A DNA stretch of 64,000 nucleotides from an uncultured Pontibacter sp. GTDB lineage: Bacteria > Bacteroidota > Bacteroidia > Cytophagales > Hymenobacteraceae. The position numbers were made by a program, and so were the translations under genes. The DNA is taken from contig NZ_CANMNI010000002.1 of assembly GCF_947499215.1 (NCBI RefSeq), forward strand, positions 620,001-684,000. Direction: 5' to 3'. Position 1 is the stretch's first letter. Each line of letters begins with the position of its first letter. Shown here piece after piece: positions 1 through 64,000 of the stretch. Under the pieces are notes generated by a model. It worked only from the letters and a program-made list of their open reading frames with translations, had not been told where the DNA came from and searched no databases.

Positions 1-47
1 CACTGCCTGTAGACGGGGCCAATTCACAGAAAGAAGAAAAGAAATAA
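1..47 (+). CDS. 3' end of an upstream gene, probably an efflux or secretion component
   Basis: The frame that starts at base 3 is open and reads a short Lys/Glu-rich tail (…SQKEEKK) ending in TAA at 45-47, only 7 bases before the ATG of the outer-membrane efflux gene. A charged tail so close to a TolC-like gene would fit the membrane-fusion (HlyD/AcrA-like) protein that usually precedes it, but 14 codons cannot identify a family. The assignment as coding rests only on the open frame and the spacing. Confidence 0.3.
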   Translation, partial: LPVDGANSQKEEKK

Positions 48-54
48 GGTGCGT

Positions 55-1494
55 ATGAATTTGAATCGTGCTTTTGTGGTCACGTTTGTCTGGTTGCTGT
101 CCTTAACAGGTATAGCCCGCCCTGCCGTGGCCCAGTCTGCCGACTCGGTGCGGGTGCTCACCATGCATGCGCTCTATGAACAAGTGCTGGCCTACCATCC
201 GCTGGCCTCGCAGGCGGCGCTTCTGGCTCAACAGGCCGATCAAGAGTTGCGCATGGCCCGCGGCGGCTTCGACCCCGTGATCAGCAGCAAGTATGGCGAA
301 AAACAGTTTTCCGATAAAGACTATTATACCTACTGGAACAACAGCCTGCGGGTGCCGCTGTGGTTTGGCCCGCAGCTTTTGGCAGGTTTTGAGCGCAACG
401 ACGGCCCCTATCTCAACCCTGAGAAGAGTACCCCATCGAACGGACTGAGCTACGCAGGTATAGCCATACCGCTGGGGCAGGGTTTGTTCATGGACGAGCG
501 CCGCGCCATGGTGCGGCAGGCCCAGTTGCTCCCGCGCATGGCCGAAGCCGACCGCCTCAAGCTTGTGAACAAACTCCTGCTGGATGTGGCCAAAGACTAC
601 TGGGACTGGCTCTATTATTATAATGAGGTGCTGGTATATGAAGAGGCACTAGAGTTGGCTGAGGTCAGGACAAGAGCCGTGAACGAGCGTGCCCGTCAAG
701 GCGACCTTGCCGCCATCGACACGGTGGAGGCCCGCACCGAGGCCCTTAACCGACGGGTGTTACTCAGCGCGGCGCTGCAGAAGTACAACAACAGCAAGCT
801 GCGCGTCGAGATGCACCTGTGGGACGCCGGCAACCAGCCGTTGGCGCTGGCGGCGAATGCCGTTCCCTCAGCGCTTGGCACCGAACTGGATCCGCTCAGC
901 CCTGAAGAGTTGCAGGAGTTGCTGGAACTGGCCAAAGTCAACCATCCCGAACTTATCAAACTCGATCTGAAAGGCCAGCAACTGGAAGTGGAGCGCCGCT
1001 TTGCCGCCGACAAGCTCAAGCCAAAACTGGATGTGGAATACAATCTCCTGCAGAGCGATTTCTTTATGAACGGAGACGCTTTTCAAGCACCTTACATGCG
1101 CAACAATTACAAGCTAGGCGTGAGCTTCAGTCAACCCCTCTTTTTAAGAGAAGAACGTGGGAAGCTGCAGCTCACCAAACTGAAGCAACAGGAGGTAGGT
1201 TTCCAACAGTCATACACAGTGCGTGCCATTGAAAACGAACTGGAGATGGTCTACAACGAGTGGATGGCATTGGAAGAACAGATTGCCTTGCAGGAACAGA
1301 TGGTAACGAATGCCCGTGTGTTGCAGGAAGGCGAGATCGTTAAATTCCAAAGCGGCGAGAGCTCCATCTTCCTAATCAACGCCCGCGAACAGAAGTTGCT
1401 CGAGTCCCAGATCAAACTCTACGACCTACGCAGCAAATACGCCAAAACAAAAGCGCAACTGTACTGGTCAGCGGGTGATATGCAGCGGGAGTAA
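55..1494 (+). CDS. TolC-family outer membrane efflux protein
   Basis: A 479-residue outer-membrane channel of the TolC/OEP family, which forms the outer duct of RND, ABC or type I export systems. The N-terminus is a signal peptide (about residues 1-27, hydrophobic core VVTFVWLLSLTGIA, cleavage near AVA-QS). Two OEP repeats follow: long amphipathic helices around 130-260 (…AKDYWDWLYYYNEVLVYEEALELAEVR) and 350-470 (…EMVYNEWMALEEQIALQEQMV), as expected for a helical barrel. A GTG lies at 49, but ATG at 55 gives a cleaner signal peptide. No pump gene follows; 500 bases without a gene come next, so this is probably the last gene of an efflux operon that lies mostly upstream of the window. The substrate cannot be told. 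The AGGTATA motif occurs twice here, both times coding Gly-Ile. Confidence 0.88.
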   Translation: MNLNRAFVVTFVWLLSLTGIARPAVAQSADSVRVLTMHALYEQVLAYHPLASQAALLAQQADQELRMARGGFDPVISSKYGEKQFSDKDYYTYWNNSLRVPLWFGPQLLAGFERNDGPYLNPEKSTPSNGLSYAGIAIPLGQGLFMDERRAMVRQAQLLPRMAEADRLKLVNKLLLDVAKDYWDWLYYYNEVLVYEEALELAEVRTRAVNERARQGDLAAIDTVEARTEALNRRVLLSAALQKYNNSKLRVEMHLWDAGNQPLALAANAVPSALGTELDPLSPEELQELLELAKVNHPELIKLDLKGQQLEVERRFAADKLKPKLDVEYNLLQSDFFMNGDAFQAPYMRNNYKLGVSFSQPLFLREERGKLQLTKLKQQEVGFQQSYTVRAIENELEMVYNEWMALEEQIALQEQMVTNARVLQEGEIVKFQSGESSIFLINAREQKLLESQIKLYDLRSKYAKTKAQLYWSAGDMQRE

Positions 1495-1996
1495 TGGCTA
1501 CTGCCGAATTAAGAATAGAGTGATGACGAGCCTCTTTCATCTGACCTGATGGGTTTGCTTTCAAAGTCAAATTGAAGGAGCGCCTAGTAGTTTTCTAAAG
1601 AATGTAGCAAACCGATGTGGACAAGTGGCGGTTATCAACAAAGTTGCTAACAAATTTAGCTGTCGTCTAAAATGATTAGCCATAAGTGCAACAATTTGTA
1701 GCGTGGGCTGGGAGTGCTAGGGTTGAGTTATTGATTATCTGGTGCAAGATTAACACTCCTGCCTCTTAGCAGAGGTGTTAGCGTTTGGCATAAGTCTCAC
1801 AATATTGGCTTTACACCCCTATAATCCCCTCAAGGGGATAGTTTTTGCCAGAACTTAACAGCCCTGCTACCCCTCAAGTGGACTACCGGTGCACGATTCG
1901 AGCAGGTCGCGACCTGTTCCTACAAACGGTTATACATTTATACCTGCCTGCGACGACGTTACACTGTAATGTCGCTACATCCTAACTCCTAAACTC
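1495..1996. other. 500-base gene-free interval with hairpins and a palindromic repeat
   Basis: No convincing coding frame is present. It holds three things: a perfect 6-bp stem with TCAA loop at 1824-1839 followed by AGTTTTT (a weak terminator candidate, far from the upstream gene); one copy of the palindromic intergenic repeat at 1891-1926; and an imperfect 9-bp hairpin at 1954-1974 just beyond the stop of the minus-strand surface protein, lacking a T-run. The rest looks like unconstrained spacer. Confidence 0.5.
1891..1926 (+). repeat. Palindromic intergenic repeat, copy 1
   Basis: It contains the perfect 14-bp palindrome CAGGTCGCGACCTG at 1903-1916, flanked by GCACGATTCG on the left and CTACAAA on the right. 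The same flanks and core recur at 4950-4981 (inverted), 13860-13890 (inverted, diverged) and 14014-14050. All copies are intergenic, which fits a REP/MITE-like family. Confidence 0.75.
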
Positions 1997-4735
1997 TTAC
2001 AGCCTCCCTCCTACCACGACCCGCTCCTTGTGCACACTCTTTTGCCCATCCAAGTCGAAGAGCTCGATGAAGAACAGGTAATAGCCGATTCCCGCTTTGG
2101 AGCCATCCTGCCGTGTGCCGTCCCAGCGGAAGAAGCCATCGGTGGCGAGCAACTCGTTTCGCACTAGTTTGCGCACTTCCCTCCCTTGTGCATCAAAAAC
2201 AGTAATGTTAGCGACAAGGCCGCTTTGGTCAGCGCTGTAATTGATAGTCGTGAAATCCTCATAGCCATCTCCGTCGGGTGAGAACACCTTGGGCTCAATG
2301 GTGAACATCCGCTGGGCCGCTATACCTTGCTGTGACTGAGAATTAATGTAGCCGGGTGTGGCAAAGACCATGGTGGCCGCTGAATGGAAATTGTCTGGCG
2401 TAGTCGGGCCGTCCAACCGGATACGCTCCAGCGAAATACCGTTACGGTCGTCGATCAGACTGAAGTGCATGCGCTCGGTATAGTCGAAGCGGTCTGCCAC
2501 GCGGTTATCAGGTTGCAAAACAATCACGGAACCAACTGCATCGGGGTAAGAGGGCAGTGAGGCCATCTGCAGGAAAGTCTCTTCCCGTGCTGCCGGGTAG
2601 TTGCTTTTAATGTTTTCAGGGTTGGTGGTAAGCACTACGTATTGGCCGGGTGCCAGTACATAAGGGGCTGTAGTAATCACACGCCGGTTGGCGATGCTGT
2701 CGTTGCTAATGTTGGCCAGTTGCCAGTTCTGCAGGTTGATGTATTTGTCGCTGCGGTTGACGAGCTCTACAAAATCCACGCCGCCGGGCCTAGGATTGAA
2801 CAGCACCTCGTTGATGACCACATCGCCGGGCTCGGGCGCAGACGGCAGGGCAAAAGTTGCCGTGAGTGGGTGCGAACTCAGGTTGCCGGCACAGTCGCGT
2901 ATACCTGTGGCGGTTAAGGTATAAAGCTGCCGCTCCTGCAGAGGGCCAGCGAGTTGCAAAATCACCTCCTCAAACAACGGTGATGCCACCTGCACACTGG
3001 CTATATCCATACCTGCCGGACTCAAGGTATAGCGCCCCACCTCCGCGACCTGCGCACTGTCAAGCCGCTCGTTAAAGCGCAGCAACAATCGATCAGGTGC
3101 TATTGCTATAACGCTGAGCAAAGTGGGCGGGGTGTTGTCAGGTATAGAGGCGGCGACGGAGTTAGGCTGGCCGGGAGTACCGCCGCGAGGGTCGTTGGAG
3201 ACCATCCAGTTTTCGGTACCAGCGCAGGGATTGCTCACATCAATCATCTCGAGGCTCCAGCCGCCGTTGCGCTTGGCATTGTCGCGGTACCACGTGTCGC
3301 TGTAGTTCACGGCATAGATCAGACGGCCATTGGGCTGGCGCAACTGCAGGAGCTCACCAGTGTTGTTCAGGCTCGGAAAATTGCTGATGCCGATCACTCG
3401 GCCAAACTGCGTAAAATTGGCCACCTGTGTGTTGGGTACGATCACGGCATATTCGCCCGGTTGCAGAAGAGCGCTGGGAAGCGTAGTAGTAGAGGTTGCG
3501 TCGGAGAGGCGTATACCTTGCAGCGTGAGCACCTTCTCAGTTGGGTTGTACAATTCGATGTACTCCACGGCAGGTAGCCCTACAGCCGGTGTTTCGCGGG
3601 CCATGATTTCGGTGATGAGCAATTCGTTATAGCCGGGCAGCACAGGCGGCAGCGCATACTGGAAAGTCAACTCCACTGGGCTTGGCAAAGCGTTGCCATA
3701 TAGATCGGCTATACCTGTCACCGCCATCGTATTCGCCCCATTCCGCAGCGGCTGCGCAAAAGTGAGCAAGACTGTACCGTTTTCGGTAAGCTCAGCAGAA
3801 GTCGGTTTGATGCTCCCGTTCAAGGTATAGTTGGCGAGGTTTTGGGCTTGTTCTGTGGCTAAGGGCTCGTTGAAGCGCAACTCCAGCGTTTGCGTACTCA
3901 GCGGCTGGGCGCTTTCCAGCACCGGCGGGGTTGTATCTGTAATCCGGAAATCATCAAAGTAAAACTTCTGGCTGTTGGCAGAGCTATACCTAACCAGCAC
4001 GCCAAAGTAGGCCGAGCGCTTGTGTGTAGCATCTGTAACTCTTCCCTGAGAGACGTAGCTCTGCCCCGTACCTGTCACATCAATCTCTAACTGCCACTCA
4101 TGCTCTACACTCCGCGTGACCCGCACCCGCACGATGGTGTTGGAAGTTGCCACGGTTTTGTCTTGCCCGTTGATGATGATCACAGGGGTCTTTCCAGCGT
4201 CTTTCCGGAACAAGCTCACTTCGTCGGGCGTACCACCGATACGCACAAAATAGCCGTTTAGGTCAGCGGACTTCAGCTCTTCTTTGTCCGAGATCAGGAA
4301 GATATCGGCATAATTGCTGGAGGAGGTTGCCAGTCGCAGGTTGGCCCAGAACTCCCAAACCGTACCTACCACTGCCTGTGAGGGCGTGGCAAGGTATAAT
4401 GTCGTGCCCGTCACTGCAGGTCCATTGCTCTGCAGCTGGTTCTGGGTATTCACGACAAAACTGTTCACATCACCAGCCCAAGTGGGGTTTTGGGTAAAAT
4501 TTCCGTCAGAGAAGTCGTCTTGAAGCTGGGCTGTGGCAAGGTATGGCAGCACAAGGAGAAGACTAGTAGCTAGCGTCCTTTGCGTAACACTCGCCTTGAT
4601 GTTATGGGAGATGAGGTAGTTTATACCTTCCACCACCATCAGAACCCATTTCGCCATACTGAATGCACCTTGGAGGCTAGTATGATAGGCAATGATCTGG
4701 TAATCTATAAATGCTTGGCGTAAAGTTTGTTTCAT
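1997..4735 (-). CDS. Secreted multidomain protein with two lamin-tail domains and FlgD-like C-terminus
   Basis: A 912-residue cell-surface or secreted protein. After a hydrophobic export signal (about residues 46-69, …SLLLVLPYLATAQ) come a LamG-like beta-sandwich region (about 75-265), a bacterial Ig-like domain starting DTTPPVLESAQ, a lamin-tail domain (NELLITEIMARETP…VEYIELYNP, about 370-500), a second Ig-like domain (DNTPPTLLSV), a second lamin-tail domain (VVINEVLFNPRPGGVDFVELVNRS, about 640-750), and a C-terminal FlgD/CHU_C-like module with KVFSPDGDGYEDF. Such tails are common on type IX-secreted and gliding-associated proteins. The signal core is unusually far from the first Met. A later Met (codon at 4639) gives a more normal leader, while a -7-like TAAGTTTT (minus strand, 4753-4760) suits 4735, so the start is uncertain. 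It stands alone and no enzyme domain is visible. Confidence 0.82.
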   Translation of the reverse strand: MKQTLRQAFIDYQIIAYHTSLQGAFSMAKWVLMVVEGINYLISHNIKASVTQRTLATSLLLVLPYLATAQLQDDFSDGNFTQNPTWAGDVNSFVVNTQNQLQSNGPAVTGTTLYLATPSQAVVGTVWEFWANLRLATSSSNYADIFLISDKEELKSADLNGYFVRIGGTPDEVSLFRKDAGKTPVIIINGQDKTVATSNTIVRVRVTRSVEHEWQLEIDVTGTGQSYVSQGRVTDATHKRSAYFGVLVRYSSANSQKFYFDDFRITDTTPPVLESAQPLSTQTLELRFNEPLATEQAQNLANYTLNGSIKPTSAELTENGTVLLTFAQPLRNGANTMAVTGIADLYGNALPSPVELTFQYALPPVLPGYNELLITEIMARETPAVGLPAVEYIELYNPTEKVLTLQGIRLSDATSTTTLPSALLQPGEYAVIVPNTQVANFTQFGRVIGISNFPSLNNTGELLQLRQPNGRLIYAVNYSDTWYRDNAKRNGGWSLEMIDVSNPCAGTENWMVSNDPRGGTPGQPNSVAASIPDNTPPTLLSVIAIAPDRLLLRFNERLDSAQVAEVGRYTLSPAGMDIASVQVASPLFEEVILQLAGPLQERQLYTLTATGIRDCAGNLSSHPLTATFALPSAPEPGDVVINEVLFNPRPGGVDFVELVNRSDKYINLQNWQLANISNDSIANRRVITTAPYVLAPGQYVVLTTNPENIKSNYPAAREETFLQMASLPSYPDAVGSVIVLQPDNRVADRFDYTERMHFSLIDDRNGISLERIRLDGPTTPDNFHSAATMVFATPGYINSQSQQGIAAQRMFTIEPKVFSPDGDGYEDFTTINYSADQSGLVANITVFDAQGREVRKLVRNELLATDGFFRWDGTRQDGSKAGIGYYLFFIELFDLDGQKSVHKERVVVGGRL

Positions 4736-5121
4736 GCGCAGATATTGTGGTGAAAACTTACGAACTTCGCAGCCGCAAAAGGAAAAGCCTGTGCAAACGT
4801 GAAGACATTCACTGGGCCGTAAGGCGCTGTGAGGTCGGAAAACCGGCCGCTTTTTGTAAAATTTAGAACTTTTACGCGAGCTAAGGGAGTTAGTTAGAAG
4901 AGTTTGGGAGTTAGTGGGTTAAGAAGGCAGAAAACTGTAAAGCATAACCTGTAGGGACAGGTCGCAACCTGTCCGAATCGTAAATAGGCATACAACTGCC
5001 TTTTCTTCGGAACAGCCATCGCACAGAAACAGGCTAAACCGGAATTAACAACTCAACAATTTAAACTTTCAACCCTATCAGCACATTAAAGAATTAACAC
5101 ATTAACCACATACCTTAAACA
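4736..5121. other. Intergenic region between divergent surface-protein and asd genes
   Basis: This gene-free divergent spacer carries a -7-like TAAGTTTT for the minus-strand gene (4753-4760), repeat copy 2 (4950-4981) and AT-rich sequence before asd. I could not find a good TAnnTTTG element for asd. Nothing else is recognisable. Confidence 0.45.
4950..4981 (-). repeat. Palindromic intergenic repeat, copy 2
   Basis: Read on the minus strand it is ACGATTCGGACAGG followed by TTGCGACCTGTCCC and TACA. It matches the copy at 14014-14050 almost base for base, apart from the palindrome centre (TTGCGA instead of TCGCGA). It is intergenic, like all the other copies. Confidence 0.75.
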
Positions 5122-6111
5122 ATGAAAGTAGCAGTAGTAGGCGCCACCGGATTGGTAGGCGGCGAGATTTTGAAAGTACTGGCGGAGCGTAACTTCCCGG
5201 TAACGGAATTATTGTTGGTTGCTTCTGAGAGATCTGTTGGTAAACAGATGGAGTTTAAGGGTAAACAGATAAAGGTGATCGGGATGCAGGACGCGATTGC
5301 GGCTGCCCCACAAATTGCCATTTTCTCAGCCGGCGGCAGCACCTCTACCGAGTGGGCCCCAAAGTTCGCCGAGGCAGGCATCGTGGTAGTAGACAACTCT
5401 TCGGCTTGGCGCATGGACCCTACCAAGAAGCTGGTGGTACCAGAGATCAACGCCAAAGAACTGACTAAAGAAGATAAGATCATTGCTAACCCGAACTGCT
5501 CGACCATCCAGATGGTAGTGGCTCTGAATAAGCTGCACGAAGAGCTGCAGGCGAAGCGCATTGTCGTGAGCACTTACCAGTCCGTGACAGGTACAGGCGT
5601 GAAAGCGGTGGAGCAGCTTATGAACGAGCGCGAAGGCAAAGAGGGCGAGAAAGCCTACCCGTATACCATCGACCTGAACGTGTTGCCGCACATCGACGTG
5701 TTTCAGGACAACGGTTATACCAAGGAGGAGATGAAGATGATCCTCGAAACAAAGAAGATCATGGGCGACGACTCTATCCGTGTAACCGCTACTGCCGTGC
5801 GCATCCCTGTGATGGGCGGTCACTCCGAGTCAGTGAATGTGGAATTTGAGAAGGACTTTACGCTGGACAAGGTATACCACATCCTGAATGAAACCGAAGG
5901 TGTGAAAGTGGTAGACGACGTAAAAAACCTCCAATACCCGATGCCGAAAGACGCGCACGGCAAAGACGAAGTGCTCGTTGGTCGTGTCCGCTTAGACGAA
6001 ACCCAGCCGCGTACGCTCAACATGTGGATCGTGGCAGATAACCTACGCAAAGGTGCTGCCACCAATGCTGTGCAGATTGCCGAGTATCTGGTGAAGCAGG
6101 GGTTGGTGTAG
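5122..6111 (+). CDS. asd: Aspartate-semialdehyde dehydrogenase
   Basis: Converts L-aspartyl-4-phosphate to L-aspartate-4-semialdehyde with NADPH, the branch-point step towards lysine/diaminopimelate, threonine and methionine. The 329-residue length is normal. The Rossmann loop GATGLVGGE lies at residues 7-15. The catalytic cysteine is Cys126 in NPNCSTIQ, and the substrate-binding RIPVMGGHSES stretch is present. It is a single-gene unit closed by a strong terminator at 6134-6166. Codon use is typical of the window and one AGGTATA copy lies inside the gene. No partner of the lysine pathway is nearby. Confidence 0.96.
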   Translation: MKVAVVGATGLVGGEILKVLAERNFPVTELLLVASERSVGKQMEFKGKQIKVIGMQDAIAAAPQIAIFSAGGSTSTEWAPKFAEAGIVVVDNSSAWRMDPTKKLVVPEINAKELTKEDKIIANPNCSTIQMVVALNKLHEELQAKRIVVSTYQSVTGTGVKAVEQLMNEREGKEGEKAYPYTIDLNVLPHIDVFQDNGYTKEEMKMILETKKIMGDDSIRVTATAVRIPVMGGHSESVNVEFEKDFTLDKVYHILNETEGVKVVDDVKNLQYPMPKDAHGKDEVLVGRVRLDETQPRTLNMWIVADNLRKGAATNAVQIAEYLVKQGLV

Positions 6112-6133
6112 GTATAAAATTCAATAAACCATA

Positions 6134-6166
6134 AAAAACGGAAGCTCTTATCGGGGCTTCCGTTTT
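6134..6166. terminator. Bidirectional rho-independent terminator after asd
   Basis: A 12-bp stem AAAAACGGAAGC / GCTTCCGTTTTT with a 10-base loop, ending in a T-run. It separates asd from the AT-rich mrr gene. Confidence 0.85.
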
Positions 6167-6261
6167 TGTTTAAAGAAATTAAGACATACCTGTAAGCACT
6201 AAGTTCCATAGGAAATATCATATATTTATGTGTTTCTAGTACTTAAGCCCTTAAATTCATC

Positions 6262-7119
6262 ATGAGCGAAATCTTCAAGTATAAATACGATGACTTATTT
6301 AACCCGACTCTAAAAGCACTTAAAAAACTCGGTGGCTCAGGATCTGTAAGCGAGATTGAAGAAGAGGTGATTGAAATTTTAAAACTATCTGAAGAAGAAG
6401 TTAACGACATTCATCGGGAAAGCACAACCAAACTCACCTACCGTTTAGCTTGGGCTAGGAACTATTTAAAACGCTATGGTTTACTTGAAAACTCAAAGAG
6501 AGGTGTTTGGGCATTAACAGAAAATGGTAAACAAACAGCTTCGGTTGATAAGAAACAAGTCAAGAGAACCATTATTAAGCTCGACAAAGAAGTCCGAGGG
6601 GAAAAAGAGAAACCTGTAGCTACAGATATAGAAAACGCCAGCGAAGAACTTATAGAGTTTTCATGGCAAGAGGAGCTACTGGATTCTGTAAAGAAAGTTT
6701 CCCCTGATAAATTTGAAAGACTATGCCAAAGGCTTCTCCGTGAACTGGGCTTTCTAAATGTAGAGGTCACACAACGCTCTAATGATGGCGGAATAGATGG
6801 CCAAGGTCTTATCAGGATTGGAGGTGTACTCTCTTTTCATGTTGTATTTCAGGCAAAGCGATATCAAGGCAGTGTTGGCTCGAGTGTAGTAAGAGACTTT
6901 AGAGGAGCCATGATCGGAAGAGCTGATAAGGGACTTATTTTGACCACTGGAACTTTCACTAGAGAAGCAAAGAAGGAAGCCAATAGAGACGGCGCTCCTC
7001 CTATAGATTTAATTGACGGAAATGAATTTGCCGAAAAGCTTAAAGAGCTTGGTCTTGGTGTAGAAATTGAGCTAGTCGAGAAGGTTAACATCAAAAAAGA
7101 ATGGTTCGCTGATTTTTAA
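6262..7119 (+). CDS. mrr: Mrr-family type IV restriction endonuclease
   Basis: A 285-residue protein with the two-domain Mrr layout. The N-terminal winged-helix Mrr_N-like domain (about 8-90, …LTYRLAWARNYLKRYGLLENSKRGVWALTENGK) is linked by a charged segment to a C-terminal Mrr catalytic domain (about 140-265). The nuclease core has FERLCQRLLRELGF, then GGIDG carrying the metal-binding Asp, then the QAKRY motif (Q-x-K) on the next strand, and ends in LILTTGTFTREAKKEA. Mrr enzymes cut DNA carrying modified bases, so they act as defence against methylated incoming DNA. There is no methyltransferase beside it, as expected for type IV. The gene is clearly richer in A+T than its neighbours and has no AGGTATA copy, which suggests acquisition from elsewhere. 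Which modification it recognises cannot be told. Confidence 0.88.
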   Translation: MSEIFKYKYDDLFNPTLKALKKLGGSGSVSEIEEEVIEILKLSEEEVNDIHRESTTKLTYRLAWARNYLKRYGLLENSKRGVWALTENGKQTASVDKKQVKRTIIKLDKEVRGEKEKPVATDIENASEELIEFSWQEELLDSVKKVSPDKFERLCQRLLRELGFLNVEVTQRSNDGGIDGQGLIRIGGVLSFHVVFQAKRYQGSVGSSVVRDFRGAMIGRADKGLILTTGTFTREAKKEANRDGAPPIDLIDGNEFAEKLKELGLGVEIELVEKVNIKKEWFADF

Positions 7120-7175
7120 TACCACCCCAATCCCCTCCCCGTTCGTAGTTAAATCAAACAACCTAAACCAAAGCT

Positions 7176-7568
7176 ATGAACTACTATTTCAACAAAACAC
7201 TGACAGGCAAGAACTTCGAGGAGGCGGTGCAGCAGGTAACCGACGAATTGAAGAAAGAAGGATTTGGTGTGCTCACCGAGATTGACGTGAAGGATACGCT
7301 GAAAAAGAAAATAGACGTCGATTTTAAGAACTATAAGATCCTTGGGGCCTGCAATCCGCATTTTGCACACAAAGCCCTGCAAAGCGAGGACAAGATCGGC
7401 GTGTTTCTGCCTTGCAACGTGGTGGTGGAAGAGCATGAGAACGGCGAGATAGAAGTATCTGCCGTGGACCCCATCGCCTCCATGGCTGCTGCCAAAAACG
7501 AATCGCTGGAAGGTATCGCCACGGAGGTGCAGCAAAAGCTGAAGCGGGTAATCGAAAACTTAAACTAA
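7176..7568 (+). CDS. DUF302 domain protein
   Basis: A 130-residue soluble protein without signal peptide or membrane segment. The whole length matches the DUF302 fold: MNYYFNKTLTGKNFEEAVQQVTDELKKEGFGVLTEIDV, KILGACNPHFAHKAL, IGVFLPCNVVV, and DPIASM near the end. DUF302 proteins are small dimeric proteins of unknown biochemical role, often seen near redox or metal-linked genes. It lies 56 bases after mrr, but base composition differs, so I see no functional link. Confidence 0.88.
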   Translation: MNYYFNKTLTGKNFEEAVQQVTDELKKEGFGVLTEIDVKDTLKKKIDVDFKNYKILGACNPHFAHKALQSEDKIGVFLPCNVVVEEHENGEIEVSAVDPIASMAAAKNESLEGIATEVQQKLKRVIENLN

Positions 7569-7623
7569 ACCGAAAAGGGTATAGAATCCGCTGGCGTAGA
7601 GCTATTAGCAGTAGCTAAGAGCT

Positions 7624-7631
7624 TATCTTTG
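7624..7631 (+). promoter_or_regulatory. -7 promoter element of the GNAT gene
   Basis: TATCTTTG matches the Bacteroidota -7 consensus TAnnTTTG exactly. Transcription would start about 7 bases downstream, so the in-frame ATG at 7633 could not be used and the ATG at 7663 becomes the likely start. No clear -33 TTTG is visible. Confidence 0.6.
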
Positions 7632-7662
7632 CATGAACAGCAGTTTCATCAACAATAGATAC

Positions 7663-8205
7663 ATGCGTACCCAACCCATCCACTCCGAAAGGCTCGTGCT
7701 TATACCTTTTACGCTCGAGGCAGCCCGCACTCTTTATGCCGGCGACAAAGCTGTGCTTGCCTATCTTGGGCTGCAGGCAACACCTTATTGGCCAGATCAA
7801 GAAACGATGGATACCTTGCCCAAAGTCATTAAACACTTAGAAAAGGTGCAGGAGCCAACCGGATTTGAATCTTGGATGATAGTGCTGAAACGCAACAGCA
7901 CCGTTATAGGCGACGCCGGCTTTAAAGGACCGCCTAGTGCCGAGGGAGTGGTTGACATAGGTTACTCCATCATTGAGCAGGAGCACCAAAGAGGCTATGG
8001 CCTAGAAACGGCCAAGGCCTTGGTGGATTGGGCATTTCGGCAACCCACAGTTAAGACTGTGACAGCAAGCTGCCTTTTAGAAAACGCGGCCTCTATCCGG
8101 ATACTCGAAAAGCTAGGTATGGAAGAGCGTGTACGGGACGATGAGGTAATCTATTGGAAGCTGGAACAATCCAAAGCAGGTATAGCATGCGCAAATTTGC
8201 AGTAG
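7663..8205 (+). CDS. GNAT-family N-acetyltransferase
   Basis: A 180-residue acyltransferase of the RimJ/RimL-like branch, which moves an acetyl group from acetyl-CoA to an amine on a small molecule or a protein N-terminus. It opens with the typical beta strand RTQPIHSERLVLIPFT. The acetyl-CoA pyrophosphate loop is QRGYGLETA (R/Q-x-x-G-x-G/A), followed by NAASIRILEKLGME, the hallmark C-terminal helix. The in-frame ATG at 7633 is discarded because a -7 element overlaps it. The gene converges on the monooxygenase gene with only 14 bases between. The acceptor substrate is unknown. Confidence 0.87.
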   Translation: MRTQPIHSERLVLIPFTLEAARTLYAGDKAVLAYLGLQATPYWPDQETMDTLPKVIKHLEKVQEPTGFESWMIVLKRNSTVIGDAGFKGPPSAEGVVDIGYSIIEQEHQRGYGLETAKALVDWAFRQPTVKTVTASCLLENAASIRILEKLGMEERVRDDEVIYWKLEQSKAGIACANLQ

Positions 8206-8219
8206 CGTTCTACTCCAGT

Positions 8220-9362
8220 CTAGAAATCTACCTTATATAAATCCTCCATCTGCCGCTGCGTCACGAACTTGGGCATAGCCCGGAAGAGCGTATTCCGAAG
8301 CTTACCCAACAGCGGATGACGCCAATGCGCCACTTCACCTAGCCTGCGTGACATTTCAATGACCTTGGCTGTGCGGGCTTTGCGGCGCTTTTCGTATTTC
8401 TTGAGGCCCTCGGCCAGTACATTTTCCTGCTGCAGGCACTGCGCCAGCACTACGGCATCTTCTATGGCTTGGCAAGCGCCCTGTCCCATGTTGGGTGTGG
8501 TGGCATGAGCGGCATCGCCCAAGAGTACGACGCGTCCGTACACGAAATGCTTCAGCGGCTTCAGGTCGGCTATGTCATTCCAGATAAGCTGGTCCTGCGA
8601 AGTGGAGGCCAGCACGGCTTCTACGGGCGGGTGCACCATTTCGAAATGGCGAGCCAGTTTTTCGGGCGTCATGCGGCGCATTTTCTCATCGCGCTGCGGG
8701 GCGTTAATGCAGGCATACCAGTAAATCTTGTCGCCTTGCAACGGCGCTATACCTACCCTGCCCTCCGGTGCCCACGTCTCCGCCGATATCATGTTATTGA
8801 TTTCAACGCCCGGGTTGTCGACCACGGCGCGCCAGCAGGTATAGCCAGCGTAGCGGGGTATGCTTTCGGGCACCAATTGCTGGCGCACCACCGAGCTAAT
8901 GCCATCGGCGGCGATGAGCAGATCAGCCGTGGCATGGCTCCCGTCAGCAAACATGATCTGCACCTGATCGCCGCGCTGCTTTACCTCTTCGCAGCGCTTG
9001 CCCAACACAACAGAGTCGGGCTGCAGATGACTGAGGAGTACCTCGTGCAGGTCGGCGCGGTGTATCACAAAATTGTTGATGCCATACTTGCTGCTCAAAG
9101 GGCGAGTGTCCATGTTGCTGATCTCGCGGCCGTGCTCATCGAAGATCACCAGCGCATCGAGTTGCTTGCCTCTTGCGACCACGTCGTCCATCACACCAAG
9201 TCGGGCAAGTCCCTGCATGGCGTTGGCGGCCAGCCCCACGCCAGCCCCCAGCCCTTTGAAATTGGGTGCCGCCTCATACACGGTAGTTTCTATACCTGCC
9301 TGCTGCAGTGCCAAGGCCGCACATAAGCCTCCGATACCGCCTCCTACAACTATGGCTTTCAT
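8220..9362 (-). CDS. FAD-dependent aromatic-ring-type monooxygenase
   Basis: A 380-residue class A flavoprotein monooxygenase (PHBH/UbiH/salicylate-hydroxylase fold), which uses NAD(P)H and O2 to hydroxylate a substrate. All three family fingerprints are visible: the N-terminal FAD-binding GGGIGG at residues 7-12, the DG motif LIAADGISSVVR near 150, and the GD motif VVLLGDAAHATTPNMGQG near 277. No membrane anchor is present. The substrate cannot be deduced. Related Bacteroidota genes are often labelled as 6-hydroxynicotinate- or kynurenine-monooxygenase-like without proof, and no ubiquinone or aromatic pathway gene lies nearby. Confidence 0.9.
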   Translation of the reverse strand: MKAIVVGGGIGGLCAALALQQAGIETTVYEAAPNFKGLGAGVGLAANAMQGLARLGVMDDVVARGKQLDALVIFDEHGREISNMDTRPLSSKYGINNFVIHRADLHEVLLSHLQPDSVVLGKRCEEVKQRGDQVQIMFADGSHATADLLIAADGISSVVRQQLVPESIPRYAGYTCWRAVVDNPGVEINNMISAETWAPEGRVGIAPLQGDKIYWYACINAPQRDEKMRRMTPEKLARHFEMVHPPVEAVLASTSQDQLIWNDIADLKPLKHFVYGRVVLLGDAAHATTPNMGQGACQAIEDAVVLAQCLQQENVLAEGLKKYEKRRKARTAKVIEMSRRLGEVAHWRHPLLGKLRNTLFRAMPKFVTQRQMEDLYKVDF

Positions 9363-9455
9363 ACTTATGACTGATTGGTTTCCTTATTCATTATACTCCA
9401 TTTCGCCTGTTTCAGCATGGTCTAAACTAGCATAATCTATACCTTCTCACAACAA

Positions 9456-9492
9456 AAAAAGCAGTACAAGAATTACCCCGCGCTGCTTCTTT
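9456..9492 (-). terminator. Probable terminator after the flippase-like gene
   Basis: On the minus strand AAGCAG pairs with CTGCTT across a GC-rich loop and is followed by a run of T (TTTTTTT). It lies downstream of the gene ending at 9522. Confidence 0.5.
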
Positions 9493-9521
9493 CCTACATG
9501 CTGCTATACGCTCCCGACACC

Positions 9522-10583
9522 CTATACCTTCACCTCATCCTCCACCGAGGAGCGTCCAAAGACTTTGGCGACCCAGCGCGGCAGGAAGACAGAGCCAAGT
9601 ATAAGGTATGGATAATAGGTGATCAGACGATAAAGCACCACCACGATGTTGCTGAAGCGGCCGAGGAACAGCCCGAAGAAGCTTGGGAAGGCCATCTCGA
9701 CTATACCTGCCCCGCCCGGCGTAATGGCCACGAGCATCACGATCCAGAAGATCAGGTTGCGGGAAAAGATAAGCATGTGCTCTGCAAAGGTCACATCGGT
9801 AAAGGCGGCGATTAGGCAGTTGAGCAGGAAATAGCGGGCGCTCCACACAAAAATGGTGGAGATAACGGCTCGGGCCCAATAATTAAAATCCTTACCACGG
9901 AGCTGCTGCGAAGCCCATATAATCTCGTTGCCATGGTGAAAGGCGTTGACGCGCCACTTGCGCAGCAGCTTCCAGCCAGTCAGCTTCAGCAGGATCCACT
10001 TGAAAGCACGCGGGCGCACAAACAGGGCATAGATCATGACGAAGGTATAGACGGCAATAAGCGAATAGCTGATGTAGAAGGCTGTTTTGAGGGCATTTAC
10101 GTCGGAGGCAGAAAGTCCGAAATCCGGGAAAACATCGCCCTGCGTGGCCAGCAGTGCAATGGGGGCCGCTATGATGAAGAACATGTTGTCGAGCACGGCC
10201 GTGAGCATGACATAGGCCAGCGATTTGCCCAGCGGTATACCTTCTTTGTTTAGCACAATGGTCGCGATGGTGGTGCCACCCACCACCGATGGCGTAATAG
10301 CTGAGGCAAACTCCCAAAGCATAATCACGTCGAGGCTATTGCGCCACGTCAGGAATTTGTCGGTTAGGCTGCGGATGCGGTACATGTACCCCAAGTCGCG
10401 GATCACGAGCACGAGCAGTGCCGCTGCTAGCCACCACCAGTTGGCTTCGGCTATACCTTTCAGATCGCTAAGTTTGTCGTCTTTTATGAATAGCCATGCC
10501 GTAGCGCCCAGTCCCAGTAATACCGGGATCAGGATCTTGATCGGACTGAAATTCTTGAGTATGGTCTTCTTGTTCTGGTCCAT
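9522..10583 (-). CDS. Lysylphosphatidylglycerol-synthase-TM / flippase-like integral membrane protein
   Basis: A 353-residue polytopic inner-membrane protein of the YbhN/AglD2/UPF0104 family (the membrane half of MprF). I count about seven to eight hydrophobic segments. Family signatures include WWWLAAALLVLVIRDLGYMYRIR, LWEFASAITPSVVGGTTIATIVLNKEGI (the conserved S/T-P-x-x-x-G-G segment) and a C-terminal VAITPGGAGIVEMAF. Members are thought to move or handle lipid-linked substrates. No lysyltransferase domain is attached, so MprF activity itself is unlikely. Gene neighbours give no hint of the substrate. Confidence 0.85.
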   Translation of the reverse strand: MDQNKKTILKNFSPIKILIPVLLGLGATAWLFIKDDKLSDLKGIAEANWWWLAAALLVLVIRDLGYMYRIRSLTDKFLTWRNSLDVIMLWEFASAITPSVVGGTTIATIVLNKEGIPLGKSLAYVMLTAVLDNMFFIIAAPIALLATQGDVFPDFGLSASDVNALKTAFYISYSLIAVYTFVMIYALFVRPRAFKWILLKLTGWKLLRKWRVNAFHHGNEIIWASQQLRGKDFNYWARAVISTIFVWSARYFLLNCLIAAFTDVTFAEHMLIFSRNLIFWIVMLVAITPGGAGIVEMAFPSFFGLFLGRFSNIVVVLYRLITYYPYLILGSVFLPRWVAKVFGRSSVEDEVKV

Positions 10584-10634
10584 GCAGGCTATTGTAACCC
10601 TTTCCTCGGCGCGCGCTCTTTAATAGCTGACGTG

Positions 10635-10642
10635 CAAAACTA
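10635..10642 (-). promoter_or_regulatory. -7 promoter element of the flippase-like gene
   Basis: The minus-strand reading is TAGTTTTG, a full match to TAnnTTTG, about 50 bases before the ATG at 10583. Confidence 0.5.
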
Positions 10643-10702
10643 CTTAACTATTCGGCAACTCTAGGGAAACGGTTCGGCTTTTTAAGGATTTTCGGAAAGA
10701 GC

Positions 10703-11473
10703 CTACTCTAAAATGAGCTGTGTAACTTGAGCGGCCTGTCCATCAGCCAAGATAATGGTGAAGTCGTTGAACCCCTCTCCCACTTCTATTCCGATGAGGT
10801 TGAGTTGCAGCATATCCAGTATGGCCAAGAAGTTGAAGATCATACCGATTTTGTCCGGGAAGGCCTGAATGATATCAGAAAAAGCCACCTGCTTGCGCTC
10901 CTCAATGGTGCGCAGGATGTAGTCGCGCTGGTCCTCGATGGTATAGGGGTAGGTCAGTACGGTATGCTTCGGTCGGCTCTGCTCTTCTTCGAAGCGGTGC
11001 ATTACCTTGTCGAACACCCGCATGAGCTTGTAAAGACTCAGATCCTGCAGTTCGTACTCAAAGTGGTTGGCGTTGGCAATTTGCTGCAGTTCCTCGTGCA
11101 CATTACCGCGGTTTTCCTGCGCCAAACGTGTTTCTTCCATCTGCCCGAGGTCGCCCAACACGGCCTTGTAGCGCTTGTACTCCAACAGATGCTGCACGAG
11201 CTCTTGGCGCGGATCTATCTCGTTGCCTTCCTCGTCTTTCTCGGTGCGGGGCAGCAACATTTTGGCCTTGATGCGCATGAGCGTAGCAGCAGTCAGGATA
11301 AAGTCGCTGGCCACCTCTATGTTGAGCTGCTCGAGCTGGCGTATGTAGCCCACAAACTCGTTGGTAATCTGGAAGATGGGAATATCGTGTATGTCCAGCT
11401 CGTCACGCTCAATAAAGAAGAGCAACAAGTCAAACGGCCCCTCAAACAACGGTAATTTAATTTCGAAACTCAC
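10703..11473 (-). CDS. scpA: Segregation and condensation protein A (ScpA kleisin)
   Basis: A 256-residue kleisin subunit that bridges the SMC dimer and ScpB in the bacterial condensin complex, which organises and helps segregate the nucleoid. The N-terminus has the family signature FEIKLPLFEGPFDLLLFFIERDELDI (residues 3-28), then SDFILTAATLMRIKAKMLLPR (about 56-76), the part that contacts the SMC neck. A charged middle follows, and a C-terminal winged-helix-like region binds the SMC cap. Length is normal. scpB is not next to it, and it seems to be a single-gene unit with its own -7 element at 11515-11522. Confidence 0.94.
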   Translation of the reverse strand: MSFEIKLPLFEGPFDLLLFFIERDELDIHDIPIFQITNEFVGYIRQLEQLNIEVASDFILTAATLMRIKAKMLLPRTEKDEEGNEIDPRQELVQHLLEYKRYKAVLGDLGQMEETRLAQENRGNVHEELQQIANANHFEYELQDLSLYKLMRVFDKVMHRFEEEQSRPKHTVLTYPYTIEDQRDYILRTIEERKQVAFSDIIQAFPDKIGMIFNFLAILDMLQLNLIGIEVGEGFNDFTIILADGQAAQVTQLILE

Positions 11474-11514
11474 TTCTCTGGCCTTTGGTTAATGCGCTGA
11501 TCGCGACTGATGGA

Positions 11515-11522
11515 CAAAAATA
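11515..11522 (-). promoter_or_regulatory. -7 promoter element of scpA
   Basis: Minus-strand TATTTTTG (TAnnTTTG), about 42 bases ahead of the scpA ATG. Confidence 0.5.
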
Positions 11523-11861
11523 CTAATTTATTCGGATGAAATAGCAGTGCACTTAGCGCGTTATAGATGCCGTGCTTGCACGGTTTTTCGAACAAAATAA
11601 GATTTCCAATGTATACATGTAGCACTATTAAGGGGAGAGCCTGATGTTAAGTTCCACAAACCATGCTTTAACCTGTTAATCACACGCTTACAACACCAAC
11701 ACCCGACTTCGCCGTTGGCTGCCACTACAGTATAAGGAAGAGAAATAGCAGCTTGTGTTCTGAATTTTGCTAACTTTACGTTTTGTCCGGACGACAGTAT
11801 TTTGCGCAATGCAAACTTTTGCCGGAAAAATTTGTTGGAAGTCTATAATAAAGACATTTCT
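11523..11861. other. Gene-free leader region between scpA and dxs
   Basis: No coding frame is credible. It carries a perfect CCGTGC-TT-GCACGG stem-loop with a T-run at 11570-11588, although no gene ends there on the plus strand. Nearer dxs there is a -7-like TAACTTTA at 11771-11778. The hairpin could end a short unannotated RNA. Confidence 0.45.
11570..11588 (+). terminator. Orphan intrinsic-terminator-like hairpin
   Basis: A perfect 6-bp GC-rich stem (CCGTGC/GCACGG) with a 2-base loop as written, which in practice opens to about 4 bases, followed by TTTTT. No plus-strand gene precedes it, because scpA is on the other strand and starts at 11473. Confidence 0.5.
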
Positions 11862-13778
11862 ATGATCATCAAACCCGGAGAGCTGCTTGCCTCCATTGAC
11901 AAACCTGCCGACCTGCGCGAACTGAAGCCAGAGCAACTGCTGCAGGTATGCCAAGAGTTAAGGCAATATATCATCGATGTGGTATCTATCCACGGCGGTC
12001 ATTTTGGGGCCAGCCTTGGGGTGGTGGAACTGACGACGGCACTGCATTATGTGTTCGACACACCTTACGATCAGTTGGTTTGGGATGTGGGGCATCAGGC
12101 ATATGGGCACAAGATCCTGACCGGTCGTCGCGATAACTTCCACACCAACCGCAAGTACGGCGGACTCTCTGGTTTTCCGAAGCGTAAAGAAAGCGAATAC
12201 GATACCTTTGGCGTAGGCCACTCGAGCACCTCCATTTCGGCGGCGCTGGGTATGGCTGTAGCCTCACAATACAAAAACGAAGAAGACCGCCAGCACATTG
12301 CCGTGATCGGTGATGGCGCCCTGACCGGTGGTATGGCCTTCGAAGCCCTTAACCACGGCGGCGCGACCAACGCTAACCTACTGGTGGTCCTCAACGACAA
12401 CTGCATGAGCATCGACCCGAATGTGGGCGCTCTGAAAGAATATCTGACCGACATCACCACCTCCCGCACTTATAATAAGTTGCGTGACGAGTTGTGGAAT
12501 GTACTCGGCAAGATCAGCAAATTCGGACCGAACGCACAGCATATTGCCTCTAAGATCGAGAGCGGCATCAAAGCCACACTATCGAAGCAGAGCAACCTGT
12601 TCGAAGGCCTGAACTTCCGCTACTTCGGTCCGATTGACGGGCACGACATCAACCACCTCGTATCGGTGATGGAAGACCTTAAGCGTATACCGGGTCCGAA
12701 GATCCTGCATGTGCTCACGACCAAAGGCAAAGGCTTTGCACTGGCCGAAAAAGACCAGACCAAATGGCACGCGCCGGGTCTGTTCGACAAGATAACAGGT
12801 GAGATCTACAAGAAGCATCACGATACGCCACAGCCTCCGAAGTATCAGGATGTGTTTGGCCATACCATTGTGGAGCTGGCTGAGAAGAACGACAAGATCA
12901 TGGGTGTGACGCCTGCGATGCCGTCTGGCTGCTCGCTCAACATTATGATGAAAGCCATGCCGGACCGTGCCTTTGACGTAGGTATAGCCGAGCAGCATGC
13001 CGTGACTTTCTCTGCTGGTTTGGCAACACAGGGCTTGGTGCCGTTCTGCAACATCTACAGCACGTTCATGCAGCGCGGTTACGACCAAGTGGTGCACGAT
13101 GTGTGCCTCCAGAACCTGCACGTGGTGTTCTGCCTCGATCGTGCCGGCTTTGCCGGTGCCGACGGTCCAACGCACCATGGTGCTTACGACATCGCCTACA
13201 TGCGTTGTATCCCGAACATGGTGGTAGCTGCCCCCATGAACGAGCAGGAGTTGCGCAACATGATGTATACCGCCTCTCAGGAAGGAGCCGGTCCGTTCAC
13301 GATCCGCTACCCACGTGGCGAAGGTGTGATGCCAAACTGGCGCACGCCACTGGAGCTGCAGCAGATCGGCAAAGGCCGTACCGTGCAGGAAGGTGAAGAA
13401 GTAGCGATCCTGACATTCGGTCACATCGGTAATTATGCCGTGGATGTTTGCCAGAAACTGAGCTACGAAGGCATCAACCCAGGCCACTACGACATGCGCT
13501 ACTGCAAGCCACTGGACGAAGAACTGCTGCACCACATCTTCAACAAGTATAGCAAAGTGATCACCGTGGAAGACGGCTGTCTGCAGGGTGGTTTCGGAAG
13601 CGCGGTGCTGGAGTTTATGGTCGACAATGGCTATACCTCCCAAGTAAAGCGCCTCGGCATACCTGACCAAATCTTCGAGCATGGTTCGCAGCTAGAACTG
13701 CACCGCGACGCTTGCTTCGATCCGACTGCCATTGAGAACACTGTGAGAGAGATGATCGGTGTGGCGGTGAAGGTATAA
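11862..13778 (+). CDS. dxs: 1-deoxy-D-xylulose-5-phosphate synthase
   Basis: Condenses pyruvate with glyceraldehyde-3-phosphate to DXP using thiamine diphosphate, the first step of the MEP route to isoprenoids (and a source for ThDP and PLP in many bacteria). The 638-residue transketolase-like protein has the catalytic-His region HGGHFGASLGVVELT, the ThDP/Mg motif GDGALTGGMAFEALNH…NDN, a Pyr-domain FDVGIAEQHAVTFSAGLA with the ThDP-activating Glu, and the C-terminal transketolase domain. An upstream in-frame ATG at 11802 would add 20 atypical residues, so MIIKPGELL at 11862 fits family N-termini better. It is a single gene ended by a terminator at 13808-13845. A UbiA-type prenyltransferase at 50993 would be one consumer of the product. 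Confidence 0.95.
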   Translation: MIIKPGELLASIDKPADLRELKPEQLLQVCQELRQYIIDVVSIHGGHFGASLGVVELTTALHYVFDTPYDQLVWDVGHQAYGHKILTGRRDNFHTNRKYGGLSGFPKRKESEYDTFGVGHSSTSISAALGMAVASQYKNEEDRQHIAVIGDGALTGGMAFEALNHGGATNANLLVVLNDNCMSIDPNVGALKEYLTDITTSRTYNKLRDELWNVLGKISKFGPNAQHIASKIESGIKATLSKQSNLFEGLNFRYFGPIDGHDINHLVSVMEDLKRIPGPKILHVLTTKGKGFALAEKDQTKWHAPGLFDKITGEIYKKHHDTPQPPKYQDVFGHTIVELAEKNDKIMGVTPAMPSGCSLNIMMKAMPDRAFDVGIAEQHAVTFSAGLATQGLVPFCNIYSTFMQRGYDQVVHDVCLQNLHVVFCLDRAGFAGADGPTHHGAYDIAYMRCIPNMVVAAPMNEQELRNMMYTASQEGAGPFTIRYPRGEGVMPNWRTPLELQQIGKGRTVQEGEEVAILTFGHIGNYAVDVCQKLSYEGINPGHYDMRYCKPLDEELLHHIFNKYSKVITVEDGCLQGGFGSAVLEFMVDNGYTSQVKRLGIPDQIFEHGSQLELHRDACFDPTAIENTVREMIGVAVKV

Positions 13779-13807
13779 GCTCTGACAAAGTACATTTTGA
13801 CAAAAGA

Positions 13808-13845
13808 CAAACCCCGTAGTTCTTCAGGAGCTGCGGGGTTTTTGT
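13808..13845 (+). terminator. Terminator after dxs
   Basis: A long stem AAACCCCGTAG… / …GCTGCGGGGTTTTT, ending in a T-run. Confidence 0.85.
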
Positions 13846-13859
13846 TTGCAATCACTTTT

Positions 13860-14049
13860 TAGGGACAGATCGCAACCTATCCGCCCGGCGTAGACATTTC
13901 TATGCAAATGGTGGTTTATAATTTGCCAATGCTCTGTCAATGTATAAATTTACATTTGTGCGGTTTTCCTGCATTGCCAAGACGTGATGCGCACGCTGTT
14001 TTGCAATTACTCATGCACGATTCGGACAGGTCGCGACCTATCCCTACAA
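13860..14049. mobile_element. MITE-like element bounded by inverted palindromic repeats
   Basis: The left end, TAGGGACAG followed by ATCGCAACCTATCCG, is the inverted counterpart of the right end, CGGACAGGTCGCGACCTATC then CCTA, so a 190-base non-coding element has terminal inverted repeats of about 24 bases. The middle is AT-rich and has no coding frame. The same end sequence occurs singly at 1891 and 4950. This layout is that of a small non-autonomous element or a REP-doublet. No transposase or RAYT gene lies in the window and no target duplication was evident to me. Confidence 0.5.
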
Positions 14050-14050
14050 A
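14014..14050 (+). repeat. Palindromic intergenic repeat, copy 4
   Basis: The best-preserved copy: TGCACGATTCG, then the palindromic GGACAGGTCGCGACC, then TATCCCTACAAA. It ends 17 bases before the hydrolase start. Copy 3 is the inverted one at 13860-13890. Confidence 0.75.
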
Positions 14051-14067
14051 TTGACACACCTTAAACT

Positions 14068-14847
14068 ATGAACGGTCACACCACCTATACCTCCGCCGGA
14101 TCTGGCGAAACAATCGTATTCCTGCACGGCTTCTGCGAGAGCAAAGAAGTCTGGACGAACTTCACAAAGCCGCTGCAGCAGAAGTTCAGAACCATCGCAC
14201 TGGACCTGCCCGGCTTCGGCGAAAACACCCAAGGTATAGCCGACTACAGCATGGAAGGAATGGCTGACTATGTCAAGGCAAAGCTGGAAGAGCTGAACGT
14301 GAAGAAATGTATTCTGGTGGGCCACTCTATGGGCGGCTATGTGAGCATGGCCTTTGCCGAAAAATATAGCAGTATGCTCAGCGGCCTCTGCCTCTTCCAC
14401 TCCTCCGCCCTACCTGACACCGACGAGAAAAAGGACAACCGCAACAAAACCATCGAGTTCGTGGAGAAGCATGGCGTGGAGAAGTTCATGCAGTCCTTCA
14501 TCGAACCACTCTTCTATAGCGAGAACCGCGACAAACTAAAAAAGGAGATTGCGCTGATGAAAAAGATCGGAGTCAGCACACCAAAAGAGAGCGTAACCGG
14601 TGGCTTGGCCGCCATGCGCGACCGTCCTGACAGAACACATGTGCTAGCCGCTGCTAAGTTTCCGGTGCTGTTTATATTCGGTAAGGAAGACGGCGCCGTC
14701 CCGCTTGACAAAGCCCTAGAGCAGTGCCACCTGCCTGACAACAGCATGGTCTACTTCTTAGGCAAAACCGGCCACATGGGCATGTTCGAGCGCACCTACG
14801 AAACCCGGAAGGCACTCGAGAAATTCGCTGAAACGATTTATGGCTAA
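14068..14847 (+). CDS. Alpha/beta-fold hydrolase
   Basis: A 259-residue cytosolic alpha/beta hydrolase with the complete catalytic set. The oxyanion HG is in FLHGFCESK. The nucleophile elbow GHSMGG (Ser near 93) follows CILVGHSMGGYVSMAFAE. The acid Asp is in FGKEDGAVP and the His in GKTGHMGMFE. No signal peptide is seen. The substrate could be an ester, lactone or thioester and cannot be told. It overlaps the following MFS gene by 8 bases, so the two are translated together, and the carrier may export or import what the enzyme acts on (inference). Confidence 0.88.
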   Translation: MNGHTTYTSAGSGETIVFLHGFCESKEVWTNFTKPLQQKFRTIALDLPGFGENTQGIADYSMEGMADYVKAKLEELNVKKCILVGHSMGGYVSMAFAEKYSSMLSGLCLFHSSALPDTDEKKDNRNKTIEFVEKHGVEKFMQSFIEPLFYSENRDKLKKEIALMKKIGVSTPKESVTGGLAAMRDRPDRTHVLAAAKFPVLFIFGKEDGAVPLDKALEQCHLPDNSMVYFLGKTGHMGMFERTYETRKALEKFAETIYG

Positions 14848-16030
14848 CCCAACCTTAGCCCCGCCCGCTCGCATATTGCCTACGCTTGTGTTCTCGCAGT
14901 TTGCGGGCACCTCGCTGTGGTTTGCCGGCAATGCGGTGCTGCCGGAGCTGCAAGCCTCGCTGCAGTTGCAAGAGGGTGCGCTGGCACTGCTGACTTCTGC
15001 TGTGCAACTGGGCTTCATTGGGGGTACGCTGGTCTTTGCTTTTCTTTCGCTGGCCGATCGCATCTCTCCACGTCTGTTGTTTCTGATCTGTGCGCTGCTG
15101 GGAGCCACAGCCAATGCGCTGGTGCTATTCTTTGCTGATAGTCTTTATGCCGTGCTCCTACTACGCGCCTTAACCGGATTTCTGCTAGCAGGGGTCTATC
15201 CGGTGGGCATGAAGATAGCTGCCAGTTGGTATAGCACCCGTCTGGGAAAAGCAATCGGCTATCTGGTTGGGGCATTGGTACTGGGCACGGCCTTTCCGCA
15301 CCTGATCCGTGGCCTAGGCGCTACATTGCCTTGGCAACAGGTACTGCTGGCTGTTAGCCTGCTGGCCTCAATTGGTGGCGTGCTGCTATACCTGCTGGTA
15401 CCTGACGGCCCATACCTGAGCAAAGGAGCAACCTTCAAAATGGGGAATATGCTGCAAGCTTTCCGCCACCGCGAGTTCCGGGCGGCAGCTATGGGGTATT
15501 TTGGCCACATGTGGGAGCTTTATACCTTATGGGCCTTTACCCCGCTCATACTGGCCACCGCAGCCCCGCAGCTTTCTGCAGGGGAAGTATCTTTTTATGC
15601 TTTCTTTATAATAGCGGCTGGGGCAGTGGGCTGCATTGGTGGCGGCTACCTGTCACAGGTATGGGGAAGCGCCCGGGTGGCCTTTGTGCAGTTGCTGCTC
15701 TCAGGGCTCTGTTGCCTCTTGTCGGTTGTAGTGCTTCAAGTGGACGCTCCATACTTGCTCCTTACTTTCCTGTTGTTCTGGGGCATTGTGGTAGCTGGCG
15801 ACTCGCCTCAGTTCTCGGCTCTGACCGCCAAAACGGCTCCGTCGCACCTAGTCGGCACAGCCCTGACCATTGTTGTGGCCATTGGCTTTGCCATTACGGT
15901 GGTGAGCATACAGCTTACGGGCTATCTGCTCACAAAAATGCCGCTCCAGTATGTGTTTGCTTTACTGGCTATTGGTCCGGCTCTCGGATTGCTGGCGCTC
16001 CGCAGGCTGGTTGGAACGCCAACACTTTAA
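14840..16030 (+). CDS. Major facilitator superfamily transporter
   Basis: A 396-residue polytopic inner-membrane carrier with about 12 hydrophobic segments in two halves. The first intramembrane segment is TLVFSQFAGTSLWFAGNAVL. The loop between helices 2 and 3 is LADRISPR (the degenerate MFS A-motif D-R), and RALTGFLLAGVYPVGMKIAASWY matches the region of helices 4-5. CynX/NimT or sugar-phosphate-like MFS branches share this look, but no substrate signature can be trusted. It overlaps the upstream hydrolase by 8 bases and ends before a hairpin shared with the convergent lipoprotein gene. Confidence 0.88.
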   Translation: MANPTLAPPARILPTLVFSQFAGTSLWFAGNAVLPELQASLQLQEGALALLTSAVQLGFIGGTLVFAFLSLADRISPRLLFLICALLGATANALVLFFADSLYAVLLLRALTGFLLAGVYPVGMKIAASWYSTRLGKAIGYLVGALVLGTAFPHLIRGLGATLPWQQVLLAVSLLASIGGVLLYLLVPDGPYLSKGATFKMGNMLQAFRHREFRAAAMGYFGHMWELYTLWAFTPLILATAAPQLSAGEVSFYAFFIIAAGAVGCIGGGYLSQVWGSARVAFVQLLLSGLCCLLSVVVLQVDAPYLLLTFLLFWGIVVAGDSPQFSALTAKTAPSHLVGTALTIVVAIGFAITVVSIQLTGYLLTKMPLQYVFALLAIGPALGLLALRRLVGTPTL

Positions 16031-16055
16031 AAATTCTAGTTCTGTTATAAAGCAA

Positions 16056-16080
16056 AAGAGCCGGTTTTAAACCGGCTCTT
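16056..16080. terminator. Hairpin between convergent MFS and lipoprotein genes
   Basis: AAGAGCCGGTTT / AAACCGGCTCTT is a perfect 12-bp inverted repeat. On the minus strand it runs into TTTTGCTTT, so it is best as the terminator of the lipoprotein gene and may also stop MFS transcripts. Confidence 0.75.
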
Positions 16081-16105
16081 CCAAAATATAATCTCAACTC
16101 TATAC

Positions 16106-16528
16106 CTATTCGGCTTCCAACTCCATTTTGGAGCCATCACTTGCTACCAAGTGCATCTCCTTGTCGGTCAGTTTTTCTACTGTGAAGTTCTCAGACACAT
16201 TAGCCCCCTCAAAAGTGAGCGACAGACGTTTGCCGGCTTGGTCATAATTCCATGTGCCAGTCTGTAAAGAGCCCCCGCCACCCATAGCGAAGCGGCCATC
16301 AGAGTAGAACTGCATGGTTTCGTCCTTTTCGTCTGCAGTCAGTTTATCTTTATCGCCAGAGGCAGTAGTTTCTTTGTCGGCCTTCCAAGTTTTGCTGCTT
16401 CCGCCGGAGATCATGTTCGCGTTACCGGCATCGTCCTTGTCACCACCGCAGCTAGTCATAAAGGCCATCATTACAAAGGCCATCACAACTGTCAAATAGC
16501 TCTTAGCCTGTTTCAGATTCTTATTCAT
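16106..16528 (-). CDS. Lipocalin-like lipoprotein
   Basis: A small secreted lipoprotein of about 140 residues. The signal peptide is type II (MNKNLKQAKSYLTVVMAFVMMAFMTSC), with the lipidated Cys followed by GGDKDD, an acidic stretch of the sort that sends Bacteroidota lipoproteins to the surface. The mature part reads SSKTWKADKET…DETMQFYSDGRFAMGGGGSLQTGTWNYDQAGKRLSLTFEG…EKLTDKEMHLVASDG, the strand pattern of the DUF4923/lipocalin-like family. Two in-frame Mets lie upstream (16537 and 16555), but the chosen start gives the cleanest signal. Function is unknown, and binding of a hydrophobic ligand would be a family-level guess. Confidence 0.8.
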   Translation of the reverse strand: MNKNLKQAKSYLTVVMAFVMMAFMTSCGGDKDDAGNANMISGGSSKTWKADKETTASGDKDKLTADEKDETMQFYSDGRFAMGGGGSLQTGTWNYDQAGKRLSLTFEGANVSENFTVEKLTDKEMHLVASDGSKMELEAE

Positions 16529-16746
16529 AATATTCATAGTTTTATGGTTATACATACCTGCGCCTGCTTATCCAAGGTGGCGTGCATAGAGTACGGCTAA
16601 AACTTTTTTAAAGTTGATAAAAGCTACCTAATCTGTTAGAAAGCCCTGATCCCACAACTATGCCCCCCCGTTGGCGTATTTATCTAAGCAGCTGCGCTTT
16701 CGTAGCCGCACAGAAAAACTATTACAGACATTTAAAGAATATAGAT

Positions 16747-17052
16747 ATGGGATTGCGTGATTTTTTCAAGAAGGGTGAAAAGGAACCCGCTAAGGCTCCT
16801 AATCCAACAAACCGTCAACCGGGCGACAGCACATTTTTTAATCAGCAAGCGCCTCAGCAACCCGCGGGTCAGCCAGCAGCGGGTCAGGACACTTATACTG
16901 TAAAGAGCGGTGACTCGCTTTCTAAAATCGCCAAGCATTACTATGGCGATGCCAATGCATGGAAAAAAATCTATGAAGCGAACAAGGCTACCATCGGCAA
17001 CAATCCTGATCTGATTAAACCGGGTCAGCAGTTTGTGATTCCGAAGCAGTAA
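16747..17052 (+). CDS. LysM-domain peptidoglycan-binding protein
   Basis: A 101-residue protein. It starts with MGLRDFFKKGEKEP, a short lysine-rich head without signal peptide. A Pro/Gln-rich linker (about 25-50) precedes one LysM motif (about 54-100: YTVKSGDSLSKIAKHYYGDANAWKKIYEANKATI…NPDLIKPGQQFVIP). It resembles the YgaU/LysM stress proteins but lacks their BON domain. LysM binds N-acetylglucosamine chains, yet no export signal is visible, so the place of action is unclear. An upstream in-frame ATG at 16660 gives an implausible Cys/Trp-rich extension. It is a single gene with a strong terminator. Confidence 0.88.
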   Translation: MGLRDFFKKGEKEPAKAPNPTNRQPGDSTFFNQQAPQQPAGQPAAGQDTYTVKSGDSLSKIAKHYYGDANAWKKIYEANKATIGNNPDLIKPGQQFVIPKQ

Positions 17053-17063
17053 TTTTATTATTA

Positions 17064-17107
17064 TAAAAAAGAAACAGCCGGCTTTAAGAAGCCGGCTGTT
17101 TCTTTTT
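17064..17107. terminator. Strong bidirectional terminator after the LysM gene
   Basis: AAAAAAGAAACAGCCGGCT / AGCCGGCTGTTTCTTTTTT, a stem of about 19 bp with a 6-base loop. It serves both the LysM gene and the convergent gene ending at 17125. Confidence 0.88.
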
Positions 17108-17124
17108 TCTCTCCTCAGGAAATT

Positions 17125-17778
17125 CTACAAGGTATAATTTACTCCTACTGTCAACCCCAAATCCCGTTCTTTGAAAGCAGACTCTGCTGCTGCTATTCTG
17201 TTGCTGAGCGGCACTTGCACCTGCCCGACAAGCTGTATGCGTTGACTTAGCTTTACCTGCGCCTCCAGCGGCACAAAAACTTTTAATTTCCGGTGATAGG
17301 TGTTCGCATAGTAGTCATTGCTGTCCACGGCATAACCGACGCCGTATTCGACCTTCTGCATCACCATAATGGCTGCCAAGTTATACCTGCTGCCGACACC
17401 TGCCCCCATGCATAGTCTGTCATTTAGCTGATACAGGTATACTGCTGCGCCACCGATTGACAGATTGCCGTATCTGGTTTTGAGATCTGCTATATCATTC
17501 CCGTAGCTATCTACAGCCCTGATCGTCCCACCGCTTTGTCGCTCTATGGCCTGCAATACATAAAATTGAACACTACTTTTCTCAGCTACCTTTAATTTAA
17601 CCCAAGCACCTACTTCAAGCTGCAGTCCGGGTCTATACTGGTTATTACTGCCTATGCTTTCACTGCTGCTGACTATGGTTTTATAGGCTCCGAATCTACC
17701 TGTAAGGCCATAAGACACATCTTGTGCTTTAGCAGCGACTGTAAGCAACAAGGCTAGAAAAAAAATCAATTTCTTCAT
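17125..17778 (-). CDS. Outer-membrane beta-barrel protein
   Basis: A 217-residue protein with a clear signal peptide (MKKLIFFLALLLTVAAKAQ, cleavage after AKA). The mature part is made of alternating strand-like segments (YGLTGRFGAYK, YRPGLQLEVGAWVKLKV, SVQFYVLQAIERQ, RYGNLSIGGAAVYLYQL, LCMGAGVGSRYNLA) and ends in LGLTVGVNYTL, close to the aromatic or hydrophobic C-terminal strand expected of beta-barrels. About eight strands fit an OmpA/OmpW-like porin fold. It is downstream of, and 3 bases from, a small lipoprotein with a T9SS tail, so the pair is an operon. Specific function is unknown. Confidence 0.78.
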   Translation of the reverse strand: MKKLIFFLALLLTVAAKAQDVSYGLTGRFGAYKTIVSSSESIGSNNQYRPGLQLEVGAWVKLKVAEKSSVQFYVLQAIERQSGGTIRAVDSYGNDIADLKTRYGNLSIGGAAVYLYQLNDRLCMGAGVGSRYNLAAIMVMQKVEYGVGYAVDSNDYYANTYHRKLKVFVPLEAQVKLSQRIQLVGQVQVPLSNRIAAAESAFKERDLGLTVGVNYTL

Positions 17779-17781
17779 CTC

Positions 17782-18174
17782 TTACTGAGCTCTAACAAGG
17801 CGGTACCGATCTACTTTTCCGGGCTGTTGTACTTCACAAATGTATACTCCCTTTGGCATTCGGCTGAAATCCAGAAATAATGACGTTCCCCCTCCCTCGT
17901 GCACCTCAAATTTTTTGCTGTATTTTCCTTTTTCATCAGATACATAAATGGTAGCAGGAGTATTGTCTGGATTATGCACCTCAATGGTCAGATGACTGAA
18001 AAATGGATTAGGATAGATGGATACATGTGTGGTACCACCAGTAGTGCCGGAAAACTGCTGCACGGTATAAGGGATGTCTTGGATACCAGAAAAGTCCGGT
18101 TCTGGATCGGCTTGGCTACAGCCTCCAATGCAAAAGGTAGCTACTAAGGCAATTAAGTATAAGCAGGATTTCAT
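17782..18174 (-). CDS. Small lipoprotein carrying a type IX sorting domain
   Basis: A 130-residue protein. It begins with a type II signal (MKSCLYLIALVATFCIGGC, lipid-acceptor Cys19 after IGG). After about 30 residues of linker comes a near-complete T9SS type A sorting domain: VSIYPNPFFSHLTIEVHN, the middle strand ATIYVSDEKGK, then MPKGVYICEVQQPGKVDRYRLVRAQ at the C-terminus. There is practically no cargo domain between signal and tail. A lipoprotein signal and a T9SS tail are normally alternatives, because the T9SS attaches its own anchor, so this combination is unusual. Its partner in the operon is a beta-barrel protein 3 bases downstream. Confidence 0.8.
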   Translation of the reverse strand: MKSCLYLIALVATFCIGGCSQADPEPDFSGIQDIPYTVQQFSGTTGGTTHVSIYPNPFFSHLTIEVHNPDNTPATIYVSDEKGKYSKKFEVHEGGGTSLFLDFSRMPKGVYICEVQQPGKVDRYRLVRAQ

Positions 18175-18202
18175 ATCAGAAGATTAAACACTAAACTTAA
18201 TC

Positions 18203-18240
18203 AAAAAAGCCCACCTGACCATAGGGTCCTGCGGGCTTTT
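18203..18240 (-). terminator. Terminator after ndk
   Basis: On the minus strand AAAAGCCCGC pairs with GTGGGCTTTT, with an inner GACC/GGTC stem, followed by TTTTTTG. Confidence 0.8.
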
Positions 18241-18268
18241 GAGAAATCAATAAGTAGTCTTTATTAGC

Positions 18269-18688
18269 TTAGAAACGCTCGTCAGCAGAGAAATAGAAGT
18301 CGCCTTCGATCTGAGCGTTCTCGTCAGAGTCAGAGCCGTGTACGGCGTTCGCCTCGATTGACTTGGCGTATACCTTACGGATAGTGCCCTCCTCAGCTTG
18401 AGCCGGGTTAGTAGCGCCGATCAGCTTACGGAAGTCCTCTACTGCGTTGTCTTTCTCAAGAATCATGGCTACGATTGGGCCAGATGACATGTACTTAACC
18501 AAGTCACCGTAGAAAGGACGCTCCTTGTGCACTTCGTAGAACTTACCGGCACGCTCCTCAGTCAATCTTGTCTTCTTCATCGCCACGATGCGGAAGCCGC
18601 CCTCCTCGATCATTTTCGTAATGCCGCCAATGTGGTTATCTGCCACCGCATCCGGCTTAATCATGGTAAATGTGATGTTTCCAGCCAT
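18269..18688 (-). CDS. ndk: Nucleoside diphosphate kinase
   Basis: Transfers the gamma-phosphate of ATP to nucleoside diphosphates through a phospho-histidine, balancing NTP and dNTP pools. The 139-residue length is standard. Family markers are [16 protein letters not shown] at the N-terminus, [21 protein letters not shown], the active-site His in [15 protein letters not shown], and a C-terminal [10 protein letters not shown] -7 element (18729-18736 on the minus strand) lies upstream. It stands divergently from nrnA, and the spacer between the two starts holds both promoters. Confidence 0.97.
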
Positions 18689-18728
18689 GTCTATTCTGTT
18701 AATGTGTGTATGTTTCGTTTCGAAGCTG

Positions 18729-18736
18729 CAAAATTA
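18729..18736 (-). promoter_or_regulatory. -7 promoter element of ndk
   Basis: Minus-strand TAATTTTG matches TAnnTTTG, about 41 bases before the ndk ATG. Confidence 0.5.
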
Positions 18737-18938
18737 GCGCATTTAGCTCAATTATCGCAGCATCCGGCCTACACTTTCTGCAATTATTTATGCGATATGC
18801 CATGGAGGCTAAGTTGATTTGCTGTTACCAAACTGCCGCGCAAGGCGTCATAAAACGCTATTTTATTGCTTTAGAAGTTATTTCTTCAGAAATTCGCGCC
18901 TTATATCCCTACTAATCAGCGGATTTATAACAAGCAGT

Positions 18939-19958
18939 ATGCACGACATTAATGCTCTCAAAGAGCTTCTGAGAGAACCTAAAGAGGTGATGATCACCAC
19001 GCACCACAAACCTGACGCCGATGCCTTGGGTTCGTCGCTGGGTCTCGCCGGCTATCTCAAAAAACTGGGTCACCGGGTTACCGTTATCACGCCTTCCGAT
19101 TATCCCAGCTTCCTGACTTGGATGGAGGGCAACGAGGACGTGCTCGTGTACTCTGAGAAAAACGACGCCCTCGTGCGCCGCATTATAGAGGAGTCGCAAG
19201 TAATTTTCTGCCTTGACTTTTCTGTGCTGTCGCGCATCAACGAAATGGGCGAGTATATCCGCCATGCCAAAGGCACCAAGGTACTCATAGACCACCACCT
19301 GCAGCCCGAAGATTTTGCCGACCTCGACTTCTCTAACCCGAAGGCGGCCGCCACGGCTGAACTGGTGTATGACCTGATCAAGGCACTGGGCGACGGCGAC
19401 AAGATCGACACAGGTATAGGCGAGTGCCTTTACGCCGGCATTATGACCGATACGGGCTCTTTCCGCCATCCGAGCACTTCCAAAAATGTGCACCTGATCA
19501 TAGCTGACCTGCTGCATATTGGGGTGAATACCTCCAACATCCACCGCCTCATCTACGACAGTTCCTCCGAGTTGCGCCTGCGCTTTCTGGGTTATGCCCT
19601 CAAAGACAAGCTGGTGGTGCATCACGAGTACAAAACCGCTTACATCGCTATTACGGCCGACGAACTGAAAGCCTACGACTCCAAGACCGGTGACACCGAG
19701 GGTCTGGTGAACTTTGCACTCTCTATCGAGGGCATTGTTTTTGCAGCCGTCATCATCGATCGTGTGCAGGCCGTGAAGATGTCTTTCCGCTCGGTAGGTG
19801 ATTTCTCGGTAAACGAGTTTGCCCGCGCCAACTTTAACGGCGGCGGACACCGCAACGCGGCCGGCGGCATGTCTCTTGACTCACTCGACAACACGGTGGC
19901 CAAATTTGAAAGTCTGTTGCCACAGTACAAAGACCAACTGCTGGCTTCTATTAACTAA
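18939..19958 (+). CDS. nrnA: DHH-family oligoribonuclease / pAp phosphatase (NrnA-like)
   Basis: A 339-residue DHH-DHHA1 phosphoesterase. NrnA-type enzymes degrade very short RNA oligomers to mononucleotides and dephosphorylate 3'-phosphoadenosine-5'-phosphate; related proteins cleave cyclic dinucleotides. The DHH domain shows VMITTHHKPDADALGSSLGL (metal-binding H-x-x-P-D-x-D-x-x-G-S), IFCLDFS and LIDHHLQP (the DHH triad). The DHHA1 domain ends with ARANFNGGGHRNAAGG, the RNA-binding GGGH loop. The frame is open further upstream, but MHDINALKELL at 18939 matches the family N-terminus. It heads a tight plus-strand group with two FKBP lipoproteins (27- and 30-base gaps). The exact substrate preference cannot be read from sequence. 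Confidence 0.88.
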   Translation: MHDINALKELLREPKEVMITTHHKPDADALGSSLGLAGYLKKLGHRVTVITPSDYPSFLTWMEGNEDVLVYSEKNDALVRRIIEESQVIFCLDFSVLSRINEMGEYIRHAKGTKVLIDHHLQPEDFADLDFSNPKAAATAELVYDLIKALGDGDKIDTGIGECLYAGIMTDTGSFRHPSTSKNVHLIIADLLHIGVNTSNIHRLIYDSSSELRLRFLGYALKDKLVVHHEYKTAYIAITADELKAYDSKTGDTEGLVNFALSIEGIVFAAVIIDRVQAVKMSFRSVGDFSVNEFARANFNGGGHRNAAGGMSLDSLDNTVAKFESLLPQYKDQLLASIN

Positions 19959-19984
19959 TACAACAATTATCCAACCTATAACAC

Positions 19985-20950
19985 ATGCTATTTAAATCAA
20001 AGTTCTTATTGCCGGTTCTGGCCGGCGCCCTGTTACTGCAATCTTGCGGCGACAAAAACAAAAGCGACGAATTCCGCACCACGGCTGATGGCTTAGCTTA
20101 TAAGATTTATGAGCAGAACGACAAAGGTGAGTATGTAAGCCGCGGCGAAATCGACCCGAACGACACCACCGGCGCTCGTTTAGACCAAGTGATCACCATG
20201 CACATGTCTTACCGCACTGAAGGTGACTCTGTGCTGTTCAACTCACGTGATCAAAAACAGCCTATCATGATCCCTGTGATGGAGCCGTCTTTCAAAGGCA
20301 GCCTTGAGACAGCCCTTACTATGATGCGAGCAGGCGACTCTGGCGTGTTCAAAATCAATGCTGACTCTCTTTTCGCAAAGACTTTCGGTCAGCCGATGCC
20401 TCCGTTTATTAAGCCGGGTTCTCACATGACCTTCTACCTGAAAGCTGAGAAGATCCAGTCGAAGGAGGAGGCTATCGCCGACCAGCAGAAAATGTTTGAA
20501 GAGCAGCAGAAAGCCGCTATGGCGCAGGCTGCTGAGCAAATGAAGGTTGACGATGCCAAGATTCAGGAATACATCAAAGAGAAGGGTCTGAAAAATGCAC
20601 AGAAGACTGACGCTGGTGTGTACTACGTGGTAACTGAGCCTGGCAAAGGTCCTAAGGCCAAAGCAGGCGACAACGTGTCTGTACACTACAAGCTTTCTTT
20701 CTTGGATGGCAAGGAGTTGGAGTCTTCTTACGACAACCCGATGAGCGGTGGTCAGCCGTTCAGTTTCCCTCTGGGCCAAGGCCAAGTGATTCAAGGCTGG
20801 GACGATGGCATAGCGCAGCTTAACAAAGGCAGCAAAGCAATTCTGCTTGTCCCTTCTCCGTTGGCTTATGGAGATCAGGCCCGAGGCGAACAAATGCCAG
20901 CCAACTCAATCCTTCGCTTCGACGTGGAGTTGGTTGACATCAAACAATAA
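19985..20950 (+). CDS. FKBP-type peptidyl-prolyl isomerase lipoprotein with two FKBP modules
   Basis: A 321-residue envelope foldase. The type II signal peptide ends in LLLQSC (Cys21) GDKN, so it is an outer-membrane or surface lipoprotein. Residues about 40-155 form a degenerate FKBP-like module (ITMHMSYRTEGDSVLFNS…MEPSFKGSLETALTMMRAGDSGVFKI). A charged coiled helix rich in Gln/Glu/Ala follows (about 158-200), then a canonical FKBP domain (about 225-320: GDNVSVHYKLSFLDGKELESSYDNP…VIQGWDDGIAQLNKGSKAILLVPSPLAYG). The isomerase pocket residues are complete only in the second domain. It lies between nrnA and a second FKBP lipoprotein. In gliding Bacteroidota, GldI is a lipoprotein of this type; whether this is GldI or a general periplasmic chaperone is open. 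Confidence 0.88.
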   Translation: MLFKSKFLLPVLAGALLLQSCGDKNKSDEFRTTADGLAYKIYEQNDKGEYVSRGEIDPNDTTGARLDQVITMHMSYRTEGDSVLFNSRDQKQPIMIPVMEPSFKGSLETALTMMRAGDSGVFKINADSLFAKTFGQPMPPFIKPGSHMTFYLKAEKIQSKEEAIADQQKMFEEQQKAAMAQAAEQMKVDDAKIQEYIKEKGLKNAQKTDAGVYYVVTEPGKGPKAKAGDNVSVHYKLSFLDGKELESSYDNPMSGGQPFSFPLGQGQVIQGWDDGIAQLNKGSKAILLVPSPLAYGDQARGEQMPANSILRFDVELVDIKQ

Positions 20951-20980
20951 GAAGATCTGGAACCGATAAATCCTTTTGCA

Positions 20981-21568
20981 ATGAGCCCTATTACTTTTCT
21001 GAAGCAAAAAGCAACGTACTGGAATGCTTCGGTTACCCTGTTGCTTGTGCTGCTTTCTTTGTCATTCTCTTCGTGTGAAAAGCAGGAGGACCCTTACAGA
21101 AACCCATGCATCGCCACAGAGGAGGAAAAGAATGCACAGATGCTAGTCGACGTCAAGGCAATCAAGAAGTACTTCCGCGACAATGACATTGACACCACCG
21201 ACATGCAGGTGACGGCGTCAGGCATCCATTACTTTACTATAAAGGAGGGAACTGGCGACATGATCCAGTCGGGCGATAGAGTATCTGTGCACTATATCGG
21301 CAAGCACCTGAGTGCGGCCACGTTCGACGCTTCCAGAACATTCGACAACTCTTACCCAACCGGCACGCCTTTTACTGTCTATGTTGACATGAAAAATGCC
21401 CCGGGAAGTGTGATCGAAGGTTGGAACCAAGCCTTGAAGCTGATGAAAATCGGTGGAGTCTCCAGATTCTACATTCCTTCTTATCTGGCTTATGGCAAAT
21501 GCGGAAGCCAGTCAATACGTCCAAACGAAGTGCTTTCCTTTGAGATAGAGACGCTCAGAAAACTATAG
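20981..21568 (+). CDS. FKBP-type peptidyl-prolyl isomerase lipoprotein (possibly GldI-like)
   Basis: A 195-residue lipoprotein, with signal TLLLVLLSLSFSSC and the lipid Cys followed by EKQEDPYRNP. A linker helix with AQMLVDVKAIKKYFRDNDID precedes one FKBP domain (about 90-195): GDRVSVHYIGKHLSAATFDASRTF, PGSVIEGWNQALKLMKIGGVSRFYIPSYLAYG. Some pocket residues differ from the canonical FKBP domain of the gene upstream (SRFYIP in place of AILLVP). Size and architecture resemble the gliding-motility lipoprotein GldI, and the order DHH phosphoesterase followed by FKBP lipoproteins is one I associate with gldI regions. I leave the symbol blank because two FKBP genes compete for it. Confidence 0.85.
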   Translation: MSPITFLKQKATYWNASVTLLLVLLSLSFSSCEKQEDPYRNPCIATEEEKNAQMLVDVKAIKKYFRDNDIDTTDMQVTASGIHYFTIKEGTGDMIQSGDRVSVHYIGKHLSAATFDASRTFDNSYPTGTPFTVYVDMKNAPGSVIEGWNQALKLMKIGGVSRFYIPSYLAYGKCGSQSIRPNEVLSFEIETLRKL

Positions 21569-21581
21569 CGCTTGTATAACC

Positions 21582-21623
21582 ATAAAAAAAGCGGCTGGGT
21601 ATTATACTCAGCCGCTTTTTTTG
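21582..21623. terminator. Bidirectional terminator between FKBP and recO genes
   Basis: AAAAAAAGCGGCTG… / …CAGCCGCTTTTTTT, a stem of about 15 bp between convergent genes. Confidence 0.85.
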
Positions 21624-21628
21624 TGCCC

Positions 21629-22339
21629 TTACGATAACACTTCTGAAAGTATAGCAAGCGATTTTATCTCGCCCAGCCGCTCTACGTGTAGCTGATAATA
21701 ACGAATGAGGATAGAGAGCATTTCGCGGCGCACCTTGCCGTTAGGTATAGCCGCCTGCTCCGGTGTGCGCAGCAGTTGGTCAAAGTACACCTCATAGGCC
21801 TGCAGCGCTAGCACGGGCGGAGCTCCAGTATTGGACTGGGCATTAGCCGAGAAGGCCACCTGCTCGATGATCTCCGTCCCATTGCTCGGCCCAAAGCCTA
21901 GATGGTGGCTCAGGTGCAGTAGAAAGACCAAATGAAAATTCTCGAAGTGCTCCTGCAGCTCGTCAAATTCGATGATGGCATTGTAGAGGAAATGAAAGAG
22001 CGCCGGGTTCTCCTCCTCCTCCTTCACGGTGCGCGACACCATCTCTGACAGAAACAGCAGGATGCTGCTTTTCCGGATGTCGAAAGGTATGGTAGAGAAG
22101 GGATAGGCACTTCTATACTCTGAAATGCGAGTCAGCCCGCCTTTGTGGGAGGTATAGACCACCATGTCGAGCAGCGTGAAAGGCTGAAACAGGGCAATGC
22201 GAGAACCAGCGCCCTTCTTGCGCACACTGTTCACGATATAAGACTGCACCCCTAACTGCTCGGTGTATACCTTAGCGATGATGGACGACTCTCTGAACTT
22301 GATATAGTGCAGGACGATGCCTCTTGTTTTGACTAGCAT
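21629..22339 (-). CDS. recO: DNA repair protein RecO
   Basis: A 236-residue mediator of the RecFOR pathway, which loads RecA onto SSB-coated single strands and anneals DNA. The N-terminal OB-fold has MLVKTRGIVLHYIKFRESSIIAKVYTEQLGVQSYIV, and FQPFTLLDMVVY is the typical strand after the basic KKGAGS loop. The C-terminal helical part (LLFLSEMVSRTVKEEEENPALFHFLYNAI…) lacks an obvious zinc ribbon, as in other Bacteroidota RecO proteins. Its ATG abuts the stop codon of porZ (no gap), so the two are one transcript with likely translational coupling. Confidence 0.93.
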   Translation of the reverse strand: MLVKTRGIVLHYIKFRESSIIAKVYTEQLGVQSYIVNSVRKKGAGSRIALFQPFTLLDMVVYTSHKGGLTRISEYRSAYPFSTIPFDIRKSSILLFLSEMVSRTVKEEEENPALFHFLYNAIIEFDELQEHFENFHLVFLLHLSHHLGFGPSNGTEIIEQVAFSANAQSNTGAPPVLALQAYEVYFDQLLRTPEQAAIPNGKVRREMLSILIRYYQLHVERLGEIKSLAILSEVLS

Positions 22340-24655
22340 TTATTCCAGTACGGCTATTTTACTGATACAGGTTTGACGGGCTTCGCCATCGGAAGCGAAC
22401 ACCAAGTAAACGCCCGCTTTTACTCGCTTGCCATTGTAACCCCTGCCGTCCCAAGCGATGGTGCCGCCGGTGGCCTTTGCTTTGTACACCAGTGTGCCGT
22501 TTATGTCGGTGATGCGCACATCGGCGTTATTAGGCAGCCCCGATACACCGATTAGCCCCGTAAAGTCGGGCCGCACCGGGTTTGGGTATACCTGGGTGCA
22601 GTCGGGTTTGCCCTCAGTGATAGTGGCACTAGAGCGGTAGGAGGCAATACCCGCGTCAGTTACCACAAACACTTCGCCGGAGCGGTGCTCTATCGCCACA
22701 GAGAGCACCTTGTTAGATGGAAGCGGACTGTTTTGGGCCGTGAAATGCTGCAACAGCCTGTCTCCCTCCGAGTTAAACAGCCAAAGCCCATTATCTGTGG
22801 CCATCCATTTTCGGTTGGCACCATCTACAGCTATGTCGCGCACCACCTGTCCTCCCAGCAGCGGCCTACCGTCTATCACAGGTATACGGGCATCGTACCC
22901 CTGCACGGAAAACACGGCTGCGGTGCTATAATATACCGCTACCCCGGAGGCCGTGCCTACCCAGATGTCACCGCTAAGGTCTTTTGAGAGGCTATATACC
23001 GCCCCGCTTGGTAGATTTCCACTGCCAGCGCCAGTGGTAAGCTGCCGGAGTTGCTGCCGCGCCTCGTCATACACCACCAAGCCGCTTCGCACATTGTTGC
23101 GCCGGCTTATACTTAGCCACTTATACCCGTTATCATCTACTGCGAGGCGTTCCAAGTTGCCATTGTCTAGGATGCTTGGAATCATGTAACCCTGCCACTC
23201 ACCATCGGGTCGCAATACGTGCAAACCCGGTGCACCGGACACTTGATGGCGGTTCACCACCCATACATTGCCACCGGCATCCACTGCCATATCCGTAAGC
23301 CGTACCTGCTCGGTGCGATCAGTGCTGGGCTGGGTGCTGAGCAGCGTGCTGTTGGTGCCGTTATAGAGCAGAGGCTGCTCCTCCCCTTTCCAGACTAACA
23401 ACCCTTGCCCGTATGTCGCCATGTATACATGCTCGGTCACGGGGTTATAAACTGCATCCACGAAGTCACGCAGCTCTCCACCAGCAGGGGACTGGGCAGG
23501 GCTGTTGTTATACCAGCGGCCACCTTGGTAGCCATAGTAGCCGTTTGTGCGGTTAAGGGGCTGGTAGTTTTCGTCGTAGCCGCCGCTGAGCACGTATGTT
23601 ATGCCGTTGCCAGCCTGTACCCTGAAGCTATTACTGGAGGCTGGTCCGTTGGGGGCGAGCACAACAGCATCACTTTGCAATCCCAATACCACCAGCCCTT
23701 TGCTCCTATCAGCCACCCACATGACACCAGATGCATCTTCCACCACCATCGCAGGCCGCTGCACACTAGGGTGGGTTAGCCCTGAGGCCACGCCGCGCTG
23801 GTCCAGCAGCAGGATACCTTGTGCTGTGGCGGCTGTCAGGCTGCTTTCGGAGACGTTCATACTTCGAATAGCTGAACCATCTGGTACAGGCACTGGCTCC
23901 CATACTCCGTTCTGAAGCACTTGCATACCGTGTGCTGTGGTACCTAGGTACACTTTGTTTTGAAAGGCCGCGATGGCTGTTAGGTTGACATTTTGTAGCA
24001 ATCCGGCGGACATAAGCTGCCAGCTCCTGAAATCTTTGAGGTTTGCCTGAAGGCGGTTACCGCGCAGCACCCCAAGGTTGGTTGCCAAGTAGAGGTGTTC
24101 GCCCAGTATAGCAGCCGCCTTTACAGACAGGTCCGCTCCTTCAGGCCCTAGTTGGGTATAGGTGTCTTTTATCTCCTGCTTTACCAAGTCTAGCACCACT
24201 ACCCCAAAAGCAGTGGAGAGATAGGCCGTTTTGTTATGGATGAGAATATGGTGGATAGTCTTGTCATCACCAACGTTACGGCGCATGATATCCGGAATGT
24301 TCAGAATCCGGTTCCCCTGCAACAGGTCGAGGTTAGCGTTGGCATGGGCAATGATGAGTGTGTTGGTTTCCGGGTCGTAGCCGATGGTGCTGATACGCTG
24401 TTCGCTGAGTCCGTCAGCACGGGTGACGGGCTGCACATTTCGGAACTCCTTATCGTAGTAAAACAATCCCTGTTCAGCGGCAAGGTACACCCGATCGCTA
24501 GCATCAGCCACTGCCCTGCCCTCGGTATAGGGCACATGCAGTTGCCAAGCACCTATACCTATCTGGCTTTGTCCTAACACCGAGGCTGGCAGCCAGCCTA
24601 AGGCCACTACTAGGCATATCAAGCGCACGATGGTGTTCTGGGCAGGTATAGGCAT
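22340..24655 (-). CDS. porZ: Type IX secretion system accessory protein PorZ
   Basis: A 771-residue exported protein made of two seven-bladed-type beta-propellers and a C-terminal sorting domain, the architecture of PorZ, which in Porphyromonas helps the T9SS attachment complex deliver the anionic LPS used to anchor cargo. A signal peptide (VRLICLVVALGWLPASVLGQ) precedes the family-typical IGAWQLHVPYTEGRAVADASDRVYLAAEQGLFYYD. Two-component-propeller blades recur (VYLGTTAHGMQVL, VWVVNRHQVSG, IWVGTASGVAVY, KWMATDNGLWLF). The tail is QVYPNPVRPDF…GLPNNADVRITDINGTLVYK…AGVYLVFA. The upstream ATG at 24688 is possible, but 24655 gives a better leader. Length matches PorZ (about 780). It is fused in operon with recO. 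No other T9SS core gene is in the window. Confidence 0.86.
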   Translation of the reverse strand: MPIPAQNTIVRLICLVVALGWLPASVLGQSQIGIGAWQLHVPYTEGRAVADASDRVYLAAEQGLFYYDKEFRNVQPVTRADGLSEQRISTIGYDPETNTLIIAHANANLDLLQGNRILNIPDIMRRNVGDDKTIHHILIHNKTAYLSTAFGVVVLDLVKQEIKDTYTQLGPEGADLSVKAAAILGEHLYLATNLGVLRGNRLQANLKDFRSWQLMSAGLLQNVNLTAIAAFQNKVYLGTTAHGMQVLQNGVWEPVPVPDGSAIRSMNVSESSLTAATAQGILLLDQRGVASGLTHPSVQRPAMVVEDASGVMWVADRSKGLVVLGLQSDAVVLAPNGPASSNSFRVQAGNGITYVLSGGYDENYQPLNRTNGYYGYQGGRWYNNSPAQSPAGGELRDFVDAVYNPVTEHVYMATYGQGLLVWKGEEQPLLYNGTNSTLLSTQPSTDRTEQVRLTDMAVDAGGNVWVVNRHQVSGAPGLHVLRPDGEWQGYMIPSILDNGNLERLAVDDNGYKWLSISRRNNVRSGLVVYDEARQQLRQLTTGAGSGNLPSGAVYSLSKDLSGDIWVGTASGVAVYYSTAAVFSVQGYDARIPVIDGRPLLGGQVVRDIAVDGANRKWMATDNGLWLFNSEGDRLLQHFTAQNSPLPSNKVLSVAIEHRSGEVFVVTDAGIASYRSSATITEGKPDCTQVYPNPVRPDFTGLIGVSGLPNNADVRITDINGTLVYKAKATGGTIAWDGRGYNGKRVKAGVYLVFASDGEARQTCISKIAVLE

Positions 24656-24748
24656 AAAGGTTGTAACATGGTGAGCATCTGTCGGCAAGCTACAAGACAG
24701 CTTTGGGCATTTGCTTAGCTAGTGGCTTAGAGCTAAAGAACCGTCGAT

Positions 24749-25342
24749 CTACTTTTTCTGTTTGATGCCCTCTACAAAACAATGGCGGCAGCGGGCCTCA
24801 TACGACTCCGTCTCGCCGAGCAGCACTTGGTGTTCCGATACCGCATTTCGGAAAGAATAGGTGGCAATATCGCCGCACTGTACGCATATGGCGTGTACCT
24901 TGGTCACATACTCGGCCACGGCCATCAACGCAGGCATGGGCCCGAAGGGTTTTCCGAGGTAGTCCATGTCGAGGCCGGCGGCAATCACACGCACCCCGCT
25001 GTTAGCAAGCTTCACGCATACCTCGGCCAGCCCCTCATCAAAGAACTGGGCCTCGTCTATCCCTACCACGTCGCAGCTGCCGCCGAGTAGCAGCATGTCC
25101 TGCGCAAAGTCTATGGGTGAGGAGCGGATGGCATTGGCGTTGTGCGACACAACGTCCTCGTCGTGGTAGCGCTTGTCAACAGTAGGCTTGAATATCTCAA
25201 CCTTCTGTTTGGCGATCTTTGCTCTGTTCAGTCTGCGGATAAGTTCCTCTGTCTTGCCCGAAAACATCGATCCGCAGATCACCTCTATCCATCCTCTTCT
25301 GATTGCATGGTTCTCATTGCCCACGCGCGGTTCTATAAACAT
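24749..25342 (-). CDS. tdk: Thymidine kinase
   Basis: Phosphorylates thymidine to dTMP with ATP, the salvage route into DNA precursors. The 197-residue type II thymidine kinase has the P-loop [14 protein letters not shown], the Walker-B-like [13 protein letters not shown] with the catalytic Glu, the lasso region …[10 protein letters not shown], and a structural zinc site formed by CVQC and CRHC. It is a single gene between porZ and the ferredoxin gene on the same strand. No thymidine transporter or phosphorylase is nearby. Confidence 0.96.
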
Positions 25343-25383
25343 GTACTACTCTGTAATGACTTTATGGCTAAATGGTTGAGTTG

Positions 25384-25707
25384 TTAGCTACTGTATTTCA
25401 TATGTGGCAGCATCGTCTGCCGGGGCACGCGGCCTATGGCATCTCCTGTTACCAATGTACACTGGCAGGTCAGTCTTTCGTTAGTCTTTAGGCGGCCGTT
25501 GCTTCGGTAGCGCTCCTCAGCGGCGGTCAGCGGGCCGAAGTGCTCCATACCCTCCTGCACAATGATACGGCAGGTCGTGCAGCGCCCCTTGCCGCCGCAG
25601 GCATGCATCCAGTCGATGCCAGCGGCCTGAAGTGCTTTGAGCAGCGTTTGACCGGGCGCTACTTCTACCTCACAATCGTGCAGGTTTTGCACCGTTATGT
25701 TTGGCAT
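25384..25707 (-). CDS. [2Fe-2S] ferredoxin-like protein
   Basis: A 107-residue plant-type ferredoxin fold. The cluster ligands are C-x4-5-C-x2-C in MHACGGKGRCTTC and a distant Cys in LTCQC. The sequence begins MPNITVQNLHDCEVEVAPGQTLLKALQAAGIDWM, the usual beta-grasp start. The 16-residue upstream extension in frame is not family-like, so the start is 25707. It carries one electron to an unknown partner; no reductase gene is adjacent. It is divergent from the uncharacterised gene at 25742 with only 34 bases between starts, so promoters must overlap. It is distinct from the adrenodoxin-type ferredoxin at 49305. Confidence 0.88.
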   Translation of the reverse strand: MPNITVQNLHDCEVEVAPGQTLLKALQAAGIDWMHACGGKGRCTTCRIIVQEGMEHFGPLTAAEERYRSNGRLKTNERLTCQCTLVTGDAIGRVPRQTMLPHMKYSS

Positions 25708-25741
25708 ATTATTTATAACTTTACGAGAGAAAGCGATACCA

Positions 25742-26857
25742 ATGGAAGACAAATATAATCAATTACGCCTAGAACGTTACAGCAAAGAACTCGCAAACAT
25801 GCTTTGCGACCGCCATTTTGCAGCCCACGATACAATTAACGGTCCGCAGCTGATCGGCTTTACCCCAGTTAGGCAGGTGAACCTGTTTGTAATTAAAGAA
25901 CTGTTGTTGAAGTGGCACCACGAGATGGCCAATCTGCGCAGCCCCTACTTCGACTATGAGCACGAGGAAGTGAAGGAGGCGCTGCTCAATTTTATGAACG
26001 TGCTCTCACGCAAGATCCTGATCAAACGCGACGCTTTTGAGCCCCTTCTTCAGAAAGCCATTTACGACACGTTCCTCCTCAAGCTGGCACCTGTGGCCAT
26101 GTTCGAGGAAAAGTTTCTGCGCATTCAGGAAGACATCACCTTGCCTAAGTTGCAAGAGAACCTCAAGTACATCGATCTCGACAAACCGTTGTTTGCCGGC
26201 TTCGTGGGCACCCTATCGCCCTCCAACCGCGACCGAGACTATATTCTGAGCCGCTTCAAGCTATACCTGAACGCGAACAAAGACAATATTGCACCATTGG
26301 CCGAGCTTGTTTCCAGCTTTAACAGCCTGCTTCCGATAAACGAAGAGGAGATTAGAGAAGCGGCACCGGTTTCGCCACTGGCGGCCTATGCTGCTGCTGC
26401 AGCTGCTAAGCCTACACCAGCCGCCCCTGTGGAGGAGAAAGATGTGGTAGCGCCCATACATACCACCCAGCGCGAAGCCTCAGCTCCTGTGGCAACTGCC
26501 GCCAAGACAACTGTAGCCAACGATAACATCAATGAGCGCTTTAGGGCGGAGCGCCCTACCATGAATGAGAAGTTTAGCAACCCGGCCTCGTCTTCTCTCG
26601 GCGACTCGCTGAGCAACCGCAAAATCGAGTCACTTAAAAACTCCATCTCCATCAACCAGCGCTTCAGCTTTATCAATGAGCTGTTCGATGGCGACAACAT
26701 GAGCTACTACAACACCATCCAGAAACTGGACGAGTACAAAAGCCCGGATGAGGCCAAGCACTATGTGCAGCACGAGCTGGCTCCTCGGTATGACTGGAGC
26801 AAGAAGCAGGACAGCGTGGGCAAGCTGCTGCGCCTGATCGAGCGCAAGTTTGCCTAA
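25742..26857 (+). CDS. Conserved hypothetical protein with alanine/proline linker
   Basis: A 371-residue soluble protein that I do not recognise by function. Residues 1-200 are helical and charged (DKYNQLRLERYSKELANMLCDRHFAAHDTINGPQLIGFTPVRQVNLFVIKELLLKWHHEM…). A low-complexity Ala/Pro/Val linker follows (about 212-265: AAYAAAAAAKPTPAAPVEEKD…). A C-terminal domain (about 270-371) contains SISINQRFSFINELFDGDNMSYYNTIQKLDEYKSPDEAKHYVQHELAPRYDW. That last block resembles a motif found across Bacteroidota hypothetical proteins. No signal peptide or membrane span is present. It ends at a strong terminator and appears to be monocistronic. Confidence 0.82.
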   Translation: MEDKYNQLRLERYSKELANMLCDRHFAAHDTINGPQLIGFTPVRQVNLFVIKELLLKWHHEMANLRSPYFDYEHEEVKEALLNFMNVLSRKILIKRDAFEPLLQKAIYDTFLLKLAPVAMFEEKFLRIQEDITLPKLQENLKYIDLDKPLFAGFVGTLSPSNRDRDYILSRFKLYLNANKDNIAPLAELVSSFNSLLPINEEEIREAAPVSPLAAYAAAAAAKPTPAAPVEEKDVVAPIHTTQREASAPVATAAKTTVANDNINERFRAERPTMNEKFSNPASSSLGDSLSNRKIESLKNSISINQRFSFINELFDGDNMSYYNTIQKLDEYKSPDEAKHYVQHELAPRYDWSKKQDSVGKLLRLIERKFA

Positions 26858-26876
26858 GTCGTCTTCATCACAGCAC

Positions 26877-26913
26877 AAAAAAAGACCTTTTCTCGGAAAG
26901 GTCTTTTTTTGTT
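26877..26913 (+). terminator. Terminator after the linker protein gene
   Basis: AAAAAAGACCTTT / AAAGGTCTTTTTTT with a short loop, then GTTG. Confidence 0.85.
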
Positions 26914-27164
26914 GCCCGCTCTATTGGCTTTACGGTCAAGCACTACCAGCGCACATTTTTTCCTTCGCAAAATAATTCAACACAGGCAGGGCCTAGGGCA
27001 TTGCAAATACGGTTTTGAAACATTATTTATGCATTTTCTTTGGCTGTAGCAGCAGGCAAATAGCTGTTTCTATGAATCCGTTCTGAGATAAAACAGTATA
27101 CTTTATGCAACACCCGGAGAATAGCCGTGCGTACTAACAATTCAAAATAACCTTATTATCAGCC
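26914..27164. other. Leader region with no recognisable element
   Basis: About 250 AT-richer bases before the acidic protein gene. I see no tRNA, hairpin with T-run, or full TAnnTTTG element here. Confidence 0.4.
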
Positions 27165-27551
27165 ATGAGAGACGATTTCGACTACGATGACGACTTAGAT
27201 TACAGCTTCGATGATGAAGAGGAGGATGACGACTTTGGGATGACCTTCGAAGAGGACCTGTACCTGATGATACGGGAGAAGCTCCGCGACACCATTCAGG
27301 AGTTTAAGGCCGAGCATCCGAGCCTGAAGAAACTGGAAACGCACGTAACTAGCTTCAAGGTGAATGCCAAGAACACGGACGACTCTAAATTCTACCCGCT
27401 GGCTGCCAAGTTGCTGAGTGAGCACATTAAGCCGCTCACCCAAGATTCTGAAGAAATATTGGAGATTTACGAGAATATGCAAGCGGATATTTCCCGATTC
27501 AAAAACCAGCGTGCGCATGGCCACGAAGGCGAATTCTACCTAATTGGATAA
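27165..27551 (+). CDS. Small acidic hypothetical protein
   Basis: A 128-residue protein not recognised. The first 30 residues are almost entirely Asp/Glu with interspersed Tyr/Phe (MRDDFDYDDDLDYSFDDEEEDDDF), a strongly acidic tail of the kind that mimics nucleic acid or binds cations. The rest is a predicted helical domain (EEDLYLMIREKLRDTIQEFKAEHPSLKKLETHVTSFKVNAKN…FYPLAAKLLSEHIKPLTQDSEEILEIYENMQADISRF). No signal peptide is present. It is monocistronic with its own terminator at 27573-27610. Function is unknown; a chaperone- or DNA-mimic-like role would be a guess. Confidence 0.75.
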   Translation: MRDDFDYDDDLDYSFDDEEEDDDFGMTFEEDLYLMIREKLRDTIQEFKAEHPSLKKLETHVTSFKVNAKNTDDSKFYPLAAKLLSEHIKPLTQDSEEILEIYENMQADISRFKNQRAHGHEGEFYLIG

Positions 27552-27572
27552 ACCACGTTTTTAGAAAAAAAC

Positions 27573-27610
27573 AGCAAAAGCCACTCTATTCAACTGGAGT
27601 GGCTTTTGCT
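27573..27610 (+). terminator. Terminator after the acidic protein gene
   Basis: AGCAAAAGCCACTC / GAGTGGCTTTTGCT, a 14-bp stem with a 9-10-base loop. It lacks a pure T-run but contains CTTTTGCT and then AT-rich DNA. Confidence 0.7.
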
Positions 27611-27910
27611 ATATATAAATATATAAAATTTAAATTATTCAACGCTCAATTTAATACTAGGCAACATTTTTGCTATCAAAGCATACGATTTGCCGTAGGT
27701 ATAATATTGCGAACCGCCAAGTATGATTTTACAAGGACAGACTTTGGCGCTCTTCGCTCTGAGAGTAATATTTTTTAACTTTGTCCCCGATTTAGATGCA
27801 ACCATTTGGTGCGCCAGGGAATCTTGGACATAGATAAACACCAAAAATAAGCTGTGATACACTCGCTCCGCCTCAACTTAAAAACAAACAAACTTAATGC
27901 TCCATCAAGT
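27611..27910. other. AT-rich gene-free interval with a -7 element
   Basis: Very AT-rich after the terminator (TATATATAAATATATAAAA). A full TAACTTTG -7 element is at 27776-27783, about 130 bases before the next gene. A 75-codon minus-strand frame at 27635-27862 exists but has no family-like features. Confidence 0.45.
27776..27783 (+). promoter_or_regulatory. -7 promoter element
   Basis: TAACTTTG matches the consensus exactly and would drive the membrane-protein gene at 27911 with a leader of about 120 bases. No TTTG at the right -33 spacing is visible. Confidence 0.45.
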
Positions 27911-28375
27911 ATGGCAGTAACCCGATTGCTTGATGGCGAGAGGTGTCTTATACAGACAGTGGACAAGAAACTCACCTTGACCACGCACCGCGTTATACAG
28001 CGCCAACAAAACTGGTTGGTCCGTAGTTCACAGGCCATCATGCTCGAAGACATCTCGTCTTGGCAGATAAAGGCAACCGGCAAACCGCTTTACCTTGCAG
28101 CCAGCGTGGCAGCCGCTCTGTTCGTTTATTTCAACGATTCCTTTGCTTTGCTGAGCGGCTTTTTTCTGATGCTATACCTGCTTACCCGCCAGCATCGCAT
28201 TCATATCGCATCGCCTTACGCCACCATGATCCTACCCATTGAGGATGTGGAAGAAAACCGCCTGAGCAGTATGGTAGAGTTGGTGCGGCAGGCCAAACGC
28301 GAACGCATAGAAGCCCTGCGGCAACAGGCCGACAACCCCGCTACTTTCGAGACCGAACATAAAAAAAGCGCTTAA
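27911..28375 (+). CDS. Hypothetical membrane protein (PH-like)
   Basis: A 154-residue protein. Residues 1-55 form strands (MAVTRLLDGERCLIQTVDKKLTLTTHRVIQRQQNW…IMLEDISSWQIKA) reminiscent of a bacterial PH domain. A hydrophobic hairpin of two membrane segments follows (PLYLAASVAAALFVYFNDSFALLSGFFLMLYLL), then another strand block (HRIHIASPYATMILPIEDVEENRLSSMVELVRQAKRERI). The strand-membrane-strand pattern matches bPH2/DUF-type membrane PH proteins, but this is inference. A GTG at 27854 could extend the N-terminus by 19 residues. The terminator begins inside the last codons. Confidence 0.7.
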   Translation: MAVTRLLDGERCLIQTVDKKLTLTTHRVIQRQQNWLVRSSQAIMLEDISSWQIKATGKPLYLAASVAAALFVYFNDSFALLSGFFLMLYLLTRQHRIHIASPYATMILPIEDVEENRLSSMVELVRQAKRERIEALRQQADNPATFETEHKKSA

Positions 28376-28386
28376 GGCGCTTTTTT
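28361..28386 (+). terminator. Terminator overlapping the stop codon of the PH-like gene
   Basis: AAAAAAAGCGC / GCGCTTTTTT with a short TTAAG loop that contains the TAA stop (28373-28375), so the last codons are part of the hairpin. Confidence 0.8.
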
Positions 28387-28492
28387 CACTTTTAACCCCT
28401 TCCTAGGCATACCTGCCTGTACGCTGAAAAGCAATTAATTGCGCCCGTCCCTTAGAATTGCTATATTTAGGGCCTTTAAATGCCTTTGAGCT

Positions 28493-29485
28493 ATGCCAGC
28501 AGAAGAATTAGTATATCAGGACCAAGTGAAAGACCATCAGCAAAAGATCAAGCAGGTCTTCGATGAAGTGGGGAAAGTGGTAGTGGGGCAGTCCTATATG
28601 GTAAACCGCCTGTTGATTGGACTCTTTACAGGCGGCCACATCTTGCTGGAAGGTGTACCCGGTCTGGCCAAGACGCTAACGATCAACTCACTGGCCCGCG
28701 CCCTGCGCCTCGACTTCCAGCGTATCCAGTTCACACCCGACTTGCTGCCTGCCGACCTGATCGGCACCATGATCTATAACCAGAATGCCTCCCGCTTTGA
28801 AGTGAAGAAAGGCCCGATCTTCGCCAACCTTATTTTGGCTGACGAAGTGAACCGCTCTCCTGCCAAGGTACAGTCGGCCCTGTTGGAGGCCATGCAGGAG
28901 AAGCAGGTAACCATCGGTGAAACGACCTATATGCTCGATCTGCCTTTCTTGGTACTCGCCACGCAAAACCCGGTGGAGCACGAAGGCACCTATCCGCTGC
29001 CAGAAGCGCAGGTAGACCGCTTTATGATGAAGGTATACATCGACTACCCGAAGAAAGCCGATGAACTGGAGATCATGCGCCGTATGGCCAACATGGCGTT
29101 TAATGACAATGTTAACAAGGTGCTTTCGAAAGAAGACATCTTCGCCATCCGCAGTGAGATAAACCAAGTGCAGATATCGGAGACACTGGAGAAGTACATC
29201 ATCGAGCTAGTGTTTGCGACACGCCGTCCTGCCGAGTACGACCTCAACGAGTTTGCAGACTACATCCAGTTTGGCGTGTCACCCCGTGCCAGCATCGCCC
29301 TTAACCGCGCCGCCAAAGCCATCGCTTATTTCGATGACCGCGACTACGTATTGCCTGAGGACATCAAGGAAGTAGCCCACGATGTGATGAACCACCGCAT
29401 TATTCTCAACTACGAAGCAGAGGCCGACGGTATCAAAACCAAGGATTTCATTGAAGCTATTCTGCGAAAGGTACCGATCAGCTAA
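28493..29485 (+). CDS. MoxR-family AAA+ ATPase
   Basis: A 330-residue ATPase of the MoxR/RavA branch, chaperone-like machines that help mature or insert metal or membrane complexes, usually together with von-Willebrand-A and DUF58 proteins. Walker A is LLEGVPGLAKT (about 52-62), Walker B LILADEVNRSPAKVQSALLEAMQE, sensor 1 LATQNPVEHEGTYPLPEAQVDRF, and the lid helical domain follows. No DUF58, BatA or BatB gene is next to it, which is unusual for this family, and a hairpin follows at once. A TATATTTA element (28462-28469) may be its -7. Confidence 0.92.
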   Translation: MPAEELVYQDQVKDHQQKIKQVFDEVGKVVVGQSYMVNRLLIGLFTGGHILLEGVPGLAKTLTINSLARALRLDFQRIQFTPDLLPADLIGTMIYNQNASRFEVKKGPIFANLILADEVNRSPAKVQSALLEAMQEKQVTIGETTYMLDLPFLVLATQNPVEHEGTYPLPEAQVDRFMMKVYIDYPKKADELEIMRRMANMAFNDNVNKVLSKEDIFAIRSEINQVQISETLEKYIIELVFATRRPAEYDLNEFADYIQFGVSPRASIALNRAAKAIAYFDDRDYVLPEDIKEVAHDVMNHRIILNYEAEADGIKTKDFIEAILRKVPIS

Positions 29486-29560
29486 AAGCTGTAATAGCTA
29501 TACCTGATAGGTCGTAGGAGCCTTACGCAGAACTACCTTCTATACCTTTCCGTAAGTTTT

Positions 29561-29602
29561 AACCCCGACTGTTTTGTGTTTAAGCACAGTACAGTCGGGG
29601 TT
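29561..29602 (+). terminator. Hairpin after moxR-type gene
   Basis: AACCCCGACTGT / ACAGTCGGGGTT is a perfect 12-bp inverted repeat with an 18-base loop that itself can pair (TGTGTT/AGCACA). The T-run is poor (TTATGTGTTTT). Confidence 0.65.
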
Positions 29603-29629
29603 ATGTGTTTTAAAACTAAGGTATAAACT

Positions 29630-29818
29630 ATGTTAAGAGGCTTATTCAAATTTTGGATTCTAAGTAAGTTATTCGGCGGCAGAGGCGGCGCTGGCGGCGG
29701 AAGAGGTCGAGGTGGCTGCGGCGGCATTGGCTGTTTGGGTATCATCGTACTGGCTGTGCTGACTTATTTCCTCTTCCAATACTTAGGCGGTGATGGCGGC
29801 ACAGTGACTGACTTTTAA
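29630..29818 (+). CDS. Small glycine-rich membrane protein
   Basis: A 62-residue frame: MLRGLFKFWILSKLF, a short amphipathic start, then a Gly/Arg-rich stretch (GGRGGAGGGRGRGGCGG), then one transmembrane helix (IGCLGIIVLAVLTYFLFQYL) and a GGDGGTVTDF tail. The layout (basic Gly-rich arm on one side, single span) is typical of genuine small membrane proteins rather than chance. It is placed between two hairpins, with an AGGTATA copy just before the ATG. The opposite strand shows a Pro-rich frame that I regard as its shadow. Function unknown. Confidence 0.55.
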   Translation: MLRGLFKFWILSKLFGGRGGAGGGRGRGGCGGIGCLGIIVLAVLTYFLFQYLGGDGGTVTDF

Positions 29819-29837
29819 AGTATAACTTGCTGAAACA

Positions 29838-29876
29838 TACCTTATAGGTATAGCCTACACAAAGGTATAGGTATAA
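29838..29876. repeat. Intergenic cluster of AGGTATA copies, partly an inverted pair
   Basis: ATACCT-TAT-AGGTAT is an inverted pair (29838-29852), followed by two more direct copies (near 29864 and 29870). Four motif halves in 40 bases is the densest intergenic group in the window. Confidence 0.7.
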
Positions 29877-29905
29877 AAAAAGACCCGCTCTTACGAGGCG
29901 GGCCT
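29875..29905 (-). terminator. Terminator of the beta-helix lipoprotein / TonB operon
   Basis: On the minus strand GGCCCGCC…GGCGGGTC-like arms (about 7-8 bp: GACCCGC / GCGGGCC with one mismatch) are followed by TTTTTTTAT. It ends the minus-strand phosphate-island operon about 90 bases after its last stop codon. Confidence 0.7.
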
Positions 29906-29991
29906 TGTGCATGATGTGGGAGACTAAGCCACACCACTATGGATTGCCGCAATTGATCTCACCCATAATGGGCAATCCGTATTTTTATAGA

Positions 29992-31344
29992 TTAATAAGC
30001 AGTGCTGATTGGGTCAAAGTTAGCCCAGCCAGCAGTCCAGTCCTCTGAGCCGAAAGCACCTCTGTAAGTAACTCGCTCAAAGAAGTTGTCCATTCCGTCG
30101 AAGGCGGCGCCGCTCTGTAGGCTGTTACCGGTTAGCACTGGGCGTGAAGTCTGGTTGAAGCCACCACTGATGTTTAGGGTAGCATTGTCAGCCACTACGC
30201 TGTTGCCTTTGTCTGCTGCGTTGAACCAAGCCGCCACATCAAACGTGCTGCCGCTCTCCACTGTCAAAGCGTTTGAGGAACCTGAAATCACCGTGTTTTT
30301 GATGGCCAGCGAACCTGCCGTGGCATTCGCCTGTGACTTGGTACCGTCCAGCAACAAACCTGTTGGCCAGCCAGCGAACAGCGAGTTGTGCACCTGAATG
30401 TTGCTGTTACGGCGGATGTGCATCGCACGCTTGAAGTTGCTGTTGAACTGGGTGCTCTCCGTAGCTTTCGGTCCGAAAAGACTCACGTTTGAGAAAATAG
30501 CCGAAGTTTTTGGTGTTGCGTCAGAACCCTGTGCGTCGCCATCCGACTCAAAGCCGTTGGAACCAGACACATCGGCCATGTTCGGGTCAGAGATACCCAG
30601 CAGGAACTGCAGTTTGCCAGAGTAACCATTGTCTGTGTCGAACATATCATCCACTGTTTTGTAAGCGATCAGGTGCTTGGCATTCACGGTGCCACCGAAC
30701 ATCTCGAAAGCGTCGTCACCGCAGTAAGAAACCTGCACATAATCCACTGTAGTGCCAGCACCTACACCGCCCATGGTCAAGCCGTTGATTTCGTTGTCTG
30801 GCTGGAAGGCTATACCTGAGAACTCGATACGCACATATTTCAACACACCGGAGTTGTCGTTAGCGTCTGTGCCGCCGTACTCACGGTCCACACCGCCTTC
30901 AATACGGGCATTGTTACCAAGATTCACAGGAGCTTTGCCAAGAACGATCAGGCCACCCCAGTCACCTGCGGCACGCTGCCCGGCAGGCTGAGCCGATGTG
31001 AAAACGATAGGCTTCTCTTTCGTGCCCTGCGCCATGATCTTACCGCCGCGCTCCACAATTAGAGTGCCTTTTGAGTTTTTGTCACCCATGATGATGGTGC
31101 CCGGCTCGATAGTGAGCGTGGCGCCGTCTTTCACATACACGAAGCCTTTGAGCAGATACTTCGTGCCCGCTTTCATGGTGAAGTCTTCTTCCGTAGAACC
31201 TGAAACGGCCATCATGCCGCTCTCCTGTGCCATCGTGAATTCGATGCCTTTTGGTGTTGTGGTTCCTGGGTCGTCGTCTTTGTCGCATGCGAAAAGGGAG
31301 ACTGAAACAACAGCAACCAGCAATAAATTAAATAGCTTTTTCAT
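29992..31344 (-). CDS. Beta-helix surface lipoprotein paired with a TonB receptor
   Basis: A 450-residue lipoprotein. The signal is MKKLFNLLLVAVVSVSLFAC with the acceptor Cys20, followed by DKDDDPG, an acidic surface-export-like stretch. The mature part has a parallel beta-helix look: TKYLLKGFVYVKDGATLTIEPGTIIMGDKNSKGTLIVERGGKIMAQGTKEKPIVFTS, then repeated Gly/Asn-rich turns (NNARIEGGVDREYGGTDANDNSGVLKYVRIEFSG…VDYVQVSYCGDDAFEMFGGTVNAKHLIAYKTVDD). It has no catalytic signature that I can name. It is 50 bases downstream of a TonB receptor gene with a Pho-box-like promoter, so I infer it is that receptor's surface partner, capturing or processing a phosphorus compound. The family is commonly annotated only as hypothetical, and the phosphorus link is inference from context. 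Confidence 0.8.
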   Translation of the reverse strand: MKKLFNLLLVAVVSVSLFACDKDDDPGTTTPKGIEFTMAQESGMMAVSGSTEEDFTMKAGTKYLLKGFVYVKDGATLTIEPGTIIMGDKNSKGTLIVERGGKIMAQGTKEKPIVFTSAQPAGQRAAGDWGGLIVLGKAPVNLGNNARIEGGVDREYGGTDANDNSGVLKYVRIEFSGIAFQPDNEINGLTMGGVGAGTTVDYVQVSYCGDDAFEMFGGTVNAKHLIAYKTVDDMFDTDNGYSGKLQFLLGISDPNMADVSGSNGFESDGDAQGSDATPKTSAIFSNVSLFGPKATESTQFNSNFKRAMHIRRNSNIQVHNSLFAGWPTGLLLDGTKSQANATAGSLAIKNTVISGSSNALTVESGSTFDVAAWFNAADKGNSVVADNATLNISGGFNQTSRPVLTGNSLQSGAAFDGMDNFFERVTYRGAFGSEDWTAGWANFDPISTAY

Positions 31345-31394
31345 AAGTAATGAATTAAGGTATATGGGTTTGGTTTTCTATTGGAAAATCGATT

Positions 31395-34193
31395 TTAAAA
31401 CTTGTAAGTAGCGCCTAGCGTGGCGTAACGGCCTTTGCGGAACTCGCGGAAGGACTCGTCTATACCTGTGATTTTGGCGTCGTCGTTGGAGTCTTGGATC
31501 AGGCGCGTTTTCTGGTTGAGGATGTCCTGTACACCTGCCTTCAGCTCCAGATTTTGACCGAAAGCCTTGGTCACAGAGAAGTCGATCACGTTGCGAGGCA
31601 GTTCATACACGGTCGGGCGCAGGTTGCTGCCCACCGCGAAGATGCGGGTACCGATCACGTTGTAGAGCATGCTGAACTGGAGTTGGCGGACGTCATCCTG
31701 ATAGTAAAGACCGGTGTTCAACACATAAGGCGATTGCCCCATCATCGGTCTGTCAGTGCTTTGGTTGTCGTACTTATCATCCAGCTGCACGCGGCTCTGC
31801 ACCAGCGCTGCATTCAGCACCAGCGACAAATTGTCTACCAGCGGCGAGGCAGTCAGGCCTAACAGTGATTTGCGTACTTCGGCTTCCAGACCATAGCTGT
31901 AAGCTTGGCGGGCATTGTCGAAGGTGATGCTGTTGGCGCCACTGGTGTTTTGGAAAACTGTTTCGATTGGTTTGTTAAAGTACTTATAGAACATACCCAG
32001 CGACAGGATCTCGGTAGGGTTCGGGTAGAATTCGTAGCGCAGGTCTCCGTTGTAGATCGTGGCCGTTTCCAGATTCGGGTTACCAGTCACTTCCAGCAAG
32101 TTGATGAAGTCGTAGTAAGGGGCCGGGGCCAGCTCACGGAACTCCGGGCGGTTGACACTGATACTCGCTCCAGCCCGCAGCATAGACCGTGGATTGAAGG
32201 TATAGGTGAAGTTAGCGGCCGGCAGCACGCTCAGCACCGGATTACTTCTATTGAGACGTGAGCCATCCAGATTCACGGAGCGGAGTTCCTGTTCGTTATA
32301 CTCCAAACGCACCCCACCCGACACCGACAAGGCACCTGTCAGCGGCGTAGCACCGCCTAAATAGCCGGCCAGCAAGTTGCTTTGCGCTTCGTAGTTGTTC
32401 TGCGGGTTGGCGTCTTCTTCCACTCGCCAGCCCGTCTGGCTGTTGATGTTCTCCGGTGCGAACACCTGATCGTAAGGCTGGAACAGAATGCTGTTGTCGA
32501 ATGAGCCGATGTTGGCAGGTATATAAGAGAAGTAGCGGGAGTCGTAGTTGCGGTGTTTGCGCTCGGCGTACAGGCCTACTCTTACTTTCGGGGCATGCTC
32601 GGCTGTGGAGTCTGCCGTGCTGAAGCGGTGCTCGAATTGCGTATTGGCCATCACGGTGTTCTCGTCGAGCTCAGAGTAGAAGCGACCAGCGTCGTTGAGG
32701 CTTGGCGTGAACTTGTAGGTCATTTCGTAAGGACCTCCAGAGCCGGCGTCGCGGAAGGTGCGGAAGCGGCGGTAGTCAGGTTCGTTGCGGTTGGTGTAAG
32801 CGTATCCACCTGTCCAGGTCAATGTGCTTTTCTCGTCGTTCAGGTCGTGCGTGCCCTGCAGCTGACCGGAGTAAATGGTGCGGCTTTCGTAGCGCAGCGA
32901 GTAGTTGAGCTGTTCCTGATTGGCGTTGGAGAAGTCCACTCCTTCGCGGCGCAGCACTTCGCTACTGCCCAGCTGGTTGAACAAGTTTCGGAACTCCAGT
33001 TTGTGGTTGTTGTTAAGACGGGCCGTCCAGTTGTGGATCACACCCAGTCGCACGTTGTGCGCCGATACTTCATCTTTAAAGCTGAACTGGCGCTCGCTGC
33101 GGCCCAGCTCAGGTATAAAAGACAGGTAGGTGTCGCGTGTTCCCACGGTATTGGTGCGCGTGTTGCTGTACGACACAGCCGACACATTGCTCAGTCGCAC
33201 CGAGCCAATATCCAACCTGCGGTTCACCCCAAACGAAAGGCGCATGTCAGGTATAGCCGACACCAGCTCGGGTGCCCAAGCGTTTGGCAGGTCGCGTCCT
33301 AGCACGCTGCGCTGCTCCTGATTCACATTGTTTAGGTTATCCGGGAAGCTATTAGGGATAGCGCGGTAACCGTTGTCAAAGCCAAGGAAGTCGGTTTTGC
33401 TGCCGTTATAAGTGTTGAAGTTCTGGAAAGTCGTGCCAGAGCGGTAAGAACTGGAGAAGGAGATGGAAGTTTTGTCTTCGTCCACCACGTTGCGTGTATA
33501 GATCTTGATTACGCCTCCACCGAACTCACCTGGCAGCTCAGGCGAGCCGTTTTTATAGATCATGATGCGGTCGATCACGCTGGTCGGCAGGATGTCGAAA
33601 GAGAAAGCTTTGGCGTCGGGCTCGGTGCTGGGCGTGAGGGCATCGTTGAGCATCACGGTATTGTAGCGCTGGTTCACACCCCGGATCACCACATAGCGAT
33701 CGTTCATGATTGTGACGCCCGGTATACGCTTCACGGTTTCGGCGGCATCGCGGTCCAGCGACTTGGCTATTTGTTCGCCCGACACCCCGCTCACCACTAC
33801 TTCGCTCTGCCGCATGTTTTCCATCAAGGCCAGCTCGGTGTTCGTTTGCCGCGTTCCCACAATGGTTACCGCCTGCAACTGGGTGCTGTTCTGCTCGATT
33901 TGCACATCCAGTGTGGTAGTTTTGCCCGTTTCTATTTTGATGTTGGTGTGCTCGGTGGGTTTGTAAGAGAGCGAGGTGATGGAGATCTGGTACAGGCCGG
34001 CTTCGAGCGGGAGGCTATACCTGCCTTCGACATCAGTGGTCGTACCTTTGGAAGAGCCCTTAATAAAGACCACGGCGCCGATGATGGCTTCTCCGTTTGT
34101 TTTGTCTGTTACTTTACCTGACAGCGTGCCCTGCTGGGCGAAACCGTAAACGGTGGTGATCAGGATGGTGAGAAGTGTTAAAATTAATTTCAT
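31395..34193 (-). CDS. TonB-dependent outer-membrane receptor (putative phosphorus-responsive)
   Basis: A 932-residue receptor. After a signal peptide (…LLTILITTVYGFAQ) comes a carboxypeptidase-D-regulatory-like domain (GTLSGKVTDKTNGEAIIGAVVFIKGSSKGTTTDVEGRYSLPL, about 20-105), then the plug (VSGEQIAKSLDRDAAETVKRIPGVTIMNDRYVVIRGVNQRYNTVMLNDALTPSTEPDAKAFSFDILPTSVID…), then a 22-strand-type barrel ending in the usual terminal Phe (GRYATLGATYKF). It uses TonB-ExbBD energy to bring a bulky ligand across the outer membrane. No SusD gene follows; a beta-helix lipoprotein does. Its promoter shares the triple 11-bp repeat and spacing of the two porin promoters, so induction on phosphate starvation is the best guess. 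The ligand is not known. Confidence 0.9.
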   Translation of the reverse strand: MKLILTLLTILITTVYGFAQQGTLSGKVTDKTNGEAIIGAVVFIKGSSKGTTTDVEGRYSLPLEAGLYQISITSLSYKPTEHTNIKIETGKTTTLDVQIEQNSTQLQAVTIVGTRQTNTELALMENMRQSEVVVSGVSGEQIAKSLDRDAAETVKRIPGVTIMNDRYVVIRGVNQRYNTVMLNDALTPSTEPDAKAFSFDILPTSVIDRIMIYKNGSPELPGEFGGGVIKIYTRNVVDEDKTSISFSSSYRSGTTFQNFNTYNGSKTDFLGFDNGYRAIPNSFPDNLNNVNQEQRSVLGRDLPNAWAPELVSAIPDMRLSFGVNRRLDIGSVRLSNVSAVSYSNTRTNTVGTRDTYLSFIPELGRSERQFSFKDEVSAHNVRLGVIHNWTARLNNNHKLEFRNLFNQLGSSEVLRREGVDFSNANQEQLNYSLRYESRTIYSGQLQGTHDLNDEKSTLTWTGGYAYTNRNEPDYRRFRTFRDAGSGGPYEMTYKFTPSLNDAGRFYSELDENTVMANTQFEHRFSTADSTAEHAPKVRVGLYAERKHRNYDSRYFSYIPANIGSFDNSILFQPYDQVFAPENINSQTGWRVEEDANPQNNYEAQSNLLAGYLGGATPLTGALSVSGGVRLEYNEQELRSVNLDGSRLNRSNPVLSVLPAANFTYTFNPRSMLRAGASISVNRPEFRELAPAPYYDFINLLEVTGNPNLETATIYNGDLRYEFYPNPTEILSLGMFYKYFNKPIETVFQNTSGANSITFDNARQAYSYGLEAEVRKSLLGLTASPLVDNLSLVLNAALVQSRVQLDDKYDNQSTDRPMMGQSPYVLNTGLYYQDDVRQLQFSMLYNVIGTRIFAVGSNLRPTVYELPRNVIDFSVTKAFGQNLELKAGVQDILNQKTRLIQDSNDDAKITGIDESFREFRKGRYATLGATYKF

Positions 34194-34221
34194 TGCGCTT
34201 AACTGTATCTTAGTCTCGCTG

Positions 34222-34308
34222 CAAAAGTATAACCGGCCTTTTAAGCTAAAATTACCGCCCAGTTATCAAACTGTTAAAGTTCTAGGTGCTTTGTTAAGTC
34301 ACTGTTAA
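34222..34308 (-). promoter_or_regulatory. Pho-box-like promoter of the TonB receptor operon
   Basis: Reading the minus strand: TTAACA (34308-34303), TTAACA (34297-34292), then TTAACA (34277-34272), ATAACT (34266-34261), GTAATT (34255-34250), then exactly 20 bases, then the -7 element TACTTTTG (34229-34222). The last three hexamers are spaced by 11 bp, as is the upstream pair. There is no good -33 TTTG, as expected for an activator-dependent promoter. PhoB boxes elsewhere are direct repeats with an 11-bp period. Confidence 0.72.
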
Positions 34309-34526
34309 GTATGTGTTCAATGCTGTTTCGGCTACTCCTTATTATTGTAAAGCACGTATAATGGCAATTCCGAATCGGTATAACTGACGGCCATTTTTCC
34401 TCTTCCGAAAAAAAGTCATATGCTATACCTTCTCTTCCTGCAGAGTACTCAAACTCCCTCCGCCACTTCTAATAATCACTTATACCTATACCTGTCCGCC
34501 AGCTTTTTATACTTGCCCACACTTTG

Positions 34527-34582
34527 GTAACACAATCTTAACATTGGCATAACAGACGAGTAACATTACCACCCGACCTTTG
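34527..34582 (+). promoter_or_regulatory. Pho-box-like promoter of the first porin
   Basis: GTAACA (34527), TTAACA (34538), ATAACA (34549) and a fourth GTAACA (34560), all with an exact 11-bp period. The third ends 20 bases before the -7-like GACCTTTG (34575-34582). Confidence 0.75.
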
Positions 34583-34715
34583 TGCCGTTGAAAATGAAAC
34601 CACCTTCTAAATCAATCAATTAGCGGCTTTTCAAATTCAGCAACAGCCTTCCTCAAGCGAGTAGACTCCGCAGCGGGACCAGACTAAGGCTTCAGTACAT
34701 TATACTCACCCAAAG

Positions 34716-36002
34716 ATGAAGGTAACAATCGTAACGCGTGCTATCCTCGTGGCAGGATTAGCCACAGGCTTTTTGGTTTCGAAGGAAGTAAAGGCCCAGA
34801 CAACAGACTCTACTACACAGGCCACATCGGTGGTGGTGCAGCAAGTTCCTGCAGCAATGCAGGAAGCCCCAAAGAAAAAGGCTTGGTACGATAGAATATC
34901 GCTGCGCGGCTATGCGCAGGTGCGCTACAACCGCCTGCTCGAAACGAACCCCAACCTCAAGTGCGACCAGTGTGACAAGTCCCTCGGAGAAGGTGGCGGT
35001 TTGTTTCTACGCCGTGGCCGTCTGATCTTCAGCGGCGACGTGAGCGACCGCCTTTCGATCTACATCCAGCCTGACTTCGCGTCATCACCTTCTTCCAACG
35101 CCCTGCACTTCTTCCAGCTCCGCGACGCTTACTTCGATGTGTCGCTCGACAGACAGAAGGTATACCGCTTCCGGGTGGGCCAGAGCAAGATTCCTTATGG
35201 ATTCGAGAACCTGCAGTCAAGCAGCAACCGACTGGCTCTTGACCGTAACGACGGTCTGAACAGTGCCATAGCAAACGAGCGTGACTTAGGCATCTTCTTC
35301 TACTGGACGCCCGAAACCGCACAAGAACGCTTCAAATTGCTGACAGACGCTGGCCTGAAAGGCTCAGGCAACTATGGCGTGTTCGGTATCGGTATCTACA
35401 ATGGCCAGACCGCCAACCGTCCGGAAGCCAACAATACGCAGCACGTGGTTACCCGCCTTTCCTACCCCTTACTGGTGGGCAGCAAACAAATCATTGAGCC
35501 GGGTATACAAGCCTATACAGGCAAGTATGTGGTCACGCCAGACCAGCTTTCTTCAGGCGTAAGTGTAGCCGAGAAGTACCTAGAAGAAGGCTTTACTGAC
35601 CAACGTATCGCCGCCTCTTTAGTCGTATACCCGCAGCCGTTCGGTTTTCAGGCGGAATACAATGTGGGTCGGGGGCCAGAGTTCAATCCAGAGACAAACG
35701 CAATTGAAGTGAAGAACTTAAAAGGTGGTTACGCACAGGCCATGTACCGCAAAGAAGTGGGTTCGCAGGTGCTTATACCTTTCGTGAAAGTGCAGCACTA
35801 CGAAGGAGGCAAGAAGCATGAGCGCGACGCCCCTAGCTACAGCGTATATGAAACCGAAATCGGTGTGGAGTGGCTTGTACACAAGAGCGTGGAGCTAACG
35901 GCGGACTACAGCATCGGCGACCGCACCATCCGCAACGCCCAGAACTTCAACAACAGCCAGCACGGCAGCCGCCTGAGACTACAGGCGCAGTTTAACTTCT
36001 AA
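34716..36002 (+). CDS. OprP/OprO-type phosphate-selective porin (first copy)
   Basis: A 428-residue outer-membrane porin. The signal peptide is about residues 1-27 (…VAGLATGFLVSKEVKAQ). A short Gln/Thr-rich linker precedes the barrel, which begins WYDRISLRGYAQVRYNRLLETN and includes the family segment GGGLFLRRGRLIFSGDVSDRLSIYIQPDF and QKVYRFRVGQSKIPYGFENLQSSSNRLALDR. It ends in an aromatic strand (GSRLRLQAQFNF). An early CDQCD pair of cysteines is unusual for a porin. The promoter has four 11-bp-spaced repeats, and a terminator closes the unit. Orthophosphate or polyphosphate passage is the family role; selectivity here is inferred. Confidence 0.88.
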   Translation: MKVTIVTRAILVAGLATGFLVSKEVKAQTTDSTTQATSVVVQQVPAAMQEAPKKKAWYDRISLRGYAQVRYNRLLETNPNLKCDQCDKSLGEGGGLFLRRGRLIFSGDVSDRLSIYIQPDFASSPSSNALHFFQLRDAYFDVSLDRQKVYRFRVGQSKIPYGFENLQSSSNRLALDRNDGLNSAIANERDLGIFFYWTPETAQERFKLLTDAGLKGSGNYGVFGIGIYNGQTANRPEANNTQHVVTRLSYPLLVGSKQIIEPGIQAYTGKYVVTPDQLSSGVSVAEKYLEEGFTDQRIAASLVVYPQPFGFQAEYNVGRGPEFNPETNAIEVKNLKGGYAQAMYRKEVGSQVLIPFVKVQHYEGGKKHERDAPSYSVYETEIGVEWLVHKSVELTADYSIGDRTIRNAQNFNNSQHGSRLRLQAQFNF

Positions 36003-36025
36003 AAATCAGGAGTGATATACCTTGC

Positions 36026-36064
36026 ACAGTCGCTGGTTCTTGGGAGCCAGCGACTGTTTTGTTC
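36026..36064 (+). terminator. Terminator after the first porin
   Basis: CAGTCGCTGG / CCAGCGACTG, a perfect 10-bp stem followed by TTTTGTT. Confidence 0.82.
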
Positions 36065-36079
36065 TGTCACACCCTATTC

Positions 36080-36135
36080 TTAACATATTCGTAACATGGC
36101 CATAACCTCCGATTAATATTGGTGTGATAACTTTG
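36080..36135 (+). promoter_or_regulatory. Pho-box-like promoter of the second porin / pst operon
   Basis: TTAACA (36080), GTAACA (36091) and ATAACC (36102) with an exact 11-bp period, then 20 bases, then a perfect -7 TAACTTTG (36128-36135). No terminator lies between the second porin and pstS, so this promoter may serve the whole pst operon. Confidence 0.78.
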
Positions 36136-36282
36136 CAGCATAATTCAGGAACAGATCTGATGGCCTGACTACCCATTTACTGCTCTGAACTTTAACTTGC
36201 CAAGGTATCGGCTTAGACTATCGATATCTGGCTTCAAAACAAAAGTTATTAGATTAATTCTCACCTTAACTAATACAACACA

Positions 36283-37470
36283 GTGAACAACACAATCAAA
36301 AGAGGGCTTATTGCACTCTTATTCATCTGCCTCTATACTTTCAACACGCAAGCTCAAACCATCAACGACAGCAAGTTCGGCAAAGGATTACGGTTCGTAG
36401 CGGCCGACTCTTCTTTCAGTTTTCAGCTGGGAACGAGATTCCAACTGCTCTACCAAGGCGGGCAAACCCCTGCTACCGATGAGTGGGACGACCGCTTCCT
36501 TATCCGTAGGGCTCGACTCAAATTTGACGGTTTCGCTTTCTCGCCACGGCTAGTGTATAAAATAGAACTCGGTCTGAGCAACAGCGATATTGGCAGCGAC
36601 ATACCAAACCAGACCAACAACGCTGACAATATCATTCTGGACGCTGTGGCCAAATGGGAAGTCGCTCCGAACCTGCATTTGTGGGTGGGCCAAACTAAAC
36701 TGCCCGGCAACCGCGAGCGTGTTATCTCTTCCCAGAAACTCCAGTTTGTAGACCGCAGCTTGCTCAACTCCCGCTTCAACCTCGACCGCGATGCTGGCCT
36801 GCAGCTGCACCACGAGCACCAATTGGGGCAGGTGGTATTACGCGAAATTGGCTCCATCTCGATGGGTGAAGGCCGTGATATTACTGTAAACAATTCAGGT
36901 GGTTATAATTATACAGGTCGCTTTGAAATACTACCCTTCGGTGAATTTGAAGGTGGTGGCGACTATGTGAGCAGCGATATTGAGCGTGAGCAGACTCCTA
37001 AACTCTCACTGGCCGCTTCTTACGACTACAATGACAATGCCGCTCGTGATCAAGCGCAACTAGGCGATTTCCTGAGCGCGACCCGTAACCTGCGCACTTG
37101 GTTTGTGGACGCCATGTTCAAGTACCGCGGCTTTTCGGCTATGGGCGAGTATGCCAACCGCAAAGCTCCAGATGGATCTGTGGTGCTGCGCGACGAACTG
37201 GGCGGCGTGGCGGAAACCTTCGTGACGGGCACTGCCCTGAACCTGCAGGCGGGCTACCTTATGCCGAGCAATTGGGAAGTGGCGGGCCGCTATACCGACT
37301 ATACACCAACAGCCGAGACAGGATTGCGAAATCAGGAACAGTATACCTTGGGTGTATCCAGATACATTGTGGGGCACTCGCTTAAGGTGCAGAGCGACGT
37401 ATCGCTGATACAGGAAGCTGGCCGCGATGATCGCACTCAGTTCAGGCTGCAGTTTGAATTGGCCCTTTAA
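36283..37470 (+). CDS. OprP/OprO-type phosphate-selective porin (second copy)
   Basis: A 395-residue outer-membrane porin that begins with GTG. Signal peptide MNNTIKRGLIALLFICLYTFNTQAQ, then FGKGLRFVAADSSFSFQLGTRFQLLYQGGQ, WDDRFLIRRARLKFDGFAFSPRLVYKIELGLSNSDI (the Porin_O_P core) and LWVGQTKLPGNRERVISSQKLQFVDRS, ending in QFRLQFELAL. It is only distantly similar to the first porin, so not a recent tandem copy. About 100 bases without a hairpin separate it from pstS. Co-expression with the Pst system is likely. Confidence 0.9.
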   Translation: MNNTIKRGLIALLFICLYTFNTQAQTINDSKFGKGLRFVAADSSFSFQLGTRFQLLYQGGQTPATDEWDDRFLIRRARLKFDGFAFSPRLVYKIELGLSNSDIGSDIPNQTNNADNIILDAVAKWEVAPNLHLWVGQTKLPGNRERVISSQKLQFVDRSLLNSRFNLDRDAGLQLHHEHQLGQVVLREIGSISMGEGRDITVNNSGGYNYTGRFEILPFGEFEGGGDYVSSDIEREQTPKLSLAASYDYNDNAARDQAQLGDFLSATRNLRTWFVDAMFKYRGFSAMGEYANRKAPDGSVVLRDELGGVAETFVTGTALNLQAGYLMPSNWEVAGRYTDYTPTAETGLRNQEQYTLGVSRYIVGHSLKVQSDVSLIQEAGRDDRTQFRLQFELAL

Positions 37471-37569
37471 ACAACTACCTCATTACCAAAACAGTATATC
37501 AGCTTAAAAATCATCAATTCCATACAAACCAACCCAAAACACTCATCTTATAACCCAAAATCGAATTGT

Positions 37570-38568
37570 ATGTTAAAATCTAGGCTTTCATATTTCAGAC
37601 TTAGCGCAGTTATAATGCTAGGTGCCTCGCTTGCCATGACGTCTTGCGGCGGCGAGCGCCAAGAAGGCGGCAGCGACATGTCCGGCTCTATCCAGATTGA
37701 CGGTTCTTCTACAGTATACCCGATCACAGAAGCTGTGGCAGAAGAGTACCGTGCCGAAGCTCCTGACGTGAAAGTGACCGTGGGTGTATCGGGTACAGGG
37801 GGCGGTATGAAAAAGTTTACACGTGGTGAGATTGATATCGTGAACGCCTCCCGCTCCATGAATGCCGAAGAGGAAAAGACGGCCACTGAAAACGGACTTT
37901 CATTCCTGCAGCTGTCTGTAGCTTACGACGGCCTGACGGTGGTGGTGCATCCTGAAAATGACTGGGTACAGGACATTACTGTAGCCGAGCTAAAGAAAAT
38001 TTGGGAGCCTGAAGCACAAGGCACGATCAAACGCTGGAACCAGATCCGCCCGGAGTGGCCTGATCAGGAGATTCACCTGTACGGTGCGGGTGTAGAGTCC
38101 GGCACGTACGACTACTTTACTGAAGCCATTGTGGGCAAAAGCCACTCGAGCCGCGGCGACTATACCGCCAGCGAGGATGACAATGTGCTGGTGCAGGGCG
38201 TATCCACAGACCCACTGGCGCTTGGCTTCTTTGGCTATGCTTATTATGAAGAGAACAAGAGCAAGCTGAAGGCTATACCTGTGAACGACGAAGACGACAG
38301 CAACGGTGCAGGCGCTATCCTGCCATCGCTGGAAACGGTGAAAGACGGCTCTTACGCTCCGCTTTCCCGTCCGCTTTTCTTATACATAAGCTCTAAGGCA
38401 GTGGCCAAGCCAGAGGTGGTAGATTTTGTCAACTTCTACCTCGACAATGCCCCAGAGCTTAGCGAAGAAGTGGGTTACATTCGCATGCCGGATAACATCT
38501 ACAACGAGCAAAGACAGAAGTTCGAGCAATTTGCGAAGGGCGCTGCCACTGCCACTAATCAACAATAA
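37570..38568 (+). CDS. pstS: Phosphate ABC transporter substrate-binding lipoprotein
   Basis: Binds orthophosphate outside the inner membrane and hands it to PstCA. A 332-residue protein whose type II signal ends in LAMTSC, with the acceptor Cys followed by GGERQEGG. The phosphate-binding loops are visible: [45 protein letters not shown] and [42 protein letters not shown]. It is followed by a hairpin built from an inverted AGGTATA pair (38584-38625), which may lower expression of the downstream permease genes relative to pstS, as is usual in pst operons. Confidence 0.96.
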
Positions 38569-38583
38569 CTTCCTGAAATAAGC

Positions 38584-38625
38584 AGTACAGGTATAGCCCG
38601 CGGAGACAGAGGCTATACCTGTGCT
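38584..38625 (+). other. Stem-loop between pstS and pstC made of an inverted AGGTATA pair
   Basis: ACAGGTATAGCC (38587-38598) and GGCTATACCTGT (38611-38622) form a perfect 12-bp stem. It extends by a U-G, a G-C and an A-U pair to about 15 bp, with a 12-base loop. No T-run follows, so it is better seen as an mRNA-stabilising or attenuating hairpin than as a full terminator. Confidence 0.75.
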
Positions 38626-38640
38626 TAAAGCAAAAGCACC

Positions 38641-39516
38641 TTGAGAGTACAGGAGAAAATTATCGAAGGCTTGCTGTGGCTGTCGGCCGCCATCACCATC
38701 CTGATCACGGTCAGCATTATCTGGGTATTGCTCTCGGAGTCGGTTAAGTTTTTCAGCGAAGTATCCATCGTGCGCTTCCTGACAGAAAAAGAATGGACGC
38801 CACTTTTCGCCGAGAAGAAGTTCGGCATTATGCCGCTTGTGGCGGGTACTTTTCTGACTACGGTCATTGCCATTGCGGTGGCGCTGCCCATTGGCCTCAC
38901 CATCGCCATTTACCTGAACGAGTACGCACACGCCCGTTTCAAAACCTTTATCAAACCTTTGCTCGAAGTGCTGGCCACTATACCTACCGTTGTGTATGGC
39001 TTCTTTGCCCTGACCGTGGTGACGCCTTTTCTGCAATCGTTTATACCCGGTCTGGCAGGTTTCAATGCCTTGTCGGCAGGCATCGTGATGGGCATTATGA
39101 TCATCCCGATGATTTCTTCTTTGAGCGAAGACGCCATCAGCGCCGTGCCCCGCTCTCTGCGAGAAGCCGCTTACGGCATGGGTTCCACCCGACTGCAGAC
39201 CGCCTTTGGGGTAATGGTGCCCGCCGCTTCGTCAGGTATACTGGTGTCGGTGATTCTGGCTATTTCGAGAGCCGTGGGTGAGACCATGATCGTGGCCATT
39301 GCCGCAGGTCAGCAACCGCGCCTCACCCTCAATCCGCTGGTGCCTATTGAGACGATTACGACTTACATCGTGCAGGTGAGCTTGGGTGACGTACCGCACG
39401 GCTCGCTGGAGTACCGCACTATTTTCGCGGCAGGTATGACGCTGTTCGTGTTTACGTTTCTGCTGAACAACCTCAGCTTCTGGATCAAAAAGAAATATCA
39501 GGAAAAGTATGACTAA
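38641..39516 (+). CDS. pstC: Phosphate ABC transporter permease PstC
   Basis: One of the two membrane subunits of the high-affinity phosphate importer. A 291-residue protein with six predicted helices, the first [24 protein letters not shown]. The EAA loop that contacts PstB is [33 protein letters not shown], followed by ISRAVGETM, typical of PstC. The frame begins with TTG right after the stem-loop; no ATG lies nearby, so TTG is the likely start. It overlaps pstA by 8 bases. Confidence 0.95.
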
Positions 39517-40366
39517 CTCCGAGAAAAACCGCCTCAAAGACAAGGCCTTTCAGGTGTTTGGCGTCTTCTGTACCTTCATCGGCTTGGTGGTGCTGGCCAT
39601 CTTCCTGATCGACATCGTGATTGAAGGTGTAGCCCGCATCGACTGGGACTTCCTGACTAGCCTTCCTTCCCGCCGTGCCGCACGTGCAGGTATACTCACG
39701 GCTTGGGCAGGCACGCTCTGGATTTTGGTGCTGTCAGCTATCATTGCTTTCCCACTGGGGATAGCCGCTGGCATATACTTGGAAGAGTATGCGAAAAAGA
39801 CAAAGCTTTCGAACTTCCTCGAAATCAACATCGCCAACCTTGCGGGCGTACCTTCCATTATCTACGGTTTGCTGGGGTTGGAGCTTTTTGTGCGCATCAT
39901 GAACTTAGGTGGCATTTTGCTAGCAGGGGCCCTCACGCTCTCCTTGCTGATTCTGCCCATTGTTATTGTAACCACCCGCGAAGCCATCAAAGCCGTACCC
40001 CGCACCATCCGCGACGGCTCTTTTGCGTTGGGCGCTTCCAAATGGCAAACGGTGTGGCATCAGGTGCTGCCTGCCTCGTTTGGCGGCATCCTTACCGGGG
40101 TGATTCTGGCACTCTCACGGGCAGTGGGTGAAGCGGCACCGCTTATTGTCATCGGGGCTTTGGCTTACGTGCCTTTCGTACCGAGATCGCCGATGGACGA
40201 GTTCACGGTATTGCCGATCCAGATCTTTAACTGGACCTCCCGTCCGCAGGCAGCCTTTCTAACCAATGCGGCCGCGGCCATCATCATTCTCCTATTGATT
40301 ACCTTCCTGCTCAACGGCATAGCGGTATACCTGCGCCACCGTCAGCAAAAGAAAATAAAATGGTAA
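39509..40366 (+). CDS. pstA: Phosphate ABC transporter permease PstA
   Basis: The second membrane subunit of the importer, 285 residues. An N-terminal cytosolic basic patch ([12 protein letters not shown]) precedes helix 1 ([23 protein letters not shown]). The periplasmic loop has the PstA-typical [25 protein letters not shown], and the EAA loop is [47 protein letters not shown]-type [10 protein letters not shown] follows helix 2. Its stop codon overlaps the first possible pstB start (ATGGTAA). Confidence 0.95.
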
Positions 40367-41142
40367 GTTTTTCACCCATGACTAAGAAATACAGCAAGTT
40401 AGAAGCCATTAACCTCGACGCCTACTACGGCGACTTTCATGCACTTAAAGGCATCAACATCGCTATGGAGGAAAAGGCTGTGACCGCTTTTATCGGGCCG
40501 TCGGGCTGTGGCAAGTCCACCTTCCTGCGCACCTTCAACCGCATGAACGACTACATCGACGGCTTCCGCATAGAAGGTCAAATTCTGTTGGACGGCCGCG
40601 ATATTTATGAAAAGGACATTCGGGTGGACGAACTCCGCAAGGAAGTGGGCATGGTGTTCCAAAAGCCCAATCCTTTCCCGAAGAGCATTTACGAGAACGT
40701 GGTGTACGGCCTCAAAATACAAGGCATAAAGGACAAGAAAATTCTGCAGGAAGCCTGCGAGACCTCACTGCAGCAAGCCGCCATCTGGGACGAAGTGAAA
40801 GACAAACTCGACAAGTCGGCACTGGCGCTTTCAGGTGGACAGCAACAGCGCCTCTGCATTGCCCGTGCTTTGGCCATACAGCCTTCTGTGATTCTGATGG
40901 ACGAACCCGCTTCGGCCCTCGACCCCATCTCCTCAGCCAAGATTGAAGAGTTGATCTACGACTTGAAGAAGGACTATACCATCGTAATCGTGACGCACAA
41001 CATGCAACAGGCAGGCCGTGTGAGCGACCATACCGCTTTCTTTTACATGGGAGAACTGGTGGAGTATGCCAAAACCAAAACCATGTTCACAAGCCCCAAG
41101 GATACCCGCACCCAGAACTACATTACGGGCCGCTTCGGTTGA
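40360..41142 (+). CDS. pstB: Phosphate ABC transporter ATP-binding protein PstB
   Basis: The ATPase of the importer, 260 residues. Walker [23 protein letters not shown]-loop [20 protein letters not shown] (diagnostic for PstB), signature [15 protein letters not shown], Walker [16 protein letters not shown], and the switch His in [15 protein letters not shown]. Two starts are possible: ATG at 40360, which overlaps the end of pstA and implies coupling, or ATG at 40378, which gives a shorter N-terminus closer to the family. phoU follows after 60 bases. Confidence 0.96.
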
Positions 41143-41201
41143 CAGGCGCCCACCGCTGATTCACGTATAAAAATAGTCTCACTCAAAAAAACTATACACG
41201 A

Positions 41202-41876
41202 ATGCCTCATATAGATGTAGAACTCGAACGCCTGCGGGAAAAATTATTGGAGATGTGGGATTTGGTTGACTACCAGCTCACCAGCGGGCGCGACGCCATG
41301 ATGAATGCCGACCATGAACTGTCGCAGCGCATTATCAAGCTAGAGCGCAAAGTCAACAGCTTTGATATTAAGATCGACCGCATGTGCGAAAACTTTTTCG
41401 CCCTATTCACGCCCGTTGCCGTTGACCTGCGTGCCGTGCTGGCCATTCTCAAGATAAACACCAACCTAGAGCGCATTGGCGACACCGCCGAGGGAATGGC
41501 CCGCTTCGTCTGTAAGCTCGACCGCCCTTTTGACCCAGAGCTGGTAGAGCTTACTAAAGTGCTGGTGATGTATGACGAGGCGCTGGCCATGTTCCGGGAA
41601 TGCCGCACAGCCTTCGTGAAAGATGATCCTAAGCACGCCAAACAAATCATCAAGATGGACAAGGCGCTTAATAAGATCTATCGCAAATCCGACGTCGTGA
41701 TTGCCAAGTATCTCCAAGCCAATCCCGACCGCATTCCTGAAGGCCTTGCCCTACTCTCGATTATTAAGAAACTGGAAAGAGTAGGCGACCAAGTAACTAA
41801 TATGGCCGAAGAAATCATCTTCTACCGTGAGGCGAAGGTAGTAAAGCACAGAAGGAAGAAGAAAAAGAAGGAGTAG
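41202..41876 (+). CDS. phoU: Phosphate signalling protein PhoU
   Basis: A 224-residue all-helical protein that links the Pst transporter to the PhoR sensor and damps Pho-regulon expression when phosphate is ample. Both PhoU three-helix bundles are visible: LERLREKLLEMWDLVDYQLTSGRDAMMNADHELSQRIIKLERKVNSFDIKIDR…LRAVLAILKINTNLERIGDTAEGMARF and …LLSIIKKLERVGDQVTNMAEEIIFYREAK, each with the metal-binding E-R-x-G-D motif. The C-terminus is strongly basic (KHRRKKKKKE). phoB/phoR are not in the window. A terminator follows. Confidence 0.95.
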   Translation: MPHIDVELERLREKLLEMWDLVDYQLTSGRDAMMNADHELSQRIIKLERKVNSFDIKIDRMCENFFALFTPVAVDLRAVLAILKINTNLERIGDTAEGMARFVCKLDRPFDPELVELTKVLVMYDEALAMFRECRTAFVKDDPKHAKQIIKMDKALNKIYRKSDVVIAKYLQANPDRIPEGLALLSIIKKLERVGDQVTNMAEEIIFYREAKVVKHRRKKKKKE

Positions 41877-41931
41877 GTTAATGGTTAAATTGTTGATTGT
41901 TCAATTGCTGGTTCGCATTGAGTAAAATAAC

Positions 41932-41962
41932 TGGCGCAAGTTTTCAAACTTGTGCCTTTTTT
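41932..41962 (+). terminator. Terminator of the pst-phoU operon
   Basis: GGCGCAAGTTT / AAACTTGTGCC with a 2-4-base loop and TTTTTTAT after it. Confidence 0.85.
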
Positions 41963-42064
41963 ATGATGGCAAGTTTGTAACTCGACCTTATACCTTGCCA
42001 TAAGAATAACTCCCGCACTCATACCTCCCCAACCCCCACTTTAGCAATTATACAATTTGTGTCG

Positions 42065-42072
42065 TACCTTTG
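42065..42072 (+). promoter_or_regulatory. -7 promoter element of the ccm operon
   Basis: TACCTTTG is a full -7 match, with TTTA about 21 bases upstream as a weak -33. Transcription would begin near 42079, which rules out the TTG at 42070 as the ccmB start. Confidence 0.65.
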
Positions 42073-42087
42073 CGCAAAAATACGAAG

Positions 42088-42756
42088 GTGCTGTTCAAAG
42101 AAGTTATATACCTAATGCAGAAGGATTTCCTGCTGGAGTGGCGGCAAAAGTATGCTTTCAACGGCATGCTGCTCTATGTCAGTAGCACGGTGTTCGTCTG
42201 CTACCTGAGCTTCGGGCTCCGCTCGAATGCCCTGCAAGTGCCCGTTTGGAATGCTTTGTTCTGGATCATCCTGCTGTTCACGTCAGTCAATGCGATTGCC
42301 AAGAGCTTTATGCAGGAGAACCGCGGTCGGCTGCTCTATTTCTACTCCATCGTGAGTCCGCAGGGTATTATTCTGGCCAAGATCCTCTACAACGCCTGCC
42401 TCATGTTGGTGCTGGCGCTCATCTGCTTTGTGTTCTACGCCTTCGTGCTGGGTAATCCCGTGCAGGATATTCCGATGTTCCTGCTCAGCATTCTGTTAGG
42501 AGCCATCGGTTTCTCGACCTCCCTCACCATGATTTCAGGTATAGCGTCCAAGGCCGCCAACAGTAGCACACTCATGGCGGTACTAAGCTTCCCGGTGATT
42601 GTACCCATGCTGCTCATGCTCATTAAGATGTCCAAAAACGCCATGGACGGACTGGAGCGGGCTGCCAGCCTCGACGAACTACTTACTTTGCTTGCCATAA
42701 ACATGATCGTTGTCACTGTTTCTTATATTTTGTTCCCGTACCTTTGGCGTTCGTAA
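42088..42756 (+). CDS. ccmB: Haem exporter membrane subunit CcmB
   Basis: Membrane component of the CcmABC complex that supplies haem for cytochrome c maturation. About 222 residues with six hydrophobic helices. The N-terminus VLFKEVIYLMQKDFLLEWRQKYAFNGMLLYVSSTVFVCYLSF contains the conserved D-x-x-x-E-W/x-R-x-x cytosolic motif. NRGRLLYFYSIVSPQGIILAKILYN matches the family loop after helix 2. GTG at 42088 or ATG at 42115 are the usable starts, because the -7 element covers 42065-42072. ccmA, the ATPase, is not next to it here. Confidence 0.9.
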   Translation: MLFKEVIYLMQKDFLLEWRQKYAFNGMLLYVSSTVFVCYLSFGLRSNALQVPVWNALFWIILLFTSVNAIAKSFMQENRGRLLYFYSIVSPQGIILAKILYNACLMLVLALICFVFYAFVLGNPVQDIPMFLLSILLGAIGFSTSLTMISGIASKAANSSTLMAVLSFPVIVPMLLMLIKMSKNAMDGLERAASLDELLTLLAINMIVVTVSYILFPYLWRS

Positions 42757-42940
42757 GGCATGGCCCAATACGCAAGGTATAGCCAACAGAAAACAAGGCA
42801 TAAGCAACTGAGCTGACGAAAATTAAATACAGTTCCTGCGCAGGTTTGCGACAATTTGAGCAACAAAACTGTTAGGAATAAAAAGAGAGAATGGAACACG
42901 GCGCAGGCTGGCTTCCATCATTAAGAAGAGAAGAAGGAAC

Positions 42941-43606
42941 ATGAAGAAGAACTGGTGGAAAATACTGACTGTGCTGCTGCTGGTGTTTACCGTGGCGGTG
43001 GGTATGTTGTCGGATGTTCCCCGACTGGCTATCCTCAACGAGACTATTCGTAACCTATACTTCCACGTGCCGATGTGGTTTGGGATGATTCTTATCCTGC
43101 TGGTATCGGTGGTGTACTCCATCAAATACCTGCGCAAGCCGAGCATCAAAAACGATATCATCGCACACGAAGCAGCCAAGGTGGGTATCCTGTTCGGTGT
43201 ATTGGGTATTGTGACAGGTATGGAGTGGGCCAAGTTTACGTGGGGTGAGTACTGGAGCAACGACCCGAAACAGAACGGTGCGGCCATTGGCCTGCTGATT
43301 TACTTTGCCTACCTCGTGCTGCGCAGCTCTTTTGCCGAGCAACAGCAACGCGCCCGCATCAGCGCTGTGTACAACATCTTCGCTTTCGCGGCTCTTATCC
43401 CTTTACTGTTCATACTGCCCCGCCTTACAGACTCGCTTCACCCGGGCAATGGTGGCAACCCCGGCTTTAACGCTTACGACCTCGACAGTAGCCTGCGACT
43501 GGTGTTTTACCCTGCCGTGTTGGGTTGGACGCTGCTTGGCATCTGGATCGTGAACGTGAAATCAAGATTTGAAATACTGAGACAACGCATATATGAAAAT
43601 GTTTAG
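42941..43606 (+). CDS. ccmC: Haem transfer protein CcmC
   Basis: Places haem on CcmE at the outer face of the inner membrane. 221 residues with six helices. Both haem-ligand histidine regions look present (LYFHVPMWFGMIL and the second in the IIAHEAAKVG loop). The tryptophan-rich segment reads EWAKFTWGEYWSNDPKQ, shorter in Trp than the proteobacterial WGxWWxWD signature. It begins 184 bases after ccmB, so a gene-poor gap interrupts the cluster. It overlaps the next small gene by 14 bases. Confidence 0.92.
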   Translation: MKKNWWKILTVLLLVFTVAVGMLSDVPRLAILNETIRNLYFHVPMWFGMILILLVSVVYSIKYLRKPSIKNDIIAHEAAKVGILFGVLGIVTGMEWAKFTWGEYWSNDPKQNGAAIGLLIYFAYLVLRSSFAEQQQRARISAVYNIFAFAALIPLLFILPRLTDSLHPGNGGNPGFNAYDLDSSLRLVFYPAVLGWTLLGIWIVNVKSRFEILRQRIYENV

Positions 43607-43868
43607 AATACTGGCTATTTGCTGCTTTATGCTCGGCGTGTTGTTCGCCTTTGAGCCAGCTATGGCACAGGACCAAATGGTGGAGTTCTCATCGGCTCCG
43701 CAGCAAAACATTGAAATGGCCGATAGCCTGCGCCAAGACGGCAAAATCTACGTGGTGGTAGCTGTGCTGCTTACCGTGCTGGCAGGCGTGCTGTTCTACC
43801 TGATTGCCCTCGACCGCAAGGTAGGCCGACTGGAAAAGCAGCTGAAAGACGAGTACGTGAACCGCTAA
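43593..43868 (+). CDS. CcmD-like small membrane protein
   Basis: A 91-residue protein with a cleavable-looking leader (ILAICCFMLGVLFAFEPAMAQ) and a second hydrophobic span near the C-terminus (KIYVVVAVLLTVLAGVLFYLIALDRKVGRLEKQLKDEYVNR), the latter being the usual CcmD shape (one span and a basic cytosolic tail). CcmD is needed to release loaded CcmE from CcmABC. The leader makes it longer than proteobacterial CcmD. Position between ccmC and ccmE supports the call; sequence alone would not. Confidence 0.75.
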   Translation: MKMFRILAICCFMLGVLFAFEPAMAQDQMVEFSSAPQQNIEMADSLRQDGKIYVVVAVLLTVLAGVLFYLIALDRKVGRLEKQLKDEYVNR

Positions 43869-43984
43869 TTTCTTTTTTGCTCCACTGGGCCAAAAAATGA
43901 TAAATATCCCTATTTACGATGGATTTAAAACGTCTTGTCGTGTGTTAGGCTAACAGAAACAGAGTATTTATACCTCAGATAAAG

Positions 43985-44410
43985 ATGAAAAAGTCACACA
44001 TCATCGGCATTATCGTCATCGCCATGGCCATTGGCATCATCATGACCACGGCTGGCGACGCGAGCACCTACGTTTCATTTGGCGATGCCATTGAGCTGGC
44101 CAAAGACGGCAACTCCACCAAAGTACACGTGGTAGGACGCCTCAAAAAAGACGACCAAGGTCACATCGTAGGCATGCACTATGAACCGATGAAAGACCCG
44201 AACTACTTTGCCTTCACCCTTGTGGACACGAACCGCTTCGAACAGCGCGTGGTCTACTTCAACCCGAAACCGCAGGACTTTGAGCGCTCTGAGCAGGTTG
44301 TGATCACGGGCAACATGCAAAACGAAGTGTTCGTGGCCGACAAGATACTCCTCAAGTGTCCGTCTAAGTACACGGAGAACGAAATCCAAACCAACACCGC
44401 AGGCCTATAA
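43985..44410 (+). CDS. ccmE: Haem chaperone CcmE, Cys-type variant
   Basis: A 141-residue periplasmic haem chaperone anchored by one N-terminal helix (HIIGIIVIAMAIGIIMTTA). The OB-fold strands are clear (KVHVVGRLKKDDQGHIVGM, FAFTLVDTNRFEQRVVYFNPKPQDFERSEQVVITGNMQNEVFVADKILLKCPSKYTENE). In standard CcmE the last motif is an H-x-x-x-Y that binds haem covalently through His. Here it is Cys125-x3-Tyr129 (CPSKY). Cys-type CcmE is known in some sulfate reducers and archaea as a variant system. Cysteine must take over haem attachment if the protein is active. Confidence 0.9.
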   Translation: MKKSHIIGIIVIAMAIGIIMTTAGDASTYVSFGDAIELAKDGNSTKVHVVGRLKKDDQGHIVGMHYEPMKDPNYFAFTLVDTNRFEQRVVYFNPKPQDFERSEQVVITGNMQNEVFVADKILLKCPSKYTENEIQTNTAGL

Positions 44411-44496
44411 ATAAGTTAAGGGTTGAGAGTTAAGAGCCAACACTCTTAATACCGCACAACTCATAGCTTTTAACTTTACACTTTTAACTGTCAGAA

Positions 44497-47094
44497 ATGA
44501 TTAATACGCTAATCGGAGACTTTGGCCACGCCAGTGTGATTGTAGCTTTTGTAGCGGCCATCGTAGCCTCATATGCTTATTTTATGGCCGCGCGCCAGAA
44601 AACCGAAGAGAGCGGCGACACCACTTGGCGCAAACTGGCACGTGGTGCCTTTTATGTGCACGCGATAGCGGTAGTGGCCATTATCTTCAGCCTTTTCAAC
44701 ATTATTTACGAGCACCGCTACGAGTACTATTACGCTTGGAGCCACTCGTCTAACCACTTGCCTGTTCACTACATGATCTCCTGTTTCTGGGAAGGTCAGG
44801 AAGGTTCGTTCCTGCTTTGGATGTTCTGGCACGTGGCCTTGGGCGTGGTGCTGATGAACGCCGGCAAGAAGAACAAACAGTGGGAAGCGCCTGTAATGGC
44901 CATCTTCTCTTTTGTTCAAATCTTCATCTCCTCTATGATTCTGGGTGTGGTGATCGGCGATTTCAAGCTGGGCTCCTCTCCTTTTATCCTCATGCGCGAC
45001 TTTATGGCCGACGCTCCTGTGTTTGCCATGGACCCGAACTTTAAGCCAGCTGATGGTACCGGCCTGAACCCGCTTTTGCAGAACTATTGGATGGTGATTC
45101 ACCCGCCAACCTTGTTCTTGGGCTATGCTGCTTCGCTTGTTCCGTTTGCTTTCGCCATTGCAGGTCTTTGGAAAGGCCAGTTCAGCGAGTGGATCCGTCC
45201 TGCGCTGCCATGGTCACACTTTGCGGCCGTAACGCTGGGTATCGGTATCATGATGGGTGCTTACTGGGCTTATGAAACGCTGAACTTCGGTGGTTACTGG
45301 AACTGGGACCCAGTTGAGAACGCAGTATACATTCCGTGGCTCGTGCTGGTGGGCGGTATCCATACCATGATCGCTTATCGCCGCAGCAAGCAAGGGCTGC
45401 GCGCTACGTTCATCTTGGTAATCACCTCTTTTGTCCTGATTCTATATGCGACTTTCCTGACACGAAGCGGTATTCTGGGCAACGCCTCCGTGCACTCTTT
45501 CACTGACCTAGGTCTGTCTGGACAGCTGTTCACCTATATGATGGCCTTTATAGTGCTCGCCATCGGACTGTTAGTGTACAACTGGAAGAAAATCCCGACA
45601 ACAGAGAAAGAGCTTTCTACTTACAGCGCTGAGTTCTGGGTATTTATTGGCGCCGCTGTGCTTTGCTTGGCTGCTTTCCAAGTACTCGTAACTACTTCTA
45701 TACCTGTATACAATGCTTTCCTTGGCTTTATCGGTATAGAGTCAAACGCTGCCCTGCCTGCCGACCAGATTGCACACTACACCAAGTTTCAGTTGTGGGC
45801 AGGTGTTGCCATCGCTATCCTGACAGGTATAGGTCAGCTGCTGTGGTGGAAAAAGGCGAACAAGAAGAGCTTCAAGGATGCCATCACCATGCCGTTGATG
45901 CTCACGCTGCTATTTGCCAGCTTGGTGATCATCCTGTCTAACAAGTTTGATATCTTCACTTTTAAGCTTGATAACCCAGTCTACATCCTGTTATTTGTAG
46001 TATCGCTCTTCGCGGTGTTTGCCAACTTCAGCATCATACTTGGTTTGCTGCAGAAGAAGATTACGCTGTCAGGTGGTGCCGTAGCACACATAGGTATAGC
46101 GTTGATGCTGATCGGCATCCTATTCTCTTCAGGTTACTCCAACATCATTTCACAGAACAACTCAGGTCTGCTCTATTCACGCGAGTTCCCTGACGAGATT
46201 AACCGCGACAACGTACTCCTGTGGCGCAACACCCCGGTGCAGATGGACCGCTTCAAAGTAAGCTATCATGGTCAGTTCCAAGAAGTGAAAGGCGTTCCGG
46301 GTTATGTAAATAAAGAGCTTTTGTACCAAACCGACGATATGTACACGGCCATCGCCCGTGGTAATATTCAGGTAAAGGACAAGGTATACTTCCAGACAGG
46401 TGACACATTAGAGCTTGTTTCTCCAGAGAACACTTACTACGAAGTGAGCTACGAAAGCGAAAAGGAAAACTTTGTGCTATACCCTAGAGCACAGGTAAAC
46501 CCGAACATGGGCCTCCTCGCCTCTCCTGACATCAAGCACTTTGCTGGAAAAGACCTGTATACCCACGTATCCACTGTGCCAGACCCTAACGAAGAGAAGG
46601 ACTGGGGCGAACTGCAGGAGTATGAAGTTTCTGCTGGTGACACGATCGTAATCAACGATTACATTGCCATCTTCAACGGCATTGAACAAATAGAGCAAGT
46701 TCCGGGCGTACAGTTAGCCGAGGGCGATGTAGCCGTGCAGGCCGCCATGAAGATCATGGGCGAGCGCAAAAACTACCATGCTCACCCGGTGCTGATGATC
46801 AAAGACCAGATGATGGGCCGCGTACCGGAAGTAATCGAAGACCTAGGTATACGTATTACCTTCCTAAACATCGACACGGAAAACCACAAGTTCAAAATTG
46901 GTGTGAATGTAACGCAGAAGGATTATATCATCCTGAAAGCGATGGAGAAGCCATTCGTGAATATTCTCTGGATCGGCACCATCATCATGTCTATTGGCTT
47001 TGTAATGGCAATTTTGCGCCGCAATAAAGAAGGAAATGGTGGTGAAGGGAAAGCGCCTAAGATGAAGGAAGAACGCAAGGCGCAGGTAGCGTAA
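44497..47094 (+). CDS. ccmF: Cytochrome c haem lyase subunit CcmF
   Basis: An 865-residue membrane protein that takes haem from CcmE and attaches it to apocytochrome c. At least twelve helices lie in the first 530 residues, with ISCFWEGQEGSFLLWMFWH and the haem-handling tryptophan motif GGYWNWDPVENAVYIPWL near 265. Conserved IHPPTLFLGYAASLVPFAFA and LYATFLTRSGILGNASVHSF follow. A large periplasmic domain (about 560-830) precedes the last helix. The C-terminus is basic. It is the last ccm gene; ccmG and ccmH are not present in the window. A terminator lies at 47118-47149. Confidence 0.95.
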   Translation: MINTLIGDFGHASVIVAFVAAIVASYAYFMAARQKTEESGDTTWRKLARGAFYVHAIAVVAIIFSLFNIIYEHRYEYYYAWSHSSNHLPVHYMISCFWEGQEGSFLLWMFWHVALGVVLMNAGKKNKQWEAPVMAIFSFVQIFISSMILGVVIGDFKLGSSPFILMRDFMADAPVFAMDPNFKPADGTGLNPLLQNYWMVIHPPTLFLGYAASLVPFAFAIAGLWKGQFSEWIRPALPWSHFAAVTLGIGIMMGAYWAYETLNFGGYWNWDPVENAVYIPWLVLVGGIHTMIAYRRSKQGLRATFILVITSFVLILYATFLTRSGILGNASVHSFTDLGLSGQLFTYMMAFIVLAIGLLVYNWKKIPTTEKELSTYSAEFWVFIGAAVLCLAAFQVLVTTSIPVYNAFLGFIGIESNAALPADQIAHYTKFQLWAGVAIAILTGIGQLLWWKKANKKSFKDAITMPLMLTLLFASLVIILSNKFDIFTFKLDNPVYILLFVVSLFAVFANFSIILGLLQKKITLSGGAVAHIGIALMLIGILFSSGYSNIISQNNSGLLYSREFPDEINRDNVLLWRNTPVQMDRFKVSYHGQFQEVKGVPGYVNKELLYQTDDMYTAIARGNIQVKDKVYFQTGDTLELVSPENTYYEVSYESEKENFVLYPRAQVNPNMGLLASPDIKHFAGKDLYTHVSTVPDPNEEKDWGELQEYEVSAGDTIVINDYIAIFNGIEQIEQVPGVQLAEGDVAVQAAMKIMGERKNYHAHPVLMIKDQMMGRVPEVIEDLGIRITFLNIDTENHKFKIGVNVTQKDYIILKAMEKPFVNILWIGTIIMSIGFVMAILRRNKEGNGGEGKAPKMKEERKAQVA

Positions 47095-47117
47095 AGTGTT
47101 TAATTGTATTAGATTTG

Positions 47118-47149
47118 TAAGGCAGGCTTTTGAAAAGCCTGCCTTATTT
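47118..47149 (+). terminator. Terminator after ccmF
   Basis: TAAGGCAGGCTTTT / AAAAGCCTGCCTTA with a short loop, followed by TTTG. Confidence 0.82.
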
Positions 47150-47194
47150 GTTCATTAGCTATATCCCAAAAGCTTGGCTTAAATAAACCGCATT

Positions 47195-48415
47195 ATGATG
47201 AATGTATTTGTTATACCTTCTTGGTATCCGTCACAAGATTATCCTGTGACAGGTATAATGATAGTGGAACAATACGAAGCCCTCTGTAAAGCTAATACTG
47301 CAATCAATATCGGAATAAGCGTATGGGGGCAAATGGACAGCCGCTTTCTCCTATACGCAAGTGATCATTTCAAGAATTTACTAAAGTTGACAGTTGCTAA
47401 ACAAAGCTTTACAATTCCAAAAGCACCGAATTTGAAAGAATACCACACCCCAGCATTTACTTGGAGCAGGAAAATATTTGATGGTAATTTCAAAAGCATA
47501 GTGAAAGCAAATCTTAAGAATTTCAAAGCTTTTGAACGTGACTTCGGTCCTGTACAACTAATCCATGCACAAGTAGGGCATCCGGCTGGAAATATTGCCC
47601 TTGAAGTTTCCAAGCAAACTAATATTCCATTTTGTCTCACTGAACGCATGGGGCCTTTTCCAAGCCCTTATACTACCAATAAGTATGGTGTGCTGACGGA
47701 GTTTCATAAATCCCCTTATCTAGCTTCTGTTAAAAACATTGCTGTAAGCCCATTTCAAAAAAGAATGATGGAGCAGCAATGGATTCCGAACATAGTTACC
47801 ATACCTAATTTTGTTGATGAAGATTATTTTCAACCAGCACATCGATTAACTAAAAGGGGTTCCACTTTTACGTTTTTTGCTTTTACACGGCTTGTGGAGG
47901 GTAAAGGAATAGAAGACCTCCTTCTCGGCACTAAAATTATACTTGATACTGGAGTAGATATAATTCTTCGCATTGGCGGAACAGGACCAAAAGCGAAAGA
48001 ATATATACAACTAGCCGAGAACTTACGAATATCGAAAAGCATTGAATGGTTAGGTGAGCTCTGCCGAGAAGAAGCTCTACAGGAATATCAAAAATGTGAT
48101 GCGTTTGTACTAACTAGTCATTATGAATCTTTTGGAATAGTTTATATTGAAGCACTGGCATGTGGTAAGCCCATAATCGCAACCAAGTGCGGAGGACCTG
48201 AAACTATAGTAAATGATTTAAATGGATTACTTGTTGAGAAGAATAATCCCTTAGCATTAGCTGAAGTATTACAATATATGATAGAAAATATTAGCAAATA
48301 TAACTCAGCCTTAATTCGTCAGGACTTCTTAAATAGGTTTTCAAAAAAGGTGGTTATTCCACAGCTTATAAATTTATACCAAGAAGTCACTACCCAACAC
48401 AAATCAACCCCATGA
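47195..48415 (+). CDS. Family 4 glycosyltransferase
   Basis: A 406-residue GT-B fold enzyme (GT4) that likely transfers a sugar from an activated donor to a lipid- or surface-polysaccharide acceptor. The N-terminal start VFVIPSWYPSQDYPVTGIMIVEQYEAL is typical. The donor-binding half has FFAFTRLVEGKGIEDLL, IGGTGPKAKEY and the E-x7-E region HYESFGIVYIEALACGKPIIATKCGGPETI. It is clearly more AT-rich than its neighbours, with only two motif copies near its 5' end, so acquisition is possible. It overlaps the next gene by ATGA. Confidence 0.87.
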   Translation: MMNVFVIPSWYPSQDYPVTGIMIVEQYEALCKANTAINIGISVWGQMDSRFLLYASDHFKNLLKLTVAKQSFTIPKAPNLKEYHTPAFTWSRKIFDGNFKSIVKANLKNFKAFERDFGPVQLIHAQVGHPAGNIALEVSKQTNIPFCLTERMGPFPSPYTTNKYGVLTEFHKSPYLASVKNIAVSPFQKRMMEQQWIPNIVTIPNFVDEDYFQPAHRLTKRGSTFTFFAFTRLVEGKGIEDLLLGTKIILDTGVDIILRIGGTGPKAKEYIQLAENLRISKSIEWLGELCREEALQEYQKCDAFVLTSHYESFGIVYIEALACGKPIIATKCGGPETIVNDLNGLLVEKNNPLALAEVLQYMIENISKYNSALIRQDFLNRFSKKVVIPQLINLYQEVTTQHKSTP

Positions 48416-49200
48416 AAACAGCCCTCATTGGAGCAGGAAATGTAGCTTGGCACTTAGGTAAGGCGCTGCACCAAGCCGGACATGAGATCGTGGCAGTATA
48501 CAGCCCCACAGAAGCAACACGACATGATTTGGCCCAGCAACTGCCTCCTACCACACCCATCTCAACACTTGACCTGACTCAGGTGGAGGCTGAACTGGTC
48601 CTGATTGCAGTGCCTGATTCGGCTCTTGCAAGTGTAGCGGCTAATCTCAAAGTACCCAGCGGCACAATTGTAGCTCATACTTCAGGTTCTCAACCGTTAG
48701 AGGTATTACAGGGAATTAAAGGTGCGCGAGCAGGCGTGTTCTATCCATTGCAAACCTTCTCAAAATCCAAACCTGTAGACTTCAGAACTATACCAATACT
48801 ACTGGAGGCTGAAGATGAACTGACTTTACGCGCTTTGCAAGAAGTAGCCAGTACTGTTTCGAGTGAGGTGCACCGCGTAGATTCCGACAAGAGAAAACAA
48901 TTGCACCTTGCCGCGGTCTTCGCCTGTAATTTTACGAATCACCTGTTGGGTATAAGCCGAGAACTACTGCAACAAGCCCAACTTCCCGACACGCTGCTTC
49001 AGCCGCTCATACAGGAAACCATTGCCAAAGCGATGCTGCAGCACCCTTTCCGAGTACAGACCGGTCCCGCAATACGTCATGACCAGAACGTGATAGACGC
49101 CCATCTGCATATGCTAGCAGATCAGCCGCTTTACCAAGTTCTGTACCGATTACTCACCCAGAGTATACAGGCTCAGCACCCTCAAAAACCACAACCGTAA
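48412..49200 (+). CDS. Rossmann-like / DUF2520 domain oxidoreductase
   Basis: A 262-residue protein. The N-terminal NAD(P)-binding domain is MKTALIGAGNVAWHLGKALHQAGHEIVAVYS (G-x-G-x-x-A/G variant), then the DUF2520 C-terminal helical domain begins near 130 (YPLQTFSKSKPVDF…KRKQLHLAAVFACNFTNHLLGISRELLQQAQLPDTLLQPLIQETI). It belongs to the 6-phosphogluconate-dehydrogenase-like C-terminal fold with a ProC-like layout; the reaction is unknown. In Bacteroidota it is commonly close to the KdsC-like and UbiA genes that appear 1-2 kb downstream here. It overlaps the glycosyltransferase by 4 bases. Confidence 0.88.
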   Translation: MKTALIGAGNVAWHLGKALHQAGHEIVAVYSPTEATRHDLAQQLPPTTPISTLDLTQVEAELVLIAVPDSALASVAANLKVPSGTIVAHTSGSQPLEVLQGIKGARAGVFYPLQTFSKSKPVDFRTIPILLEAEDELTLRALQEVASTVSSEVHRVDSDKRKQLHLAAVFACNFTNHLLGISRELLQQAQLPDTLLQPLIQETIAKAMLQHPFRVQTGPAIRHDQNVIDAHLHMLADQPLYQVLYRLLTQSIQAQHPQKPQP

Positions 49201-49253
49201 CCTATTGGTATTTCGTCTTGTTTGTAATCCGATGAAGGTATAGAATGCTCGGC

Positions 49254-49284
49254 TTTGAATCGGGGGGCGGGTTTCATAACTTTG
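49254..49284 (+). promoter_or_regulatory. Promoter of the fdx-iscX pair
   Basis: The best promoter in the window: -33 TTTG (49254-49257), a 19-base spacer, -7 TAACTTTG (49277-49284), then an ATG about 20 bases downstream. It matches the consensus of the Bacteroidota primary sigma factor. Confidence 0.8.
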
Positions 49285-49304
49285 CACCGTAAATAGCAAG
49301 ACTC

Positions 49305-49634
49305 ATGAAAATTGTAAATATAACTTTTAAATTCGCTGACGGCTCACCGGATCAAGTCCTTCCCGCTGTGGAGGGAGAATCGGTGCTGGACGTGGCGCTT
49401 AATAACGACATCAAACTGCAGCATAACTGCGGCGGCGTGTGTGGCTGCAGCACCTGCCATGTATACATCGAGTCCGGCATGGACGACCTGCCTGAAATTT
49501 CCGATAAAGAAGAGGATTACATTGACCGCGCTGTTGACCCGCGCATCAACTCCCGGCTGGGCTGCCAGTGCGTGGTGCAGGGCAACGAAGATGTTGTGGT
49601 TACTATTCCGCCACAAGACTTCTTGGGCCACTAA
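49305..49634 (+). CDS. fdx: Adrenodoxin-type [2Fe-2S] ferredoxin
   Basis: A 109-residue electron carrier. Ligands are C-x5-C-x2-C in HNCGGVCGCSTCHVYI plus a later Cys in LGCQCVVQG. The acidic helix MDDLPEISDKEEDYIDRAVDP is the usual docking surface for the partner. This is the ISC-type ferredoxin (Fdx), which feeds electrons to iron-sulfur cluster assembly. iscX follows after about 96 bases, the same order that ends the proteobacterial isc operon, although iscS, iscU and hscAB are absent here. Confidence 0.92.
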   Translation: MKIVNITFKFADGSPDQVLPAVEGESVLDVALNNDIKLQHNCGGVCGCSTCHVYIESGMDDLPEISDKEEDYIDRAVDPRINSRLGCQCVVQGNEDVVVTIPPQDFLGH

Positions 49635-49730
49635 ACCAAATGGCGAAATTAGATGCATCGTATGCCTTTGATTTCCAATTATAAGTATAAACTGTTTAAT
49701 GATAACTGATCATTGATTACTGTAAAAGAT

Positions 49731-49973
49731 ATGGATAAGAATTATGAACCGCCTATTCACTGGAATGACTATGAAGATATAGCCATGGCCCTGTACGAGA
49801 AGTTTGGTGATGATTTCAACGAGTCGAAAATATACCGTGTTCGTTTTACTGAGCTGCTAGATTGGGTGCTGTCGCTCCCTAACTTCGTTGGAAAACGCGA
49901 GGAGTCTAACGAAGGGCACTTGGAGCAGATCCAAGCGGCTTGGGTATACGAGTGGCGTGACAACCAAGACTAA
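49731..49973 (+). CDS. iscX: Iron-sulfur assembly adaptor IscX
   Basis: An 80-residue acidic protein (MDKNYEPPIHWNDYEDIAMALYEKFGDDFNESKIYRVRFTELLDWVLSLPNFVGKREESNEGHLEQIQAAWVYEW) matching the IscX/YfhJ winged-helix family, which binds IscS and iron and tunes cluster assembly. Length is a little longer than the usual 66 residues. It is paired with fdx under one consensus promoter. The ATG at 49731 is the start; nothing usable lies upstream in frame. Confidence 0.92.
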   Translation: MDKNYEPPIHWNDYEDIAMALYEKFGDDFNESKIYRVRFTELLDWVLSLPNFVGKREESNEGHLEQIQAAWVYEWRDNQD

Positions 49974-50023
49974 GAGGTAATACGTCACTAAAAATTCATT
50001 ATATTAAATTAAATATATATTTT

Positions 50024-50056
50024 TAAAGGTCCTTTCTGATGAGAGGGCCTTTTTTG
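50024..50056 (+). terminator. Terminator after iscX
   Basis: AAAGGTCCTTTCT / AGAGGGCCTTTTTT, a stem with minor mismatches and a T-run. It ends just before the phosphatase gene at 50066. Confidence 0.75.
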
Positions 50057-50065
50057 CTTATAACT

Positions 50066-50563
50066 ATGTCTATAACACAACCAGACCTTACTCGCATTAA
50101 CACATTCGTTTTTGATGTAGACGGCGTATTGACTGACGGTTCTCTCTATGTTTTCGCAGATGGTGAAAAGGTGAGGGCCTTCAACATCAAAGACGGCTTT
50201 GCCATTAAACACGCCATTCGCCAAGGCTACCATGTGGCCATCATTTCCGCTAAAAATGAGCCCGGAGTGCGTGTGCGGTTAGAGGAACTTGAAATAGAGG
50301 ATATCTTCTTGGGAGCTGACGACAAAGTGGAAACTTTGGAGAATTACCTCTACATGCAGGGCATCCATCCGGCTACGGTAGCTTACATGGGTGATGATAT
50401 GCCTGATTTGGAGGCCATGCAGCGTTGCGGATTAAGAGCCTGTCCTGCCGATGCCGCCGATGATATACGGGAGGTGTGCACCTTTGTGTCAACCAAAGAC
50501 GGAGGTAAGGGTGCTGTGCGCGAGTTGATTGAGAAAATCATGAAGGTGCAGGATACTTGGTAA
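50066..50563 (+). CDS. KdsC-like HAD phosphatase (KDO 8-phosphate phosphatase family)
   Basis: A 165-residue HAD-superfamily enzyme of subfamily IIIA, which lacks a cap. Motif I is FVFDVDGVLTDG with the nucleophile Asp, motif II HVAIISAKNE, motif III/IV GDDMPDLEAMQRCG. FNIKDGFAIKHAIRQGYHVAI matches the KdsC family. It would convert KDO-8-P to KDO for lipopolysaccharide core. A frame start at 50039 lies in the iscX terminator, so the ATG at 50066 is used. Confidence 0.88.
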   Translation: MSITQPDLTRINTFVFDVDGVLTDGSLYVFADGEKVRAFNIKDGFAIKHAIRQGYHVAIISAKNEPGVRVRLEELEIEDIFLGADDKVETLENYLYMQGIHPATVAYMGDDMPDLEAMQRCGLRACPADAADDIREVCTFVSTKDGGKGAVRELIEKIMKVQDTW

Positions 50564-50681
50564 CTGGTATTATACTTTTCTCAAATCAAATAGCAGATTT
50601 CTTTTACATAAAAGTTTGCATATATATAAATTATTTTTAATCTTACAGACAGTTTATTCAAAATTATTTATTTTCATTTTT
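50564..50681. other. AT-rich leader upstream of the cold-shock gene
   Basis: About 118 bases, largely A and T, with no hairpin with T-run. Long leaders that respond to temperature are common before cold-shock genes, but I cannot show one here. Confidence 0.35.
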
Positions 50682-50876
50682 ATGAAGACAGGAAAAGTAA
50701 AGTTCTTTATTGAGTCAAAAGGCTTCGGTTTTATTACCGAAGACGAAACGAATGAGGATTTCTTCGTGCATGTTACAGGCCTAAACGGTTTACAGATACA
50801 GCAGCACGACCGTGTGGTTTTCGACACACAGGAAGGTAAAAAAGGAATCAATGCGGTAAACGTGCAAAGAATCTGA
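50682..50876 (+). CDS. Cold-shock-domain protein
   Basis: A 64-residue single cold-shock domain: KTGKVKFFIESKGFGFITEDETNEDFFVHVTGLNG, with RNP1 (K-G-F-G-F-I) and RNP2 (F-F-V-H-V), then DRVVFDTQEGKKGINAVNVQRI. It binds single-stranded nucleic acids and works as an RNA chaperone. An upstream hydrophobic frame extension is not family-like, so the start is at 50682. A near-perfect palindromic terminator follows. Confidence 0.93.
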   Translation: MKTGKVKFFIESKGFGFITEDETNEDFFVHVTGLNGLQIQQHDRVVFDTQEGKKGINAVNVQRI

Positions 50877-50890
50877 TTCTACTCTACACC

Positions 50891-50930
50891 GCATAAAAAA
50901 ACCCCTTCCTTGCAAGGGGTTTTTTTATGC
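50891..50930. terminator. Palindromic terminator after the cold-shock gene
   Basis: GCATAAAAAAACCCC… / …GGGGTTTTTTTATGC is nearly perfect over 40 bases with a 10-base loop region, working in both directions. Confidence 0.88.
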
Positions 50931-50959
50931 CCACAGCTTGCTGTACCGCTAAGGCGCTT

Positions 50960-50967
50960 TAACTTTG
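50960..50967 (+). promoter_or_regulatory. -7 promoter element of the UbiA-type gene
   Basis: TAACTTTG with CTTG at 19 bases upstream (50937-50940) as a fair -33. It places the transcription start near 50974, so TTG at 50993 is the first usable start. Confidence 0.65.
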
Positions 50968-50992
50968 CTTGGGCTTTACCTGTTACCCTGTC

Positions 50993-51841
50993 TTGAAAGA
51001 ATTCCTATACCTGATCCGATTCCCCAATTTAATGCTCATCATCCTGAGCCAAGCATTAGTGCAGGCCAGTCTGTTGAGTCCGGGTGTGGAGTGGGCGCGC
51101 ATTACCGAGCTTGGCTTCCTCGTACTTACCCTAGCCACGGTATGTGTGGCGGCGGCAGGCTACATCATCAATGACTATTACGACGTCAAAATTGACGCTA
51201 TTAATAAGCCTGAACGGGTGGTGGTGGGCAAATCCATCCGCAGGCGTCCTGCCATGTTTACACACATGGTGCTGTCATTTATTGGGGTGGCGCTGGGCTT
51301 CTGGCTGTCGATTGCGGTGGGTCTGATCAATCTTGGCGCCGTGCTGTTGCTTTGGGGTTACTCGGCCCGCTTCAAAAAGATGCCCCTTATTGGTAATGTC
51401 GTCATTGCGCTTTTAGGGGCCTCGATGCTGCTGGTGGTGGCTGTGTATGCGGGCAAGCTGAATAAAATCACCATCAGCTACGCTGTGTTCGCTTTTCTGA
51501 TTTCGCTGATCCGAGAGATTATCAAAGACATGGAGGATGTGCGTGGCGATGCGTCTTTCGACTGTCGCACACTGCCCATTGTGCTCGGGATGCGTCGTGC
51601 CAAGTATGTGCTATACCCCATCATTGCCCTATTTCAAGCTTTCCTATTGTTGGTTATCCTCCATCCGGTTACGGACTTAGGTTTTGATGTATACATGATT
51701 CTTTTTGTCTTGATCCCCAGCATTTGGATGATCGTAAAACTAGTGCGAGCCGACAGAAAGCGTGACTTCACTTTTCTGAGCAATTTAGGAAAGCTCATCA
51801 TGCTGACAGGTATACTCTCCATGCTCTTGCTCAACCAGTAG
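50993..51841 (+). CDS. UbiA-family prenyltransferase (geranylgeranylglycerol-phosphate type)
   Basis: A 282-residue polytopic membrane enzyme that transfers a prenyl chain to an acceptor. Both Asp-rich Mg-pyrophosphate motifs are present: NDYYDVKIDAINKPERV and DMEDVRGDASFDCRTLPIVLG. About nine hydrophobic segments are visible. In Bacteroidota such genes next to the KdsC-like phosphatase are generally annotated as geranylgeranylglycerol-phosphate geranylgeranyltransferase-like; acceptor identity is not settled by sequence. The start is TTG at 50993, giving KEFLYLIRFPNLMLIIL, because the promoter -7 overlaps anything further upstream. Confidence 0.88.
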   Translation: MKEFLYLIRFPNLMLIILSQALVQASLLSPGVEWARITELGFLVLTLATVCVAAAGYIINDYYDVKIDAINKPERVVVGKSIRRRPAMFTHMVLSFIGVALGFWLSIAVGLINLGAVLLLWGYSARFKKMPLIGNVVIALLGASMLLVVAVYAGKLNKITISYAVFAFLISLIREIIKDMEDVRGDASFDCRTLPIVLGMRRAKYVLYPIIALFQAFLLLVILHPVTDLGFDVYMILFVLIPSIWMIVKLVRADRKRDFTFLSNLGKLIMLTGILSMLLLNQ

Positions 51842-51852
51842 CTCAATGAAAA

Positions 51853-51878
51853 GGCTGGCCTAGGTATTTAGGCCAGCC
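51853..51878. terminator. Hairpin downstream of the UbiA gene
   Basis: GGCTGGCC / GGCCAGCC, perfect 8-bp stem with a 10-base loop. A T-run (TTTT) is present only on the minus strand, downstream of the decayed T9SS tail, so it may be the leftover terminator of that lost gene. Confidence 0.65.
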
Positions 51879-51902
51879 CATTCCATTCAAAGCACACTAT
51901 AC

Positions 51903-52075
51903 CTAGCGCACTATAAACCGGTCGTCAGCCATTTCTGTGTCTCTGATCACTTTAATAAATTAGAACCCTTCGACGAGCTCAGCACATCACCCAATGCTAT
52001 CATAGTACGCCCCAATGCGTCGTACACTTTACCTGCCTGCAAGTGCCCTTGCATTATCAATCTGATTTTCGATAT
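51903..52075 (-). pseudogene. Frameshifted remnant of a type IX sorting domain
   Basis: On the minus strand one frame reads IRLIMQGHLQAGKVYDALGRTMIALGDVLSS…, matching the V-Y-D-x-x-G-R strand of T9SS type A sorting domains. A second frame then reads FIKVIRDTEMADDRFIVR and a stop, the usual Y-F-I-K-V…R-F-I-V-R end of such domains. The change of frame falls at AATTTATTAAA near 51955. The stretch between the two parts (CCCTTCGACGAGCTCAGCAC) resembles a common intergenic repeat, so the original may have been broken by insertion. Nothing of the cargo part is left. Confidence 0.6.
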
Positions 52076-52147
52076 TTACATATCATGCAAAAGGCCACCT
52101 ATAAACAAGACGCTGCGAAGCGGGTAGCTATACTTTCCCAAAACCCT

Positions 52148-52588
52148 ATGAACAAACTTCACCAAATTCTTCAAAACTACGGCCTGCGCAAAACCAAATG
52201 CCGCACCGATGTACTCAACCTGTTTTTGGAAAACCAGCATGCACTGGCACACGCCACCATTGAGCAACAATTTGGCAAACAGTATGACCGCGTCACGCTT
52301 TACCGTACGCTCCACTCATTTGAGGAAAAGGGTCTGCTGCACAGCATAAAGGATGGCAGCGGCGCGGTGAAGTATGCCCTCTGTAAAGAGGCCTGTCCCC
52401 AGCACCAGCACCACGACAACCACATACACTTTAGCTGCACCGTCTGTGGCCAGACTTATTGCATCAACGAGGTGCACATACCGGCGCTGCGCATGCCCGA
52501 CGGCTATCAGGTACAAGAAATGCACTTTTCAGCGCAGGGTGTCTGCAAAACCTGTTCAAGACAGACTAGGCAGCTTGATAAGGTATAG
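52148..52588 (+). CDS. Fur-family transcriptional repressor
   Basis: A 146-residue metal-dependent regulator. The N-terminal winged helix is MNKLHQILQNYGLRKTKCRTDVLNLFLENQHALAHATIEQQF…YDRVTLYRTLHSFEEKGLLHSI. The dimer domain shows HHDNHIHFSCTVCGQTYCINEVHIPALRMPDGY and GVCKTCSR, so both CxxC pairs of the structural zinc site are present. Zur- or Fur-type specificity cannot be told. Upstream Mets (52085 and 52043) give unusual extensions, one reaching into the T9SS remnant. No target operator is apparent here. Confidence 0.87.
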   Translation: MNKLHQILQNYGLRKTKCRTDVLNLFLENQHALAHATIEQQFGKQYDRVTLYRTLHSFEEKGLLHSIKDGSGAVKYALCKEACPQHQHHDNHIHFSCTVCGQTYCINEVHIPALRMPDGYQVQEMHFSAQGVCKTCSRQTRQLDKV

Positions 52589-52664
52589 GTACAGCCTTTA
52601 CTAGTTGCGCATACCTGATACCCACTTTATACCGTAAGCACTATTTATAACCAAAACGATTGCT

Positions 52665-53174
52665 ATGGCCGCCTCTGTCCTCTCCCCTCCCGACCTGTTC
52701 CGAAAACTTGCCACTTCCCCTAACAAGCTGCGCTTATTTATGCTGGCCAAGCTACCCATGGCCTACATGGCCGACCTGCGGGTACGCTCCATTTCAGAGG
52801 AACGGGCCGAGGTGACAATCCCCTACAAGTATCTCAACAAAAACCCCTTCGGATCCATCTACTTTGCCAGCCTAAGTATGGCCGCTGAGTTGTCTACAGG
52901 CTTGCTTTGCATGGCTCAGACCTATAAATCTGATCCGGCCGTATCGATGCTGGTGGTGCACATGGAGGGGGACTTCACCAAAAAAGCAGTGGGCAAGATC
53001 ACCTTCACCTGTGAGGACGGGCCTACTATCAAGGCAGCAGCAGACCAGACCAAAGCCACCGGCACCGGTGTAACAGTGGTTGCCACCAGCATTGGCACGG
53101 ACCAGAGCGGCGACAAAGTGGCGGAGTTCCGGTTTACGTGGTCGCTGAAGGCGAAGCAGCAGCCTAGCTCCTGA
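52665..53174 (+). CDS. DUF4442 hot-dog-fold protein (thioesterase-like)
   Basis: A 169-residue hot-dog-fold protein. It reads LFMLAKLPMAYMADLRVRSISEERAEVTIPYKYLNKNPFGSIYFASLSMAAELSTGLLCMAQTY, in which NPFGSIYFASLSMAAE is the place of the N-x-x-G-x-x/H-A catalytic region of the hot-dog family, here with the DUF4442 pattern. Later strands follow as GKITFTCEDGPTIKAAADQTKATGTGVTVVATSIGTDQ. It is probably an acyl-CoA thioesterase or binding protein; substrate unknown. Confidence 0.82.
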   Translation: MAASVLSPPDLFRKLATSPNKLRLFMLAKLPMAYMADLRVRSISEERAEVTIPYKYLNKNPFGSIYFASLSMAAELSTGLLCMAQTYKSDPAVSMLVVHMEGDFTKKAVGKITFTCEDGPTIKAAADQTKATGTGVTVVATSIGTDQSGDKVAEFRFTWSLKAKQQPSS

Positions 53175-53239
53175 TTTCATTAGCTTTTTGGAGGCTATAC
53201 CTGTAACTTGCAGCTTTTTACCAGCTATCATACCCCTGC

Positions 53240-54064
53240 ATGAAATTCCGAGCTATCTGCACCGATATAGACGGCACTTTGCTTAACAGCGACCGTCAGC
53301 TATCACAGCGCACTATTCAAACTATCAAGAGTTTAGACAAAGACATACCTGTTATACTGGCCTCATCGCGTATGCCAGCCGCCATGCGCCATCTGCAGCA
53401 GGAGCTCGACATAATGCATCATCCGCTTATCTGCTTCAACGGTGGCTACGTCATCTATTTCGAGGACGGTAAAACAGAGGCTTTGCCATTGGACTCGGTA
53501 CAGATTCCCGCTACGGTTTGCCAAACCATACACGACTTTGCGCAAGGCACTGACCTGCATGTGAGTTTGTATGCACAAGACAACTGGTATGTGCCTGCAT
53601 TCGATTTCTGGGCTGAACGTGAAAAGAACAATACCAAAGTAAACCCCGAGCAAGCTGAGCTGAAGCGCATACTTCAAAGCTGGCATCAGTCAGAAACAGG
53701 CGCGCATAAAGTTATGTGCATGGGTCCTGCCGATGAAATCGACGTCTTACAAAACGAACTGACAAGTAACTTTGCCGACCAAGTGCACGCCTATCGCTCG
53801 AAAGACACTTACCTCGAGATTGCTCCGCGCGCCATTTCCAAAGCCACCGCGCTGGAGTTGCTGCTGAACGATCGTTTTAACATTAGCATGCAGGAGGTAA
53901 TGGCTTTCGGCGACAACTACAACGACATCGACATGCTACAGGCTGTGGGAATGGGTATAGCCGTAGGAAATGCCCGCGAAGAAGTAAAAGCAATAGCCAA
54001 TGAGATTACACTCAAAAGTGTAGAAGATGGCGTAGCTGTTGCTATTGAAAAATACTGGTATTAA
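53240..54064 (+). CDS. Cof-type HAD-IIB hydrolase
   Basis: A 274-residue phosphatase with a C2-type cap. Motif I CTDIDGTLLNSDRQLS carries the nucleophile Asp, motif II is in VILASSRMP, motif III has Lys in AISKATALELLL, and motif IV is MAFGDNYNDIDMLQAVGMGIAVGNA. The cap lies between about 85 and 190. These enzymes dephosphorylate sugar phosphates, flavin mononucleotide or pyridoxal phosphate; the substrate cannot be told here. Confidence 0.9.
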   Translation: MKFRAICTDIDGTLLNSDRQLSQRTIQTIKSLDKDIPVILASSRMPAAMRHLQQELDIMHHPLICFNGGYVIYFEDGKTEALPLDSVQIPATVCQTIHDFAQGTDLHVSLYAQDNWYVPAFDFWAEREKNNTKVNPEQAELKRILQSWHQSETGAHKVMCMGPADEIDVLQNELTSNFADQVHAYRSKDTYLEIAPRAISKATALELLLNDRFNISMQEVMAFGDNYNDIDMLQAVGMGIAVGNAREEVKAIANEITLKSVEDGVAVAIEKYWY

Positions 54065-54189
54065 AACAGCATGGGTTATTGCTCCACTGCAAGACTACAT
54101 TTTCAGAACGACATCAAACATCTCTCCAATAGCTAGGATACTAAGCCTGAGAATTAATTACTTTTGAAAGCTTGACTTTATTCATCCCT

Positions 54190-54645
54190 ATGCAATCGAC
54201 CGCCCCAACACCCGAGTTATACATAGCTGAACTGCCTGAAGAGCGCCAGCCAATCATGACTGCCTTGAGAGAAGTAATTCTCGAAAACCTGCCCGAAGGT
54301 TTTGAGGAAGTGATGGGTTATGGAATGATGGGCTACGCAGTGCCGCATACCTTATACCCGGCCGGATACCACTGCGACCCGAAACAGCCGCTGCCTTTTA
54401 TGAGTATCGCCTCACAGAAGAACCACATTGTCATCTACCACATGGGCATGTATGCCAATGAAGATTTGCTGAATTGGTTTAAAGCCGAATACCCCAAGCA
54501 CAGCAAAACCAAGCTGGATATGGGCAAAAGTTGTATTCGCTTTAAAAAGCCGGAGCACGTGCCGTTGGCGCTGATTGGCGAGTTGGCCTCGAAGCTGCCG
54601 CCGCAGGAGTGGATTGAGATTTATGAAAGCGTGATTAAAAAGTAA
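54190..54645 (+). CDS. DUF1801 domain protein
   Basis: A 151-residue cytosolic protein: TPELYIAELPEERQPIMTALREVILENLPEGFEEVMGYGMMGYAVPHTLYP, LPFMSIASQKNHIVIYHMGMYANEDLLNWFKAEYPKHSKTKLDMGKSCIRFKKPEHVPLALIGELA, the whole DUF1801 (YdhG-like) fold. Function unknown. The TTG at 54172 is in frame, but ATG at 54190 fits better. Confidence 0.88.
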   Translation: MQSTAPTPELYIAELPEERQPIMTALREVILENLPEGFEEVMGYGMMGYAVPHTLYPAGYHCDPKQPLPFMSIASQKNHIVIYHMGMYANEDLLNWFKAEYPKHSKTKLDMGKSCIRFKKPEHVPLALIGELASKLPPQEWIEIYESVIKK

Positions 54646-54718
54646 ATACTGGTTTCCGGATAAGGATTAAATGAGAGAAGGTAACTTTTTAGAAAAGGCA
54701 GGATAGCAGATAAATCGA

Positions 54719-55957
54719 ATGAAAGAACACCTAGTAGCACTAATTATAAGTTTAGCATTTACTTTATTTTCCCTTTACATACACGTCATGCCATCATCCA
54801 ATAGCATGATCAATTTAAAGACTTCAAACCTAAGTGAAGAAAAACCTTTTATCTCCAATGATTATTTAACAGTTGCTATAACCTATCATAAAGAACATCC
54901 TGCTTTTGCAAAACGCCCTCTAACCACTTATCTCGTTGAAAAGCTTAGCAATTATTCGTCACTTAACTTAGGCACATCTTTTACTGTCATTAACTTCTTC
55001 TTTCTCTTTCTATGCGGGATGGTTATTTACTACTGCTCCATCTTAATAGGGAATAATAAAATAGAGGCACAGTGGAGCATTGCTCTATTTTATCTTAATT
55101 TTAGTGTACTATTCGCATTTTTCCCGCCTATATACAGTTATGACGAACCTCTATACTACTTTCTGATTTTTCTAAGTCTAATTTCACTGCTCCATGGCCG
55201 CTGGATATTATATGTTCTTTTTTTCAGCCTCGGTCTAATTACCCGGGAAAGTGGTTTAATCCTTTTACCAAGTTTTGCTATCCTATCTTTAAGCTATCAA
55301 AAGCCTGCTTCCTTCTACCTGAAAAGGTTATTTTTTTTAAGCGTCCCCATAATCATCTATGCAGCTTTCCTGTATATCTTTATTTCTAAAAATAACATTG
55401 AGGAAGCTTCCAAGCAGGACTTCTTAGATCGTTTTTCTCACTTCTTCGGGAATTTCCGCGACTTAAAATTCACTGTAGAGTCAATTGCCTCTTTCATATT
55501 AGCTATTGGCTTGCAATCCTATTTACTGTATTGCTATGCCAGCAGAAAATTACTTTCAACTACTGAAAAGAGGTATATAACAGCATTTATTTTGGCATTA
55601 ATCATTAACACCTTAGTTGTTATTTTAACCACTCAGGCAAGAGAAACGCGACTATTCGCATTGCCACTGGTATTTTTGTCTCCTCTTTTGGGGAAATACC
55701 TTATAAGAGAATATAAATTTATCCGAAATAAACTATTGAGGGCTCCAAAAAACGAATTATTGCGAAGCTTGTTGTTATTGGCAGTTTTAATAAGCCTAAG
55801 TCTAATTATAACCAACTCCTTTTATTTTCAGACAATTGGGAGCCCAGCCGAAAATTTATTTGATGAATACATAGCGGTTGCTGCCTCACTTTTTTTTTCA
55901 CATTTTGTCTTCAGATTTGTGTTAAAACCAAATGACGCTGTCGCAGTGATGGATTAA
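54719..55957 (+). CDS. Multi-spanning membrane protein, GT-C glycosyltransferase-like, AT-rich
   Basis: A 412-residue protein with about ten hydrophobic segments. A short loop after the first helix holds HKEHPAFAKRPLTTYLVEKL, and a conserved acidic-loop-like YSYDEPLYYFLIFLSL and ARETRLFALPLVFLSPLLGKYL recall GT-C sugar transferases that use lipid-linked donors. No clear D-x-D catalytic pair is seen, so this is only a resemblance. It is the most AT-rich gene in the window and has no AGGTATA copy, both signs of transfer. It stands alone. Confidence 0.62.
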   Translation: MKEHLVALIISLAFTLFSLYIHVMPSSNSMINLKTSNLSEEKPFISNDYLTVAITYHKEHPAFAKRPLTTYLVEKLSNYSSLNLGTSFTVINFFFLFLCGMVIYYCSILIGNNKIEAQWSIALFYLNFSVLFAFFPPIYSYDEPLYYFLIFLSLISLLHGRWILYVLFFSLGLITRESGLILLPSFAILSLSYQKPASFYLKRLFFLSVPIIIYAAFLYIFISKNNIEEASKQDFLDRFSHFFGNFRDLKFTVESIASFILAIGLQSYLLYCYASRKLLSTTEKRYITAFILALIINTLVVILTTQARETRLFALPLVFLSPLLGKYLIREYKFIRNKLLRAPKNELLRSLLLLAVLISLSLIITNSFYFQTIGSPAENLFDEYIAVAASLFFSHFVFRFVLKPNDAVAVMD

Positions 55958-55990
55958 GATTTATACCTCTCAGATCAAGCGATAAACCCC

Positions 55991-56362
55991 TTACTTAACT
56001 TCCCTCAACTGGCCTCTGGTCTCCCCTTGGCTTCTGCCCCACTTCGCGATAGCGTCCAGCACAGGTTCCAGCGTTTTACCGAATTCTGTCAGGGAGTATT
56101 CTACCCGCAAAGGCACTTCCGGATATACCTCTCTTTTTACCAAGCCATCCTCTTCCAATGCCTTCAGCTGGATACTCAGCATTTTCTCGGTGATATCCGG
56201 AATTTGCTTTTTCAGTTCGCCGAAGCGGAGCGTCTTGTTTTTCAGGTACCACAGCACTACCGTTTTCCATTTGCCACCGATGTAATCCATCGTCACGTCC
56301 ATGGCGCAATGGTAGGTCTTTTCGCCTATTTCAAACACATATTCCCTGTCCTGTATAATCAT
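55991..56362 (-). CDS. HxlR-family transcriptional regulator
   Basis: A 123-residue winged-helix regulator: CAMDVTMDYIGGKWKTVVLWYLKNKTLRFGELKKQIPDITEKMLSIQLKALEEDGLVKREVYPEVPLRVEYSLTEFGKTLEPVLDAIAKWG, the standard HxlR signature including the early Cys (C19) that in some members senses electrophiles. It is divergent from an NADP-dependent oxidoreductase gene that it probably controls; a perfect palindrome lies in the shared spacer. The -7 element at 56412-56419 (minus strand TATCTTTG) would drive it. Confidence 0.92.
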   Translation of the reverse strand: MIIQDREYVFEIGEKTYHCAMDVTMDYIGGKWKTVVLWYLKNKTLRFGELKKQIPDITEKMLSIQLKALEEDGLVKREVYPEVPLRVEYSLTEFGKTLEPVLDAIAKWGRSQGETRGQLREVK

Positions 56363-56388
56363 CTCACTAAAAACTAAAATAAATCCAT

Positions 56389-56406
56389 ACTGTCAGGTTT
56401 GACAGT
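56389..56406. promoter_or_regulatory. Palindromic operator candidate for the HxlR regulator
   Basis: ACTGTCA-GGTT-TGACAGT, a perfect 7-bp inverted repeat with 4-base spacer. It lies just downstream of the HxlR -7 (56412-56419) and just upstream of the -33 region of the divergent gene (-7 TAAGTTTG at 56432-56439), where bound repressor would block both. Confidence 0.7.
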
Positions 56407-56411
56407 TATTG

Positions 56412-56439
56412 CAAAGATAAACAACTATACATAAGTTTG
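56412..56439. promoter_or_regulatory. Divergent -7 elements for hxlR-type and oxidoreductase genes
   Basis: Minus strand TATCTTTG (56412-56419) and plus strand TAAGTTTG (56432-56439) are both full TAnnTTTG matches. The plus one has ATTG 20 bases upstream. They face away from each other around the operator. Confidence 0.6.
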
Positions 56440-56477
56440 CTACTGTAAATTATATAGTGACTAAAAAACAGCAACTT

Positions 56478-57131
56478 ATGAAGAATATAGCAGTTCTAGG
56501 AACGGGCATGGTGGGCAATACCATCGGCACCAAACTCATCAAATTGGGGTATAACGTCATGATGGGCAGCCGAAGCGCGACCAACGAAAAAGCGCTAGCT
56601 TGGGTTGAGGCCAATGGTGCAAATGCCTCCGCAGGTACTTTTGAAGACGCTGCCAGGTTCGGCGAACTCATCTTTAACTGCACGAAAGGAGAAGCCGCGC
56701 TGGAAGTTTTTAAGATGGCAGATATAGAAAACTTCAAAGGCAAAACCATTATCGACATCAGCAATCCGCTGGATTTCTCAAAAGGAATGCCACCCTCGCT
56801 TATACCGGAACTTTCAAACACCAACTCACTAGGTGAAAAAATCCAGAAGCTGTTACCGGAAGCGAATGTGGTCAAAACCCTCAACATCGTGAACTGTGAG
56901 GTGATGGTGGATGCAAAGAAAAGCGGTGGCGACCCAACCATGTTTATGAGCGGTAATAGCGCTGAGGCCAAAGAAGAGGTAAAAGGTATGCTGCAGCAGT
57001 TCGGCTGGACAGACATCATCGACTTGGGTGATATTACCACAGCGCGTGGCACGGAGATGATGCTGCCGATCTGGATCAGGACTTGGATGGCGACAGGCAA
57101 TGGTTATTTTGCTTTTAAGATAGTCCGATAG
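56478..57131 (+). CDS. NADPH-dependent F420-reductase-like oxidoreductase
   Basis: A 217-residue Rossmann-fold protein: MKNIAVLGTGMVGNTIGTKLIKLGYNVMMGSRS (G-x-G-x-x-G), then NASAGTFEDAARFGELIFNCTKGEAALEVFKMADIENFKGKTIIDISNPLDFSKGMPPSLI, the F420_oxidored pattern, and a C-terminal KTLNIVNCEVMVDAKKSGGDPTMFMSGNS. These proteins reduce F420, or often another acceptor, with NADPH. It is preceded by a shared operator with an HxlR regulator, suggesting that an electrophile or quinone stress signal induces it (inference). A GTG at 56457 would add seven residues; ATG 56478 is preferred. Confidence 0.87.
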   Translation: MKNIAVLGTGMVGNTIGTKLIKLGYNVMMGSRSATNEKALAWVEANGANASAGTFEDAARFGELIFNCTKGEAALEVFKMADIENFKGKTIIDISNPLDFSKGMPPSLIPELSNTNSLGEKIQKLLPEANVVKTLNIVNCEVMVDAKKSGGDPTMFMSGNSAEAKEEVKGMLQQFGWTDIIDLGDITTARGTEMMLPIWIRTWMATGNGYFAFKIVR

Positions 57132-57199
57132 GTTTCTCGCCATAGGTATAATCCGCAATTTTAAACTGTAACGGTGCTGGCTTCTACGGCCAAACCCGC

Positions 57200-57207
57200 T
57201 ATATTTG
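57200..57207 (+). promoter_or_regulatory. -7 promoter element of purN
   Basis: TATATTTG, full -7 match, placing the transcription start near 57214 inside the longer open frame and thus moving the purN start downstream. Confidence 0.6.
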
Positions 57208-57230
57208 CAGCTTCATTACAAAGCCTTACT

Positions 57231-57818
57231 TTGGAACGAGCAGCTAAAAAGAATATAGTCATTTTTGCTTCGGGTTCGGGCAGCAACGCACAGCGCCTGA
57301 TGGAGTACTTCGAGCACCACCCAGACATTCGTGTGGCCGCCCTGTTTGCCAACAACCCGAAAGCGTATGCCCTCAAAAGAGCCGAGACCTTCCACGTCCC
57401 GGCTTTTTTATTTTCCCGCGACGAGTTCTACAACACGGAGAAGGTACTGGAGCAAGTTCAGTCTTTCGAACCTCATCTGATCGTGCTGGCTGGTTTCTTG
57501 TGGCTGGTACCGCAGAACTTCCTGCAGGCTTTCCCGGACCGCATTATCAACATTCACCCTGCCCTGCTGCCCCAATACGGTGGCAAAGGCATGCACGGAC
57601 TCAATGTACACACGGCGGTCGTATCGGCTGGCGACAAGGAGTCAGGTATAACGATCCACCGCGTGAACGAGGAGTACGATAAAGGTGAGTTTGTGCTGCA
57701 AGAGCGCTGCCCCGTGCACCCCGAGGATACGCCTGAGGATCTAGCTGCCCGTGTGTTGCAACTCGAGCACAAATACCTACCCGAGGTGGTCGAGAAACTG
57801 GTGCTGCAACTGCCATAA
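57231..57818 (+). CDS. purN: Phosphoribosylglycinamide formyltransferase
   Basis: Adds a formyl group from 10-formyl-tetrahydrofolate to GAR, the third step of purine synthesis. About 195 residues from TTG 57231: LERAAKKNIVIFASGSGSNAQRLMEYF (phosphate-binding GSGSN), LAGFLWLVPQNFL, the active-site INIHPALLPQYGGKGMHG with the catalytic Asn-His, and GITIHRVNEEYDKGEFVLQE with Asp of the catalytic triad. A GTG at 57174 would extend the frame, but it lies upstream of the -7 at 57200-57207. The next gene, purH, also belongs to purine synthesis and starts 52 bases later. Confidence 0.92.
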   Translation: MERAAKKNIVIFASGSGSNAQRLMEYFEHHPDIRVAALFANNPKAYALKRAETFHVPAFLFSRDEFYNTEKVLEQVQSFEPHLIVLAGFLWLVPQNFLQAFPDRIINIHPALLPQYGGKGMHGLNVHTAVVSAGDKESGITIHRVNEEYDKGEFVLQERCPVHPEDTPEDLAARVLQLEHKYLPEVVEKLVLQLP

Positions 57819-57870
57819 GCCCAGCATCATTAGCACATTAAAAAATTAGCACATTATATAGCCCATACCT

Positions 57871-59394
57871 ATGCAATCTGTCAAAATCAAATCCGCACTT
57901 ATCTCGGTTTACTACAAAGACCGCCTCGAGCCACTCGTAGAGCTCCTGAAGCAGCACAACGTGACCATCTACTCTACTGGTGGCACACAAGCCTTCATGG
58001 AAGAGCAGGGCGCTGAAGTAGTAGCCGTAGAAGACCTGACTGCTTATCCGTCTATTTTCGGTGGCCGCGTAAAGACCCTGCACCCGAAAGTGTTCGGTGG
58101 CATTCTGCACCGCCGTGCCAACGAGAGCGATCTGGCCGAGCGTGAGCAGTACGAGATCCCCCCGATCGACTTGGTAGTGGTAGACTTATACCCATTCGAG
58201 GAGACGGTGGCATCAGGCGCATCAGAAGCGGATGTGATCGAGAAAATTGACATTGGCGGTATTTCGCTGATCAGAGCGGCAGCCAAGAATTTTCAAGACG
58301 TGTTGATCGTGTCTTCGCGCGAGCAATACGACGAGGTGGTAGACTTGCTGAAAGAAAAAGACGGTGCTACTGAATTAACAGACCGCAAGCGTTTCGCAGC
58401 CAAGGCGTTCGATATTTCTTCCAACTACGATACGCATATCTTCAACTACCTGAGCAAAGAGCAGGACATCAACGTGTTCAAACAGAGCGTTCGTGAGGCT
58501 ACTCCATTGCGCTACGGTGAGAACCCGCACCAGCAAGGCACTTTCTATGGCAAACTGGAGGACCTGTTTGAGCAACTGAACGGCAAGCAGCTTTCTTATA
58601 ACAACCTCGTGGACGTGGACGCTGCCGTGGCACTGGGCGCTGAGTTCGAGGAGCCGGCCGTAGCTATCCTCAAGCATACCAACGCCTGCGGTTGCGCTAC
58701 GGGTGAGAGCATTAAAGAAGCTTACCTGTCTGCCCTATCCACAGACCCAGTTTCGGCCTTTGGTGGTGTGATCATCGCCAACCGTACCATCGATATGGGT
58801 GCTGCTGAGGAGTTGAACAAGCTGTTCTTCGAGGTACTGATCGCTCCTAATTTTGATGCTGACGCACTGGAGCTACTGCGCACCAAGAAAAACCGCATCC
58901 TACTCAAGCAGAAGCCAGTGGAGCTGCCAGCCAAGCAATTCAAGACACTCCTAAACGGCGTGATTGAGCAGGACAAAGACCTAAAGACAGAGTCAGAAGC
59001 CGATTTCAAAACCGCCACCAAGCGTGAGCCATCTGCCGAAGAGAAAAAGGCGCTGGTATTTGCGGCCAAGGTTTGCAAGCACACGAAGTCCAACACCATC
59101 GTGCTGGCCACCGACAAAATGATGATCTCGAGCGGTGTGGGCCAAACCTCCCGTGTAGACGCGCTGCGTCAGGCCATTGAGAAAGCCAAGAGCTTTGGCT
59201 TCGACATCAGTAACACGGTGATGGCCTCCGACGCCTTCTTCCCGTTCCCGGATTGTGTGGAGATCGCGGACCAAGCAGGTATAAAAGCGGTGGTACAGCC
59301 CGGCGGTTCTATCAAAGACCAAGACTCAATTGATTACTGCGACGCCCACAGCATGGCGATGGTAATGACTGGTGTGCGCCACTTCAAGCACTAA
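57871..59394 (+). CDS. purH: Bifunctional AICAR transformylase / IMP cyclohydrolase
   Basis: Catalyses the last two steps to IMP. 507 residues. The N-terminal cyclohydrolase (about 1-190) has KSALISVYYKDRLEPLVELL, STGGTQAFMEEQGAEV, PSIFGGRVKTLHPKVFGGILHRR and KIDIGGISLIRAAAKNF. The transformylase half has LRYGENPHQQGTFYG, VAILKHTNACGCATGES (catalytic Lys-His), SDAFFPFPDCVEIADQAGIKAVVQPGGSIKDQDSID and a C-terminal VRHFKH. It follows purN, the other folate-dependent enzyme of the pathway, by 52 bases and ends at a terminator. Confidence 0.97.
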   Translation: MQSVKIKSALISVYYKDRLEPLVELLKQHNVTIYSTGGTQAFMEEQGAEVVAVEDLTAYPSIFGGRVKTLHPKVFGGILHRRANESDLAEREQYEIPPIDLVVVDLYPFEETVASGASEADVIEKIDIGGISLIRAAAKNFQDVLIVSSREQYDEVVDLLKEKDGATELTDRKRFAAKAFDISSNYDTHIFNYLSKEQDINVFKQSVREATPLRYGENPHQQGTFYGKLEDLFEQLNGKQLSYNNLVDVDAAVALGAEFEEPAVAILKHTNACGCATGESIKEAYLSALSTDPVSAFGGVIIANRTIDMGAAEELNKLFFEVLIAPNFDADALELLRTKKNRILLKQKPVELPAKQFKTLLNGVIEQDKDLKTESEADFKTATKREPSAEEKKALVFAAKVCKHTKSNTIVLATDKMMISSGVGQTSRVDALRQAIEKAKSFGFDISNTVMASDAFFPFPDCVEIADQAGIKAVVQPGGSIKDQDSIDYCDAHSMAMVMTGVRHFKH

Positions 59395-59414
59395 GGTATA
59401 GCATACTGAGTACC

Positions 59415-59446
59415 TAAAGCCCCACCCCAATCAGGTGGGGCTTTTT
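59415..59446 (+). terminator. Terminator after purH
   Basis: AAAGCCCCACC / GGTGGGGCTTTTT, 11-bp stem and T-run. Confidence 0.85.
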
Positions 59447-59447
59447 C

Positions 59448-59457
59448 ATAGGTATAC
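59448..59457. repeat. Perfect AGGTATACCT palindrome
   Basis: Two overlapping copies of the frequent heptamer head to head form this perfect 10-bp palindrome, placed just after a terminator, as uptake-signal pairs are in other bacteria. Confidence 0.7.
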
Positions 59458-59650
59458 CTAATGTTATTTAAACGTACTCTGGCACTTAACTTTCGTCAAA
59501 AACAAATTTTCGATAAAAACTTCATCCAATTTTGTACTGATAAAAGCGTTATCAGGGGCAGTACATAGAAATTGTATGTAAAATGGCTTAGAAAAAAATT
59601 AAAACTTCTGCCTCTTCTTCATCAGCATTATTAATTCCGCTGAAAATCAC

Positions 59651-59658
59651 TAATTTTG
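59651..59658 (+). promoter_or_regulatory. -7 promoter element of the mre operon
   Basis: TAATTTTG, full consensus, about 75 bases upstream of the mreB ATG. No clear -33. Confidence 0.6.
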
Positions 59659-59731
59659 CCGCTAGTTTTCGACAAGAAATATTGTATATTAAACATATAA
59701 CGAGGCAGCCGCACGCCTTTATAAAATAAGA

Positions 59732-60757
59732 ATGGGACTATTTAACTTTCTTACCAGCGATATTGCCATTGATTTGGGTACCGCCAATACTCTGATCATC
59801 CATAACGATAAGATTGTGGTGGACGAGCCATCCATCATCGCCGTGGATCGCACCACGGGCCGCGTACTTGCCATTGGCCGCAACGCCATGCAAATGCATG
59901 AAAAAACCCACGAGAACATCAAGACCATTCGTCCGCTGAAAGACGGTGTGATTGCCGACTTCCACGCCGCTGAGGAGATGATCCGTGGTATGATCAAGAT
60001 GATCGACACGGGCCGCCGCTTGTTCCAGCCTTCGCACCGCATGGTAATCTGTATACCTTCAGGTATAACGGAAGTGGAAAAACGTGCCGTACGTGACTCG
60101 GCCCAGCACGCCGGAGCCAAAGAGGTATGGATGATCCAAGAGCCAATGGCCGCTGCGATAGGTATAGGTATAGACGTAGAGCAGCCGATCGGTTCTATGA
60201 TCGTGGACATCGGGGGTGGTACTACTGAGATTGCCGTTGTGGCTCTATCCGGTATCGTGTGCGACCAGTCTATCCGCATTGCCGGTGACGTGTTCACCAA
60301 AGATATTCTGGACTACATGCGCCGCCAGCACAACCTGCTGATTGGTGAGCGTTCCGCTGAGAAAATCAAGATCGAAGTTGGGTCGGCTCTGACTGAATTG
60401 GAGAACCCACCAGCTGACTACGAGATTCGTGGCCGCGACCTGATGACAGGTATACCGAAGGTAATCAAAGTAACCTATCAGGAGATCGCGATTGCGCTGG
60501 ACAAGTCAGTGTCCAAGATCGAGGAAGCGGTACTGAAGGCGCTGGAGATCGCGCCGCCGGAGCTGTCTGCCGACATCTACGACAACGGTATCCACCTGAC
60601 AGGCGGTGGCGCCTTGCTGCGTGGTTTCGACAAGCGTCTGGCTGCCAAAACCAAACTGCCAATCCACATTGCCGAAGATCCGCTTAGAGCGGTGGTACGC
60701 GGCACGGGCGCGGCTATCAAAAACTTAGAAGGTTTTAAGAACGTCCTGCTGACCTAA
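59732..60757 (+). CDS. mreB: Rod shape-determining protein MreB
   Basis: Bacterial actin that forms membrane-bound filaments and directs side-wall peptidoglycan synthesis. 341 residues: FNFLTSDIAIDLGTANTLIIHNDKIVVDEPSIIAVD (phosphate-1), VEKRAVRDSAQHAGAKEVWMIQEPMAAAIGIGIDVEQPIGSMIVDIGGGTTEIAVVAL (phosphate-2 and connector), HLTGGGALLRGFDKRLAAKT (adenosine loop). The AGGTATA motif occurs four times as Gly-Ile codons inside (60060, 60158, 60164, 60448), two in tandem. First gene of the mreBCD-PBP2 unit, with 9 bases to mreC. Confidence 0.97.
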   Translation: MGLFNFLTSDIAIDLGTANTLIIHNDKIVVDEPSIIAVDRTTGRVLAIGRNAMQMHEKTHENIKTIRPLKDGVIADFHAAEEMIRGMIKMIDTGRRLFQPSHRMVICIPSGITEVEKRAVRDSAQHAGAKEVWMIQEPMAAAIGIGIDVEQPIGSMIVDIGGGTTEIAVVALSGIVCDQSIRIAGDVFTKDILDYMRRQHNLLIGERSAEKIKIEVGSALTELENPPADYEIRGRDLMTGIPKVIKVTYQEIAIALDKSVSKIEEAVLKALEIAPPELSADIYDNGIHLTGGGALLRGFDKRLAAKTKLPIHIAEDPLRAVVRGTGAAIKNLEGFKNVLLT

Positions 60758-60766
60758 AAGTACCGC

Positions 60767-61630
60767 ATGCGGAATCTATTTGCCTTTATTTACCGGTTCC
60801 GTGCGTTCCTTATATTCGTGCTGCTGGAGGCGCTCTGCATTTTCCTGATCGTGCGCTACAACACGTATCAGGGAGCTGCCATGTTCAACTCCGCTAACAC
60901 CTATGTAGGGCAGGTACTTGAGTTTCAGAGTGGTGTAACCGACTACTTCAGGCTGGCGTCTGTGAACAGTACGCTAGCCCGGGAGAATGCTGCCCTACGC
61001 CAAGAGTTAATGCTCTATAGGGAAGAGGCCGAGGCCGACAGCACCGCACAGCTCGACACGACGCTTTATGCCCCTACTGACACCTTAAAAGCACAGCCTT
61101 TTATTCTGCATGCCGGTCGGGTGATCAACAATTCGGTACGCCGCACCAATAATTACCTGACATTGGCGGCCGGTAGTCAGGATGGCGTGAAACCGGGTAT
61201 GGGCGTGATTTCTCCTAACGGGGCCGTCGGACGCGTAAAAACGGTATCGAAGAAATACGCTACCGTTACCTCACTGCTGCACTCCCAAATGCTGATCTCA
61301 GCCAAGATCAAAAAGAATAACACCTTCGGAACCATCAAGTGGACTGGCGGAGATTACCGCACGGCCCTGCTTGACTATATTCCGCTGCACGTAAAGCCGG
61401 AGATAGGCGACACCATTGTAACAAGTGGCTATAACACCGTATTTCCGGAGGGAATCAATGTGGGCACGATCAGCAAAGTGGACCGGGAGGCGGACAAGAG
61501 CTTCTATACCATCCGGGTGCAACTGGCCGTTGATTTTGCGCAGCTTTCTTATGTGTATGTGGTGGAGAACCCCCTGAGAGTGGAGCGGGACTCTTTAGAA
61601 CTGGAAGCAGGTATACAACCCAATGAATAG
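60767..61630 (+). CDS. mreC: Rod shape-determining protein MreC
   Basis: A 287-residue inner-membrane protein with one N-terminal span (FRAFLIFVLLEALCIFLIV), a coiled coil (about 60-95, NSTLARENAALRQELMLYREEAE) and a beta-rich periplasmic domain (HAGRVINNSVRRTNNYLTLAAGSQDGVKPGMGVISPNGAVGRVKTVSKKYATVTSLLHS…GDTIVTSGYNTVFPEGINVGTI), the MreC signature. It activates PBP2 in the elongasome. Its stop overlaps the start of mreD by 8 bases. Confidence 0.94.
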   Translation: MRNLFAFIYRFRAFLIFVLLEALCIFLIVRYNTYQGAAMFNSANTYVGQVLEFQSGVTDYFRLASVNSTLARENAALRQELMLYREEAEADSTAQLDTTLYAPTDTLKAQPFILHAGRVINNSVRRTNNYLTLAAGSQDGVKPGMGVISPNGAVGRVKTVSKKYATVTSLLHSQMLISAKIKKNNTFGTIKWTGGDYRTALLDYIPLHVKPEIGDTIVTSGYNTVFPEGINVGTISKVDREADKSFYTIRVQLAVDFAQLSYVYVVENPLRVERDSLELEAGIQPNE

Positions 61631-62147
61631 TAGCTTAGGTTTAAGACATATCGTACAGTTTGTCGTGTTTGTGGCCTTGCAAATACTGCTGATGGACAGC
61701 CTTGTGCTTTTTGGCACCGGCTTCAGCTTTATTTACATCGCTTTCCTGCTTTTCCTGCCAATCGACATGAACAGAGTGCTGTTGCTCTTTCTGGGCTTTG
61801 TAGCCGGTTTTGCTGTCGATATTTTTTACGACACCATGGGCATTCACGCGGCGGCAAGCGTGTTGCTGGCCTATTTAAGGCCTTTCATTTTGAACCTTCT
61901 CACACCCCGAGATGGTTACGATACCAATGATTCGGTTAACATACACATCATGGGCTGGCGCTGGTTTCTGGCCTATGCCCTCACACTGATTTTGGTGCAC
62001 CATACGGCTGTTTTCCTTCTGGAGATTTTCAGCTTGGAAGGACTGTCGGCGGCAGTTCCAAAGATTCTGTTGAGTGTGCTGTTCACCGGGGTTGTTATGG
62101 TTATCCTACAATTACTGTTCTTCTCCCTTAAGAGAGCGAATAGATGA
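61623..62147 (+). CDS. mreD: Rod shape-determining membrane protein MreD
   Basis: A 174-residue polytopic membrane protein with about five helices (FVVFVALQILLMDSLVLFG, FIYIAFLLFLPIDMNRVLLLFLGFVAGFAVDIFYDTMGIHAAASVLLAYLRPFIL…). The D-x-x-x-x-x-x-G-x-H segment is typical. It overlaps mreC and the next gene (4 bases), so the operon is translationally coupled. Confidence 0.9.
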   Translation: MNSSLGLRHIVQFVVFVALQILLMDSLVLFGTGFSFIYIAFLLFLPIDMNRVLLLFLGFVAGFAVDIFYDTMGIHAAASVLLAYLRPFILNLLTPRDGYDTNDSVNIHIMGWRWFLAYALTLILVHHTAVFLLEIFSLEGLSAAVPKILLSVLFTGVVMVILQLLFFSLKRANR

Positions 62148-63973
62148 ATTATCTCGAAAACAGAAAGTACGTCATACAAGCAATCTTCTTGGCCGTGGGA
62201 GTGGTCTACGCGCTGCGCCTGTTTTACATCCAAGTGGTGGACAGCAGCTACAAGCAGGCCGCTGAGACCAATGCTATCAAGACGGTTATCCAATATCCTT
62301 TCCGGGGCCTGATCTATGATCGTAACGGCGATTTGCTGGTGCAGAATACGCCCGTGTATGACCTCATGATCGTGCCCAAAGAGGCCCGCAACATCGACAC
62401 GCTGCGACTGGCCCAGATGCTTGATATTCCGTTGGAGGACGCCCGCGAACGCTTCAAGAAAGCCCGCGCCTATTCTTGGGTCAAGCCCTCTATCTTTCAG
62501 CAGATGTTGAGCACGCAGGATTTTGCCCACATTCAGGACAACCTGATCGATTTCCCCGGCTTCTACATTAATGCCCGGACGGCCCGCGGCTATCCGCACC
62601 AGAGTCTGGGGCATGCGCTGGGCTACATCGCCGAAATCAGCCCGAAACAGTTGGAGGATACCTCGTACCAAGGCTATCGTCCCGGTGACTACATCGGCAA
62701 AGCAGGTATAGAGATGGCCTACGAAAAGTACCTGATGGGCAAACGTGGTGTCAAGTATAAGATGGTAAACGTGCGCGGGATCGATAAAGGCTCGTTTAAG
62801 GACGGTGCTTACGATACACTTTCCATAGCCGGCCAGAACATGGTGAGCACCATCGATCTGGACCTACAGGCATACGGCGAGCACCTGATGAACGGTGCCA
62901 AAGGCAGTGTTGTAGCTATAGAGCCAAAGACAGGCGAGATTCTGGCTTACATTTCGGCGCCATTCTACGACCCAAACCTGTTCACCGGCAAAGACTACGG
63001 CAAGAACTACATGGAACTGTTGCAAGACCCGGACAAGACCATGTTCAACCGCCCGATCATGGCCGACCAAAACCCGCCGGGCTCCATCTTTAAACTCACA
63101 CAGGCACTCATCGCGCTGGAGGAAGGCGTGATCAATCCGCGCACAACCTACGCCTGCAACAAGTCGCTGGTGAACTGCCACCCGCACCCCTCGCCGCTTG
63201 ATCTGTATGGTGCGGTACAGCACTCCTGCAACCCGTGGTTCTTCCAAGCCTACAAGGCGCTGATCAACCAAGGCAAGTCGAAGAATACGTTTACCGACAC
63301 CTCGCTGGGCCTGAAAGACTGGCGCGAACATGTGCTAACCTTTGGTTTCGGCAAGAAACTGGGGATAGACATATCAGGTGAGAAATCAGGTATTATCGCC
63401 TCAACCGACCTGTATGACCGGGTGTATGGTAAGAACCGCTGGAAGTACTCTACGATCTACTCACTCAGCATCGGGCAGGGCGAACTGGGCGTAACGCCGC
63501 TGCAGATGGCGAACTTTATGGCCATCATCGCTAACAAAGGCTACTATGTGACCCCGCACCTCATCCGCTCGATTGGCGATGACGGCAAGCCTTTGGCAGA
63601 AAACTACGAGCGCCACTATACCTCTGTAAAACCTCATCACTACGAGCCCATCATAGAAGGCATGGCCGAAGTAGTACGCGCTGGTACGGCCCGCCGTGCC
63701 AATCTAGAGAAAGTAGGTATAGTCGTTTGCGGCAAGACGGGAACGGCCCAAAATCCGCAGGGCCCTGACCACGCCGTATTTGTGGCTTTCGCACCGAAAG
63801 ATGACCCGAAGATCGCCATTGCCGTCTATGTAGAACATGGCAAGTGGGGCGGCCAATCGGCAGCGCCTATCGCCGGTCTGATGATCGAGAAGTACCTGAC
63901 CGACACGGTGACCATGAAGCTACAGGAGAAATGGGTGTTGAGCCGCGAGTATTTGAACATTAAATCGAAGTAA
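62144..63973 (+). CDS. mrdA: Penicillin-binding protein 2 (elongasome transpeptidase)
   Basis: A 609-residue class B penicillin-binding protein that crosslinks side-wall peptidoglycan. N-terminal membrane anchor (KYVIQAIFLAVGVVYALRLFYIQVV), pedestal domain with RGLIYDRNGDLLVQNTPVYDLM, then the transpeptidase: catalytic Ser in PGSIFK (S-x-x-K), HSCN (S-x-N) and CGKTGTAQNP (K-T-G). GKAGIEMAYEKYLMGKRG is typical of PBP2. Length is normal. It follows mreD with a 4-base overlap and precedes a gene beginning 3 bases after its stop, probably rodA. Confidence 0.95.
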   Translation: MNYLENRKYVIQAIFLAVGVVYALRLFYIQVVDSSYKQAAETNAIKTVIQYPFRGLIYDRNGDLLVQNTPVYDLMIVPKEARNIDTLRLAQMLDIPLEDARERFKKARAYSWVKPSIFQQMLSTQDFAHIQDNLIDFPGFYINARTARGYPHQSLGHALGYIAEISPKQLEDTSYQGYRPGDYIGKAGIEMAYEKYLMGKRGVKYKMVNVRGIDKGSFKDGAYDTLSIAGQNMVSTIDLDLQAYGEHLMNGAKGSVVAIEPKTGEILAYISAPFYDPNLFTGKDYGKNYMELLQDPDKTMFNRPIMADQNPPGSIFKLTQALIALEEGVINPRTTYACNKSLVNCHPHPSPLDLYGAVQHSCNPWFFQAYKALINQGKSKNTFTDTSLGLKDWREHVLTFGFGKKLGIDISGEKSGIIASTDLYDRVYGKNRWKYSTIYSLSIGQGELGVTPLQMANFMAIIANKGYYVTPHLIRSIGDDGKPLAENYERHYTSVKPHHYEPIIEGMAEVVRAGTARRANLEKVGIVVCGKTGTAQNPQGPDHAVFVAFAPKDDPKIAIAVYVEHGKWGGQSAAPIAGLMIEKYLTDTVTMKLQEKWVLSREYLNIKSK

Positions 63974-63976
63974 GGT

Positions 63977-64000
63977 ATGCCAGCAACAGGACATCGTGTG
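63977..64000 (+). CDS. Start of the next gene, probably rodA (cut by window edge)
   Basis: An open frame from ATG 63977, 3 bases after the PBP2 stop, runs to the end of the window for eight codons (MPATGHRV). By gene order, rodA, the SEDS glycosyltransferase that pairs with PBP2, is expected here; the few codons cannot confirm it. Confidence 0.35.

Follow-up and report, generated by a model that had tools for sequence, protein, structure and literature searches.

AGGTATA, one dialect of an iterated heptamer in Pontibacter, as a candidate uptake-like self-label

Type IV pili occur in both the Pasteurellaceae and the Neisseriaceae, and the uptake sequences of the former (USS) are longer than the Pontibacter heptamer considered here. 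It is for these two families that uptake words are described in PMC7811141. According to PMC3630211, the DUS of the Neisseriaceae are, like the Pontibacter word, short, present in thousands of copies per genome and divided into clade-bound dialects that differ by a single base; the same source describes two dialects in near equal numbers in the genome of S. muelleri and some relatives without an obvious uptake word. ComP, a minor pilin, is reported as the receptor for DUS dialects (PMC3630211, PMC3868556, PMC12061091). The USS is described as an iterated word tied to a preference for self-DNA, similar to the uptake reading proposed below (PMC7811141, PMC12616744). The closest known dialect systems are uptake sequences, which also include a genome with two dialects and relatives that lack the word. 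There are also clear differences. DUS are 10-12 bases long and have been assayed for uptake, whereas the Pontibacter word has 7 bases and a function that we infer; ComP is a minor pilin of type IV pili and USS uptake is pilus-based, whereas none of 50 Pontibacter genomes has PF00482, and both families belong to another phylum.

Two further systems are relevant. HIP1 and the alternate HIPs of cyanobacteria are highly iterated and, as in Pontibacter, give way to different words in certain lineages (PMC4390886), but they are GC-rich palindromes tied to methyltransferases, whereas the Pontibacter word is AT-rich and asymmetric. Within the Bacteroidota, Riemerella is described as transforming with ComEC and an HHH protein and without a type IV pilus, and R. 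columbina as preferring its own DNA in uptake; its top k-mers are AT-rich, mostly A-runs, at ~1.7 to 8 times the composition expectation, and, as far as these accounts go, neither a sharp word nor dialects are reported, unlike in Pontibacter (PMC8459023, PMC7965970).

The window, the whole stretch of 64,000 nt analysed here, comes from the Pontibacter genome G000 and contains 60 copies of AGGTATA and 56 of TATACCT. At zero order 7.8 copies would be expected, so the total of 116 is a 14.9-fold excess, the largest of any 7-mer in the window by that measure. A first-pass annotation had counted ~56 and ~54 copies by hand (~110), ~14 times the ~8 expected by chance, an observation that is confirmed here. 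The features are as follows.

108..63721, + strand: AGGTATA, 60 copies, first bases at 108, 456, 2917, 3025, 3140, 3823, 4392, 5870, 6110, 8178, 8837, 10043, 12980, 13771, 14232, 17130, 17435, 19412, 21743, 22150, 22880, 24644, 27697, 29031, 29619, 29846, 29863, 29869, 31358, 32198, 32517, 33111, 33249, 35158, 38589, 39234, 39688, 42537, 42775, 45825, 46092, 46382, 46845, 47251, 49236, 51808, 52581, 55571, 57144, 57644, 59277, 59394, 59450, 60061, 60160, 60166, 60448, 61609, 62704, 63715
325..63623, - strand: AGGTATA (TATACCT on +), 56 copies, first bases on + at 325, 1939, 2321, 2900, 3512, 3710, 3985, 4622, 7701, 8748, 9291, 9438, 9523, 9702, 10236, 10452, 13632, 14086, 15387, 15521, 16101, 17382, 18369, 22266, 22587, 24554, 26262, 28173, 29499, 29541, 30811, 31461, 34016, 34424, 34481, 34487, 35774, 36016, 37342, 38274, 38614, 38979, 40326, 41989, 42107, 43969, 45699, 47212, 51006, 51898, 53196, 55962, 56124, 59453, 60052, 63617
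59450..59459, no strand assigned: 10-base palindrome AGGTATACCT, two overlapping copies, one per strand
29863..29875, + strand: two AGGTATA copies overlapping at a 6-base step; likewise 60160-60172 (+ strand) and 34481-34493 (- strand)

The 6-base-step overlaps belong to short period-6 arrays in G000. Markov models of order 1, 2 and 3 predict 4.6, 10.1 and 20.5 copies in the window (7.3 for order 2 with the motif masked), so the excess remains and composition is rejected as its cause; only at the maximal order (k-2), where the background is set by the motif's own sub-words, is the 7-mer not singled out in the window. Some details of the first-pass annotation need revision. Most copies had been said to extend to CAGGTATAGCC, but this is true of 11 of the 116, the commonest extension being AGGTATAG (61 of 116). 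A membrane gene (54719-55957) described as motif-free contains the copy at 55571, and mrr (6262-7119) does lack copies, but with 1.56 expected at mean density this is not significant. The avoidance of ATA that had been suggested is not strong in 464 kb of this genome, where 1,827 of 8,546 isoleucine codons in script-called genes are ATA (21%), 239 of them inside the motif. What stands of that interpretation is a genome-wide word of balanced orientation, comparable to uptake sequences and to HIP1, that neither codon use nor a low-order Markov background explains.

The excess extends well beyond the window: the whole genome holds 5,748 copies, 2,882 forward and 2,866 reverse, compared with 141 and 184 for the same letters read backwards as a control. 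All usable frames on both strands lie 2.6-29x above synonymous shuffles, on which ground codon or dipeptide bias was rejected, and the density of the word in non-coding DNA is 2-4x that in genes. Neither of the two results that would have counted against the first-pass reading was seen: no genome-wide low-order Markov background predicts the frequency, and the excess does not vanish outside the window. The word lies 11-32x above an order-2 background and its one-letter neighbours fall off steeply, yet they are tolerated in a graded fashion, the lowest at 0.69 of expectation; since no neighbour is strongly depleted, Vsr-like repair was rejected. Flanks are informative for two or three bases at most, and a dispersed mobile element was rejected for that reason. 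A promoter or terminator role as the cause was also dismissed, because the copies do not favour any one position with respect to gene starts or stops and, apart from the overlapping palindrome, seldom form inverted pairs at short distance. This opposite-strand overlap is in excess: in 464 kb of G000 it occurs 9 times where ~0.2 would be expected, and samples of 220 kb contain 60 in G083 (as AACTATAGTT) and 10 in G107. Most copies nevertheless lie outside full 10-base palindromes, of which G000 has 9 pairs among 621 copies, G107 10 among 576 and G083 60 among 594. Genes for the frame, overlap and spacing, ATA, substitution and GC-class analyses were called by a simple script.

Copies are also kept between species. 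Across 11 species, 66% are retained versus 25% for frame-matched flanks (the pair cells share species and are not independent), which bears out the conservation beyond protein requirements that the first-pass annotation had proposed to test. One-letter losses involve ten substitution types in ~14 weighted events, and the gains, 3 single-step cases among 28 sites, are too few to use. The evidence for scarcity in acquired DNA comes from a single island, a plasmid from another species and the GC classes of three genomes. The word is scarce in an O-antigen island, a cluster that looks horizontally acquired; it reaches 2.4x on a Pontibacter plasmid versus 12.5x on a chromosome, the plasmid being from P. 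actiniarum, whose chromosomal dialect may differ; and low-GC genes are poor in it, most clearly in G083 and mildly in G000.

Comparison of 50 Pontibacter genomes reveals several forms of the word. Twelve are rich in AGGTATA, 20 in AAGTATA and four in AACTATA, while three carry AAGTATA and AACTATA together; by our cut-offs 39 are thus word-rich. In addition, CTATATA was found in G002 and a weak form, GGTATA, in G115, and the remaining nine have little or no word. In rich genomes the signal is an asymmetric heptamer, mostly A(A/G)(G/C)TATA, at ~820 to 3,030 copies per Mb. A tree of ComEC shows the dialects to be bound to clades, with one-base differences between clades, and the mixed-dialect genomes fall inside the AACTATA clade. 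The tree rests on this one protein with a midpoint root, omits G043 (a 222-residue fragment), includes G119 and G087 as partial sequences and has three long branches flagged. One widespread word was probably ancestral in Pontibacter. Outside the genus, the excess among 285 genomes of the order is 2.2-fold at most. For G081, G089, G093, G097, G109, G123 and G125 the stretches were taken around ComEC, and these genomes were counted whole for dialects. In a 20-kb screen, the word did not rank first in two genomes rich in it, G064 and G087, and the heptamer AGGTAGA in 19 kb of G125 was dropped because it looks like a short tandem array. The dialect pattern of this genus-wide signal becomes visible only with other genomes.

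The competence genes tested do not track the word. ComEC is present in all 50 genomes, including word-free ones, and is therefore not discriminating; as word markers, ComEC, HHH_3 and PDDEXK_1 (AddB), each in 50 of 50, gave no signal. In 49 of 50 genomes a protein of 304-346 residues with repeated HHH matches is uninterrupted; it resembles the HHH protein that Riemerella requires for transformation. Interruptions of ComEC occur in G043 (9,303 copies of the word), G119 (13,109) and G087 (5,476), in the last together with the HHH protein, possibly through recent loss or assembly error. The type IV pilus platform family PF00482 was found in none of the 50 genomes, compared with 13 of 14 in the control, although a strongly diverged platform might escape such a search; this makes a ComP-type receptor unlikely, and a type IV pilus receptor was rejected on this ground. 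DUF5689, which came from the Riemerella screen, was rejected as a receptor; it occurs in 22 of 50 genomes and lies beside a SusD-like gene in G000. No receptor for the word was found.

We suggest, with a probability of about 0.5, that the genus Pontibacter has a word for self-recognition that acts in the manner of a DNA uptake sequence, and that AGGTATA is its local dialect. On this view a DNA receptor at the surface or in the periplasm, part of a type-IV-pilus-independent Bacteroidota competence machinery, would prefer word-bearing DNA, and word-bearing fragments would be taken up and recombined more often, so that copies would spread and be restored by molecular drive. A shift of one base in the receptor's preference would create a new dialect, and two-dialect genomes would be intermediates. 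The nine genomes with little or no word indicate that it is dispensable, which is easier to reconcile with an optional process than with core repair. We counted in favour of the uptake reading the over-representation, clade dialects, retention, occurrence across frames and strands, graded neighbours and scarcity in acquired DNA, together with ComEC in 50 of 50 genomes, the HHH protein in 49 of 50 and the own-DNA preference of R. columbina. Counted against it were the missing receptor, competence genes without correlation, interrupted ComEC, the lack of a pilus platform, the 7-base length and a local orientation bias seen in G107 only. More tentatively, and at slightly less than even odds, a receptor unrelated to type IV pilins may read the 7-base word and have switched its preferred base at least twice in the genus, raising transformation barriers between sister clades.

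A genus-wide DNA methyltransferase could instead modify the heptamer, with methylation-linked repair or use of the mark making and keeping copies and dialects tracking enzyme specificity. HIP1 offers a parallel, being iterated in a similar way and, according to PMC4390886, having alternates in some lineages that go with matching methyltransferases; the heptamer has adenines on both strands. HIP1 is palindromic, however, whereas AGGTATA, AAGTATA and AACTATA are all asymmetric and would be hemi-modified at best after replication; nor are one-letter neighbours depleted, as site-directed repair might cause. We regard this as unlikely. Binding by a protein that associates with the nucleoid or organises the chromosome, with a specificity drifting from clade to clade, would account for a word that is genome-wide, unpolarised, denser outside genes and retained between species, and scarcity on acquired DNA could mean sites not yet gained. 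Near or complete loss in several lineages and one-base switches at thousands of sites are, however, hard to accommodate for an essential architectural protein, and no regular spacing was seen (interval CV 1.08-1.49), so that this account too is improbable.

Chi words are 7 bases long in some other bacteria, and they work in one orientation with a bias to the leading strand. A Chi-like signal read by AddAB/RecBCD in break repair might draw on the AddB-type nuclease domain PF12705 (PDDEXK_1), found in 50 of 50 genomes, on a weak leading-strand excess in G129 (346 vs 302) and on the local bias in G107. Yet the domain is equally present in every genome without the word, orientation relative to replication is balanced in G000 (310/311) and G083 (306/288), and the G129 excess is not significant (20 samples around G129). 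With no clear replication polarity, a polar Chi or KOPS signal, already doubted in the first-pass annotation, is rejected, and we consider a Chi-like role very unlikely. Still more improbable is a neutral mutational or gene-conversion bias favouring the heptamer with no reader. The word is densest between genes, where there is little constraint, and short tandem and palindromic overlaps are present, but the excess over the order-2 background with its steep drop at one-letter neighbours, the retention of 0.66 versus 0.25, the variety of substitution types among the losses and the clade-bound one-base switches all argue against it.

To our knowledge, uptake-type self-labels have not been described in this bacterial group. 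If the reading with a receptor unrelated to type IV pilins is true, this would be the first uptake-word system in the Bacteroidota and also the first to work without type IV pili, and the two-dialect genomes would be intermediates showing how such a language changes. The origin, spread and switching of uptake words have long been in question, and here one environmental genus contains a widespread word, two others that differ from it by one base, mixed genomes between them, a further word and several losses. This range within one genus makes the process of word change readable from genomes and testable at the bench. Should a receptor be found, its residues could be matched to the single-base changes of the word; should the reader not be an uptake receptor, another agent would be shaping each genome at thousands of sites, a result no less surprising.

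The first-pass annotation had claimed an excess of the heptamer AGGTATA and its complement TATACCT, and exact counting bears this out. The 64,000 nucleotides of the window contain 60 AGGTATA and 56 TATACCT, or 116 copies, compared with 7.8 expected from base composition and 4.6, 10.1 and 20.5 expected from Markov models of order 1, 2 and 3, respectively; the longest stretch without the motif is 2,528 bases. The proposed extension of most copies to CAGGTATAGCC does not hold, since only 11 of the 116 copies have this form, whereas 61 of 116 read AGGTATAG. Presence of the excess outside the window had been set beforehand as a check, and the whole home genome (G000; 4,309,691 bases in 6 contigs) carries 5,748 copies, compared with 141 and 184 on the two strands for a control in which the heptamer letters are reversed. 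A comparison of its purH with named genomes assigns G000 to Pontibacter, the top named hits being P. virosus and P. indicus. The suggested strand balance is likewise seen genome-wide, with 2,882 forward and 2,866 reverse copies. Genes in the window include one at 22340-24688 for a PorZ-like component of type IX secretion and one at 1997-4735 whose large product combines two lamin-tail stretches with a Big_5 and a CHU_C sorting domain.

We counted AGGTATA, AAGTATA, AACTATA and CTATATA in 50 whole Pontibacter genomes, with both strands summed and genomes called rich above 4,500 copies for AGGTATA or 4,000 for AAGTATA or AACTATA. AGGTATA is one of several dialects. Twelve of the 50 genomes are rich in AGGTATA (5,748-9,303 copies, G000 being the lowest), 20 in AAGTATA (4,114-11,818) and four in AACTATA (12,524-13,168), and three (G018, G033 and G055) combine AAGTATA with AACTATA. 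One genome, G115, has a weak GGTATA form (3,132 AGGTATA versus 545 for the reversed control), and nine (G013, G113, G109, G131, G095, G073, G125, G028 and G127) are word-poor, with at most about a four-fold excess over the reversed control for any of the three words. CTATATA may be a further dialect of G002, which has 4,166 copies compared with about 320-900 in the remaining 49 genomes; TATATA in G002 is generally 4-fold above an order-2 background (loci sampled for CTATATA, L083 and L250). In named records, AGGTATA tops the heptamer ranking in 11 of 11 loci (L003-L013, from P. virosus, indicus, amylolyticus, aquaedesilientis, lucknowensis, ramchanderi, roseus and four further species); the top word is AAGTATA in P. 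ruber, and both AACTATA and AAGTATA are seen in P. fetidus. No such word is the top heptamer in P. harenae (10 AGGTATA in 21.5 kb) or P. beigongshangensis (no AGGTATA). In a locus of the word-poor G125 (L267), the overlapping k-mers AGGTAGA, GTAGAGA and TAGAGAG are clustered and resemble a short tandem array. A record titled Bifidobacterium breve (MAG; L066) has a purH 70% identical to that of Pontibacter and is probably mislabelled or a mixed bin.

On a midpoint-rooted ComEC tree of 49 genomes (G043 was left out), the 11 AGGTATA genomes form a single clade (support 96/99). The three mixed genomes group with the four AACTATA ones in another (100/100), which G038 (10,614 AAGTATA, 3,531 AACTATA) adjoins under this root. 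AAGTATA genomes are scattered through the remainder, and word-poor genomes occur at several separate places. On the simplest reading, AAGTATA would be ancestral, with changes of its second and third bases giving rise to AGGTATA and AACTATA and with several independent-looking placements of word-poor genomes reflecting repeated loss.

The word is kept between species. Conservation at orthologous positions had been suggested as a check, and across 11 AGGTATA species (2,789 pair cells, which are not independent) aligned copies are intact in 66% of cases compared with 25% for frame-matched neighbouring heptamers; five other heptamers gave 10-44% in the same comparison. Retention is 46% towards G000 (control 18%, 230 cells) and 4% towards five related genomes lacking the AGGTATA dialect (control 14%, 669 cells). 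For 268 copies, seven or more other species could be aligned; 58 of these copies are shared by at least 90% of the aligned species and 16 by at most 10%. P. ruber and P. fetidus have 10 of 19 AAGTATA positions in common, and AGGTATA sites read AAGTATA in P. ruber at 3 of 9 positions for P. indicus, 2 of 13 for P. amylolyticus and 3 of 12 for P. roseus.

In larger samples, counts of the heptamers were 621 (57 expected) in 464 kb of G000, 594 (31 expected) in 220 kb of G083 and 576 (18 expected) in 220 kb of G107. Directly 3' of the word T is avoided and A or G preferred, and directly 5' G is underused in G000 and G083; flank information is limited to two or three bases, with nearly none beyond. 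One-letter neighbours occur at 0.69-6.9 times expectation, the most tolerant positions including the first, second and last base. Within genes, copies lie in all usable frames on both strands, 2.6-29 times above synonymous shuffles (one TATAGTT frame is unusable because it would contain a stop codon), and density per kb is higher outside genes than inside (2.47 versus 1.16 in G000, 6.63 versus 1.95 in G083 and 6.63 versus 1.60 in G107). Pairs less than 60 bases apart are overrepresented, in part through overlapping palindromes (9 in G000, 60 in G083 and 10 in G107) and, in G000, period-6 arrays. Orientations number 310/311 in G000 and 306/288 in G083, and 346 versus 302 around G129, with no clear polarity. 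Orientation in G107 (L166-L175) is locally coherent: the first 80 kb have 85 forward and 133 reverse copies, and the following 120 kb have 181 and 125. Its co-directional spacers hold 107 copies along the genes versus 64.

The word marks resident DNA. The longest motif-free stretch in the G083 sample measures 7,274 bases, where about 2,398 would be expected. Together with several further such stretches, it sits in an AT-rich polysaccharide cluster where 7 of 8 scanned genes match Pfam families, including glycosyltransferases and a Wzz-type chain-length protein; a Wzy-like polymerase match falls below the family's cut-off. Some other long gaps are large conserved genes and not foreign. The lowest-GC tenth of G083 genes has the word at 1.7 times expectation, whereas the upper 70% reach 23.5 and 26.6 times, an effect milder in G000 (6.4 versus 10.8 and 14.9) and G107 (10.8 versus 30.6 and 38.2). 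AAGTATA occurs 52 times versus 21.4 expected in 150,000 of the 204,027 bases of a plasmid of P. actiniarum, whose own chromosome may use another dialect, and 648 times versus 51.8 expected on the G129 chromosome. At 31910-36360 the plasmid (L268) also carries annotated genes for a DNA methyltransferase and, after it, a DEAD/DEAH helicase, possibly a type III restriction-modification pair.

As far as sampled, the word is confined to Pontibacter. When ARSTATA was compared with its reversed control across the order, in 291 genomes (285 non-Pontibacter, from 114 other genera), the highest ratio outside Pontibacter read from the table was 2.2 (G185); the six sampled Pontibacter gave 11.9, 5.8, 5.0, 4.7, 2.0 (G013) and 1.3 (G002). 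An unbiased heptamer screen against an order-3 background took in five other genera of the family, represented by 11 stretches of ~20 kb, as well as 52 named non-Pontibacter loci of at least 15 kb each. Best scores there were at most 6.4, except for AACGCTA (8.5, G001) and CCTAGGT (8.7, G004), compared with 6.7-15.5 in word-rich Pontibacter samples excepting G064 and G087, which are word-rich yet do not have their own word as top heptamer. Other genera may have different words. AACGCTA, with 17 copies versus 2.1 expected in 20 kb of G001 (L125, another genus of the family), is possibly one such iterated word; CCTAGGT, with 15 copies versus 1.4 expected in 20 kb of G004 (L129), could be either a word or a local repeat.

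For Neisseriaceae, PMC3630211 describes dialects, the presence of two dialects in a single genome, and relatives that lack a word. According to PMC7965970, R. columbina favours its own DNA, but the k-mers reported there are AT-rich. Among the papers listed in the literature searched, whose coverage leaves out most subscription papers and all preprints, we found nothing on such a word in Pontibacter or on the three heptamers. ComEC and HHH_3 are each found in 50 of 50 Pontibacter genomes. A repeated-HHH protein of 304-346 residues, uninterrupted in 49 of 50, resembles the Riemerella HHH protein essential for transformation (PMC8459023). Three observations count against a role in uptake: we found no receptor for the word, ComEC and HHH genes are also present in word-poor genomes, and the ComEC frame is interrupted in G043, G119 and G087 despite high copy numbers of the word. 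These interruptions could reflect recent loss or assembly error; in G087, the exception for the HHH protein, both genes are interrupted (C1:2771217-2771876 and C1:2078296-2078647), which suggests that competence has been lost. The type IV pilus platform is present in 0 of 50 Pontibacter genomes, so any uptake receptor that reads the word would have to be of a different type. The word has no clear polarity, can be dispensed with, follows clades and is rare in foreign DNA; a self-label for transformation fits these properties best.
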